Program-made: the position numbers and the translations under genes | From: Bolinopsis microptera | Lineage: Eukaryota > Ctenophora > Tentaculata > Lobata > Bolinopsidae | Length of the DNA stretch: 64,000 nucleotides | Assembly (NCBI RefSeq): GCF_026151205.1 | Contig: NC_087077.1 | Location: 13,986,983 to 14,050,982, forward strand | Direction of reading: 5' to 3' | Notes under the pieces: model-generated | Database searches by the model: none | The model's input: the letters and a program-made list of their open reading frames with translations, nothing else | Told to the model about the DNA's origin: nothing | Part shown: positions 1 through 64,000 of the stretch, piece by piece | How positions within the stretch are numbered: the stretch's first letter is position 1 | Layout of the letters: the number at the start of each line of letters is the position of its first letter

Positions 1-179
1 AGACAAAGTACCTGACAAAGTACCTGACAAAGTACGTTATAAAGTACCTGACAAAGTACCTGACAAAGTACCTGACAAAGTACAAGACAAAGTACCTGAC
101 AAAGTACCTGACAAAGTACGTTATAAAGTACCTGACAAAGTACGTTATAAAGTACCTGACAAAGTACAAGACAAAGTAC
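1..179. repeat. 12-bp minisatellite abutting the HID1 exon 17 donor
   Basis: About 15 copies of acaaagtacctg (minus strand CAGGTACTTTGT) run from the window edge to the exon boundary. Variant units read gttataaagtac or aagacaaagtac. On the transcribed strand each full unit repeats the sequence of the real splice donor. Confidence 0.95.
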
Positions 180-302
180 CTGATATTTTCTCATGAGTAT
201 GGGGTGGGGTACGGGAAGTAGGCCGACTAGTGTGCCGTTCTGGAGGAATGTTATTATCTCACTCTCGTCCGTTAGGTTCTTATCTATACAGATCTTCTCC
301 AC
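180..302 (-). CDS. HID1: HID1 exon 17 (penultimate)
   Basis: Forty-one codons, phase 0 to 0, including VEKICIDKNLTDESEI and TLVGLLPVPHPILMRKYQ. Its donor CAG|GTAC is the first unit of the 12-bp minisatellite filling bases 1-179. Human HID1 has about 40 further residues. Confidence 0.93.
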
Positions 303-3300
303 CTGCAGAATGTGGTTATTAACTTGAAATTAATCGTCGTTATTCGACTTTTGTTCAGGAGCGTATCATAGAAACATACATGTTACCATAGAAAACCATT
401 CAGTTTTCAGAACTTCGGATGGCAAAGCGTGTTATTTTTGAAACACAATTATTTATTACATTTCCTCTCTTCAATTAACAATCACAGAATTTGGCTTTTT
501 CTAATAACTCAGTGGGCCCAGACATGATATAGAGAAACAATATTTAGAAGACCTGTGAAATAGTTACTAACTTGGTTACTAAGTGGTTACTAAGTAGTTA
601 TTAACTTGGTTACTAAGTGGTTACTAAGTAGTTACTTACTTGGGGAACTAAGACCTGTAGAAGTCTCATTATTGTCTGTAAAGGAAGTTTCTTTCTCCAC
701 GACGCAACCTGAAACCAAATATTCAGTCTTTCTGATAAAGTGTGCCCGAAAATATAAGGTCATCGTCAATTGTCAAATATAGAAAGATTATATTTGATTT
801 TTTCCATTCACACTTTTTTTCGTAAAAAAGTAATAGTGAAAGGTTACGAATGGACGTTTTTGCAGAAAAACGTGGATTTTGGAGAACGAGGTAGATGGAT
901 TTAAAAATGTCGTGTTCCTTCGGTCCGTTATCATGACAACTAGCCGCGCGCAGTGCAGCGCGCGAGTATTGGTTGTGGAGATGTGATGTATATAGCTAGC
1001 CTGTGATAATGAATGCGCGGCGCGAGTGTATTTTAATGTATACTATGTAATGTATAGTATTAGGTAATAAGCCCAATTTGTACGTGGCACGCGTAGTGTA
1101 CTGATGTGTATCAATATAATTATTATGAAGTGAGCTGATTAGAGCTTATAGTTATAGTGAATGGAAATCTAGCGTCCGCCAAAACGAAACAACGGGCGCA
1201 ATTCTTGTTCAGAAATCAACCCTCAGTCATTTGTGAAAAATCACAAAATGACTTCTTGACTATTAGAAATTTCGTCAGAATTTCTGCCAATCTCCGCTAG
1301 ATCCAAGCGTGTTGGAAATTCCAGTATTTTGTAATTTGCTCGCGTCCTCATGAACAACTTTAATTAAATAAGACAATAATAAATACAACATAACATGTAT
1401 CGTCACTATTTACACTAAATTGAGTTGCATATGTCAACCGGTCAGACTTGTGATGGTTAGTAACCGATCCATCTAGCTGGCTGTCAAGCGGCAGAACGCG
1501 AACCGAACCGAAATTTAGTAGTGAGTTAGGCGGTCTCTCAAACTTGAAGTCTGTGGTTGCAGCTTGCAAGTAAAAATTAATTTTTCCACGAAAATGCAGC
1601 TTAACTAGTTTAGCTGACAGCTGACTTATTGAGTGTAACTGTTAAAACGAAAATTTGCCTAATGTACGAAAATAACTAAACTGAGTTAAATATGTGAATC
1701 AGTGACTTACTTGATAATAATTTCATTAAATTTTGATCGTTTGAACTGCTGAACTAGTTATATTTTTCGTAAAAAATTATTAAATGTAACTGCAAGCTCT
1801 GCAAGCTCTGCAACCACAGACTTCAAGTTTGAGAGACCGCTTAACTCAACAGTAAGTTTCGATCCGTTTGTGTTCTGCCGCTTGACAGCCAGCTTGATGA
1901 CAGCCGATTGACAGCCAGCTAGATGACAGCCGCTTGACAGCCAGCTAGATGACAGCCGCTTGACAGCCAGCTAGATGACAGCAGCTTGACAGCCAGCTAG
2001 ATGACAGCCGCTTGACAGCCAGCTAGATGACAGCAGCTTGACAGCCAGCTAGATGACAGCCGCTTGACAGCCAGCTAGATGACAGCCGCTTGACAGCCAG
2101 CTAGATGACAGCAGCTTGACAGCCAGCTAGATGACAGCAGCTTGACAGCCAGCTAGATGACAGCAGCTTGACAGCCAGCTAGATGACAGCCGCTTGACAG
2201 CCAGCTAGATGGATATTGGATCGTCACTAACCTCACCATCACAAGGCTGACCTTTTGAAACGCAATTCAGTGTAAATACTGAAAACTTACATAATATGTG
2301 TATGTCAGTGATATGATTAATATCACTGATATTTTTATGTCATACATAATGTCATACATAATGTGTAATTGGCAATTGTCGTATTTAATTGAAATTGTTC
2401 ATGGAGACACGAGCAAATTACGAAAAACTAACATTTTCAAAACGCTTGGTTCTAGTGGAGATTGACCAAAATTCTGACGAAATATTTTATACTCATTTTG
2501 TTAATAATATACATCAGAACGGTCTATGTAAGGCTGGTTAGCGAGAAATGGTGAATTTTGTTGACTGAAGTTACACAACGTTTAAACGTCCTACAGCTCC
2601 AACTGGATTGACTTGTTACGAAGAGTGGGCTCACTTGGATAATCAAAGTGAGTTTTGCTATACGTGCAAAACTAGAGAGTAACTGAATAGCGAAATTCTT
2701 AATATTAATAATCATTAATCATCATGTGGAAATTTTAGCTAGCAGTAATTCCTGAGTCTCAGTTGCATATTTCGTCCTATGGTATAACACAATTCACCAA
2801 TTATTTTTAAGCACTATATGAACTACCAGGAACCCGTCTAAGATACTGGCCAGGGCGTGGTTTGATTATTTTTAAGAAGGAAAAAGGAATTCCGGTCATT
2901 TCTAAGTTCTTTTATCTTCTTATTTTGTAATTGTATACATTTGTCGGTGCAGTTTTTTCTGCTCATTTTGGGTTAAATTGATTACCTTTCTTAGATTCAA
3001 TATTAAATTGCAGTTAAATTGTAGCTAAAGCTGCCAAATTGTAAATTTTTAACAGTGTTAAAATTTTAAAATGAAAATTAGGCATTACCCGGAAAATCGG
3101 TTAAGATAAGGAGGACATTTTTAGATAACATTGTTCATGAACTAATTTTTTCTGCACGATGTATTTAATCAAAAGTAAGGACTTTTGTCAAATTTAAGAG
3201 TGCTCCATTTTACCAATTTATAAGAATTTCACATGAAACGAACTTAAATCACGATTCTAAATTGTGTGTGCAATAGCATTACACATACGCGCTGACCTTA

Positions 3301-6300
3301 ACATACCCACAATTTTGGCCAGGATCAATATTTTGAGGTAAAGAGCATCTGATGGCAAAATTTGACATCATGTCATAAGTTATGTCACATTTTGTGTCGG
3401 ATGATACGATTTGAGATCAGTATTCCATCATCATGGGATATGAGCCGATCAAATTGAATAGTTAACGAATATATGACATCTAACTTAGGACTGCAAATAC
3501 ATTATCTTTCGCCGCGATTTTGCCTACTTTGGCTTGTCCTGGCGCCGCGATTTTTGACCTAAATAAGCGCGATTTTCTTTTGTCCTTGCAGTCCTATATC
3601 ATAATTCATAATATATGTAATTAACCCATAATGTTTAAGCAACATATAAATGTCACCCTATTCTATAAAATATAATTCACCCATTCTTTAGAGGGTTGCC
3701 ACTCGTCATTACTGAACATTTGTTGTTCAGCCTCCTGGTCTGTTCGCTTCCTGCTAGGTTTGGAAACTGTGGTCGGATCCTCTGGGAGGTTGCTCAGTTG
3801 GTGGAACACGTGCCTTTTACGTATTATGCTGTACATCAGGTGAGCGTTTCCTGGGAGAGGTGTTTTTTTTGTTAGGATTTTAGGGGTTAGGGAAGGGGAG
3901 TGCACTTTGGATTTTATTTGATTTTATTAGACCTGATCAATTTTTCTTCTTTATTTAGAAAGTAAAAACGCTTTACCATGATATTTGGATTGACATAAGA
4001 GGGACACAAGAGAACATACACGTTTTTTGTCAAATTATGTATCTACTACATTTTCTTTTAAAATTTAAACGTCCCATTCTTGATGTCATATCAATTTAAA
4101 CTGTCTACGGCAAATTATTTCGACGGTTATTTACCTCTTAAACCATTTACGACTAAGACCGTGAGGACTGATAAATACCAATATAAATAAAAATTTAACA
4201 GCATAATATCTGATCTTTTTTTATAGTATTTGAGTTCCACCGTTATTTGATTGCAACACAATCCTCCCCATAACACATAATAGTCTATTTGTGTCCTGCA
4301 TTGTGAATACATCCTTTCACAATACTCAAAGGTGTTGTGTTGCAGACACCATCTAATATCCATCTCAACAGTAACCTGGAAACAAAATACTAAGATTTGC
4401 TCGATCCCACAAGTCCATTTCGCAGTACCTCAGGTGACGAGACATTTTCCCAAGCATTTACAAGCGACACAGCCACCGTCTCATTATTAACAATACCCTC
4501 CTCATTTTCACTAAACCTTGATTTATTGTCCACAGGGGCCACTGTCGCAAAACCAGCGAGGATGGTATCAAGATGGCTAAAACAACTGGCAATACTGGCG
4601 AACAGACTGGCAGTAGTTCGGAGACAAGGCCTGGTTATCTTCTCCTCGACACACTTCCGGAAACTGGTGATGGATGCCTTGTAGATGAAGAAGTTGACAG
4701 CCGAGTTGAGCAGGGTCAAGAGACAGGAGATAAGGTAGAAGTAGTTGTACATAAAACTAGAGACGGGGGACTGACTGTCGTCATACTCCACCAGCATTCT
4801 TCTCTGATCTGTTCCGTTGTTCATCGTCGGAGAGGGCAGTTCAAACCGACTGTCACTTACAATAAACACATTGTACACAAAGGACACCGAAAAGGGAAAG
4901 TGTGACAGGTAATGGGCGATGGCGATTGTGATGGCAGTAACTATACTTTGAATTTGAAGAGAGTTCCTGTTGTGTATTTTAGCCTGTTCGTGCGCTATGT
5001 AAAGCAGCCAGGCAGTTGAGATCATAATCAGAACCCCGGGTATCCCCATACTGAAGACGATAGCCACCAATCTGAACCATCTCAGACTCTCAGACTTCGT
5101 CACGAACATGCAGCTCCTAATGCGGTGGTCAAAGTAGATGGTATCCCCGTTAAACCCCATGGAGATGAAGACAGTTAGAACGGACAAGGCCCAGGGGAGG
5201 CTAGCCACAAAGTGAGCAAACCTTCCTCTCCATACCTGACACCTTAACGGAAACTGGACAATAACCAACTTGCAGAGATTTAGAACACAGACCAACAGTA
5301 GACTGGAAGTGATAAACAGTCCCAAGGCACAGCACGATACCATACAAAGCAGATCCACAGATCCACTGTCACCCATCAGAGTGAATACCAACATGGGCCC
5401 GATCCCAAACACTGCCAGGCACAAGTCCGACACCGTGATGTGGCTGATGAGGGTTGTTGTGACCCGACCCAGTCTGATAGCCTGGTGTTTGGTGATGGCT
5501 ATCATGATAACGATGTTGCCGAGGAGGGAGGCGACCAGCATGGTGCATCTCCAGGTGAAGACGAGAAAGGTTCTCACGGTACACCAGTCTCCGAACAGGG
5601 TCCGGTTGTTCTCCGGTAACATCAGTCTGTGAACTTAGTGTTCGTGTGTTATTTATATAGTCACTTACTTCCGACATTCAACGTAAAAAGCTCAAAAACT
5701 ATAAATTCAATTAATCGGCAACATCTCTATAATGTAAATGCATATTATCATGACTGTATAGTGTATAGTACAAATTTCTAACAGACGAGTGGTTTCATTG
5801 CTATGGTTTTGGCATGAGGTACTCATAGCAAAATCAAATCATGCCCCACTTTATGTTTAACAAGATGGTACCCCAAAGATAGCTCTTGTATTTCTAATAG
5901 AGACGGGATTTAATATGGGACGGTTCTTTGACGTACTTCAATCTTCAACAACGATTAGGCTGACGGGACGAACAATTGCATCGTAATATTCCTTATACCG
6001 GATAGAGACTTAACTACTTGTAGTTGTGGAACCAAATTTATAACACAGATCCACATTACATTCACGAAACTTATTTGTAAGGATTAAGCAGGTTATAGGA
6101 ATTATAACGGTAGAAGAGATACTAAAAACTGGGTAAACCTATTTTATCTGGAACATAACTCATGCAATGACTTTATACGATATTTTAATGCTACACGCTC
6201 CGCTAAGATACTACTGAGTTGCAAATTTTATATCGAGTCGAGCAATCAAAATTTAACAAAATTACTAACGATATACCTCACCAGATTATAATATCAAGAA

Positions 6301-7078
6301 GTTTACTCAACAATTTGCGTCGCAACGCAGAATACGATGCTACGTGCTGAGCAATTTAATGAGCAATTTAAATGAAATCTGGACCAGGCGAGAGTCGTTC
6401 ACATTAATTTCATTCACAGTTATGTGGTTTAATTTAACTATAAAACACGCTGAGTTATATAATTATAGTCGTCTAGGGGAGGGTTGAGTTGTTAGCATAT
6501 TAAACAGCGAAAGGATTTAATACGATGACATCTTTGACCACAATTACGGTAATGTACTTTATTCACAGCGACAAAAAGTCATAGAACGTTTTAATTGTCA
6601 GAATTTTCGTCAAATCAAAATTTGGCAGGACAGATCTTCTCTAAATATTCTTTAGTTTGTGCCTGACTAGTTTTAGGGTAACCCGGCCCCATAACAAATG
6701 TGGAAGGAGATCCAAGATAGATTTTGAGCTACGTAAAATGGCCAGTTTCGGTAAATCACGATTCAAAATTGTGCGTGCAATAGCATTACACAATACACAT
6801 CGATATTCATTAGTCATTAACCTACGAGACTTCCTACTCCTCAGTCCTCAGCTGAAAACGATTTACACATGTATTTTGAAAGCTCCTGCTGAACAAACAT
6901 TTCGTATCTTTAAACAAACGGCCCCTCTAGGTCCTACTCCTCATAGTCGACAAAATTTGTCCCAATTTATGTGGTTTGTCAGCTGTCGCTAGAACACTAT
7001 CATTTCCATTAATCCGAAAGATATCCTTCCCCTAGTAGTGAAAGAGCAACGGCTCAATCTTAAACAATAATCTCAGAA

Positions 7079-7122
<44 letters not shown>

Positions 7123-7162
7123 GGTCGGTCGGTCTGTCTGTCTGTCTGTCTGTCTGTCTGTA

Positions 7163-7245
<83 letters not shown>

Positions 7246-10200
7246 ATGTCTGTCTGTCTGTATGTATGTCTATTGTCTGTGCGCGTGTAATTTCCGAGCG
7301 GCTTAATCAAGAAAACGGTAAGATTTACGGAACTGGTTTTTTCGGTATAGTGCCGAGAATCTTCTGACAAAGCCAAATGATAAAGGTTTTTTTAAATCGG
7401 TCGTTGGTTTAATTGATGGTTTTGTACCACAAATGTGACATAACATGGATCACGTTTTCTCCCTCCTCGCTCTCTGAATAGGCAGCGTTGGTACATAAAT
7501 CATTGCAGAGTAAAAACAATAGAAAGAGCACCTTTGATCTAGGCGAGATACTGGCCGAGGCGGGGTTTGATTAGTTTTAAGAAGGAAAGTCTTTTTAAAA
7601 TTATTTGTCAGTGCAGTGGTTACTATTACTAAACGATATTTTAATGTTACACGTTCCGATAAGATATCACTGAGTTGAAAATTACCTAAAGTTTAGGAGT
7701 CAAATTTAATGTATAAAACTTTCTTAGATTCAGTATTAAATTGAAGTTAAATTGTAGCTGAAGTTGCCGAGTTGTAAATTATAATAGTGTTAAAATTTGT
7801 AAGTGAAAATTAGGCATTACCCGGAAAAGGAGTCTAAGATAAGGAGAAAATGATTACATAACATTGTTCATGAACTAATTTGCGTTGCAAACTGTTTTTA
7901 TCAAAAGTAGGTACTTTTGTAAAATTCAAGCGTACTCCATTTTACCAGTTTATAAGAATTTCACATGAAACGAATAGAACTTAAATCACGAATCTAAATT
8001 GAAATAGCACTACACATATTACACGCTGACCTCCACAGACCCACAATTTGGGCAGGATGAATATTTGTTGGTAAAGACTTAGAGGTATCGAGCATCTGCA
8101 CTGGTAGATCTCTTTAGAAAATGTGATAATTTCCGTGATCCACCAAATCGTAACTCCCGGCCCCCTTAAAGGCAAACCTCAATTAGGTTGATATAGTCCA
8201 ACTGTGAATTATTTTATTTGGGCGATTTTCTTAAAGAAGGAGGTGCGATTCGAAATCAATTTTTTCATATAGAATTTGAGACAGTATATTGATTAGTGAA
8301 TGCTGAATAGTAGTAAAACGCCTCCGATTAGAAAGAAATATTGCAGGATTTGAAAGGATTGCTCGAAGGATTAAACGTGTCAGAAAGGTTGATTTAATAA
8401 GACCTGTTATCGCAATTTTTATTTTCAACTTGAATTCAGTTAGGGTTCTTTGTATAATTTGGTTCTTTATATAATTATTTTCGCACTAGGTACTGAGTAT
8501 AAGCTCCACTAATAGTAGAAGTGTTGTGAACACCGCTGATAATTGCTATTTTTGCCCTATTTTTTGTTCAATAGTCGTCAAAATATTCCGATCATATTTA
8601 TAAGTTGTTATTTATAAAATTTCGATTGTCGAACGTGTTTAGATCTTTTGACAGTGCAAATATTTGTTAATGCTACTTTATTATAAGTTTGTAAGAAATG
8701 AGAAATATTAATTTATAACAACTTCCCATTGAGTCAATGTTCGGAATCAAACTGTATTAATTAATCTTTAGTGTAACAATTGTACATCAAAATAGGTATG
8801 TACCATTCAACTCTGAGCTATAATTATTGAAAATTTCTAACATTTGACTCAGAATCAATTTCACGTTAGTGCTGATGTTTTGATGCAGTATGAATCATGC
8901 AATAGGGTCACTGTTATTCCATTTCAGATAATCATTCAAAGAACTCAAACCCTTGGCGATTTAATGATTAGTTTAGACAAGTTATGCTAATTCTAACAAT
9001 TTCCACATGTGTGAGCATGACACAGTTTTTCATTGTAGAACATGATGTTGCTTCAAGAGCACGAAGGTTCAACCGTATTAGACTCTTAGTAGCCATTTAA
9101 ACATGAGCATTAGAATTAGGATAAAACACATGAAATTTAGACATTTGACAGCTGTTACAGTGTTTCACTGAATCAGAGTCTCAACCCTGTTAGCGTAATG
9201 AAAAAACAAACAATTTAAAATTACGAAAACCGAACCCAACTTCTAGTATAACCTAGAACTCTCGTATATACCCTAATTCTATCGTCCCCTAAGTTCAGCT
9301 CTGAATCAATTGCATTTAATTTCCATCTTTGAGCATAATAAAATCCATTGATCACAAAACCCTCAGACAATATATAGTTATTGTGATTACATAACTGTCC
9401 ACTATCAATTAAGGAATACTGTTTCAACCAGACCTATCCTGACCAATCTGCATTAAGAGGTAATTGATTTAATCAAACCTTATTCTGGTCAGAACTCCAA
9501 TTGTAATTATTTATTTTAAACTCCAGCCAAAGATCCAAATGTCTTGCATTCGCCATATATCAGGTAATGGTTTCATTCTAGGTTGAATGGTCCACAAATT
9601 TCTGAAGCAATAGTAAAAAATGACATGTGTCTCCAACTTGACCATAACGTTATAGCGAAAAATTGGATTTTTGGCTTTGCAGATATGTGAAAATTCACAT
9701 AATATTATACATGATATTTTGGGCAGGGGCGGTACTAGAAGCCTTTCCGTGGGTGCAATATTCTCGCAAAACCACATTTATGTACAATTTATGATGCAAT
9801 ATAAGCCCTGAAATGCTCATATTCAGTATCTAGACTATCGGAACGGACGGATTCGGCTGTGGTTAAGATTTTTAAATTATCAGTTCACAATAATTCGCAT
9901 CCTTGCCAAGGTTCGGATATAAATGGGATGGTAAACACCACTGTCTCAAAATACGTCTTTATTTCAGATCTGAGCTCTGGAGTGAGGGAAAAACGATCAG
10001 CTGGTTACGGTTTTGGGGGAGGCTACGATTTCGGTTGGAAGAGGTCCCTCACTGACTTTGATGGATTTAACTTTAATCTATCCGATATCGAGGTAACAGA
10101 AATTAAAACAGCAGAAATCACCACTTCTTCTATACTAGAGTTCCAGTTCCACCACTATATCCAAATCAGATTAATAATGCAAATTCTCTACTATACCTTA

Positions 10201-13200
10201 TCTCTAGGATATTACCCTTGTAATACATATCTACAATCCGCAGCTGCTGCAAGACGTAGCGGAGAAGCTGGTAGACGGTGAGCAAGTAATGACAGAGCAC
10301 GTCGACAGTGCAGAACACTGGAAGCTGTGGAGAAAGATGGTGAAGCACGGTATGGAAGAGTCAGGATACTATGACCTGGCCGTGTTCATGTTCTGTATGC
10401 TCAACTAGACCGGAACTCTGTGGTTTGATCTGATGATGGGACTCGGACATTGTTGTAAACTGTTGTAAACTGCTGTAAGCTGCTGTAAACTTTACCGATT
10501 CGTTTTTGTAAACTAACTTTGACCCCTGTTTAAGATTTCGGGGATATTCGCTTGATGCTTGAACTTTTTTTTATTTTGGTCTTAAATGTGCAAATGCAAA
10601 AATTATTTAATTTATGAACTTATTTCACTTGTTTGATTCCAAATGGGGCAAATTTGCCTGAAATGTATATGACCTAAAAGTCCTAACAAATACTTGAGAC
10701 GGAAAAATTCGTATTGTTTATTAAATTTTACGATAATGATCTTTGACTAATGTCCATTGTCCAGACTCTCTGAGCAGCAAAATATTATATTATTTAATTA
10801 ACATGTCCCTACTATTATAGGAATATCATGTTGATAACTCTGATTTTCCTGATCGGATCTGCAAGTGCAGGTAATGAATTCTAGTCGCCGAATTATGTCA
10901 GTCAGAATTAGTCCATTGTAAATTTATATTTATTTTAACTATGCAAACACCAAAGTTCATCGCATAATGGTTATGTTTCAGTTCCTACCCGACAAGAATG
11001 CCCCAGAATCCTGGAGACAGCCGGAGTATCCGAAACCTTCGCACAGATGGTAGCCCATAGCATCCATTCTTTGACTTTAGAAGACATCCGATACTTCTTC
11101 AAGGAGAATGCTACGGAAGAAAACGGCATTCCAACCGGTTAGTTGCAGCCACTGCTTAAGATGCTGAGCTATTGGAATGTAAATTCTTAAAGTCATTTTT
11201 ATTAATTGTAGGATTCATAGAATGACAACAGGAGACAATATAACTATAAGAATATAACTATAAGATTATAATGAACTATTTCAGTGAACACGGATTTGGC
11301 GACTGACATCAGAGTTCTCCCTAACGCACCGTTAGCTGGGTATGATGACGACTTTTCAACAAGGAGCATGAAAACCTTTGACTTGGTGAGTTTGATATTA
11401 AATAATCTACGGCAGATCCCGTAACCCTAAACTTATCTATTGTATTGATTAATAGTGTCGTGCTCTGCGGGGATATATTACCCGTACCACAAATAAGAAC
11501 TGACCGGTCGGTCCCTATCTACAAGTTATGCCCCTCATTCCACGAATCAGACTCGTTTGCGATATATTACCAATTATTGTGCAGGTGATGAGGAACATGA
11601 ACCGAACTTGGTGGGGTATCACGAACTACGACACCCTCGACAAGCTGACCCATGCCTTCCACATGGCTGAGATCTGGGACAAGACCGCCGAGCAGTATAC
11701 AATGGTAGAGAAACTGCTAGACCCACAGTCTGACCTATGCGACTGTGTGACCGACATTGAAGACAACGATGTGCTGAACTACCTGAATCTTCTGGCTTTC
11801 AAGATCAAGTACCCTGGTATTACTTCTGGCAACAAGACTCTCACAGATAATTGTAAGTGTTATAGTGACTCATGCACCAAATCTGTCCAGCCCAAATGAC
11901 TTCACAGCTAGTTCAGTGACCATCTTGCGCACCATTTTCAGACCAAACCAAATGTTTTTGAGAACATCTAATATTCATAATTGCAGATTTTTCTAAAATT
12001 TCGATAGGAATGTGTTAGGATCTTTTGGACAAGTGCAAAATATTTGTAACTAGCACATTTATATATAATTTGTGAAGAAACTGAGAAACATGTACCTTAA
12101 AATACTTCCCATAACGTTATAGCGAAAAATTGGATTTTTGGCTTTGCAGATAATGTGAAAATTCACATAATATTATACATGATATTTTGGGCAGGGGCGG
12201 TACTAGAAGCCTTTCCGTGGGTGCAATATTCTCGCAAAACCACATTTATGTACAATTTATGATGCAATATAAGCCCTGAAATGCTCATATTCAGTATCTA
12301 GACTATCGGAACGGACGGATTCGGCTGTGGTTAAGATTTTTAAATTATCAGTTCACAATAATTCGCATCCTTGCCAAGGTTCGGATATAAATGGGATGGT
12401 AAACACCACTGTCTCAAAATACGTCTTTATTTCAGATCTGAGCTCTGGAGTGAGGGAAAAACGATCAGCTGGTTACGGTTTTGGGGGAGGCTACGATTTC
12501 GGTTGGAAGAGGTCCCTCACTGACTTTGATGGATTTAACTTTAATCTATCCGATATCGAGGTAACAGAAATTAAAACAGCAGAAATCACCACTTCTTCTA
12601 TACTAGAGTTCCAGTTCCACCACTATATCCAAATCAGATTAATAATGCAAATTCTCTACTATACCTTATCTCTAGGATATTACCCTTGTAATACATATCT
12701 ACAATCCGCAGCTGCTGCAAGACGTAGCGGAGAAGCTGGTAGACGGTGAGCAAGTAATGACAGAGCACGTCGACAGTGCAGAACACTGGAAGCTGTGGAG
12801 AAAGATGGTGAAGCACGGTATGGAAGAGTCAGGATACTATGACCTGGCCGTGTTCATGTTCTGTATGCTCAACTAGACCGGAACTCTGTGGTTTGATCTG
12901 ATGATGGGACTCGGACATTGTTGTAAACTGTTGTAAACTGCTGTAAGCTGCTGTAAACTTTACCGATTCGTTTTTGTAAACTAACTTTGACCCCTGTTTA
13001 AGATTTCGGGGATATTCGCTTGATGCTTGAACTTTTTTTTATTTTGGTCTTAAATGTGCAAATGCAAAAATTATTTAATTTATGAACTTATTTCACTTGT
13101 TTGATTCCAAATGGGGCAAATTTGCCTGAAATGTATATGACCTAAAAGTCCTAACAAATACTTGAGACGGAAAAATTCGTATTGTTTATTAAATTTTACG

Positions 13201-16200
13201 ATAATGATCTTTGACTAATGTCCATTGTCCAGACTCTCTGAGCAGCAAAATATTATATTATTTAATTAACATGTCCCTACTATTATAGGAATATCATTAT
13301 CATGTTGATAACTCTGATTTTCCTGATCGGAGCTGCAAGTGCAGGTAATGAATTCTAGTCGCCGAATTATGTCAGTCAGAATTAGTCCATTGTAAATTTA
13401 TATTTATTTTAACTATGCAAACACCAAAGTTCATCGCATAATGGTTATGTTTCAGTTCCTACCCGACAAGAATGCCCCAGAATCCTGGAGACAGCCGGAG
13501 TATCCGAAACCTTCGCACAGATGGTAGCCCATAGCATCCATTCTTTGACTTTAGAAGACATCCGATACTTCTTCAAGGAGAATACTACGGAAGAAAACGG
13601 CATTCCAACCGGTTAGTTGCAGCCACTGCTTAAGATGATGAGCTATTGGAATGTAAATTCTTGAAGTCATTTTTTATTAATTGTAGGATTCATAGAATGA
13701 CAACAGAAGACATTATAATGAACTATTTCAGTGAACATGGATTTGGCGACTGACATCAGAGTTCTCCCTAACGCACCGTTAGCTGGGTATGATGACGACT
13801 TTTCAACAAGGAGCATGAAAACCTTTGACTTGGTGAGTTTGATATTAAATAATCTACGGCAGATCCCGTAACCCTAAACTTATCTATTGTATTGATTAAT
13901 AGTGTCGTGCTCTGCGGGATATATTACCCGTACCACAAATAAGAACTGACCGGTCGGTCCCTATCTACAAGTTATGCCCCTCATTCCACGAATCAGACTC
14001 GTTTGCAATATATTACCAATTATTGTGCAGGTGATGAGGAACATGAACCGAACTTGGTGGGGTATCACGAACTACGACACCCTCGACAAGCTGACCCATG
14101 CCTTCCACATGGCTGAGATCTGGGACAAGACCGCCGAGCAGTATACAATGGTAGAGAAACTGCTAGACCCACAGTCTGACCTATGCGACTGTGTGACCGA
14201 CATTGAAGACAACGATGTGCTGAACTACCTGAATCTTCTGGCTTTCAAGATCAAGTACCCTGGTATTACTTCTGGCAACAAGACTCTCACAGATAATTGT
14301 AAGTGTTATAGTGACTCATGCACCAAATCTGTCCAGCCCAAATGACTTCACAGCTAGTTCAGTGACCATCTTGCGCACCATTTTCAGACCAAACCAAATG
14401 TTTTTGAGAACATCTAATATTCATAATTGCAGATTTTTCTAAAATTTCGATAGGAATGTGTTAGGATCTTTTGGACAAGTGCAAAATATTTGTAACTAGC
14501 ACATTTATATATAATTTGTGAAGAAACTGAGAAACATGTACCTTAAAATACTTCCCATAACGTTATAGCGAAAAATTGGATTTTTGGCTTTGCAGATAAT
14601 GTGAAAATTCACATAATATTATACATGATATTTTGGGCAGGGGCGGTACTAGAAGCCTTTCCGTGGGTGCAATATTCTCGCAAAACCACATTTATGTACA
14701 ATTTATGATGCAATATAAGCCCTGAAATGCTCATATTCAGTATCTAGACTATCGGAACGGACGGATTCGGCTGTGGTTAAGATTTTTAAATTATCAGTTA
14801 ACAATAATTCGCATCCTTGCCAAGGTTCGGATATAAATGGGATGGTAAACACCACTGTCTCAAAATACGTCTTTATTTCAGATCTGAGCTCTGGAGTGAG
14901 TGTTGGCTTTGCAGATAATGTGAAAATTCACATAATATTATACATGATATTTTGGGCAGGGGCGGTACTAGAAGCCTTTCCGTGGGTGCAATATTCTCGC
15001 AAAACCACATTTATGTACAATTTATGATGCAATATAAGCCCTGAAATGCTCATATTCAGTATCTAGACTATCGGAACGGACGGATTCGGCTGTGGTTAAG
15101 ATTTTTAAATTATCAGTTAACAATAATTCGCATCCTTGCCAAGGTTCGGATATAAATGGGATGGTAAACACCACTGTCTCAAAATACGTCTTTATTTCAG
15201 ATCTGAGCTCTGGAGTGAGGGAAAAACGATCAGCTGGTTACGGTTTTGGGGGAGGCTACGATTTCGGTTGGAAGAGGTCCCTCACTGACTTTGATGGATT
15301 TAACTTTAATCTATCCGATATCGAGGTAACAGAAATTAAAACAGCAGAAATCACCACTTCTTCTATACTAGAGTTCCAGTTCCACCACTATATCCAAATC
15401 AGATTAATAATGCAAATTCTCTACTATACCTTATCTCTAGGATATTACCCTTGTAATACATATCTACAATCCGCAGCTGCTGCAAGACGTAGCGGAGAAG
15501 CTGGTAGACGGTGAGCAAGTAATGACAGAGCACGTCGACAGTGCAGAACACTGGAAGCTGTGGAGAAAGATGGTGAAGCACGGTATGGAAGAGTCAGGAT
15601 ACTATGACCTGGCCGTGTTCATGTTCTGTATGCTCAACTAGACCGGAACTCTGTGGTTTGATCTGATGATGGGACTCGGACATTGTTGTAAACTGTTGTA
15701 AACTGCTGTAAGCTGCTGTAAACTTTACCGATTCGTTTTTGTAAACTAACTTTGACCCCTGTTTAAGATTTCGGGGATATTCGCTTGATGCTTGAACTTT
15801 TTTTTATTTTGGTCTTAAATGTGCAAATGCAAAAATTATTTAATTTATGAACTTATTTCACTTGTTTGATTCCAAATGGGGCAAATTTGCCTGAAATGTA
15901 TATGACCTAAAAGTCCTAACAAATACTTGAGACGGAAAAATTCGTATTGTTTATTAAATTTTACGATAATGATCTTTGACTAATGTCCATTGTCCAGACT
16001 CTCTGAGCAGCAAAATATTATATTATTTAATTAACATGTCCCTACTATTATAGGAATATCATTATCATGTTGATAACTCTGATTTTCCTGATCGGAGCTG
16101 CAAGTGCAGGTAATGAATTCTAGTCGCCGAATTATGTCAGTCAGAATTAGTCCATTGTAAATTTATATTTATTTTAACTATGCAAACACCAAAGTTCATC

Positions 16201-19200
16201 GCATAATGGTTATGTTTCAGTTCCTACCCGACAAGAATGCCCCAGAATCCTGGAGACAGCCGGAGTATCCGAAACCTTCGCACAGATGGTAGCCCATAGC
16301 ATCCATTCTTTGACTTTAGAAGACATCCGATACTTCTTCAAGGAGAATACTACGGAAGAAAACGGCATTCCAACCGGTTAGTTGCAGCCACTGCTTAAGA
16401 TGATGAGCTATTGGAATGTAAATTCTTGAAGTCATTTTTTATTAATTGTAGGATTCATAGAATGACAACAGAAGACATTATAATGAACTATTTCAGTGAA
16501 CATGGATTTGGCGACTGACATCAGAGTTCTCCCTAACGCACCGTTAGCTGGGTATGATGACGACTTTTCAACAAGGAGCATGAAAACCTTTGACTTGGTG
16601 AGTTTGATATTAAATAATCTACGGCAGATCCCGTAACCCTAAACTTATCTATTGTATTGATTAATAGTGTCGTGCTCTGCGGGATATATTACCCGTACCA
16701 CAAATAAGAACTGACCGGTCGGTCCCTATCTACAAGTTATGCCCCTCATTCCACGAATCAGACTCGTTTGCAATATATTACCAATTATTGTGCAGGTGAT
16801 GAGGAACATGAACCGAACTTGGTGGGGTATCACGAACTACGACACCCTCGACAAGCTGACCCATGCCTTCCACATGGCTGAGATCTGGGACAAGACCGCC
16901 GAGCAGTATACAATGGTAGAGAAACTGCTAGACCCACAGTCTGACCTATGCGACTGTGTGACCGACATTGAAGACAACGATGTGCTGAACTACCTGAATC
17001 TTCTGGCTTTCAAGATCAAGTACCCTGGTATTACTTCTGGCAACAAGACTCTCACAGATAATTGTAAGTGTTATAGTGACTCATGCACCAAATCTGTCCA
17101 GCCCAAATGACTTCACAGCTAGTTCAGTGACCATCTTGCGCACCATTTTCAGACCAAACCAAATGTTTTTGAGAACATCTAATATTCATAATTGCAGATT
17201 TTTCTAAAATTTCGATAGGAATGTGTTAGGATCTTTTGGACAAGTGCAAAATATTTGTAACTAGCACATTTATATATAATTTGTGAAGAAACTGAGAAAC
17301 ATGTACCTTAAAATACTTCCCATAACGTTATAGCGAAAAATTGGATTTTTGGCTTTGCAGATAATGTGAAAATTCACATAATATTATACATGATATTTTG
17401 GGCAGGGGCGGTACTAGAAGCCTTTCCGTGGGTGCAATATTCTCGCAAAACCACATTTATGTACAATTTATGATGCAATATAAGCCCTGAAATGCTCATA
17501 TTCAGTATCTAGACTATCGGAACGGACGGATTCGGCTGTGGTTAAGATTTTTAAATTATCAGTTAACAATAATTCGCATCCTTGCCAAGGTTCGGATATA
17601 AATGGGATGGTAAACACCACTGTCTCAAAATACGTCTTTATTTCAGATCTGAGCTCTGGAGTGAGTGTTGGCTTTGCAGATAATGTGAAAATTCACATAA
17701 TATTATACATGATATTTTGGGCAGGGGCGGTACTAGAAGCCTTTCCGTGGGTGCAATATTCTCGCAAAACCACATTTATGTACAATTTATGATGCAATAT
17801 AAGCCCTGAAATGCTCATATTCAGTATCTAGACTATCGGAACGGACGGATTCGGCTGTGGTTAAGATTTTTGGCATGTCACTTCGCCATATTTGTATGTT
17901 TATATAAACAGTAAAGACTGGGCCGTCCCCAGGTTGTATGGAATATGATAAATACGCCATCACGGATCGGGAAATTAAGCGGCCATCCACAAAAGAAAAG
18001 CGGCCGCATTTCTTGTTAAATTATCAGTTAACAATAATTCGCATCCTTGCCAAGGTTCGGATATAAATGGGATGGTAAACACCACTGTCTCAAAATACGT
18101 CTTTATTTCAGATCTGAGCTCTGGAGTGAGGGAAAAACGATCAGCTGGTTACGGTTTTGGGGGAGGCTACGATTTCGGTTGGAAGAGGTCCCTCACTGAC
18201 TTTGATGGATTTAACTTTAATCTATCCGATATCGAGGTAACAGAAATTAAAACAGCAGAAATCACCACTTCTTCTATACTAGAGTTCCAGTTCCACCACT
18301 ATATCCAAATCAGATTAATAATGCAAATTCTCTACTATACCTTATCTCTAGGATATTACCCTTGTAATACATATCTACAATCCGCAGCTGCTGCAAGACG
18401 TAGCGGAGAAGCTGGTAGACGGTGAGCAAGTAATGACAGAGCACGTCGACAGTGCAGAACACTGGAAGCTGTGGAGAAAGATGGTGAAGCACGGTATGGA
18501 AGAGTCAGGATACTATGACCTGGCCGTGTTCATGTTCTGTATGCTCAACTAGACCGGAACTCTGTGGTTTGATCTGATGATGGGACTCGGACATTGTTGT
18601 AAACTGTTGTAAACTGCTGTAAGCTGCTGTAAACTTTACCGATTCGTTTTTGTAAACTAACTTTGACCCCTGTTTAAGATTTCGGGGATATTCGCTTGAT
18701 GCTTGAACTTTTTTTTATTTTGGTCTTAAATGTGCAAATGCAAAAATTATTTAATTTATGAACTTATTTCACTTGTTTGATTCCAAATGGGGCAAATTTG
18801 CCTGAAATGTATATGACCTAAAAGTCCTAACAAATACTTGAGACGGAAAAATTCGTATTGTTTATTAAATTTTACGATAATGATCTTTGACTAATGTCCA
18901 TTGTCCAGACTCTCTGAGCAGCAAAATATTATATTATTTAATTAACATGTCCCTACTATTATAGGAATATCATTATCATGTTGATAACTCTGATTTTCCT
19001 GATCGGAGCTGCAAGTGCAGGTAATGAATTCTAGTCGCCGAATTATGTCAGTCAGAATTAGTCCATTGTAAATTTATATTTATTTTAACTATGCAAACAC
19101 CAAAGTTCATCGCATAATGGTTATGTTTCAGTTCCTACCCGACAAGAATGCCCCAGAATCCTGGAGACAGCCGGAGTATCCGAAACCTTCGCACAGATGG

Positions 19201-22200
19201 TAGCCCATAGCATCCATTCTTTGACTTTAGAAGACATCCGATACTTCTTCAAGGAGAATACTACGGAAGAAAACGGCATTCCAACCGGTTAGTTGCAGCC
19301 ACTGCTTAAGATGATGAGCTATTGGAATGTAAATTCTTGAAGTCATTTTTTATTAATTGTAGGATTCATAGAATGACAACAGAAGACATTATAATGAACT
19401 ATTTCAGTGAACATGGATTTGGCGACTGACATCAGAGTTCTCCCTAACGCACCGTTAGCTGGGTATGATGACGACTTTTCAACAAGGAGCATGAAAACCT
19501 TTGACTTGGTGAGTTTGATATTAAATAATCTACGGCAGATCCCGTAACCCTAAACTTATCTATTGTATTGATTAATAGTGTCGTGCTCTGCGGGATATAT
19601 TACCCGTACCACAAATAAGAACTGACCGGTCGGTCCCTATCTACAAGTTATGCCCCTCATTCCACGAATCAGACTCGTTTGCAATATATTACCAATTATT
19701 GTGCAGGTGATGAGGAACATGAACCGAACTTGGTGGGGTATCACGAACTACGACACCCTCGACAAGCTGACCCATGCCTTCCACATGGCTGAGATCTGGG
19801 ACAAGACCGCCGAGCAGTATACAATGGTAGAGAAACTGCTAGACCCACAGTCTGACCTATGCGACTGTGTGACCGACATTGAAGACAACGATGTGCTGAA
19901 CTACCTGAATCTTCTGGCTTTCAAGATCAAGTACCCTGGTATTACTTCTGGCAACAAGACTCTCACAGATAATTGTAAGTGTTATAGTGACTCATGCACC
20001 AAATCTGTCCAGCCCAAATGACTTCACAGCTAGTTCAGTGACCATCTTGCGCACCATTTTCAGACCAAACCAAATGTTTTTGAGAACATCTAATATTCAT
20101 AATTGCAGATTTTTCTAAAATTTCGATAGGAATGTGTTAGGATCTTTTGGACAAGTGCAAAATATTTGTAACTAGCACATTTATATATAATTTGTGAAGA
20201 AACTGAGAAACATGTACCTTAAAATACTTCCCATAACGTTATAGCGAAAAATTGGATTTTTGGCTTTGCAGATAATGTGAAAATTCACATAATATTATAC
20301 ATGATATTTTGGGCAGGGGCGGTACTAGAAGCCTTTCCGTGGGTGCAATATTCTCGCAAAACCACATTTATGTACAATTTATGATGCAATATAAGCCCTG
20401 AAATGCTCATATTCAGTATCTAGACTATCGGAACGGACGGATTCGGCTGTGGTTAAGATTTTTAAATTATCAGTTAACAATAATTCGCATCCTTGCCAAG
20501 GTTCGGATATAAATGGGATGGTAAACACCACTGTCTCAAAATACGTCTTTATTTCAGATCTGAGCTCTGGAGTGAGTGTTGGCTTTGCAGATAATGTGAA
20601 AATTCACATAATATTATACATGATATTTTGGGCAGGGGCGGTACTAGAAGCCTTTCCGTGGGTGCAATATTCTCGCAAAACCACATTTATGTACAATTTA
20701 TGATGCAATATAAGCCCTGAAATGCTCATATTCAGTATCTAGACTATCGGAACGGACGGATTCGGCTGTGGTTAAGATTTTTAAATTATCAGTTAACAAT
20801 AATTCGCATCCTTGCCAAGGTTCGGATATAAATGGGATGGTAAACACCACTGTCTCAAAATACGTCTTTATTTCAGATCTGAGCTCTGGAGTGAGGGAAA
20901 AACGATCAGCTGGTTACGGTTTTGGGGGAGGCTACGATTTCGGTTGGAAGAGGTCCCTCACTGACTTTGATGGATTTAACTTTAATCTATCCGATATCGA
21001 GGTAACAGAAATTAAAACAGCAGAAATCACCACTTCTTCTATACTAGAGTTCCAGTTCCACCACTATATCCAAATCAGATTAATAATGCAAATTCTCTAC
21101 TATACCTTATCTCTAGGATATTACCCTTGTAATACATATCTACAATCCGCAGCTGCTGCAAGACGTAGCGGAGAAGCTGGTAGACGGTGAGCAAGTAATG
21201 ACAGAGCACGTCGACAGTGCAGAACACTGGAAGCTGTGGAGAAAGATGGTGAAGCACGGTATGGAAGAGTCAGGATACTATGACCTGGCCGTGTTCATGT
21301 TCTGTATGCTCAACTAGACCGGAACTCTGTGGTTTGATCTGATGATGGGACTCGGACATTGTTGTAAACTGTTGTAAACTGCTGTAAGCTGCTGTAAACT
21401 TTACCGATTCGTTTTTGTAAACTAACTTTGACCCCTGTTTAAGATTTCGGGGATATTCGCTTGATGCTTGAACTTTTTTTTATTTTGGTCTTAAATGTGC
21501 AAATGCAAAAATTATTTAATTTATGAACTTATTTCACTTGTTTGATTCCAAATGGGGCAAATTTGCCTGAAATGTATATGACCTAAAAGTCCTAACAAAT
21601 ACTTGAGACGGAAAAATTCGTATTGTTTATTAAATTTTACGATAATGATCTTTGACTAATGTCCATTGTCCAGACTCTCTGAGCAGCAAAATATTATATT
21701 ATTTAATTAACATGTCCCTACTATTATAGGAATATCATTATCATGTTGATAACTCTGATTTTCCTGATCGGAGCTGCAAGTGCAGGTAATGAATTCTAGT
21801 CGCCGAATTATGTCAGTCAGAATTAGTCCATTGTAAATTTATATTTATTTTAACTATGCAAACACCAAAGTTCATCGCATAATGGTTATGTTTCAGTTCC
21901 TACCCGACAAGAATGCCCCAGAATCCTGGAGACAGCCGGAGTATCCGAAACCTTCGCACAGATGGTAGCCCATAGCATCCATTCTTTGACTTTAGAAGAC
22001 ATCCGATACTTCTTCAAGGAGAATACTACGGAAGAAAACGGCATTCCAACCGGTTAGTTGCAGCCACTGCTTAAGATGATGAGCTATTGGAATGTAAATT
22101 CTTGAAGTCATTTTTTATTAATTGTAGGATTCATAGAATGACAACAGAAGACATTATAATGAACTATTTCAGTGAACATGGATTTGGCGACTGACATCAG

Positions 22201-25200
22201 AGTTCTCCCTAACGCACCGTTAGCTGGGTATGATGACGACTTTTCAACAAGGAGCATGAAAACCTTTGACTTGGTGAGTTTGATATTAAATAATCTACGG
22301 CAGATCCCGTAACCCTAAACTTATCTATTGTATTGATTAATAGTGTCGTGCTCTGCGGGATATATTACCCGTACCACAAATAAGAACTGACCGGTCGGTC
22401 CCTATCTACAAGTTATGCCCCTCATTCCACGAATCAGACTCGTTTGCAATATATTACCAATTATTGTGCAGGTGATGAGGAACATGAACCGAACTTGGTG
22501 GGGTATCACGAACTACGACACCCTCGACAAGCTGACCCATGCCTTCCACATGGCTGAGATCTGGGACAAGACCGCCGAGCAGTATACAATGGTAGAGAAA
22601 CTGCTAGACCCACAGTCTGACCTATGCGACTGTGTGACCGACATTGAAGACAACGATGTGCTGAACTACCTGAATCTTCTGGCTTTCAAGATCAAGTACC
22701 CTGGTATTACTTCTGGCAACAAGACTCTCACAGATAATTGTAAGTGTTATAGTGACTCATGCACCAAATCTGTCCAGCCCAAATGACTTCACAGCTAGTT
22801 CAGTGACCATCTTGCGCACCATTTTCAGACCAAACCAAATGTTTTTGAGAACATCTAATATTCATAATTGCAGATTTTTCTAAAATTTCGATAGGAATGT
22901 GTTAGGATCTTTTGGACAAGTGCAAAATATTTGTAACTAGCACATTTATATATAATTTGTGAAGAAACTGAGAAACATGTACCTTAAAATACTTCCCATA
23001 ACGTTATAGCGAAAAATTGGATTTTTGGCTTTGCAGATAATGTGAAAATTCACATAATATTATACATGATATTTTGGGCAGGGGCGGTACTAGAAGCCTT
23101 TCCGTGGGTGCAATATTCTCGCAAAACCACATTTATGTACAATTTATGATGCAATATAAGCCCTGAAATGCTCATATTCAGTATCTAGACTATCGGAACG
23201 GACGGATTCGGCTGTGGTTAAGATTTTTAAATTATCAGTTAACAATAATTCGCATCCTTGCCAAGGTTCGGATATAAATGGGATGGTAAACACCACTGTC
23301 TCAAAATACGTCTTTATTTCAGATCTGAGCTCTGGAGTGAGGGAAAAACGATCAGCTGGTTACAGTTTTGGGGGAGGCTACGATTTCGGTTGGAAGAGGT
23401 CCCTCACTGACTTTGATGGATTTAACTTTAATCTATCCGATATCGAGGTAACAGAAATTAAAACAGCAGAAATCACCACTTCTTCTATACTAGAGTTCCA
23501 GTTCCACCACTATATCCAAATCAGATTAATAATGCAAATTCTCTACTATACCTTATCTCTAGGATATTACCCTTGTAATACATATCTACAATCCGCAGCT
23601 GCTGCAAGACGTAGCGGAGAAGCTGGTAGACGGTGAGCAAGTAATGACAGAGCACGTCGACAGTGCAGAACACTGGAAGCTGTGGAGAAAGATGGTGAAG
23701 CACGGTATGGAAGAGTCAGGATACTATGACCTGGCCGTGTTCATGTTCTGTATGCTCAACTAGACCGGAACTCTGTGGTTTGATCTGATGATGGGACTCG
23801 GACATTGTTGTAAACTGTTGTAAACTGCTGTAAACTTTACCGATTCGTTTTTGTAAACTAACTTTGACCCCTGTTTAAGATTTCGGGGATATTCGCTTGA
23901 TGCTTGAACTTTTTTTTATTTTGGTCTTAAATGTGCAAATGCAAAATTTATTTAATTTTATGAACTTATTTCACTTGTTTGATTCCAAATGGGGCAAATT
24001 TGCCTGAAATGTATATGATCTAAAGACTAAAAGTCCTAACAAATACTTGAGACGGAAAAATTCGTATCTGTTTATTAAATTTTATGATAATGATCTTTGA
24101 CTAATGTCCATTGTCCAAACTCTCTCAGCAAAATACTATATTATTTAATTAACATGTCCTTACTATTATAGGAATATCATGTTGATAACTCTGATTTTCC
24201 TGATCGGAGCTGCAAGTGCAGGTAATAAATTCTATTCGCCGAATTATGTCAGTCAGAATTAGTCCATTGTAAATTTATATTTATTTTAACTATGCAAACA
24301 CCAAAGTTCATCGCATAATGGTTATGTTTCAGTTCCTACCCGACAAGAATGCCCCAGAATCCTGGAGACAGCCGGAGTATCCGAAACCTTCGCACAGATG
24401 GTAGCCCATAGCATCCATTCTTTGACTTTAGAAGACATCCGATACTTCTTCAAGGAGAATACTACGGAAGAAAACGGCATTCCAACCGGTTAGTTGCAGC
24501 CACTGCTTAAGATGATGAGCTATTGGAATGTAAATTCTTGAAGTCATTTTTTATTAATTGTAGGATTCATAGAATGACAACAGAAGACATTATAATGAAC
24601 TATTTCAGTGAACATGGATTTGGCGACTGACATCAGAGTTCTCCCTAACGCACCGTTAGCTGGGTATGATGACGACTTTTCAACAAGGAGCATGAAAACC
24701 TTTGACTTGGTGAGTTTGATATTAAATAATCTACGGCAGATCCCGTAACCCTAAACTTATCTATTGTATTGATTAATAGTGTCGTGCTCTGCGGGATATA
24801 TTACCCGTACCACAAATAAGAACTGACCGGTCGGTCCCTATCTACAAGTTATGCCCCTCATTCCACGAATCAGACTCGTTTGCAATATATTACCAATTAT
24901 TGTGCAGGTGATGAGGAACATGAACCGAACTTGGTGGGGTATCACGAACTACGACACCCTCGACAAGCTGACCCATGCCTTCCACATGGCTGAGATCTGG
25001 GACAAGACCGCCGAGCAGTATACAATGGTAGAGAAACTGCTAGACCCACAGTCTGACCTATGCGACTGTGTGACCGACATTGAAGACAACGATGTGCTGA
25101 ACTACCTGAATCTTCTGGCTTTCAAGATCAAGTACCCTGGTATTACTTCTGGCAACAAGACTCTCACAGATAATTGTAAGTGTTATAGTGACTCATGCAC

Positions 25201-28200
25201 CAAATCTGTCCAGCCCAAATGACTTCACAGCTAGTTCAGTGACCATCTTGCGCACCATTTTCAGACCAAACCAAATGTTTTTGAGAACATCTAATATTCA
25301 TAATTGCAGATTTTTCTAAAATTTCGATAGGAATGTGTTAGGATCTTTTGGACAAGTGCAAAATATTTGTAACTAGCACATTTATATATAATTTGTGAAG
25401 AAACTGAGAAACATGTACCTTAAAATACTTCCCATAACGTTATAGCGAAAAATTGGATTTTTGGCTTTGCAGATAATGTGAAAATTCACATAATATTATA
25501 CATGATATTTTGGGCAGGGGCGGTACTAGAAGCCTTTCCGTGGGTGCAATATTCTCGCAAAACCACATTTATGTACAATTTATGATGCAATATAAGCCCT
25601 GAAATGCTCATATTCAGTATCTAGACTATCGGAACGGACGGATTCGGCTGTGGTTAAGATTTTTAAATTATCAGTTAACAATAATTCGCATCCTTGCCAA
25701 GGTTCGGATATAAATGGGATGGTAAACACCACTGTCTCAAAATACGTCTTTATTTCAGATCTGAGCTCTGGAGTGAGGGAAAAACGATCAGCTGGTTACG
25801 GTTTTGGGGGAGGCTACAATTTCGGTTGGAAGAGGTCCCTCACTGACTTTGATGGATTTAACTTTAATCTATCTGATATCGAGGTAACAGAAATTAAAAC
25901 AGCAGAAATCAACACTTCTTCTATACTAGAGTTCCAGTTCCACCACTCTATCCAAATCAGATTAATAATGCAAATTCTCTACTATACCTTATCTCTAGGA
26001 TATTACCCTTGTAATACATATCTACAATCCGCAGCTGCTGCAAGACGTAGCGGAGAAGCTGGTAGACGGTGAGCAAGTAATGACAGAGCACGTCGACAGT
26101 GCAGATTGTAGAACACTGGAAGTTGTGGAGAAAGATTGTGAAGCACGGTATGGAAGAGTCGGGATACTAGACCGGAACTCTGTGGTTTGATCTGATGATG
26201 GGACTCGGACATTGTTGTAAACTGTTGTAAACTGCTGTAAACTTTACCGATTCGTTTTTGTAAACTAACTTTGACCCCTGTTTAAGATTTCGGGGATATT
26301 CGCTTGATGCTTGAACTTTTTTTTATTTTGGTCTTAAATGTGCAAATGCAAAATTTATTTAATTTTATGAACTTATTTCACTTGTTTGATTCCAAATGGG
26401 GCAAATTTGCCTGAAATGTATATGATCTAAAGACTAAAAGTCCTAACAAATACTTGAGACGGAAAAATTCGTATCTGTTTATTAAATTTTATGATAATGA
26501 TCTTTGACTAATGTCCATTGTCCAAACTCTCTCAGCAAAATACTATATTATTTAATTAACATGTCCTTACTATTATAGGAATATCATGTTGATAACTCTG
26601 ATTTTCCTGATCGGAGCTGCAAGTGCAGGTAATAAATTCTATTCGCCGAATTATGTCAGTCAGAATTAGTCCATTGTAAATTTATATTTGTTTTAACTAT
26701 GCAAACACCAAAGTTCATCGCATAATGGTTATGTTTCAGTTCCTACCCGACAAGAATGCCCCAGAATCCTGGAGACAGCCGGAGTATCCGAAACCTTCGC
26801 ACAGATGGTAGCCCATAGCATCCATCAAGACGCCTGATACTTCTTCAAGGAGAATGCTAAGAAAGAAAACGGCAATCCAACCGGTTAGTTGCAGCCACTG
26901 CTTAAGATGCTGAGCTTTTGAAATGTAAATTCTTGAAGTCATTTTTTATTAATTGTAGGATTCATAGAATGACAACAGGAGACATTATAATGAACTATTT
27001 CAGTGAACACGGATTCGGCGAATGACATCAGAGTTCTCCCGGCTGTGGTTAAGATTTTTAAATCATCAGTTTACAATAATTCGCATCCTTGCCAAGGTTC
27101 GGATATAAATGGGATGGTAAACACCACTGTCTCAAAATACGTCTTTATTTCAGATCTGAGCTCTGGAGTGAGGGAAAAACGATCAGCTGGTTACGGTTTT
27201 GGGGGAGGCTACAATTTCGGTTGGAAGAGGTCCCTCACTGACTTTGATGGATTTAACTTTAATCTATCTGATATCGAGGTAACAGAAATTAAAACAGCAG
27301 AAATCAACACTTCTTCTATACTAGAGTTCCAGTTCCACCACTCTATCCAAATCAGATTAATAATGCAAATTCTCTACTATACCTTATCTCTAGGATATTA
27401 CCCTTGTAATACATATCTACAATCCGCAGCTGCTGCAAGACGTAGCGGAGAAGCTGGTAGACGGTGAGCAAGTAATGACAGAGCACGTCGACAGTGCAGA
27501 ACACTGGAAGCTGTGGAGAAAGATGGTGAAGCACGGTATGGAAGAGTCAGGATACTATGACCTGGCCGTGTTCATGTTCTGTATGCTCAACTAGACCGGA
27601 ACTCTGTGGTTTGATCTGATGATGGGACTCGGACATTGTTGTAAACTGTTGTAAACTGCTGTAAACTTTACCGATTCGTTTTTGTAAACTAACTTTGACC
27701 CCTGTTTAAGATTTCGGGGATATTCGCTTGATGCTTGAACTTTTTTTTATTTTGGTCTTAAATGTGCAAATGCAAAATTTATTTAATTTTATGAACTTAT
27801 TTCACTTGTTTGATTCCAAATGGGGCAAATTTGCCTGAAATGTATATGATCTAAAGACTAAAAGTCCTAACAAATACTTGAGACGGAAAAATTCGTATCT
27901 GTTTATTAAATTTTATGATAATGATCTTTGACTAATGTCCATTGTCCAAACTCTCTCAGCAAAATACTATATTATTTAATTAACATGTCCTTACTATTAT
28001 AGGAATATCATGTTGATAACTCTGATTTTCCTGATCGGAGCTGCAAGTGCAGGTAATAAATTCTATTCGCCGAATTATGTCAGTCAGAATTAGTCCATTG
28101 TAAATTTATATTTATTTTAACTATGCAAACACCAAAGTTCATCGCATAATGGTTATGTTTCAGTTCCTACCCGACAAGAATGCCCCAGAATCCTGGAGAC

Positions 28201-31200
28201 AGCCGGAGTATCCGAAACCTTCGCACAGATGGTAGCCCATAGCATCCATCAAGACGCCTGATACTTCTTCAAGGAGAATGCTAAGAAAGAAAACGGCATT
28301 CCAACCGGTTAGTTGCAGCCACTGCTTAAGATGCTGAGCTTTTGAAATGTAAATTCTTGAAGTCATTTTTTATTAATTGTAGGATTCATAGAATGACAAC
28401 AGGAGACATTATAATGAACTATTTCAGTGAACACGGATTCGGCGAATGACATCAGAGTTCTCCCGGCTGTGGTTAAGATTTTTAAATCATCAGTTTACAA
28501 TAATTCGCATCCTTGCCAAGGTTCGGATATAAATGGGATGGTAAACACCACTGTCTCAAAATACGTCTTTATTTCAGATCTGAGCTCTGGAGTGAGGGAA
28601 AAACGATCAGCTGGTTACGGTTTTGGGGGAGGCTACAATTTCGGTTGGAAGAGGTCCCTCACTGACTTTGATGGATTTAACTTTAATCTATCTGATATCG
28701 AGGTAACAGAAATTAAAACAGCAGAAATCAACACTTCTTCTATACTAGAGTTCCAGTTCCACCACTCTATCCAAATCAGATTAATAATGCAAATTCTCTA
28801 CTATACCTTATCTCTAGGATATTACCCTTGTAATACATATCTACAATCCGCAGCTGCTGCAAGACGTAGCGGAGAAGCTGGTAGACGGTGAGCAAGTAAT
28901 GACAGAGCACGTCGACAGTGCAGATTGTAGAACACTGGAAGTTGTGGAGAAAGATTGTGAAGCACGGTATGGAAGAGTCGGGATACTAGACCGGAACTCT
29001 GTGGTTTGATCTGATGATGGGACTCGGACATTGTTGTAAACTGTTGTAAATATGCTGTAAACTTTACCGATTCGTTTTTGTAAACTAACTTTGACATCTG
29101 TGTAAGATTTCGGGGACTTTTTTATTCACGTTTAAATTGTCAAATGAATTTATAGATGAGGTCTAGTTTTCTTATACTTTATAACTTACGATTATCTTCG
29201 CTTGATGCTTGAACTGTTTTGATTTTGGTCTTTAATTAAATAATTTTTGCATTTGCACATTTAAGACTTAAATGTGCAAAAGCAAAAAATTATATAATTT
29301 TATGTACTTATTTCACGTTAATTTATAGATGAGGTCTAGTTTTCTTATACTTTATAACTAACGATTATCTTCGCTTGATGCTGGAACTTTTTTTATTTTG
29401 GTCTTAAATGTGCAAATGCAAAAAAATTATTTAATTTTATTATTTCACTTGTTTGATTCCAAATGGGACGGAAAAATTTGAATTTGGACATTCTAAATCA
29501 TATTTAGGTAATTTTTTATCACGAACTTGTCACCGATTAATAGAAAAAGTTAACCTACCTTTAATATCTGTTTCAAACTAAGATAAAGAAATTATATCCA
29601 ACAGGAAAAAAACTTACCATCGAACTGGTACTGGATAATATTGTTGAAGATCTCGAGAAGGAAGAAGACGAGGTGGTAATTAGTATGATTTGCAAACAGG
29701 AACCATGGTGTCGAGAACGCCTGAAAAGATACGGTTAAAACACTAATACCAAATTGAAATATGGCAGTTAAATCATGTCTTCAATACGTTTTTTGTGCCA
29801 CCACACTGGTGAGAAAGAGGTTTTAAACAATAACAACCCTGCTAAAGTTTACATATTTGTACTCAAAATTCTGTAAAAGTTTCACAATCCACAGTCCACA
29901 CATTACTTTAACAAATCGTATCAGTATTTCTACCCAGCCCAATAGTGGAGCTAGTATCTGAGTATCCGCTGTTTAATAGGCAGGTAATGGGTCTACCTTT
30001 AAACCACAGAATAGTTCTGTACACTGTACTGCACATTTACATGTATTTGTTACTTGTATTATTTGCAGCCCCTGATAATGCAAGTTCTGAAGTTATCTGA
30101 GGTTACCCCTAGTTACCCCGGTTAGTTTTGTATTTTTTAAGTGCGGATTAAATGAGACGATTTCGCGAGCTCTCCAAATTTGGTAAGTACAAATATCATA
30201 TTTTCATATTTTTGACAATATATAGTAATATTTTTTTTTCGTTTTTAATACTATTGTATTGGTTTAACTCCAGTATCGGAAATTCGGATACTGATGAATC
30301 ATAAATACAAATACCAGACGCTAACACAGGGGGAGCAGGTAAATTAATTTAGCATAATTATAGAATTAGCATAATTATAGAATTACCAAATTATCATACA
30401 CTCTGGTTAGATAATAATTGATCACATGTAATAATTACAGCTGTCGTACTATGGTGCACTGTTATGTGTGTTTACCATGATGAGGCTATCTGCAATATTA
30501 GCAGCACCCCCACCATAACTAATATAATATATACTACTACGATAACTACAATTATCTTGTACGTACAAATTACAAGGTGCCCACTACCATGATGGTATGA
30601 TGTGTAGTTGGTGCGCTCGAGAGAACAGTGAACAATTAGACCCTATTCTTGGTCTTTATCAGTGATTTTATTGACACAGGTACATGGTAACTTCGAATCG
30701 TAGCTCTTTTCATCTGCTTTATAGAGATGCTGTTTGGGTTATAATGATTGTTGCTCAGTGAAATGTGGTTACCCGTATTTTCTGATCAATCATTTCGATT
30801 CTCTGGAATAATACTCCACAGCTTATAATATAGCTTGAAATATCGCTTGTAATTTCTCAACAATGTGTTCATTTTCTCCGACGAGCGTCGAACGTAATTC
30901 TTATTTTATGTTTTATCTTTCGTAAACTAACCCGACTGCAACAAAGAGATTACAAGGAAATTCATTTTTCTTTATCCTAGATTATCCATACTGTCATCAA
31001 ACTAAAATTACATTATACACAGCCAACTGATTGAAGTCTTTGAGCTGACCATGAGATTATAAGTTTGTTTGCCAGAGCAGCACCAGGTTACCAGGTTTCC
31101 AGGTTACCAGGTTTCCAGGTTACCAGGTTACACACTCTACACTGCATGAAAATACGCAAATGCCAGGCCCATTATAAGTCACAGCGAGCCAGGCAGTCTA

Positions 31201-34200
31201 TTAGTCCCACAGAACAACACTCCTGATGCAAGGATTATAATTATTTTAAAAGGTAGGGTGTACTACAGGTGTCATATGATATTTTGGTCGACTCCTTAGT
31301 CGTCGAAAGGGTGATGATACTAATCTAGCATGTTGTCGGTGTATTACCTGGGCGATCATTGATCGTCCTTTTTAGAGTTAGAGCATACGTACGCTAGCAA
31401 AAAGTAGTCAGCATAAATAATCCCGCATAATTTAGATGCTCGAAATGAACCAATGACTGGTATGTACTAGGTCACGTGACCTCTTCTCTTGCAAACAATT
31501 AGTTTACTAGCGGGAGCACACAGGATCTTAATGTTATCGATTTGACCATGTTTAAATCCTCATCGTCTTGATTGAGATTTGATAATAGTTGTGGAGTTCT
31601 CGGGTGTTTACATCGTGCGTACAACATATGAACCACTTTAGGTGAATGGTTGAAATTTTGAAGGCTTTTAATTTTTGATTTGGTTACCACAGATTGGCCA
31701 CACGTCATGGTGTTATGGTTTTACTATGTACGTTTGACAAGAACCTTACCATTTTGCACAATAATGCTTACTTGATTCGCAAGAACCGCACCGCTGTACC
31801 GCACCGGTATCCACAATATATAATAAGCTGCACAATATCCTTCCACAAAACTAGATAGTCATCACGGTGCTAATGTTATCAAATATAATGTTAGCTCCAG
31901 GTTGGTAGTTGGTCATGGCCTTGATACAGTATTTTTGTTACACGACGTTTTCTGCAGTCTCCGTAGATCGCCACAACAATCGAAATGATCGCATTGATTA
32001 ATATCTTCGGAGGCGATCAATCATCAAATATATAAAATGAGAGCTGCTTATCTGGGACCAATGTATTATGTACGGCTCATATTAGGATGATTGGCTACAT
32101 TGGGTTAGAGGCGTGAGCTAGCTTACTCTAATTGAAGAGCTAACGTTGATATACATATTAGTGTTCATTATGCAATCTCACGAACACACCTTGACCCTTG
32201 TTCAATGTCATCAGCCTGACCTTACGTCTTGCTTATCATTGGATGAAAATAATAATAGGCTTCAATATACCGTTCCAGCAATCATTTTTTAAATCATTTT
32301 ATAATTTTTTAGATGTCACAGTCAGTTAGCCAGCCGATTTTTTCTTAGCCAGCTGGTTAGAACCAGCTAACCGGCTCGAGCCTCGAGATCAGGTTACTGG
32401 GGTGTAGCTCCGTAGTTACCGGAGTGTAGCTCCGTAGTTACCGGAGTGTAGCTCCGTAGTTACCGGAGTGTAGCTCAGTAGTTACCGGAGTGTAGCTCAG
32501 TAGTTACCGAAGTGTAGCTCAGTAGTTACCGGAGTGTAGCTCCGTAGTTACCGGAGTGTAGCTCCGTAGTTACCGGAGTGTAGCTCCGTAGTTACCGGAG
32601 TGTAGCTCAGTAGTTACCGGAGTGTAGCTCAGTAGTTACCGGAGTGTAGCTCCGTAGTTACCGGAGTGTAGCTCCGTAGTTACCGGAGTGTAGCTCCGTA
32701 GTTACCGGAGTGTAGCTCAGTAGTTACCGGAGTGTAGCTCAGTAGTTACCGGAGTGTAGCTCAGTAGTTACCGAAGTGTAGCTCCGTAGTTACCGGAGTG
32801 TAGCTCCGTAGTTACCGGAGTGTAGCTACCGTAGCATCTCGAAACCAACAATTTGTTATCTGACAAACAACATGGTTTCAGATCGAACAGAAGCTGCTTG
32901 ACCCAAATGCTCGATCACTTTGATGACATCTTTGAAGGGTTTACTCAGGGGAAAGACACAGACTCCATATACCTCGACTTCGCCAAGGCGTTTGACAAAG
33001 TTGACTTGGACCTTCTCTTGTTAAAGTTAAAGAGATACGGATTTCACGGCAAACTTCTAAGCTGGATCCAGTCATTTCTCTCTGACCGTGAACAGGTTGT
33101 AGTCCTAAACGGTGTTCATTCGGACAGTGCCAGGGTTCTAAGTGGTGTCCCTCAGGGAAGTGTGTTAGGACCACTATTGTTCATTTTGTTTATTAACGAT
33201 CTAGAGCTAGCTGTTACCTCTTCTAAGGTAAGCTTCTTTGCTGACGATACTAGGGTCTCCAAACGTATCGATTGCTTTGAGGACTGTCTGCTGCTTCAGG
33301 CTGATCTGTACGGTATTCTCGACTGGTCACGCTGCAACAACATGAAGCTCCACGAACAGAAGTTTGAGCTCCTGAATCATCTCCACGATAGAAAAAGTAC
33401 CTTTTCTGAACTCCCTTTTTACGTGGAAACTCTACTTTACAAGGTCTCCAGCGAGGAAATACTACATCCCGTTGAGAACGTTAGAGAGTTATGGTATCAA
33501 GCGATCTGAACTGGTCCAAACAGATCGGTAATATGGTCAAGAAAGCTAGAAGCACACTGTCATGGGTGTTTAGTGTCTTCAAAACTCGTGATAGGACCGT
33601 AATGACTACCCTATATAAGTCTTTGGTCAGAAGCCTACTAGAGTACTGTTGTCCGCTGTGGGACCCTGTTAAGGTGACTGAGATCCAGCTTTTGGAGGGG
33701 GTCCAGCGAACATTCACCGATCGTATATGCGGTCTGGAAAATATGAACTACTGGGAGAGGCTTTCACATCTAAAGCTAATGTCACTGCAGCGCAGAAGGG
33801 AACGGTACACTATTCTGATGATGTGGAAGATCCTTCACAATGTTGTCCCCAATTGCAGCAATATAAGGTTCACAAAAACATCCAGACATGGTACCCGAGC
33901 AATCATCCCTTCCCTGTCTAGGTTGAGTTCCTCGAGCAACCAGACACTCTATGACAGCTCATTTGCTGTAAGAGGACCAAAACTGTGGAACAAAGTGCCT
34001 GATAATATTAAAGGGGGGGGTGTCATGTCCGTCTATGTCCGCCTATGTCCTGTCCTTTTTGGATTCTATGAGACAACGGACGTGTTTTTTGGGACATAGG
34101 CGGACACGGACGGACATTGGCGGACTCGGACGGACATTGGCGGACTCGGACGGACATTGGCGGACTCGGACGGACATTGGCGGACCCGGACGGACATTGG

Positions 34201-37200
34201 CAGACTTGGATGGACATTGGTGGACATTAGCGGACATTGGTGGACATTAGCAGACAAACATTTTTAGGACTGAAGAGTACTGAGGAGGATGGCTGAGAAG
34301 GATGGCTGAGGAGGATGGCTGAGGAGGATGACTGAGGAGGATGACTGAGAGGGAGGAGAAGGATCAGGAAGACCCAGGAGGAGGAGGAGGAGGAGGACCC
34401 AGAAGGATGACTCAGGAGGAGGAGGACTCAGGAGGAGGACTGAGGAGGACTGAGAAGGAGGAGGACTGAGGAGGATGGCTGAAGAGGATGGCTGAGGAGG
34501 ATGACTGAGAGGGAGGAGGAGGAGGAAGAGGAGGAAGAGGACTGAGGAGGAGGAGGAGAAGGACTGAGGAGGAGAAGGAGGACCCAGGAGGAGGAGGACC
34601 CAGGAGGAGGAGGGCCCAGGAGGAGGACCCAGGAAAAGGCCCCAGAAGGGGGAGGAGGACTGGGGAGGAGGAGAACTGTTGAGGACTGATGAGGAGGACT
34701 GAGGACGAGGAGGAAGAGTAGGAGGAGGATTGAGGAGGGGAGGAGGAAGAGGACTGGGGAGGATCAGGAAGACCCAGGAGGACCCAGGAGGAGGAGGAGG
34801 AGGAGGAGGACCCAGGAGGAGGAGGAGGACTGAGGAGGACTGAGGAGGAGGACTGACGATGACTGAGAAGGAGGAGGACTGAGGAGTACTGAGGAGGATG
34901 GCTGAGGAGGATGGCTGGGGAGGATGGCTGAGGAGGATGACTGAGGAGGATGACTGAGAGGGAGGAGGAGGAGGACTCAGGAGGAGGACTCAGAAGGAAG
35001 AGGAGGAGGACTCAGGAGGAGGACTTAGGAGAAATGAGAAGGAGGACTGAGGAGAACTGAGGAGGAGGAGGAGGAGGACTGGGGAGGAGGAGAACTGTTG
35101 AGGACTGATGAGGACTGAAGACGAGGAGGAAGAGTATGAGGAGGACTGAAGAGGGGAGGAGGAAGAGGACTGGGGAGGATCAGGAAGACCCAGGAGGACC
35201 CAGGAGGAGGACCCAGGAGGAGGAGGAGGACTGAGGAGGACTGTGGAGGAGGACTGACGATGACTGAGAAGGAGGAGGACTAAGGAGTACTGAGGAGTAC
35301 TGAGGAGGATGGCTGGGGAGGATGGCTGAGGAGGATGACTGAGGAGGATAACTGAGAGGGAAGAGGAGGAGGACTCAGGAGGAGGACTCAGAAGGAAGAG
35401 GAGGAGGACTCAGGAGGAGGACTCAGGAGGAGGACTTAGGAGAAATGAGAAGGAGGACTGAGGAGAACTGGAGGAGGAGGAGGAGGAGGAGGACTGAATA
35501 GGAGGAGGAGAAGGAGGGGGACTGGGAGAGGACTGGGGAGGAGGAGGACTGATGAGAAGGATGAGGAGGAGGACCCATGAGGAGGAGGACTGAGGACCGA
35601 GGAGGAAGAGGAGGAGGATGAAGAGGAGGAGGAGGACCCAGGAGGAGGAGGACTGAGGAGGAGGACTGAGGAGGACTAAGGAGGATGGCTGAGGAGGATT
35701 ACTGAGAGGGAAGAGGAGGAGGAGGAGGGGGACTGGGGAAGGACTGAGGAGGAGGATGGAGGACTGAGAAGAAGGATGAGGAGGAGGACTGAGGAGGACT
35801 GAGGACTGAGGAGGAAGAGGAGGAGGATGAAGAGGAGGAGGACTGGGGAGGAGGAGGACTGTTGAGGACTGATGAGGAGGACTGAGGACGAGGAGGAGGA
35901 GTAGGAGGAGGACTGAGGAGGGGAGGAGGAAGAGGACTGAGGAAGATCAGGAAGACCCAGGGGGAGGAGGAAGAGTAGGAGGAGGAAGCATCTAAATGTT
36001 ATTTCCATTTTTGTCCGTTTTTGTCCATTTTTGTCCGTTTTTGTCCGCTCTATTTTTTGTCCGTTTTGAAAATATAGGGTACCGAACGGACAAAAAACAT
36101 GATCCCCTATAACAGCAAAAATTGAACATTTTATTTAGCAATTTAGGTGTCCATTAATGTCCGCCTATGTCCGCCTATGTCCGTCTATGTCCGCCTATGT
36201 CCGCCTATGTCCGCCTATGTCCGTCTATGTCCGCCTATGTCCGCCTATGTCCTGTCCTTTTTGGATTCTATGAGACAAGCGGACATAGACGGACGTGACA
36301 CCCCCCCATTAAAGCTGAAGCTACGTTTGAGTCGTTTAAAGTTAGTTTGTCCAAGTTTATTGCTTTGATACCGGACAACCCTCCGACTTCCGGTTATAGC
36401 TGCAGCTGGTCTAATTCCCTGGTAGACTACTCGCCATCGAGGTGGTCAGAAATCTGATGACCCTTCCTGCTACGAGGATAAACACAACCAAAGTAACCAA
36501 AGTAAGAGTGTAGCTCAGTAGTTACCGTAGTGTAGCTCCGTAGTTACCGGAGTGTAGCTCCGTAGTTACCGGAGTGTAGCTCCGTAGTTACCGGAGTGTA
36601 GCTCCGTAGTTACCGGAGTGTAGCTCCGTAGTTACCGGAGTGTAGCTCAGTAGTTACCGGAGTGTAGCTCCGTAGTTACCGGAGTGTAGCTCCGTAGTTA
36701 CCGGAGTGTAGCTCCGTAGTTACCGAAGTGTAGCTCCGTAGTTACCGGAGTGTAGCTCCGTAGTTACCGGAGTGTAGCTCAGTAGTTACCGAAGTGTAGC
36801 TCCGTAGTTACCGGAGTGTAGCTCCGTAGTTACCGGAGTGTAGCTCAGTAGTTACCGAAGTGTAGCTCCGTAGTTACCGGAGTGTAGCTCCGTAGTTACC
36901 GGAGTGTAGCTCAGTAGTTACCGAAGTGTAGCTCCGTAGTTATTCTAACATTGATGACGTTAATCATAGAATTCTTGGTGGCTAACAGAGCGAAACTTCT
37001 ACCATCCTCAACATGGGATTTCAACTTAATTATTTGATAAAGGAGGATATAAATGAAGAAGAACAACTAACAAGTATACACGAAAGTGGTGGAACAAACA
37101 AAAGGCAACTTGCCACAACAGGATTTGTTTTCAAGGACCTAGTTGACGATGGCTCTATCTTGACTATCAAATTATTAACAATAGAAAAATCTAGAGTTCT

Positions 37201-40200
37201 GTTCTGTTGACGTTGTTTCAATTGTTGCAGAATGTGGGTTGGGTTCAGAGGGCAGCTTTGAATTGTATCTGTGCCTGATCACACATAACTCAGTGAGGTT
37301 AAGGATAATTTCACCCTCACTTACCCTTTGTAGCCGCTAGCTAGTTTCACGAGAAGTGAGAACATCTTCAATAATTTGATCGTTACTTATTGTCGGCACC
37401 CTCAATAGGCCCGGTTTCCTGGGTTTGTACATAATTTCCCGTTAAAATTCCAGGAGTTTAATGTTTCACAGTACATAACTGATGTCCACCGTTTAACACA
37501 ATAGTTTGTTAGCCCCGTACCTTCTGCCGGCATCGATGTTTCTATACCATACATATACACTACAACATATTATCCCCACCTACTGCCTAATTCACAGTAT
37601 CTAGTTGAGAGGTATATTTTGGTGAGATATTGTACGGATGATGATGGCAGGGGTTAACTGTTACGACGGAGGATAACTCTTTGTGATCTTGGTGACTTTG
37701 TATCTTCGCAATTCGTAACGGTTGACCAAATTCTGCACATCTGGTCGATTGTCAAGGTTACTGACTGTATGGTGAGCGCATGATTAGATTTGGCCTTTTT
37801 ATTTGGACCGTATACTTTATGACGATCCAGGCTGTAATTTCAATTAAAGTTGTTCCCATTTTGATCATATTCCACCGAAGAAAATAATTTTAATCGCGAC
37901 TTTACTAGGAGAATTGAAAATATCGTTAGTTCTTATGTATTGAAGTCCAGACGAACGATTTACAATGTTCCCAAGGCAATTTATAATCATCCATAATTTT
38001 GAAACAATTATTCATATTTCACGTAAATAATTATCCATAAATACACATAGATTATTCAAATCCATACCAGACGCACCATCTACAAGCTCACCAATTACTA
38101 GATAAATTACAGATGACAGACGACAATGTGGACTTAATTAACGCACATTGTAGAAACAATCAAATTCCAATTGTATATATTACTTATAGGTACATTTATT
38201 GTCACATCGTTAAAATTAGCCAGTAAATTTGGAGTAAACCACACGAACCCAGAAATGTCGTATCACATGTTTGCATTTTTAATTAATAACGGGTAAATTT
38301 CTGTTTTCTTTTCGGCCGATTTTCTGGTGACATTGTTTGGCAGCTCCTGTGACATTGCGTGAAGTTATACCAGTTATCAGTTATCAGTTACCAGTTATCA
38401 GTTACCAGTTATCAGTTACCAGTTATCAGTTACCAGTTACCAGTTACCAGTTACCATGTTTTGTTGAAAGTAGGGACGCACTTTAGGTGATCCGAACTAG
38501 TTTAATCAATCAATCATTCTACAGTGCTTTATCAGTTATTTATAGTTGTTTATTAGGCTTTAATTAGTAACGGGTTGGAAATACAAGTTAACACTCTTGA
38601 TAACCACGTGACATGAATAATTAAGGTGATCTATAAATGGTATAAACTAGTTGGTGATATGAATGGGTCCCCATAGACTGTGGTATGTGATAAGATAACT
38701 TTGTTAGTCATATTAACCTTACCATATTATTTATTAACCTTACCATATTATTTATTAACCTTACCATATTATTTATTAACCTTACCATATTAACCTTACC
38801 ATATTAACCTTACCATATTAACCTTACCATATTATTTATTAACCTTACCATATTAACCTTACCATATTAACCTTACCATATTATTTATTAACCTTACCAT
38901 ATTAACCTTACCATATTAACCTTACCATATTTCCAATATAAGAGGCACTAAAGAATGGTCTAGACTCCTGACTAAAGAACATCGTAGAACGTTATAGTCA
39001 GGCGTTAAGTATTTTCTCACAATTCATTCAAAACTTGCAGCTCCCAGCTTCCTTTAATATAAATATGATAATTAGATACAGAAGATTAAATCGTGTAACA
39101 GTGCAATACTGATAATTGATATGTATACAATAAACACATGCTTGCTACACATTATAAAACATATACATATTGCAAAATCGTATCTGTTTATGGTAATTAT
39201 AACTCATTACCCTAATTATCCTCTAATTACAGCTGAAAGCGGTAGAATGACCCTGAAGAGCGTGGAGGAAGTACAAAGGTCTGAGTCACAAGACACCGGC
39301 TCTCCAGATGGTGACACGGTCGGGGACATTCTGCCAGCCCTGCCTTCTGCGAACAACAACAAGGGACGTAGAGGTAGGTTCACGACACTTTCCAATGTTT
39401 TACCCTTTAGCGACCCATACGTTTCCGTGCGTTAAGTATGAGTTAACTGTGCCTTAAAGCGACCATCGACGGATAACCAAGGACCAATCTCAAGATTCTG
39501 ATGCACAAGGAATTTGGGCAGGAGGGTAAGACCCGATCATTAAATAGCTAGAGTGAGCATATGAAATCAATCACGTGCACAAACACGTGCCACTGTCCAG
39601 GTAGCGTACTACGCCGGATAAGTATGGGGACGATAGGACTGTTCCAGCCGAAACAGGCCACACAGGAGGAGGAGCCCCTGATCAACCTCAGAGACGTTTC
39701 CAGGGCCAGGAACAGAGTCCAGGACTACATTCATCAAACACAGATACTGAGTTCCAGTAATCTGTGCTCCATGTTAAAGGTATGTACATACCTACCTACA
39801 CTATGTAGTATGTAGGAGTCAGTGAAATGTAGTGAGTATGTAGGAGTCAGTAAAATCTCCTAAACTCACCTTTAATCTGAAACACCAATCAGTCGATCTG
39901 TGTTCGAAGATCCAACATTTTCCATATCAAAAGATGCAAAAATGGAAGGGTTGAAAAACTTAAATAACATCTACTTTAACATCTACTTTAGGTGAAGGTA
40001 TTGTTCAAAGCGGAGAACTTCCAAAAGTCGGGCAGCTACAAAATAAGGGGAGTGCTGAACCACATCATTTACCAGCGTGAACAGAGACTACAGAAACGAG
40101 TAAAGGCCCGGAGAAGTAGCCTCCCTCAGACAGTAAGATTTTTCAGTATAAGTATAATAATTCAAAGTAAACCATTTTATTGCAATGAATTTGGACATGT

Positions 40201-43200
40201 TGTTGTCATTTAAGCCACTATGACGTCACTTCAGTCCCTATGATGTCATATTGACGATATCACCACAGTTTGCAGTGATGACGTCAGGAGCTGGCGAGTT
40301 CGCGGAGGCAGCAGCTTGTGCAGCTAACATGGCAGGAGTAAACTGTATCAGTGTGGTTGCTAAGAGCACTTGCAGGGCTTCATTGGAGGTGGGTCATTAC
40401 TCATCTGTCTAAAAAAGACTTTTTATCAATGGAATATCTCAGTTTCGTAGACTTTTTAAGGTCAGAAAATCGGAAGATTTTTAACCATGGATAATATAAA
40501 TTTTGACGATTGAGGACTAATTACCAGTGCTCAAACAGTAACAATCACTTGGATCCCCCACCAGATCCTGCACCACTACAAGTCAAGGGTGCTGGTTCAC
40601 ACAACAGACAACCCGGAGTCAGTGAGGGACAGAGCTGAGAAGGAGGCCGAGGAGACAGGGTACAAGATGATACTGCCCTACGAGCCTACAGTCATAGCTG
40701 GATACGGTACTCTAGGTCAGTACGAGTCTAGTGGTGACAGCAATATTGCCACCCCCTCCCCAATACACGCCGTTTTGATGTCATAAATAACACTGTTACA
40801 ATAACGTCTTGGCGAGGTGACCGTGATGAAGTGTAGATCTGAGCATCCTATCACAAGCAGGATTTTCAGTTCTATCACTTTTGTAGTTAATTAAGCCAGT
40901 AAGAGACAATTAAATTTAAACCATAATTCGAACTAAATAGCATTTATTTAAAACTCCAAGCTAAATTCAACAGTGTCCACAGGTCTTCTTACAGTCAGTC
41001 TTGTAGTTAGGATAAAAGCCACAAAAGTAGGTCAGACAACTCTCAATCCTGTCTCTGCACACATCTCCACTGGACGTAGTAGGAGCAGATACAGTAGGCA
41101 TGGGAACTGTAGGAGGTCGCACTGTCGGCTGTCTCTCGTACACCAGGGCTTCGTCCTCCTTGTCATCGTCAGCTTCACCAGTCGGTTCCATCTGTACCAT
41201 GAAGTTGTTGTCAGGGAGATGGATCCCACACGCGTAGTTCTCTCTAGCGAACTTGAAGAGACCCTGGTCACCCCAGTCACCACCCCAGCTGTTCTTGATG
41301 AGGATGTAATGCGGAGAGTAAGCTACAGCTGCTACAGCGTGATTAGCAGCCCCGTTACACTTGTCACTCCTGTAGATCCCACTCTCGTAGAAATGTACGG
41401 AGAGAACAGCGTGAAATGCTACTGACAGAGGTCCCTGAGAGAGTCGGGATATGGTACCAGCCTCACTTCCATCATTCCTTGAGAAACCGGTAACTTTAGC
41501 TCCGATGAGACCGTCTGGTTTACCAGCACTCCTGCACCGCTTATCTACTGGCTCGTAGGGATAGTCCCGCCACATTCCCAGTCTTTTCCGACTCATTACA
41601 AACTGGATAGCTCGACTCTCAACGCCACCATGACATGCGTTGTAGGTGTGTGCATCATAAACACAGTCCAGTAGTTCCTGATTAGAGAACTGCTTCAGTT
41701 TACCTGTCAGTGTTTTGTAGGCTCCCTCTATTGCTACTGTTGGTCCAAACGTCCAGCACGCTCCGCAGCCGTCCTGGTTCTTTACAGATGTCACGTGACC
41801 AGAGTCAATCCATGACACACTATCAGGGAGTGCAGTGACGTCATCAAGAGTGACGTCATCAGGAGTGTTGTCATCAGGAGTGTTGTCATGGTTACTGACA
41901 GGGTGGAGTTGATTTTCCCTTGTTTTGTTGACCCCATGATATAACTCAATCTCCTGAGTAGTCATTACAGCGAACTTGTTGGTGGTTGTCGTGTAGCCCA
42001 GGTTCTGGGAGTTCAGGTCCTTGATGACTGCCAGGTTTTGGGAGAATATCTTGTACCGTAGGACTCTCTCTTTTGTTGAGACATACTTGTTTCCGGATTG
42101 CTTTAAGAAGTTCTGGAATCTTTGAGAGGGTGATGGTTTGTCGTCAGAGCAAGCCAAAGCCGGGCCTAATAAACTCGTAATTAAGATCAGAGAAAGCATG
42201 GTTAAAAAGAGCTCCAATATTTCTTGTTGAGTGCTTCTTACAACGAGGTAGTGAGAAAAATAGCGTCCTACAAATCGTGAAAATCACGGAAAATACCGAG
42301 CAGGTGTCAAGTTTGAGAATGGTGCTAATTTAATGTTATCAAACTTGAAGCTTAATTAGATCAACCATTCAATCCTCAACTCCGAGCCTTTGAGTATCTC
42401 AATAAAATTATCCTGTTAAATATCATAATGACATTTTCAAAGTTTGTAAACCGGACTATAATATAATGAATAAAAAATCATTCACTTATTACGGGCGATA
42501 TACTTAAAGACAAGTCGTCGAATGCTTTATAGCATGGTGTTATAGCTCAAACAAGGTCGAACCACAATTGTTAAATCAGGAATGTTCCTCCACCTTTTCA
42601 AAGTTTCATAGGACACCATACAAAATTTGTGATGCAACACTTAAACATTTCCAGCATCGGAGTTCATGAAGCAAACCAACAACACTCTAGAAGCTGTTCT
42701 GGTGTTAGCTGGAGACGGAACTTTAGCTGCCGCTACCGCTATCACCATCAAAGAGGTTAGTTTGGTAAAGGTGTGTTACTTGCTGTCCTTGCTGCTACCA
42801 TTATCACCACCAACGTGGTTGAAATTTAATACTTTTATCTAATGAGATGCAGCTATAATATGTACTATATAATATCATCTACGCCTGAGTAATGAAAGTA
42901 ACCTCTAAACCTCAGATAGACGACACAACAGACGTGTACCTCGTGACACAGTCAGGTGACCCGGTATCTGTTGCCCTGGCAACCGGGGCCTGGCCAGACG
43001 AATGTACGGAGAGAGCGGAGGAGAGTGTCGCTTCAGCACTAAACCTGACCGTGCACCCTTCCACCCGACCTGCAATACTTAAACACTGTGAGAAAACTAC
43101 CATAACTGTGGACAACAACGGGATAACAGGTTAGTAACTTTGTGGGAGTACTCGAGTTTAGTAATTATTCTTATTTCGTGGGTGAGTAGTGTTTGCAAAC

Positions 43201-46200
43201 CCGGTTCTTGTCAGCCAATCCAGGGTCTTGAAAACATAAACGCCCTCTTATAAACGCCCTCTGTTGTCAGATGCAATGAGGTTCGTGTTCGAGAGACTGA
43301 AGATAGTGGTAGACGAGAACGCGGCTGCCTGTGTAGCTGCTCTCTTTACTGAACACTTTATGCACATCTGCGATAGCCACGACTACAGGTCAGACCCAGT
43401 TGCATCAACTATATTTAAATATCTAAGTGCCCCCCCCCCCCCCCCCCCCCGGCCCCCTCTCACACGCTATATCTTCAGGAGAGTGGGCGTGATGCTGACT
43501 GGAGGTAACTGCAACCTACTGACCCTGCCCTTCGTTTTACCAAGCAAATCCCACGATTCTACACGTTGCAGAAACAAGTGATGGATAGATCAGCGACGTC
43601 ATAGTACACTGGTGACGTCAGAGTTGCAGAAATGACGTCACGATGTTTTGTAAGCAGCAATGACTAACAATATAAATGAGATTTGATTCGTATTTGAACT
43701 TGACAGAGAATTGATATTTTTGTAAAACTGATCATTCAGTCGATACAGAAATAACCTGATATCAATAGTACTGACATTTTCCTACACAACGCAGATAGCA
43801 GCTGAATTTCTTCTTCATACTTTCATATACTCTGCATAGTAGTGCACAACTGTTTTATCCAAGATTAAGGCGATATTTCATGCGATGCCATGTTTCATTT
43901 TTACTTTTTCTAGATGATTTACTGTTTTTTTGAAAACCAGAAAAATTATGAGCCCCAGCACTTACTTGAATGACACAACTAGGGTTTGTTTGTGTAAATT
44001 TATTAAAATTAAAATACTTTTAATTGTGCAATTAAATTAATCAATTAGTTAAAGTCACAGAATGTTTGAATCTAACCTCGAGAAGGTGCATCAGTTTACT
44101 TGAGGAAACCATACACATCTGTTTCAGGTAGGGAGAAACTGAAATAGTCGTGGTTGAAAAAAAAATTGAAAAATCGAACGATCGGGCTGTTATCTTTTAG
44201 CCAAATGCAATTGTCCTGAATTTTTTTGGTTAAGTAAATCATAAAGACATCAATGATCAATCATAGAATATTATTCTTCAGGGAATGGATGTTAAAGTAA
44301 ATATAAACGTAATTTTAATACCTCGGCGAATTTCACCATCGGAATTACTCATTAAAATGGTGAATGTTGCTGTTTTTTGTTAAATGTTTGCTCAAAAGAT
44401 GAGACAAATGGTCGGATGATAACCCCAAACCAATGAAATGATTTAGTTTTTGCGATTGTTCACATATAACCCCTCCCCTGGACGTCAGTATACACATAGC
44501 TATTGTGAAGAAATCAAAGATTTTCTAAACTCACTCTCTTTTACGTAATATGTGAACAATCTATGATTTTGCGATGTATTTTTTTGCAAAACTCTGTGTT
44601 TTATTCATCAAAATCAGGTAACTAATTAATTAAATTAAACTAAATTAAGGTAAAAAATTAATTAAATTAAATTAAATTAAATTAGGTAATGTCAACTTAC
44701 TGTTCACTATGATGGTGAGGATACAGTCGAAGAGAGGCTGAAGTCTGTGGTGGCCACATGTTATTATCTTGTGGAAAACCTGTTAATTTTAACAATCAAT
44801 AAAATTATTAGAATTAATAAAATTATTAGCTTCTGTAAACACTGACTGATACTTTGAAGTTTTGATTTGTAATGTTACAAATTCAGATAGGCGTAAATCG
44901 CATGGATTACATGATTTTTAAATACCAATTCACTTCGATTTAACAAATAAAGTAAAATGAAGGAAATAGTGAAATAGTAAAATAGAGAAATAGTGAAACC
45001 CACCAGTATAAGAAGGTCAGCATGGTTTCCGGTGAAGATGGGGAGGTCCATTGGAACTCTGGTTAAATACAACTTGTTAAGTCTCACCCCAAAGTTACGT
45101 TCTCCACTTAGCAGGAGGAGGATAAACACGCCAACGTGCATCAAACCTACTTTACCTGAAGGAGTGATAAGTTTGTCAAGTTTAATACTTATAAATTTTA
45201 CAATTAAATGGGGAGTATTCGTTTTTGTTTGATCAGAGAGAAGCGGTCCACGGCCCAATCGTCTGATCGAAATTCAAATATCTGATTTTTTAATCATCAT
45301 TATTATTAATTGTTAATCGATTCACGTTTCAAGGTAAAATTACGTGATCATTAAGTTTTACTACGAGTCCGTATGAAGGTCTGTATGCCTATATCTCAAC
45401 TCAATTTATTTGGTATGCACCTATGCCGTAGGCATAGGTGCAATAAAGAACTTCACTTACAAAATATTTTAGGGAATGAGGGACGACAAACCATAATAGT
45501 AACGTAATATCCGTGCCGTTTAGAGGATACGGAACAATGAACATGATAAAATGATCAACAGAAATTTGAGATAATTTGAGATATAAGACAGGAAACATTC
45601 CTAAAGAGTAACTTAACCTCTAAATGGCCCTTTAGAGGTTAAGTTACTCTTTAGGAATGTTTCCTGTCCTTAAGGGGTTAACAATAGGGCCAGTGTAAAG
45701 AGAAGTTATAAGCGTTACAAGCGTTACAAGCGTTCCATAATACAAAATGTGCATCAGCTCTGTCTTGTGCTGAACAGGTACTTACCCTTAAATCCTTCTA
45801 AGTAAACAAATATGTCTCACCTTGCCGCATATTCTCATTATGCATGCTGTTAGTTACATTATTTCAACCAAATAACGTAAGTTTTACCAATAACTTAGAA
45901 GCAAACCTCTTAATAATCCAAGAAATAACGTGACGTGGTATTTACCTAGCTACCGTACAGAATTAGTGACAACTGATGTATCGAACAGTTCCATTAGCAA
46001 GTAGGTGCTAGGTTCTCATTATTATCGGATAAAGGATACGTCTGCAAAGTGAAATGTTGGGGCCACGCCGATCTATCGTTGACCGATATAAAGTTATCTT
46101 TGAAATTTAGGTTCTTAGCCTTGCTGGTAATTACTTTTTTTGTTGTAATTAGTAACGGCGTCTGTTGTAGTCGGTTTAGCATTTCTATTCTGTAACTCTG

Positions 46201-49200
46201 TTTTCATTCTTATCTAGGAATTTTCTTTAAATATCGAACTTAAATCAAGTAAGATCCGAGAATATGGAGTAGCAAAGTAGGAGACTCTCAGGACTGATCC
46301 TCGGTAACGTTACGACCTAGTTGTGTTTTCTGCTTCACGTATAAAGCCAGGTCGGTCTGGTATAATTTGAATTTGATTGGAACCGTGTTTGGTGAAGATC
46401 TGTTCAGATCTAAGATAGGCGGGGAAGCTCGGTCGCTTTTTCCATTTTATACATATGCCGAGCCCTCTTCTTAATTCTCTGGGACCTTCACCACGTTTCA
46501 TAAAAATTGACGCGAGGAAATGTATTTAATCATTTAATGCTAACTTTAACTACTTTATATTTATATTTTGGATTGCTTTTCTGATATTTGATTTGATATC
46601 TTTATGGCCGATAGTGACTTTATAACCAAACTGAGACAAAACTATTGCATCTGGGAACGTGATCTCAGAACACACATTATTTGTTAAGAACGTGAGTACG
46701 TCCCCGCACATGTGATTATATGTCCTGATTAATGAGTCAGATGTTCAGCTGCACGGTGTTGACTTCCACAGTTACTTTATAACAGTGTGTCCGGGCACCT
46801 GGACAGGTCCTCCTCACTTTTTGTCATTTGTAGTGAAAATAGGTTTAACGATTTCTGGCGAATATTATTGGGTTAGTACACTACTCTTTGAGTGCATTTT
46901 GCCAACAATTTATTTCTGGTACTCCCAACTTACGTGTCACGGGAGTGGCGAGCTTAGTCGAACTAATTCATTACCGGCCACTAAGTTCGTGTTTATAGTT
47001 CAACATAGTACTTGTTTTATTGAGAACACATCATTACATCAGTGTTATCGCTCTTTCCTTAGTATATTTTTGTCTTGTTATTGAGACATGAATGACTGAC
47101 ACTGATGACTTTTCGTTTGTGTTCTAACTTTTAGTTCGATGACCGGCTCTGAACACCAAAGACCAGGTTTGATTCCGTTTCTTTGTCCTAAGTTTATCAA
47201 ATTCACACTAAGCGATCCTTCTGCTTATATAATTCTTGGTATCTGTTATTTTAGAATTTCAAACTCAAAGTTCAACATGCAAATTACTAGACGCTACCCT
47301 TTTTTAAGTCAACAAAAGGAAAACATCAGACCTAGAAAGTTGAGATAATTGTGTTCAGGTAGCAGAGACAAAGGAGGACAAGGCAGGAAGCTAAATGTAC
47401 TGAACTCGGTTAGTGAGAGGGTTGCTCGAGGGAGGAATGATAAACTAGAAGAGGATCTCATCAGTACTTACGCAGCACTCGAACACAATAAAGGTACCTA
47501 CTACATAATATATAGTATATAATTATTAGTTTATAATTCTATAGTATATAATATTCTATATAATTCTATCGTTAGTTATCGTCGTATCTTATCGGTTTTA
47601 GATTTGTAATGCAGGGTCGAGCAAAGATGGCCGTCCCTCGTCCTCAGGGGCGTGCGCAGGGGAAGGCGATGCGCCCCCGCCCCTGCTCGTCCTCAATCAC
47701 GTCCACTGATATGTTCAGGGAGAAAGAAGCAGCTGCTGTCACAAGAACAGTTCAAACTGAGGAAGCTGATGTCGGTAAGGCTGTGTCCAGTGAGTGTTAT
47801 CAACACAGCAAGGCACGAGCTTCACAGTCAAGGTAGTCATATTAGAGAGATATCTATGAGGTTATCTTTGTTAGCCCTTTGGTTTTCTAGCACATTGAGA
47901 AATTTTAGTTTAAACTTTCAAACTACAAATACATAGATTCACTTACGACGTCTATCATGATATTGGTTGGGGAAGTGGGAACTTTAATGTACCGGAAAAA
48001 AGGTCGATATGGTATGAAAAGTTAAGGGCATTACTTCTATAAAATGTGTATTACTATTTGTAGCAACCCAAACTCTAACTTTCACTGCAGATCTTCTAGG
48101 TTTTAGTCCCCGAGCACCAGACTCTATTAAGACTACCAAACAAATACGAGACTTCTACAGGAAACAGCTTCATAGACAGGTGCTTTTAATTCTTATAAAT
48201 TTGATGACAATTTGGGATAAATATTTGTTTCAAAAAATTGAGATAACCGTCATCTCTGAACTTCTCTTTTGATTAGGGAATATGAATTATGGAGTAATAT
48301 CCGAACAGCTATTTATCTTATTGCATTGAAACTTGTATTTTGTCTGCATATAACTAATCTTATCTTCCCTCACTCACAAAACCTCACAGTTATCACCAGA
48401 CGTGAACCTGCGGTATCCCGAGGAGCTATTTGAACGTCACCTCCACAAACCGTGCCGTTTTGTGAGACCCAACATTCTGCCCGATATTGTACCGACCATA
48501 TACAAGGTATTCAGTTACTATTTACATGTAACATTGTAACCAATCAAAGTAGAAGAATTTATCGCGTTGTCAACTTATTTCATGATCATTGTCAACTTAT
48601 TCTATAATCACTGATTGCTCGGCGAATATAAGAATTCTCGGTATTTCAGAAGCCGGCCCAGCCGAACAAGCTGCTCCCCTGGTGCCCCGAGAACTACCTG
48701 CCACATTCCGTTACTGAGAGTGATCACCGAGAATCAGAAACAGAGTCCAATCATACAGCTGATAACGCTGATCAATCCGAACTTATGGGACCGTCTTCCA
48801 AACATCGCACAACAAACAAAAACTCTGTAAAAAAGCGAGAGTTCGTTAGGAAAGACTCTTTTGGGCCTTGCAAAGCGTTTAAAAAGTACGCGAACCCAAC
48901 GCCTAAGATAGTTCAGTACTGCACTCAAAAATTTGCAAATACTTGGGAACCAAAGGAAAAACAAATTAAAGGTAAGACAAACAATCCGGCTAACAAAACA
49001 GTGCACAAAAAGTTGGGACCGTTGAACTCTGTAACGGATAAAATTGACAAGGATCTACAGGAGCGAATGAAGTACTTTTTAGTCAGATTACGATGATGCA
49101 GTCTATTGAGAGATAGGGAGATAATCTTAGCAGGTTGTTACTACAAAATATCTCTAGGTATTCACTGCCCCTTCACGGTTTGAAGTGGCAAACTGAAACA

Positions 49201-52200
49201 TATTTAATAAAGCCTTGTAAGAGCTGATAAAACTAACCTGGAGGGGGTTGTTTAAAACATGTAAGTGATACAAAATAATCATTAAGTAGGAGCTTTCAGA
49301 ATACATGTGTAAATCGTCTTGAGAAACTAACCAGGATCATTGCGAGACTCGGTCAGATAGTAAAGTATCGGAACTAGAACATCCAACACATCACTCGTCT
49401 TCAACACGTAGAAGAGAAATTTCTGAAAAAGTTTTAATTTTAATTAATAATTAATTAATTTATATTTTAATTAATGGGGATGAGATTCTAGCCACAGGCG
49501 TATTTCATGCCATGAAGGTTATATTTTAATTTGATGGAATAACAAGTTGAACTCTTTTCGGAATTATATTTGTTCACTATTGTTCAATGTTCAGGTACAT
49601 TGAAATACGATAAAATGATGATATTCGTACTTCGTAGTGTGTTTCATTTTTTCCCGATCCATGACTCAAAGTGCCGAAGGCACAAAAGAGTCAAGTACAA
49701 GGGTTAGCGAACGAGGTTTTTTTTTGTATATGGTAGCTTGCGACCGTGCGAGCGTGCGACCGTGCGTGCGTACGTGCCTTCGCCCCAGCGGCCCAGTCTA
49801 TAGTTATCGCCCACGTGTTTGCCTGCGCAAAGTTATTTTGCGGATAATCTGAATTAAACAATTGTTGGCGCGCGTTGCTGAACTGTTCAAGTACATTGTT
49901 AATTAATTTCACCATGTACCATCCTGCTAGGGACTAATTGATAGCATATTATTATTATTTTGACTTAGTGTTACTATTTTGCACAGATCCGTGTCAGGTT
50001 GCATAAATAATAAACATATAAAAAAATGTTTAAAAATATACACGATTTTCAAATTCAATATGGAATTATATTAACTGGGCCGCGCTCGGCCTGTCACTCC
50101 GCCATATCTGCATGCTTATAAACAGTAAAGACTGGGGTCCCCAGGTGGTATGGAATATGATAAAATACGCCATCACGGATCGGGAAATTGAGCGGCCATC
50201 CACAAAAGAATAGCGGCCGCATTTCTTGTTTACCTTATTATAATCACACATCTTCCAAAACAGCACCAGAAGCTCCTCGTGAAAACCAATCTTCTTGCAG
50301 CTGTTTGGCAGGTACGTCTGGTATAGAAAGTCAAATTCAGCACAGTAATAAACAATATATTGCGTATATACCGGCACGGTAAGAAATTGGTGGATTTTCA
50401 TGCCTTTACCTTTAAGGCATGGAAAATGAATGACAGTTTTAGTTGACCATTGTATATCGTACACAGTACAGTACATTTTACATTGACACATTATACACTA
50501 CACATTCAGATAGTATAAAACAGAATTCAGACCTGTAGAAGAGGGTTATTGAGAAGTTTTATAAGACCACAGAGGATGAAATGAAAGTCCTCCTCCCGAT
50601 GTATTCGGGAGAGGAAATATGTGAAGTAGTTGGTTGGGGTTGATTTCTCGTCTATTGACTGCATGCTAGCTGACTCGTGGTCCAGAATCACCATCAGGAC
50701 CTGTGCGCTAACCTGGGTGGAATGGTAAGTCACTCAAGATAACTCATTAAATACAAGTAAAGGGTTTTAAGCTTACAAATATGTTCACATTTGCATTAAT
50801 TTGACCTCATAGAACGGCAAAAATCAGTTTGTAATCATCCACCCTTGACACACCACATACTTATTATGAGATAACAGAACCAAATTGAACCCCTGAGCTC
50901 ACCTCGACAAGCTGTTCCCTGTGGTCGGAGAACATTACATGCTGGTATGGTAAACCGTACCCCTGCGGGTCGTACGCACATATCACATTGAGCAGTGAGG
51001 TGAAGAGAGGTAGTGCATGTTTGTTCTCGATGGACGTGAAGTAGGATAACCATAGGTTCGGCTGCGAGGAGTCTGAAGGGTTAGAAAGTGATATTTAGGA
51101 CTACTACCATGACCGCTACTATACAGTCCAGAGATAATTTATCCTGATTATTTGATCTGAAGTTAGACCGTGTAAATATATAGGGAATTCTTAAGCACAT
51201 TATCTCACCAGAGGGAACGTAGTACATGGTCTCCGAAAAACAAGTCAGTAACAGTTTCAATATCTCGGTCCTGTTGCTGTCGATTTGGGGAGGTGTTTTC
51301 CTCGAGTAGGCGAACCCGACACCCTTCTCCCAGATATGTTGGATACTCTCAATACTAAAATCTTCTAACGTGTCCTGAGGTCTCAAATTAGTGGTCTGAA
51401 GGTTTGGTTTATTAGCTAATTGACCAATTCTTAGTTTATTTTCAAGGTATTGCCAGACATTTAGCTCGAGATAGGAAGTTTGATAAGTAAAATCAAGGTG
51501 ACTTACCGGACCAACTGTTGCAGGGGCGACTATAGTGAAATCAGGGCAGAATAGCAAATCCTGAAGGAAATTTATGTTAAAATGAGTTTTGCCGTTGCCA
51601 AAGTCACAGTATGTGCAGCAGCTGATTGCCAAAATAATACAACCGTTTATACGATTGTTGGTGATTTTATTCTGTTTTCTCGTTGGTCTAATGCCATTAA
51701 ACCAACGAGAAAATAGAATAAAATCCCCAACATTAGACTAATGGGAGTCGGAGTGTCAAGATGTCATGGTCGGTACTCGGTTTATTAATCGCCTTTTATC
51801 TAATTTAATTCATCGTTTCGATCACGCGCACGCACGCACAATTTTATTGCTTGCTGCGCTGCGCTTGAAATTAATCGTTTTTCTTAGGCTTGCAACTTGA
51901 CTTGGCTCGAAAGAACTGCATCGCGCGTCACTGTAACGAATCTCTAAAATAGTGACCGGCCATAGGAGACTGAGTATCGGGTAAGTTGGCCAAAACGATA
52001 TAATATTCCGGCGAATCTTCAATTACAACAATTTCTATGTTGTACAAATACCATGAAATGATATGGCTTACGGATAGCTTTTTGAGGAGTATCTGAGCTA
52101 AAGGGGCGTTTCCGCAACTTTCTCCGTGTAAAGAATCCTCTAGATCGATCGAGTTCTTAGACCAGAAGAATGACCTCCATTCCTCACTTTCAAATACGAA

Positions 52201-55200
52201 CGGTATAAGCCTTGTCAGTAATCGTACACAATTTAACACTGAAACAGTTTTGATGGAATACAATGATAAGGACAAACTATTACCAATCAAAATGATGATG
52301 AATCAACTTCTGTTTACTTAATTAAAGTAATAATTATGCAGAAGCAATTAAGTGAGCGAAATTACCGATAGCTTGTTCTGATAAACTCATGCTTGGACCA
52401 GCAATTACAGAACTGTCCAACTTCTCCACAGCCTGATGGGGATAATCACGCGTTACAAAGCCTTAATATTATGTTAAAATGAGAGTTGTATTCGGATACC
52501 AGTTTAGAAATGAATATTCGGGTTGTTTTAACACATTCTCAATCGTAACCAGACAAGACTACAAAACACGTAGATTGGCTGCACAGTATGCATCTGCAAG
52601 CTGTTTGGTTAACTAGTTTTGTTTTCCTTAGTGCTGACGCTACTTGATATAAGTCCACTCCCTTCAATATTATGGTTTTATCGTGGTCACGTGCCAAAAC
52701 AAACTCACATCACCTCCCCACCAGTAACCAACTTTATAATTACCTTGTAAATAAGCGTCATGAAGTTGGCGGGAGATTCTTCGCGTAGGGTGTGGATATC
52801 ATCAGCAGTAACGAGAGCGAATATATCGCTGATGTTGTTCACAGTTCCACTCCAGAACTGATCCCAGAACGCATCATCTGATGTATCTATTGTTTGCTGG
52901 AATGTGAAGAATTTGGAGACGGGATTATAGATGCACACCAAATAAAATTCAATCGAAATGTACCCGAAGTTAAGGGGAGATACACCAAAAACGTTTTTGC
53001 TCCGAACATCGATTTTATTTTATATTATGGTTAAATAGACAAAAAGAATAAGATTGCACACCTTCAAAATTTTCTAAAAATACTCCCTCATCGAGAAAAA
53101 AAAATTTTTCTTTTTCGACAATTTTTAAAATTTGGAGAAGTCTGTCAATGTAATACCGATAGTTCGGCCATTTTAAAAGTTTTTTGGCTGATTTTTTTAC
53201 TGAACATTACTTACATTCCGTACAAGACAACCCTTTAAAGCATTATATAATTGAACAATAAATGACCAAGTTACAGACCGAACAAGGTGAAAAAAGAAAA
53301 ATTGGGATTTTTGCCTACCACCAAAGTTGTACATTTTACCACTCGCCCAGGTCATCAGATATCGCTTTAAAAATTCTTGTGAGTGTAGCCGATGATCATA
53401 TCAAACTTTTTGGAACAGGATTTCTCTCAGTTTTGAGTTTTAAGGTATGAAATGTGGCCTCAAACGACTTAGTAAAATTCATCGTAAAAAAGGGCCAAAC
53501 ATGGCAGATTTAAGGCTTAAAATGCCTATAACTCAAAAAAGTATAATTTTTTTTGAAATAATTTTTACAGAATCGTAATCAGCTTGAGAAAACGAATCTT
53601 TTAGTACCAAATAGGTGATTTTACAAGACAAATTGTCTTAAATAATTTTCCAGCTCGAACACAACCTTGTATAAAACACCTTGTATAAATTTTGTACAAA
53701 TTGTACACATTTTTTTACAAATTTTGTGTCTTTAACTATTATAAATTTGATACTAAAAGATTTGTCTTACCAAGCTGATTACGATCCTGTAAAAATTATT
53801 TCAAAAAACCTAATACTTTTTGAGTTACGGGTATATGGCCCCCAGAATATAGGTCGTTTTTTGAGCACTTAGAAACAGGTGTTAAAACTACTTCTAAGCA
53901 TGTTTAGGGCTGTAAATATGTACATAATAACCCTTTAAATGTTTCTTGGGTAGTTGAAAATAATTATTAGGTTTTTAAGTGTACTTTTTTTTCACCTGTA
54001 AAAATACCATTTTTTAACAGGGCCCCCAGAATATAGGTCCAAACATCTGTTCCTAAGTTGTTCTAAAATTGTCACAGACAGTTATATGCAGTCAGAATAT
54101 GTTGCTGAGACTGTATTGATGATGCCAATGGCTCCAGATACTAAATTGAAATGGTTTAGAGTATACTTAATAGCAAAAAATCAAAAACTACGGCCCCCAG
54201 AATATAGGTATGCAAAAATCGTCCTCAAATACTCCACCTTCATACATTTTGAAGATGCCATCTCTTCAGCATATGTTCTTTAACTGTTTCTCATCACTAC
54301 CCCACATTCCTTAATGCTCAGGGTGACAGAGAAAATGCAGAATCTTGGTCGCTATTTTTTTTTAAACCTATATTCTGGGGGCCATATACCCGTAATGAGT
54401 AAAATCTTTAATTTTACTAGTTAAAAAGCATTCATGCACTCATTTAGTAGGGATCTTAACTAAATACTTAAATAAGATTGAAGGAGTGTCCCTAGATATG
54501 ATTGAGGGGGCTGTTTTTATCTGTATCAATACAATGTGCACCTCAATGACTGTAAATCAGACATTTTTGGCCGCCAAATTTTTTTAAAGGCCTAACTCAA
54601 AATTCTGTCCCAAAACTTAGGGTCATGAGACAATTCTACGTTGATTCTGAAAATTTCATGTGAAAATATTGAAAACCTATTGAGTTCTATTGTTTTGAGC
54701 TAAGTCAGTTTGAGATATGGGCGATTTTGTTCATTTTTTGCGATTATTTGAACACAGAATCCACAGTTAGGTAGATATTGAGCTGATAATCATAGAGAAT
54801 GTGTAATATATGCTTACCTTCCATATAAAGTTGGTTTCATTCAAAAATATTGATATTTGACCAATTTATGGACCAAAATCGATCAAATTAGGTGCGTATG
54901 CCCAAATATGGGCATATGGTTTTTGTTTTTATCCCATAACTCGGCCAATTTTTATCCAATTTTGATAAAACTTGATATGTGGGTTCAGGAGACTAGTAGC
55001 TACAAGTAGAGCATCCCACAGCATGGTTTTGGGCATGTTCAGGGTTTTTGACCAACCTATATTCTGGGGGTCGTATGGACCTATATTCTGGGGGCCCGTA
55101 AAATTGTGATGGCCATAACTTTTTTCCAAATTGTCAGTTTGAAGATGTCTCGATGAAAAGATAGCTTAAAATAATACTTATACTCATACCAGTAGTCTTA

Positions 55201-56594
55201 ATGGCATGTGTTGGACAGATTTTTGTCATGACAATTTTTCGCCATATTTACCCCTCTAGAAAATGACAACATCGTTTAAATTTTTCGCTGTCATGACCAA
55301 ATATACCAAAATACCTCATGTAGGTCCAAAATTTTTATCCAGAAACATTAGTTACATGTTTTACTCCAACCTAGCAGTAACAGATCCCATTAGTATCGCT
55401 TATCTTGGTTAGAACTGTATCCACTAACATGACCTATATTTTGGGGGCCACCTATATTCTGGGGGCCATATACCCGTATAGGCATTTTAAGCCTTAAATC
55501 TGCCATGTTTGGCCCTTTTTTACGATAAATTTTACTAAGTCGTTAAGGCCACATTTCACACCTTAAAACTCAAGACTGAGAGAAATCCTGTTCCAAAAAG
55601 TTTGATCTGATCATCAGCTACACTCACAAGAATTTTTAAAGCGATATCTGATGACCTGGGCGAGTGGTAAAATGTACAACTTTGGTGGTAGGCAAAAATC
55701 CCAATTTTTCTTTTTTCACCTTGTTCGGTCTGTAACTTGGTCATTTATTGTTCAATTATATAATGCTTTAAAGGGTTGTCTTGTACGGAGTGTAAGTAAT
55801 GTTCAGTAAAAAAAATCAGCCAAAAAACTTTTGAAATGGCCGAACTATCGGTATTACAGTGACAGACTTCTCCAAATTTTAAAAATTTTCGAAAAAGAAA
55901 AATATATTTTTTCTCGATGAGGGAGTATTTTTAGAAAATTTTGAAGGTGTGCAATCTTATTCTTTTTGTCTATTTAACCATAATATAAAATAAAATCGAT
56001 GTTCGGAGCAAAAACGGTTTTGGTGTATCTCCCCTTAATGTATGAGGAGAATAGTATTTATTGGCTTAACATCAAGTTTACGTGTAATCAAAACATTTAG
56101 ACCAACAACGTTACTCCCAATAAATACTACAATACTATAAATAACGAAACAAGGTAAGTGTACATTTCCCTGGATCACGCTACACATACATCTACAACTT
56201 ACATTTACAAAAGTAGACTTGGTCCTGAGATTTTTAACTAGATTGAATAACCTGTTGTGGTGGCTTGAATAAACCGTGAATTCTGTAATATGTACGACAA
56301 TTCACGACAATATCAAATTTCAACCCAGATAACAAACCAAGCGGCACGAGAATCACAAACTTTCTTACTCGTATTAAAGTCGTGTACTTGGGGTAAGAAG
56401 TAAGGACATTTATTCTAAACTAATAAACCGTTATCATTCTCAGTAAATATAAAAGGAATGTTACATGCTGCGCATTCAAATTTAACTTGAATATTCGAGA
56501 CAGAACAATATTTCTGAATGTAACTTACGTTAGTTCGTCCAGTTAAGTTGACGATGGCCCGTCGGAAACCGACTTTACTCTCCGTACCTCCCAT
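180..56594 (-). CDS. HID1: HID1 (hid-1 homologue), 17 coding exons, 3' end beyond window
   Basis: HID1 is a peripheral Golgi/trans-Golgi protein needed for dense-core vesicle and neuropeptide sorting. I rebuilt 17 exons on the minus strand: 56529-56594, 52744-52896, 52366-52432, 52072-52238, 51507-51560, 51209-51395, 50903-51072, 50533-50712, 50234-50317, 49332-49422, 45004-45155, 44701-44779, 44077-44138, 29618-29720, 3681-3850, 640-708, 180-302. All have GT-AG junctions and matching phases, summing to 1977 nt (659 codons) with no stop. The protein begins MGGTESK, keeping the Gly2 N-myristoylation context of human HID1, and shows strongly conserved blocks (DDAFWDQFW, DLLFCPDFT, SRIHREEDF, LLLLSGERNFGVRLNK, IFNNIIQYQFDGN, SIIRKR.FHQL, LVGLLPVPHPIL). 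The final exon of about 40 residues must lie left of base 1. Introns 10, 13 and 14 host other genes; intron 1 hosts a 3-kb transposon. Identification is from remembered human HID1, not a search. Confidence 0.95.
575..643. repeat. 34-bp tandem repeat abutting the HID1 exon 16 donor
   Basis: Two full copies and one partial copy of a 34-bp unit, on the minus strand starting CCAAGT and containing CTTAGTAAC twice. The first copy includes the last four exonic bases and the donor itself. Confidence 0.85.
640..708 (-). CDS. HID1: HID1 exon 16
   Basis: Twenty-three codons, phase 0 to 0, encoding VASWRKKLPLQTIMRLLQ then VLVPQ. The donor CCAA|GTAAGT is the first copy of a 34-bp tandem repeat that continues into the intron. 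Confidence 0.93.
1268..2487. repeat. Foldback element with about 300-bp imperfect inverted arms
   Basis: The left arm (about 1268-1570) is inverted as the right arm (about 1797-2487): for example ggtctctcaaacttgaagtc at 1532 pairs with gacttcaagtttgagagacc near 1819, and tttgctcgcgtcctcatgaac pairs with the sequence near 2400. The right arm is longer because a 26-bp tandem array has expanded inside it. No transposase reading frame is present. Confidence 0.8.
1880..2212. repeat. 26-bp tandem array
   Basis: About 12-13 copies of a 26-bp unit made of cttgacagccag and ctagatgacagc(c/a)g. The left arm of the surrounding foldback has only one copy of the unit, so the array expanded after the foldback formed. 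Confidence 0.93.
2836..3345. repeat. Dispersed repeat, copy A
   Basis: About 500 bp that recur in the same orientation at 7536-8110, sharing gatactggcc, taggcattacccggaaaa and caattt.ggc blocks. Copies diverge by substitutions and small indels. The family could not be named. Confidence 0.75.
3681..3850 (-). CDS. HID1: HID1 exon 15
   Basis: A 170-nt exon, phase 1 to 0, starting GNAHLMYSIIRKRHVFHQL, then a variable basic linker, and ending NDEWQPSKEW. It joins exon 14 through the conserved DGN triplet. The long poly-T acceptor tract lies at 3851-3880. Confidence 0.94.
4390..5622 (-). CDS. Class A (rhodopsin-like) G protein-coupled receptor, single exon
   Basis: An intronless 410-residue receptor with seven hydrophobic segments, nested in HID1 intron 14 on the same strand. 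TM1 carries the GN of the class A motif (LLGNIVIMIAI), TM2 has the conserved Asp (HITVSDLCLAVF), and TM7 reads LLNSAVNFFIY, a variant of NPxxY with Phe in place of Pro that is common in invertebrate orphan and peptide-like receptors. The E/DRY motif after TM3 is absent: the equivalent stretch is LNLCKLVIVQFPLR. The N-terminus is short with one NRT glycosylation site; the C-terminal tail of about 85 residues is Ser/Cys-rich. The ligand cannot be inferred. The start MLPENN is the first Met of the frame and leaves a suitable extracellular N-terminus. Confidence 0.85.
   Translation of the reverse strand: MLPENNRTLFGDWCTVRTFLVFTWRCTMLVASLLGNIVIMIAITKHQAIRLGRVTTTLISHITVSDLCLAVFGIGPMLVFTLMGDSGSVDLLCMVSCCALGLFITSSLLLVCVLNLCKLVIVQFPLRCQVWRGRFAHFVASLPWALSVLTVFISMGFNGDTIYFDHRIRSCMFVTKSESLRWFRLVAIVFSMGIPGVLIMISTAWLLYIAHEQAKIHNRNSLQIQSIVTAITIAIAHYLSHFPFSVSFVYNVFIVSDSRFELPSPTMNNGTDQRRMLVEYDDSQSPVSSFMYNYFYLISCLLTLLNSAVNFFIYKASITSFRKCVEEKITRPCLRTTASLFASIASCFSHLDTILAGFATVAPVDNKSRFSENEEGIVNNETVAVSLVNAWENVSSPEVLRNGLVGSSKS
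5640..7060. other. HID1 intron 14, right of the GPCR gene
   Basis: AT-rich intronic sequence and probable GPCR upstream region. Short pieces resemble the dispersed repeat (near 6179 and 6755). I see no supported gene; a 111-codon frame near 6657 has no recognisable feature. Confidence 0.6.
7079..7275. repeat. (TCTG)n microsatellite
   Basis: About 49 copies of tctg with a few tcgg and tatg variants. Open frames on both strands here are artefacts of the repeat. Confidence 0.98.
7536..8110. repeat. Dispersed repeat, copy B
   Basis: Direct-orientation copy of 2836-3345, beginning gatactggccgaggc and containing the taggcattacccggaaaa block. It lies in HID1 intron 14, copy A in intron 15. Confidence 0.75.
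8111..9658. other. HID1 intron 14, left flank of the tandem array
   Basis: No gene recognised. Bases 8600-8735 look like a diverged version of the start of intron 4 of the tandem gene (compare 11990-12115), suggesting an old unit fragment split by later sequence. Confidence 0.5.
9968..10408 (+). pseudogene. Array unit 0: exons 5-6 only
   Basis: Exon 5 (9968-10092) and exon 6 (10244-10408) are intact and identical in reading to later copies, but exons 1-4 are missing upstream. It is the left breakpoint of the array, so it is a gene fragment unless an unseen upstream exon uses it. Confidence 0.8.
10828..12876 (+). CDS. Unrecognised secreted protein, array copy 1
   Basis: Exons 10828-10870, 10982-11137, 11285-11385, 11585-11852, 12436-12560 and 12712-12876 join in phase to 858 nt (285 residues). 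Residues 1-14 (MLITLIFLIGSASA) are a signal peptide. The mature part has a helical Cys-bearing N-terminal region (QECPRILETAG), an acidic middle, a Trp/Asn-rich exon 4 (RNMNRTWWGITNYD, then CDC), a Gly/Tyr/Phe-rich stretch flanked by REKR (196-199) and KR (214-215), and a charged C-terminal helix ending FMFCMLN. NRT and NKT are possible glycosylation sites. The dibasic sites suggest proprotein cleavage, but neither peptide ends in an amidation Gly. I recognise no family. Copy-specific changes: Ala to Ser in the signal peptide, Thr to Ala in exon 2. Confidence 0.8.
13302..15641 (+). CDS. Unrecognised secreted protein, array copy 2
   Basis: Exons 13302-13344, 13456-13611, 13732-13832, 14031-14298, 15201-15325 and 15477-15641; same 285-residue layout as copy 1, with GAASA in the signal peptide. 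Intron 4 carries a 319-bp direct duplication (first repeat from about 14586, second from 14905) that copies the exon 5 acceptor and 19 bases of exon 5, leaving a decoy exon start at 14882. Confidence 0.8.
16067..18552 (+). CDS. Unrecognised secreted protein, array copy 3
   Basis: Exons 16067-16109, 16221-16376, 16497-16597, 16796-17063, 18112-18236 and 18388-18552. The reading frame is intact. Intron 4 has the 319-bp duplication and, only in this copy, a 146-bp dispersed repeat inserted at 17872-18017, which explains the 2911-bp period. Confidence 0.8.
17872..18017. mobile_element. 146-bp dispersed repeat inserted in array copy 3
   Basis: Present only in this unit, splitting gattttt|aaattatcag. 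It is about 85-90% identical to 50092-50232 and contains cgccatcacggatcgggaaa and agcggccgc. No clear target duplication or tRNA-type A/B boxes are visible, so class (SINE or MITE) is open. Confidence 0.75.
18978..21317 (+). CDS. Unrecognised secreted protein, array copy 4
   Basis: Exons 18978-19020, 19132-19287, 19408-19508, 19707-19974, 20877-21001 and 21153-21317. The frame is intact and the 319-bp intron 4 duplication is present. Coding sequence appears identical to copies 2 and 3. Confidence 0.8.
21743..23763 (+). CDS. Unrecognised secreted protein, array copy 5
   Basis: Exons 21743-21785, 21897-22052, 22173-22273, 22472-22739, 23323-23447 and 23599-23763. The intron 4 duplication is absent. 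One coding change lies in the dibasic-flanked peptide (GYGFGGG to GYSFGGG). Confidence 0.8.
24179..26190 (+). CDS. Array copy 6, altered C-terminus
   Basis: Exons 24179-24221, 24333-24488, 24609-24709, 24908-25175, 25759-25883 and 26035-26190. Exons 1-5 are intact (Asp to Asn in GGGYNFGW). In exon 6 a 7-bp insertion (attgtag) shifts the frame and a 36-bp deletion between acta repeats removes the usual end, so about 28 C-terminal residues are replaced before a new stop at 26188. Likely a decaying copy, but it could still give a 282-residue protein. Confidence 0.7.
26586..27594 (+). pseudogene. Array copy 7, exon 4 deleted, stop in exon 2
   Basis: Exon 1 (26586-26628) is intact. Exon 2 (from 26740) has a 12-bp deletion and a CGA-to-TGA change, so the frame stops after SIHQDA. 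A deletion joins the middle of exon 3 (from 27004) directly to late intron 4; that junction reads open straight into exon 5 (ending 27278). Exon 6 (27430-27594) is the intact form. Confidence 0.85.
28010..29009 (+). pseudogene. Array copy 8, exon 4 deleted, stop in exon 2
   Basis: Same lesions as copy 7 (exon 1 28010-28052, exon 2 from 28164 with TGA, fused exon 3/5 from 28428 to 28702), but exon 6 (28854-29009) is the frameshifted, shortened form seen in copy 6. The mosaic of lesions shows exchange between units. Confidence 0.85.
29010..29617. other. Degenerate right end of the tandem array
   Basis: Two diverged direct copies (29155-29225 and 29330-29400) of the sequence following exon 6, sharing gatgaggtctagttttctta and ttcgcttgatgct. 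No coding content. HID1 exon 14 follows. Confidence 0.7.
29618..29720 (-). CDS. HID1: HID1 exon 14
   Basis: A 103-nt exon, phase 0 to 1, encoding AFSTPWFLFANHTNYHLVF then FLLEIFNNIIQYQFD. It is followed by the 25.8-kb intron 14 carrying the GPCR gene and the tandem gene array. Confidence 0.94.
29721..32399. other. HID1 intron 13, proximal part
   Basis: No gene recognised on either strand. Contains a short 9-10-bp minisatellite (ccaggttac/ccaggttt) at 31082-31131. Confidence 0.6.
32400..32835. repeat. 22-bp minisatellite, left block
   Basis: About 20 copies of gtgtagctccgtagttaccgga with c/a variation. An identical-type array of the same length follows the retrotransposon at 36507-36942. Confidence 0.96.
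34013..36307. mobile_element. Non-autonomous TIR element, copy A (poly-G ends, 6-bp TSD)
   Basis: Flanked by the 6-bp duplication ATTAAA (34007-34012, 36308-36313) inside a retrotransposon reading frame. Ends are inverted: poly-G, then TGTCA(C/T)GTCCGTCTATGT. Inside lie a 20-bp subterminal array (cggacattgg units, 34100-34260), 1.7 kb of purine-rich sequence, and a second array of atgtccgcct units. No transposase frame is present. A second copy lies at 59781-62636. Confidence 0.92.
34267..35990. repeat. Polypurine tract, copy A
   Basis: About 1.7 kb built from ggaggaggactgaggagg-like units with only scattered pyrimidines. Open frames rich in Ser/Pro or Glu/Arg here are composition artefacts. 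Confidence 0.95.
36507..36942. repeat. 22-bp minisatellite, right block
   Basis: About 20 copies of the same 22-bp unit as 32400-32835. The retrotransposon therefore sits within, or between two halves of, one array. It is joined to the left side by aaccaaagt repeats that probably form the LINE tail. Confidence 0.95.
38366..38455. repeat. 14-bp minisatellite (ttatcagttaccag)
   Basis: Alternating ttatcag and ttaccag heptamers for about 90 bp. Confidence 0.95.
38712..38930. repeat. Minisatellite of 14- and 23-bp units
   Basis: Repeated ttaaccttaccata, some copies extended by ttatttatt. About 13 copies, shortly upstream of the dehydratase-like gene. Confidence 0.95.
39247..43581 (+). CDS. PLP-dependent serine/threonine dehydratase-like protein, divergent
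   Basis: Nine exons: 39247-39373, 39601-39779, 39992-40132, 40269-40388, 40565-40715, 42655-42755, 42916-43129, 43271-43388, 43479-43581. They join in phase to 1254 nt (417 residues). The fold-type II signature is clear: the PLP lysine (Lys119) in FQKSGSYKIRG, later VIAGYGTLG, a FERLKIVVDENAAACVAAL helix, and the C-terminal TGGN (391-394). Two cofactor-binding motifs are altered: SSGNHGQA is replaced by TSGAGEFAEA (about 154-163), and the Gly-rich phosphate loop is AGDGTL (258-263). No ACT domain is seen. It is either a pseudoenzyme or has changed chemistry; serine racemase, threonine dehydratase and serine dehydratase are all possible relatives. The first coding exon is low-complexity, so the start is the least certain part. 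The gene lies inside HID1 intron 13, and its intron 5 contains a cathepsin gene. Confidence 0.85.
40967..42217 (-). CDS. Cathepsin-like cysteine protease (C1A) with C-terminal ShKT domain
   Basis: A single-exon 416-residue secreted protease on the minus strand, within intron 5 of the dehydratase-like gene. Residues 1-22 are a signal peptide; about 30-100 form an I29-type inhibitory propeptide; a short TPDD/TLDD repeat (113-128) precedes the mature enzyme at about 130. Catalytic residues are present: Gln148 and Cys154 in NQDGCGACWTFG, His293 in NHAVAAVAY, and Asn309 in KNSWGGDWG. The Ser that normally follows CG is Ala. After an acidic region and a Pro/Thr-rich linker (363-383) comes a six-Cys ShKT module (Cys387, 394, 399, 409, 413, 416). 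The ShKT addition is frequent in cnidarian and nematode proteases. Substrate is unknown. Confidence 0.93.
   Translation of the reverse strand: MELFLTMLSLILITSLLGPALACSDDKPSPSQRFQNFLKQSGNKYVSTKERVLRYKIFSQNLAVIKDLNSQNLGYTTTTNKFAVMTTQEIELYHGVNKTRENQLHPVSNHDNTPDDNTPDDVTLDDVTALPDSVSWIDSGHVTSVKNQDGCGACWTFGPTVAIEGAYKTLTGKLKQFSNQELLDCVYDAHTYNACHGGVESRAIQFVMSRKRLGMWRDYPYEPVDKRCRSAGKPDGLIGAKVTGFSRNDGSEAGTISRLSQGPLSVAFHAVLSVHFYESGIYRSDKCNGAANHAVAAVAYSPHYILIKNSWGGDWGDQGLFKFARENYACGIHLPDNNFMVQMEPTGEADDDKEDEALVYERQPTVRPPTVPMPTVSAPTTSSGDVCRDRIESCLTYFCGFYPNYKTDCKKTCGHC
43429..43452. repeat. Poly-C run in an intron of the dehydratase-like gene
   Basis: About 22 consecutive C bases between exons 8 and 9, close to the exon 9 acceptor. 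Its true length may be uncertain in the assembly. Confidence 0.9.
43594..43640. promoter_or_regulatory. Cluster of three CRE-like sites
   Basis: CGACGTCA (43594), TGACGTCA (43613) and TGACGTCA (43633) lie just after the dehydratase-like stop codon. Further perfect sites occur at 40221 and, inside exon 4, at 40279. Binding by CREB/ATF-type factors is inference from the motif only. Confidence 0.4.
43641..44076. other. HID1 intron 13, distal end
   Basis: AT-rich sequence between the dehydratase-like gene and HID1 exon 13. Nothing recognised. Confidence 0.6.
44077..44138 (-). CDS. HID1: HID1 exon 13
   Basis: A 62-nt exon, phase 1 to 0, encoding ISPYLKQMCMVSSSKLMHLL then E. It aligns with SPYLKSL...KLLHLLE of human HID1. 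The 14.4-kb intron 13 that follows holds a retrotransposon and two genes. Confidence 0.88.
44139..44700. other. HID1 intron 12
   Basis: AT-rich intron. An (ATTAA)n run at about 44640-44683 lies immediately inside the exon 12 donor. No other feature. Confidence 0.7.
44701..44779 (-). CDS. HID1: HID1 exon 12
   Basis: A 79-nt exon, phase 0 to 1, encoding VFHKIITCGHHRLQPLFDC and ILTIIVN. The donor is GTAAGT, with an (ATTAA)n run starting about 17 bp into the intron. Confidence 0.9.
45004..45155 (-). CDS. HID1: HID1 exon 11
   Basis: A 152-nt exon, phase 1 to 0, containing GLMHVGVFILLLLSGERNF and VRLNKLYLTRVPMDLPIFTG, the most conserved core of the family. The donor GTGGGT is followed by imperfect repeats of about 9 bp. 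Confidence 0.94.
45156..46603. other. HID1 intron 10, downstream part
   Basis: No gene recognised. It holds a small perfect palindrome (45416-45442, 12-bp arms around gta) and a long perfect hairpin (45587-45668). Confidence 0.6.
45587..45668. repeat. Perfect 38-bp hairpin
   Basis: Arms 45587-45624 and 45631-45668 are perfect reverse complements separated by tggccc. A transcript would fold into a 38-bp stem with a 6-nt loop. It could be a microRNA-type precursor, a tiny foldback element or a recent inverted duplication. Confidence 0.95.
46604..49096 (+). pseudogene. Unrecognised six-exon gene, exon 3 frameshifted by a transposon insertion
   Basis: Exons: 46604-46658 (tentative first exon, MADSDFITKLRQ), 47359-47493, 47615-47774, 48091-48179, 48390-48506, 48650-49096. 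Without a 49-bp insertion in exon 3 they join in phase to 954 nt (317 residues). The predicted protein is basic and soluble, without signal peptide or membrane segment: TYAALEHNK, then TKQIRDFYRKQLHRQ, a Pro-rich conserved-looking block (LSPDVNLRYPEELFERHLHK, FVRPNILPDIVPTIYK, LLPWCPENYLPHS) and a Lys-rich tail. I do not recognise the family. It lies in HID1 intron 10 on the opposite strand. Exon 3 carries a 41-bp hAT-like element plus 8-bp duplication, shifting the frame to a stop soon after; this may be an allele, a true pseudogene, or avoided by splicing. Confidence 0.7.
47645..47685. mobile_element. 41-bp hAT-like micro-element with 8-bp TSD
   Basis: Starts CAGGGGCG and ends CGCCCCTG (perfect 8-bp TIR), flanked by the exact 8-bp duplication ctcgtcct (47637-47644, 47686-47693). 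CAGGGGCG-type ends with 8-bp duplications are the hallmark of hAT transposons. The element is GC-rich and far too small to encode anything. Confidence 0.88.
49332..49422 (-). CDS. HID1: HID1 exon 10
   Basis: A 91-nt exon, phase 0 to 1, encoding KFLFYVLKTSDVLDVLVPIL and then YYLTESRNDP. The donor is GTTAGT. The following intron of about 4.2 kb contains an opposite-strand gene. Confidence 0.91.
49423..50233. other. HID1 intron 9
   Basis: Contains a GC-rich run of cgtgcga/cgtgcg motifs (about 49738-49790) and the dispersed short repeat at 50092-50232. No gene recognised. Confidence 0.65.
50092..50232. mobile_element. Dispersed short repeat (second copy)
   Basis: Homologous to the 146-bp insertion at 17872-18017, from tgtcactccgccatat to gcggccgcatttcttgtt. 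Its end abuts the HID1 exon 9 splice donor. Confidence 0.75.
50234..50317 (-). CDS. HID1: HID1 exon 9
   Basis: Twenty-eight codons, phase 0 to 0, encoding TYLPNSCKKIGFHEE and LLVLFWKMCDYNK. The donor GTAAAC is followed at once by a dispersed short repeat occupying the start of intron 9. Confidence 0.92.
50533..50712 (-). CDS. HID1: HID1 exon 8
   Basis: Sixty codons, phase 0 to 0, including AQVLMVILDHESAS and FLSRIHREEDFHFIL and ending NNPLLQ. The linker between these blocks is shorter than in human HID1. Confidence 0.93.
50903..51072 (-). CDS. HID1: HID1 exon 7
   Basis: A 170-nt exon, phase 1 to 0, including SIENKHALPLFTSLLN and YGLPYQHVMFSDHREQLVE. Both splice sites are canonical. Confidence 0.92.
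51209..51395 (-). CDS. HID1: HID1 exon 6
   Basis: A 187-nt exon, phase 0 to 1, including IWEKGVGFAYS and RTEILKLLLTCFSETMY. A second in-frame acceptor exists 21 nt inside the exon (before GACACG), so the first seven residues could be alternatively spliced. Confidence 0.91.
51507..51560 (-). CDS. HID1: HID1 exon 5
   Basis: Eighteen codons, phase 0 to 0, encoding DLLFCPDFTIVAPATVGP. The acceptor has a good pyrimidine tract ending TTCAG and the donor is GTAAGT. Confidence 0.92.
51657..51731. repeat. Imperfect 30-bp hairpin in HID1 intron 4
   Basis: gttggtgattttattctg... pairs with ...agaataaaatccccaac around a 15-nt loop, with a few mismatches. It is a possible small-RNA precursor or foldback remnant. 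Confidence 0.8.
52072..52238 (-). CDS. HID1: HID1 exon 4
   Basis: A 167-nt exon, phase 1 to 0, with the blocks LNCVRLLTRLIPFVFE and EEWRSFFWS and ending in LAQILLKKLS. The donor is GTAAGC. Confidence 0.92.
52366..52432 (-). CDS. HID1: HID1 exon 3
   Basis: A 67-nt exon, phase 0 to 1, encoding AVEKLDSSV through SLSEQAI. AVEKL matches the human protein; the rest is a variable linker. It was too short to stand out as an open frame and was placed by homology and phase. Confidence 0.88.
52744..52896 (-). CDS. HID1: HID1 exon 2
   Basis: Fifty-one codons, phase 0 to 0, running from QTIDTSDDAFWDQFW to REESPANFMTLIYK. The acceptor follows TTCCAG and the donor is GTAATT. DDAFWDQFW is the signature N-terminal block of the family. 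Confidence 0.93.
52970..56038. mobile_element. 3.07-kb TIR element bounded by TTAA, in HID1 intron 1
   Basis: Begins TTAAGGGGAGATACACC and ends with its exact complement. Arms of about 565 bp (52970-53530 and 55474-56038) are nearly identical; the same 62-codon frame appears in both arms, differing at one residue. TTAA at both ends could be the target duplication, as in piggyBac-like elements, although GGGG rather than CCY termini are unusual. The interior has a nested hairpin (53525-53625 against 53737-53829) and eight copies of a 17-bp motif. No transposase frame is present. Confidence 0.9.
53837..55467. repeat. Eight interspersed 17-bp motifs inside the TTAA element
   Basis: CCTATATTCTGGGGGCC occurs at 54367, 55056 (one mismatch), 55080, 55433 (one mismatch) and 55451, and inverted at 53837, 54021 and 54192. 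All inverted copies lie on the left and all direct copies on the right. Confidence 0.92.
56529..56594 (-). CDS. HID1: HID1 exon 1 (start codon)
   Basis: This 22-codon exon starts with ATG at 56594 and encodes MGGTESKVGFRRAIVNLTGR plus two residues. It ends at a strong donor, GTAAGT, in phase 0. Gly2 and Ser6 fit N-myristoylation. The exon sits just downstream of a CCAAT-rich region. Confidence 0.9.
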
Positions 56595-57589
56595 TTAGCC
56601 AATCGCGATGAAGTACCTCACAGAATGAACCAATCAAAGGATCGTATTCGAATCACGTGACAGAGTTTGGCCAATCAAGGAGAGCTGTCTTTGACACAAA
56701 TGTCAAATGAGCTTGTTGGATGTTGCTCAGGTTCTTCTTAACATAGCTTCAACCTTTAGCTACACGTTATGAATTGTTAGATTTTTAGTATAGTTAAATT
56801 AAACAGATTGTTAGATATTCAATCTAGCTAAATTTAATAGATTGTAACATGTTAATAATTAAGAATATCAGAACACGTTGAATATGACATCATGTCAAAC
56901 TAGGAGGTGAAACTGAAAGATGATATGAAAGTGACAGGGGACCCAAACACTGAGCTCGATATCGCAACGCGGCTGTATTGTATTTCAATGATAGCTTATC
57001 GTTCGTACATTTGCTTGCTTTTCCTAACACTTTAAATACTAGCGTAAAAGCACACGAAAACGTGGATTTGATCGTTCTTAGGTTGTCATAAATTAGTCTT
57101 AAGTTGGAATCGTTCATATCTTATCAATTATTGCAATTATTCCAATTATTGCAATCATGCTTATATGAGTATTAGGATTCTATGATGCAGTTGATATCAA
57201 ATTTAAGTTAGTTTGATAACTAAAACATTGTATTGGAGTACAATATGTATTGTACAAAGATAATTCTCTGAATTATATATACATATTATTGTACTCCAAT
57301 ACAATGTTTTAACGTCATTTTGATCGGTTTTGTTGATATTACGCTGTGTTTAGTAAGAGCAACATTTTAATTGGCTGTATCTTCGGTTGTGTAGGATATT
57401 TTTTGACGCGATTTAAACTTACTAACAAAAAATACTATAAGCTTCCTCCCTATGACCACGGGTTTTCTAGTATGTATATAAAGTAATCTTAACCTTTATG
57501 TTGAATAACGAGTCTATTACATAATTAACAAATTCATTGTAAACGTGTATAGTAGCTAGTATATTGGCTAACAAACACATTGTAACAGA
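56595..57589. promoter_or_regulatory. Divergent promoter region between HID1 and the coiled-coil membrane protein gene
   Basis: Upstream of the HID1 start are three CCAAT boxes (56599-56603, 56630-56634, 56671-56675) and the palindrome TCACGTGA (56653-56660), a USF/TFEB-type E-box. The opposite gene starts 1 kb away. A hairpin lies at 57221-57311. Promoter function is inference from position and motifs. Confidence 0.55.
57221..57311. repeat. 24-bp perfect inverted repeat
   Basis: taaaacattgtattggagta plus caat (57221-57244) is exactly inverted at 57288-57311, separated by 43 bp of AT-rich sequence. It may be a miniature foldback element. Confidence 0.93.
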
Positions 57590-59698
57590 ATGATTATAGT
57601 AGTCGTAACATTGGTATTAATACAAATCTCACACTGCAACATATCCCTCTATCTGCTCAACTTGGACACAGGTAAATAACGTGTTCTGAGCTTGTTGTAA
57701 CATAAGAAATGGAATTGTTTAATCAGAGTGGAATCTGTTCTGAAAGAATTCGTTAGATACTGTATGTGATCTGACCTCACCTGCTTCTAAGGTTTCAGTA
57801 AACGTGTTTCCAGCTTACTAACAGGAACAACTGATCTGAATATTAAGCTAAGTTTGATATCTTATAACAGTACTCGGAAATGGATTAATTACCTCAGGGA
57901 AAGCATTAACGTCAGGAGGATCAAAAGTGCAATTTAGTGATGTTGATTTTGGGAGTCCTAACCAACTCTGGCAGTAAGTAATGAAAGTTTATCTCAAGAA
58001 ACGGTATTTCAACATTAGTTTATTTCAGACATTGATGGTAAATAATCAATGGTGTAAATCACCACTGAAACTTAAGTTCTTGAGAATAAATGCCCCTCAC
58101 ACAAAAAAGTCATTAAAAAAAACTTTAACGGCCATTATCTCGAAAGTTTTTTAACATTCGCCCATGACGATATGTTTTGAATAGCTTAAAACCATATTAT
58201 TTAATAATGAAACTTCACACAGGTTCACTTCAGACGGGAGTCTGATCGTGTCACAAGATGACAACTATCTGGGCTTCGACCACGTGACCAAAGACCTGGA
58301 ACTGAAACAAACCTCAGATGTGACATGGTCCTGGGTGGATATGAAGATACAAGCCACTGATCAGAGTCCAGCTCAGCTGGTTTGTCTCGGGCCTAACGCT
58401 AATCAGGTGAGATGGAATTTTCATGCCCCTAAAAATATGTTAATTTATCGACCAGATTCTTTTAATCTACTCTTTATGAACATTTTCATTCATGACCAAA
58501 ATGTTGGCATTTAGACAGTCCTACCTCTGTATACAAAGATACAATAGTGGATTTGGCTGCGCTACAGCTACGAGAAGATTACCACTCAGCGCATTTTAAT
58601 CACATTGTACACTTCCTAAGTTATTAATCGTATTTTACCAATATTTTCACAGGTGGTTTCATGTGACAAAGGAGCAAACATCACACTCCAAGTTCATGAG
58701 GTAGAACTCTACAATTTGGTCAAAGATATTAGATCCTCTATAGATAACGCTACCAACGAGTTAAAGAGCAATTTGACGAGTAAGTCGTGTCGAGAATAAA
58801 ATTACAGTTCTAAAACTAAACCAATCAGCAAAACGTCACTTCAGCCGCAGTTTTAAAAACTGGAATATTATTATCAAAATGCGCCTTTTATTTGTCTGAT
58901 ATCCACTTCTGAAATCAGCGTTATTCCATATTGATCATCAAGGTTGCAATTTTATCTATAATTACAAAAACTGCAGAATTTAAGAGTACCACTTTATACC
59001 CAAGGTGTTCAACAAAAAACAAGTGCAATAGAAAAGAAGATAAACGAAACTCAGGGGCACCTGGACCAATGGGACAAAGACCTGCCAAAACATATAGAGG
59101 ACTTTGAGGAACATTCTAAAGTTGTGTCAGACAACATTACTCTCACTAAAGGCCATCTGGAGGAGGCCATGGACCTAGTTAAAGGTGATTGAATTCTTCA
59201 AATACCTGTTCTTAAACAAGCTAATTTCATAATTGGGAGAGGGGCAGGTGGGGGGGGGGGGCAATCCCATCGATGCTAATGTCCATTTTACCAAAAGTTG
59301 AGCAATAAATAGACAACATTTAAATGGAACATTTTTATATTATTTATATCAAATTACCAACTAACTAACTCTCCTTAGACGACATAAAGACACTGAGCGT
59401 CTCAGTCGAGAACATAACCAACCACCTCAACTCAACTAAAGTCAACTTTACAGCACTTAACACAGCGCTGATCACCTACAAAAACAACACCAACACGACC
59501 ATCAACCAAGAAATGGAGAGGGTTCAGGAGGAACTGAAAACTAAATCTGCTAACGGTCACATCATCCCGGACAACGTGTATGAGTTCAGTGTTTTGTTCT
59601 TACTTGCGCTGGGCATTGTTAATGTTATGGACATTGGACGTAGACTCATTATCTATTCCATCAATCAGAGAGCCCCTGACAAATACGGCACTGAGTAA
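57590..59698 (+). CDS. Secreted or type I membrane protein with coiled-coil region, unrecognised
   Basis: Exons 57590-57671, 57871-57973, 58223-58406, 58653-58779, 59005-59184 and 59379-59698 join in phase to 996 nt (331 residues). Residues 1-16 (MIIVVVTLVLIQISHC) form a signal peptide. Residues 30-150 are a compact domain with LWQFTSDGSLIVSQ and DVTWSW, reminiscent of a beta-trefoil (QxW-like) repeat but too short to assign. Residues 150-285 are polar and helical with many NxS/T sites (NIT, NAT, NLT, NST, NFT, NNT). A hydrophobic segment (about 294-313, VLFLLALGIVNVM) precedes a basic, 18-residue cytoplasmic tail, giving a type I topology. The start is set by the signal peptide. The family is not recognised. 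Confidence 0.8.
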
Positions 59699-59780
59699 GG
59701 TTTGAACTACCATAAACTTCTATGAAATACTATAAACTACTATGAACTACCATAAACTACTATACTATGAACGGACTATA

Positions 59781-62636
59781 GGGGGGGGTGTCACGTCCGT
59801 CTATGTCCGCCTATGTCCTGTCCTTTTTGGATTCTATGAGACAACGGACGTGTTTTTTGGGACATTGGCGGACACGGACGGACATTGGCGGACACGGACG
59901 GACATTGGCGGACTCGGACGGACATTGGCGGACTCGGACGGACATTTGCGGACCCGGACGGACATTGGCGGACTCGGACGGACATTGGTGGACATTAGCG
60001 GACATATAAGAGGTCTAAAAGTCTAAAGAATAAAGATCTCACAAATATTCCCAATATTTAATTAAATCCAGTCACCAAATCCGGTCGCTAAATCCAGATC
60101 TATTTGTGTCGTCAACATATCTTTGAAACAGTTACACAGGGTACACAGTAGGCACAGTACCTATTCAACGAAATATAGGGAATATAACTTATTAATCACA
60201 CTAAAGCTATTAATAGCTTTAACTTATTTTATCAAATTATATAGGGACCCAGGAAAAGGCCCCAGGAGGAGGAGGAGGAGGAGGAGGAGGAGGAGGAGGA
60301 GGAGGAGGAGGAGGAGGAGGAGGAGGAGGAGGAGGAGGACTGGGGAGGAGGAGGACTGTTGAGGACTGATGAGGAGGACTGAGGACGAGAAGGAGGAGTA
60401 GAAGGAGAACTGAGGAGGGGAGGAGGAAGAGGACTGAAGAGGACTCAGGAAGACCCAGGAGGAGGACCCAGGAGGAGGACCCAGGAGGAGGAGGAGGACT
60501 GAGGAGGATGACTCAGGAGGAGGAGGACTCAGGAGGAGGACCCAGGAGGACTGAGAAGGTGGAGGACTGTTGAGTACTGAATAGTACTGAGGAGGATGGC
60601 TGAGGAGGATGGCTGAGGAGGATGGCTGAGGAGGATGACTGAGGAGGATGACTGAGGAGGATGACTGAGAGGGAGGAGGAGGATCAGGAAGACCCAGGAG
60701 GAGGAGGAGGAGGAGGACCCAGAAGGAGGACCTAGGAGGAGGAGGAGGAGAACTGAGGAGGATGACTCAGGAGGAGGAGGACTCAGGAGGAGGACTGAGA
60801 AGGAGGAGGACTGAGGAGGATGGCTGAGGAGGATGGCTGAGGAGGATGACTGAGAGGGAGGAGGAGGAGAAAGAGGAGGAAGAGAACTGAGGAGGAGGAG
60901 GAGAAGGACTGAGGAGGAGAAGGAGGACCCAGGAGGAGGAGGACCCAGGAGGAGGAGGACCCAGGAGGAGGAGGACCCAGGAGGAGGACCCAGGAAAAGG
61001 CTCCAGGAGGAGGAGGAGGACTGGGGTGGAGGAGGACTGTTGAGAACTGATGAGGAGAACTGAGGACGAGGAGGAGGAGTAGGAGGAGGACTGAGGAGGA
61101 GGAGGAGGACTGAGGAGGACTGAGGAGGAGGACTGACGATGACTGAGAAGGAGGAGGACTGAGGAGTACTGAGGAGGATGGCTGAGGAGGATGGCTGAGG
61201 AGGATGGCTGAGGAGGATGAATGAGGAGGATGACTGAGAGGGAGGAGGAGGAGGACTCAGGAGGAGGACTCAGGAGGAAGAGGAGGAGGACTCAGGAGGA
61301 GGACTTAGGAGAAATGAGAAGGAGGACTGAGGACTGGAGGAAGAGGACTGGGGAGGATCAGGAAGACCCAGGAGGAGGACCCAGGAGGAGGCGGAGGAGG
61401 AGGACCCAGGAGGAGGAGGAGGACTGAGGAGGACTGAGGAGGAGGACTGACGATGACTGAGAAGGAGGAGGACTGAGGAGTACTGAGGAGGATGGCTGAG
61501 GAGGATGGCTGAGGAGGATGGCTGAGGAGGATGAATGAGGAGGATGACTGAGAGGGAGGAGGAGGAGGACTCAGGAGGAGGACTCAGGAGGAAGAGGAGG
61601 AGGAGGACTCAGGAGGAGGACTTAGGAGAAATGAGAAGGAGGACTGAGGAGAACTGAAGAGGAGGAGGAGGAGGAGGACTGAATAGGAGGAGGAGAAGGA
61701 GGGGGACTGGGAGAGGACTGAGGAGGAGGAGGACTGATGAGAAGGATGATGAGGAGGACTGAGGAGGAGGACTGAGGACCGAGGAGGAAGAGGAGGAGGA
61801 TAAAGAGGAGGAGGAGGACCCAGGAGGAGGAGGACTGAGGAGGACTGAGGAGGATGGCTGAGGAGGATGACTGAGAGGGAAGAGGAGGAGGAGGAGGAGG
61901 ACTCAGGAGGAGGAGGAGGAGGACTGAGAAGGAGGAGGAGGAGGACTGAGAAGGAGGAGGACTGAGGAGGAGAAGGAGGAGGAGGAGAACTGAATAGGAG
62001 GAGGAGGAGGGGGACTGGGGGAGGACTGAGGAGGAGGATGGAGGACTGAGGAGAAGGATGAGGAGGAGGACTGAGGAGGACTGAGGAGGAAGAGGAGGAG
62101 GATGAAGAGGAGGAGGAGGACCCAGGAGGAGGACCCAGGAGGAGGACTCAGGAGGAGGAGGAGGAGGACTGGGGAGGAGGAGGACTGTTGAGGACTGATG
62201 AGGAGGACTGAGGACGAGGAGTAGGAGTAGGAGGAGGACTGAGGAGGGGAGGAGGAAGAGGACTGAGGAAGATCAGGAAGACCTAGGAGGAGGAGGAGGA
62301 AGAGTAGGAGGAGGAAGCATCTAAATGTTATTTCCATTTTAGTCCGTTTTTGTCCATTTTTGTCTGTTTTTGTCCGCTCTATTTTTTGTCCGTTTTGAAA
62401 ATATAGGGTACCGAACGGACAAAAAACATGATATAACAGCAAAAATTGAACATTTTATTTAGCAATTTAGGTGTCCATTAATGTCCGTATATGTCCGTCT
62501 ATGTCCGCCAATGTCCGCCTATGTCCGTCTATGTCCGCCTATGTCCGCCTATGTCCGTCTATGTCCGCCTATGTCCTGTCCTTTTTGGATTCTATGAGAC
62601 AAGCGGACATAAACGGACGTGACACCCCCCCCCCCC
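59781..62636. mobile_element. Non-autonomous TIR element, copy B
   Basis: Same architecture as 34013-36307: poly-G/poly-C ends, TGTCACGTCCGT inverted termini, cggacattgg array, about 2.07 kb of purine-rich sequence, and an atgtccgcct array. Flanked by the 6-bp duplication ACTATA (59775-59780, 62637-62642). It lies 82 bp after the preceding gene's stop codon, probably in its 3' UTR. Confidence 0.92.
60245..62320. repeat. Polypurine tract, copy B
   Basis: About 2.07 kb of ggaggaggactgagga-type sequence, longer than copy A, with a pure (GGA)n run at 60266-60338. Not coding. Confidence 0.95.
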
Positions 62637-62642
62637 ACTATA

Positions 62643-64000
62643 ATAACAGTCATTAAATAACTCAGCGTATTCTAAAATATGTTGTTTATTTGGGAATGCT
62701 AACTTCAACTCATTCTGATTCTGTATGTGAATTTTATTTATTTGATTTTAGGGTAAACCTTTTGTAGATATGAGAGATTTTTCCGTAATCAATTCAAAAT
62801 GTAACAAAGACTGCCGGCGGTCGATAATACCGTAGGTGAGTTGTAAAATTATAATATACATATCGTACTCGTTGAGTTAAATCTATTGTCGGCTTTACTT
62901 CATTGAATAATTAATCTAAGTTACAATGGAATGTTTGTATTATATATTTGTTAAGTGATTTAAATTCTGTGAAATCAATATTTTTGAAAATCGAACTTCA
63001 CTTTCAAGACGCAATTCAGTGTTTATTGTGATTTGTGGGTACAAACTCGAGATAAAGCAATCCGTGGACAAACAGAGTTTCTTACCTATAAAATAATTAA
63101 AAGCAAAACATATTCTCAAAATTTGTCCCCGATTTGTGAAAGAAAACCACGAGGAGCATATCCAAATGATGTCCTCCTCACGAACCAGGTGATGGTGATA
63201 ACTTCTAATGTCATGTTGGGAACTGACTTATCTTCACGTGGAGTGAGGAGTGTCAGAGGGAGTGAGCCAAGACGCAAGTTATCACTCGTGAAATTTAATA
63301 AAAATGTCAAACTAATAGCATGAAGTAACCACCTTTGAGAGGTTTTGACGACCAATATAGTATATCTTGAACGCAGTTGAGATCAAATCTTAATTAAATG
63401 TCATAAGTTAAAGCACCGTATCTCTGAGCAATCAAAAGAATTGACAAGAACCCCGAACGAAATTGGAGATCACAAAATGTGACCAATCTACGAATACTTC
63501 ATTAGTGCTTATTAGCCCTACTTAATTTCTCGTTAGGTGAAGCCACCAAAATGGAGGCTGTTTCGTAGGTCACGCTTAACAGCTTAACTAATTGATAAGG
63601 GTTGTGACAGATGTTCCTTTCAAAACGTGACAACGATTGACCAATCAGTTTACATCAATGATCAAACTTTGGTTTATGAGCGATACCGCCTTGGCAAAAC
63701 CCCAGCCAAGCCATAGACCAATCAGGGAACATAGTATCGTGAGAAAGACAGCTGATTGGTCAATAGTTTAGTATTCTAACTTTCTAACACATTTAATAGT
63801 CTTAAATGATCTGTTGAGAAAATCGAACCTTCATAGTTAAAGCAGAAAATAAATAAATAGCATATATAAGTGCAGCCTGTTCGGTGTTCAAACGAATAAA
63901 AATATACTTCGATTCTAGTTCTGGATTTAAACTTGAAAATTAAATGTGCTGATATTGACCACATATAAATACTAATTATAGCAATTAGTTAATTTATTTA
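62643..64000. other. Right-hand flank, no supported gene
   Basis: One exon-like segment (62756-62833) has a ttttag acceptor, an open frame (GKPFVDMRDFSVINSKC) and a GTGAGT donor, but its frame ends in TAG at the donor and no partner exon was found. Three CCAAT/ATTGG boxes (63641, 63718, 63755) hint at a promoter near the right edge. Confidence 0.4.
63641..63759. promoter_or_regulatory. CCAAT cluster, possible promoter
   Basis: Two gaccaatca boxes and one inverted attggtca box within 120 bp, resembling the CCAAT arrangement upstream of HID1. No adjacent coding exon is visible in the window. Confidence 0.3.

Follow-up and report, generated by a model that had tools for sequence, protein, structure and literature searches.

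The HID1 gene and its introns

The window analysed here, a stretch of 64,000 nucleotides from the ctenophore Bolinopsis microptera, is spanned almost entirely by a HID1 gene on the minus strand (180-56594). Our model begins with a start codon at 56594 and comprises 17 coding exons with a mean length of 115 bp, which distribute a coding sequence of 1,956 nt (652 residues) over 56,415 bp. The exons are collinear and in phase, and all 16 introns between them have GT-AG boundaries. As the exon edges were chosen by eye for phase and GT-AG, both properties arise partly by construction; what they show is that suitable sites are available wherever the model needs them. A donor site at position 180 terminates exon 17, which implies at least one further exon past the left window edge; the gene is incomplete in the window and its C-terminal end falls outside it.

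A Pfam search with the translation returned the Hid1 family (PF12722) at E=4.1e-225, followed by the related family Dymeclin at 8.9e-178. The Hid1 profile matches over its full length, in two stretches totalling 750 bits, compared to 593 bits for Dymeclin, which places the protein in the HID1 family. This result is independent of our second line of evidence, a tblastn search of the window with a HID1 protein as probe, which yielded a minus-strand chain of matches from 52.9 kb down to 180. Fourteen of the 17 exons were matched directly at E<=0.01, all of them on the minus strand and in protein order; for exons 1, 3 and 5, which the probe did not match, the positions come from reading the sequence. 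As a control, the reversed probe gave a single match in the window (E=0.84). In the main alignment block with the probe protein, 375 of 669 aligned columns are identical; the end of this block is misaligned over a linker of variable sequence, and the C-terminal part proper forms a second block with 64 of 101 identities.

The two longest introns are intron 13 (29721-44076, 14,356 bp) and intron 14 (3851-29617, 25,767 bp). The latter is bordered on the right by exon 14 (29618-29720, minus strand, tblastn E=3.95e-13) and on the left by exon 15 (3681-3850, minus strand, E=5.15e-09). The remaining introns longer than 1 kb are intron 1 (3,632 bp), intron 10 (4,176 bp) and intron 15 (2,972 bp). These data bear out the first-pass annotation in its main claim, that a single HID1 gene covers almost the whole window and harbors other genes in its introns, as well as in its description of 17 short in-phase exons linking 56594 and 180, with an average length given as 116 bp, and of two introns exceeding 14 kb.

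Guest genes in introns 13 and 14

Judged by their coordinates, a tandem gene array and a GPCR-like open reading frame lie wholly inside intron 14, and a racemase-like gene, as far as its supported exons are concerned, lies together with a cathepsin wholly inside intron 13. Counting the five open copies of the array, the window thus contains eight open guests. All guests previously listed for these introns, namely a GPCR, eight tandem gene copies, a dehydratase-like gene and a cathepsin, were found again, the GPCR as GPCR-like only. The proposed total of a dozen was too high, as eight open guests and three broken tandem copies are supported and a further gene in intron 10 is not. To evaluate reading frames, we used a codon score compared over six frames, for which HID1 was the sole training gene, and a chance control in which 11.4 kb of intron sequence was shuffled 200 times; in these shuffles the longest stop-free frame averaged 109 residues and reached a maximum of 186.

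The racemase-like gene (39601-43581, plus strand) has eight supported exons, at 39601-39779, 39992-40132, 40269-40388, 40565-40715, 42655-42755, 42916-43129, 43271-43388 and 43479-43581. All seven introns between them are of the GT-AG type and the frame is open to the stop codon; the start of the gene upstream of 39601, and with it the N-terminal end, is uncertain. Two candidate upstream exons (39247-39377 and 39460-39525) had no in-frame join to the next exon and were dropped. Searches of PDB with the eight-exon protein gave 21 distinct sequences at E<=0.001, the closest being the aspartate racemase 5ybw (E=1.6e-40, residues 27-359 of 374), and Pfam gave PALP at 1.8e-41 for a query that included two doubtful extra exons. 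The protein is thus a serine/aspartate racemase-like member of the fold-type II PLP enzymes, whose domain covers most of it. In the codon score, the frame holding most of its exons ranked first of six. In the alignment of the PLP-contact loops to the racemase, residues encoded in 39992-42755 include the lysine found in the enzyme, whereas the substrate and glycine loops are altered; the protein may be a pseudoenzyme.

The intron of the racemase-like gene at 40716-42654 (1,939 bp) contains an intronless papain-type cathepsin frame on the minus strand (40967-42283), which measures 438 residues from stop to stop and has its first ATG at 42199. Pfam matches to Peptidase_C1 (2.4e-46) and to the I29 propeptide (1.4e-13) assign it to the papain family (C1), and PDB searches found 169 distinct papain-like protease sequences at E<=0.001, with 6u7d as best match (1.3e-48). 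The correct frame ranks first of six in the codon score, and an AATAAA lies 18 nt past the stop. The arrangement is a two-level nest, in which HID1 on the minus strand contains the racemase-like gene on the plus strand, which in turn contains the cathepsin on the minus strand. The first-pass annotation had listed both genes but had missed the place of the cathepsin inside the other. The tail of the cathepsin (40967-41098) has a ShK-like pattern of six cysteines that does not reach the curated threshold (E=0.038; 15 versus 20.9 bits).

Intron 14 is dominated by the tandem array (9642-29116, plus strand), which we delimited by self-comparison and splicing and which comprises eight copies and, at its left end, an orphan pair of last exons. 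The array makes up 75.6% of the intron, which would measure about 6 kb without it. Alignment of the eight copies, all on the plus strand, resolves the unit as a six-exon gene for a predicted secreted protein, the first exon resembling a signal peptide as judged by eye. Copy c1 (10821-12876) encodes 285 residues in exons at 10821-10870, 10982-11137, 11285-11385, 11585-11852, 12436-12560 and 12712-12876; it is open to the usual end, as are c2 (13289-15641), c3 (16054-18552), c4 (18965-21317) and c5 (21730-23763). The other three are broken, such that of the eight gene copies previously described, which are all present, five are open. In c6 (24172-26170) the last exon is shorter and out of frame, and c7 (26579-27594) has an in-frame stop, retains 36 of the 101 nt of exon 3 and lacks exon 4 entirely; c8 (28003-28989) is broken like c7 and additionally has a shorter last exon.

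The copies are nearly identical. Between c2, c3 and c4 there are zero mismatches at 2,486 aligned bases, c3 having 146 extra bases, and self-comparison of the array revealed 5.3-kb stretches that are 99.96% alike. Relative to c2, c1 differs at 8 bases and c6 at 13, and over the shorter part that they share with it, c7 differs at 28 and c8 at 29. Two of the units (14584-15219 and 20260-20895) contain a 319-bp stretch in two copies that are 100% identical. The encoded protein had no family match at cut-off, the nearest being Josephin in Pfam (0.0098, 16.2 versus 26 bits) and porins in PDB (0.2), so that the status of the copies as genes rests on the open spliced frame, the signal-peptide-like start and the codon score, in which the correct frame of c1 ranks first of six.

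The second guest of intron 14 is a single-exon frame of 414 residues, stop to stop, on the minus strand (4390-5634). Comparison to PDB with phmmer showed similarity to class A receptors, with neuropeptide Y receptor Y2 as best match (E=1e-4); the list at E<=10 comprised 56 distinct PDB sequences, of which 11, receptors by name, reached E<=0.001. As the Pfam 7tm profile gave no match, we refer to the frame as GPCR-like only. Its hydropathy profile has eight hydrophobic regions after merging of overlapping windows, versus the expected seven, and its codon score of 0.133, versus 0.136 antisense, is not the highest of the six frames. A single-sequence structure model (408 residues) had a pLDDT of 40.8 and was unusable.

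No AATAAA or ATTAAA was found within 300 nt after the GPCR-like frame, the racemase-like gene or copies c1-c5. Searches of the window for RNA genes gave no Rfam match at gathering score and no tRNA, the latter with the bacterial code.

For intron 10, where an unknown gene had been proposed, we found no support. Its two longest plus-strand frames (46716-47081 and 48632-49093) had no Pfam match, nor had a trimmed version of the second or part of 47576-47833. The longest frame, with 154 residues, is inside the range of the shuffles, which were made with 11.4 kb and thus with more sequence than the 4.2 kb of intron 10. By codon score, the frame at 48632 ranks first of six, weakly (0.061), and for those at 46716 and 47576 the antisense scores better.

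Origin and meaning of the nested arrangement

The HID1 frame continues across both intron 13 and intron 14, and we consider it very probable that this animal HID1 gene is ordinary and intact and that two of its introns became hosts to other genes. Each guest would then have its own promoter and be transcribed independently, and the polymerase transcribing HID1 would read through all of them, the guests being removed with the spliced-out introns. The array would have been born of repeated tandem duplication or unequal crossing-over within intron 14, and its growth may have been tolerated, intron length being presumably under weak constraint; on this account, intron 14 would have reached 25.8 kb because the array arose in it by duplication. 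The near identity of the copies suggests recent tandem duplication or homogenisation, and a repeat-multiplying assembly would look identical; unless the assembly multiplied the repeats, intron 14 thus probably grew recently through tandem duplication.

As to conflict between host and guests, the first-pass annotation expected transcription to collide on opposite strands. This agrees with the orientation of the array and the racemase-like gene but not with that of the GPCR-like frame and the cathepsin, which lie on the strand of HID1. The opposite-strand guests would meet the host polymerase head-on and could reduce HID1 output. For the parallel guests, human genes offer an analogy: exonization and intron retention of hosts were measured for parallel nested genes (PMC3192792). 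Such interference, measured in human and predicted for HID1, is what the parallel guests could bring about instead, with read-through, exonization or premature polyadenylation affecting the host RNA.

An alternative view of the guests is that they are not working genes, but retrocopies (the cathepsin and the GPCR-like frame), relics, or a gene-derived satellite (the array). The first two indeed lack introns, three of the eight tandem copies are broken, and the same introns contain mobile-element sequence. However, the frames of the cathepsin and the GPCR-like sequence far exceed the longest frame in the shuffles and are beyond chance, the racemase-like gene retains seven introns and an open frame, and five tandem copies are open across six exons. 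We regard this explanation as unlikely.

Also unlikely is a bolder reading, in which intron 14 would be an active nursery where an opposite-strand gene for a secreted protein is amplifying now, with copy number and intron length varying between individuals and an antisense load tuning HID1, while a second intron carries the two-level nest. Were this doubtful reading true, splicing of the host would have to handle an intron growing by about 2.5 kb per duplication.

A third possibility is that exons 1-14 and 15-17 were wrongly joined through the repeat array of intron 14. Near-identical repeats of several kilobases, as found here, are where assemblies err, and typically give rise to false joins and false copy numbers; both the number of copies and the very continuity across intron 14 thus depend on the assembly. 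Yet the exons of the two sides fit a single protein in order, strand and phase, the exon 14-15 join sits in a conserved stretch of that protein, and the GC3 of exons 1-14 (0.546) is like that of exons 15-17 (0.542), which is weak evidence for a single gene. It is unlikely that a false join would reconstitute a single gene, and we consider misassembly of HID1 very improbable, whereas the number of copies may quite possibly be wrong.

The notion of two genes, in which the right part would be a shorter HID1 and the left part a HID1-like fragment, might at first sight draw on the unusual contrast between a 25.8-kb intron and a mean exon of 115 bp, but is almost certainly wrong, as the left part corresponds to the last part of the protein only, does not overlap with the right part and has a matching phase.

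Genes within introns are well documented in other animals. In the ctenophore Hormiphora californensis, 2,357 genes are nested within a total of 1,654 hosts, and double nesting accounts for 484 of these genes; many of the nested genes are parallel to their host and about half are flanked by transposable elements on one or both sides (PMC8527503). HID1 resembles these cases in having genes on either strand within single host introns. It differs in that the nested genes of Hormiphora rest on Iso-Seq transcripts, whereas the HID1 guests are known from sequence alone, and in its near-identical tandem array within one intron, a feature that the parts of that study used here do not mention (PMC8527503). 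The glass sponge Aphrocallistes vastus has 2,432 nested genes, with about 12% of genes in introns, and the authors note that a proportion of nested exonic bases of about 10% appears usual throughout the animal phyla (PMC10282587). This sponge also has lineage-specific tandem gene clusters, which the parts of the study used here do not describe within one host intron, and on the scaffold that was compared its introns have a mean length of about 0.5 kb (PMC10282587), as opposed to the 14,356 and 25,767 bp of the two HID1 introns.

With nesting on one and on two levels on record from other animals, the HID1 locus is a real and rich example of a known architecture. What remains of interest is the presence of a near-identical array within a single intron, together with the compact nesting on two levels. 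Giant guest-bearing introns are a feature of this HID1 gene; a search of an open-access library found no paper on HID1 as a host of nested intronic genes, which does not prove their absence. The locus is a clean single-locus case for studying transcription and splicing of a conserved, housekeeping-type gene whose 25.8-kb intron is packed with near-identical genes on the opposite strand, and it poses the question whether the birth of tandem genes within introns determines intron length.

Mobile elements and other sequence in the window

Two related elements (34008-36313 and 59781-62632) have inverted ends of 30-35 nt at 91-97% identity and, as read by eye, 6-base direct repeats at their flanks (ATTAAA and ACTATA, respectively). 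Each is filled with about 1.7-2 kb of a polypurine GAGGAGGACTGAG-like repeat with strong GC skew. They are likely to be non-autonomous DNA transposons. A fragment of a LINE-type reverse transcriptase (32835-34010; Pfam RVT_1, 2.4e-22) is apparently broken by the polypurine element, and arrays of one type of 22-bp unit lie on either side of it (32393-32834 and 36506-36942).

Upstream of HID1, open frames on the plus strand (58185-59695) have weak Pfam matches below cut-off and could represent exons from a gene for a membrane or coiled-coil protein. Finally, intron 1 of HID1 contains an element (52970-56038) with 563-nt inverted ends that are 97.3% identical. It is flanked by TTAA, as in piggyBac-type elements, and stops about 70 bp short of exon 2.
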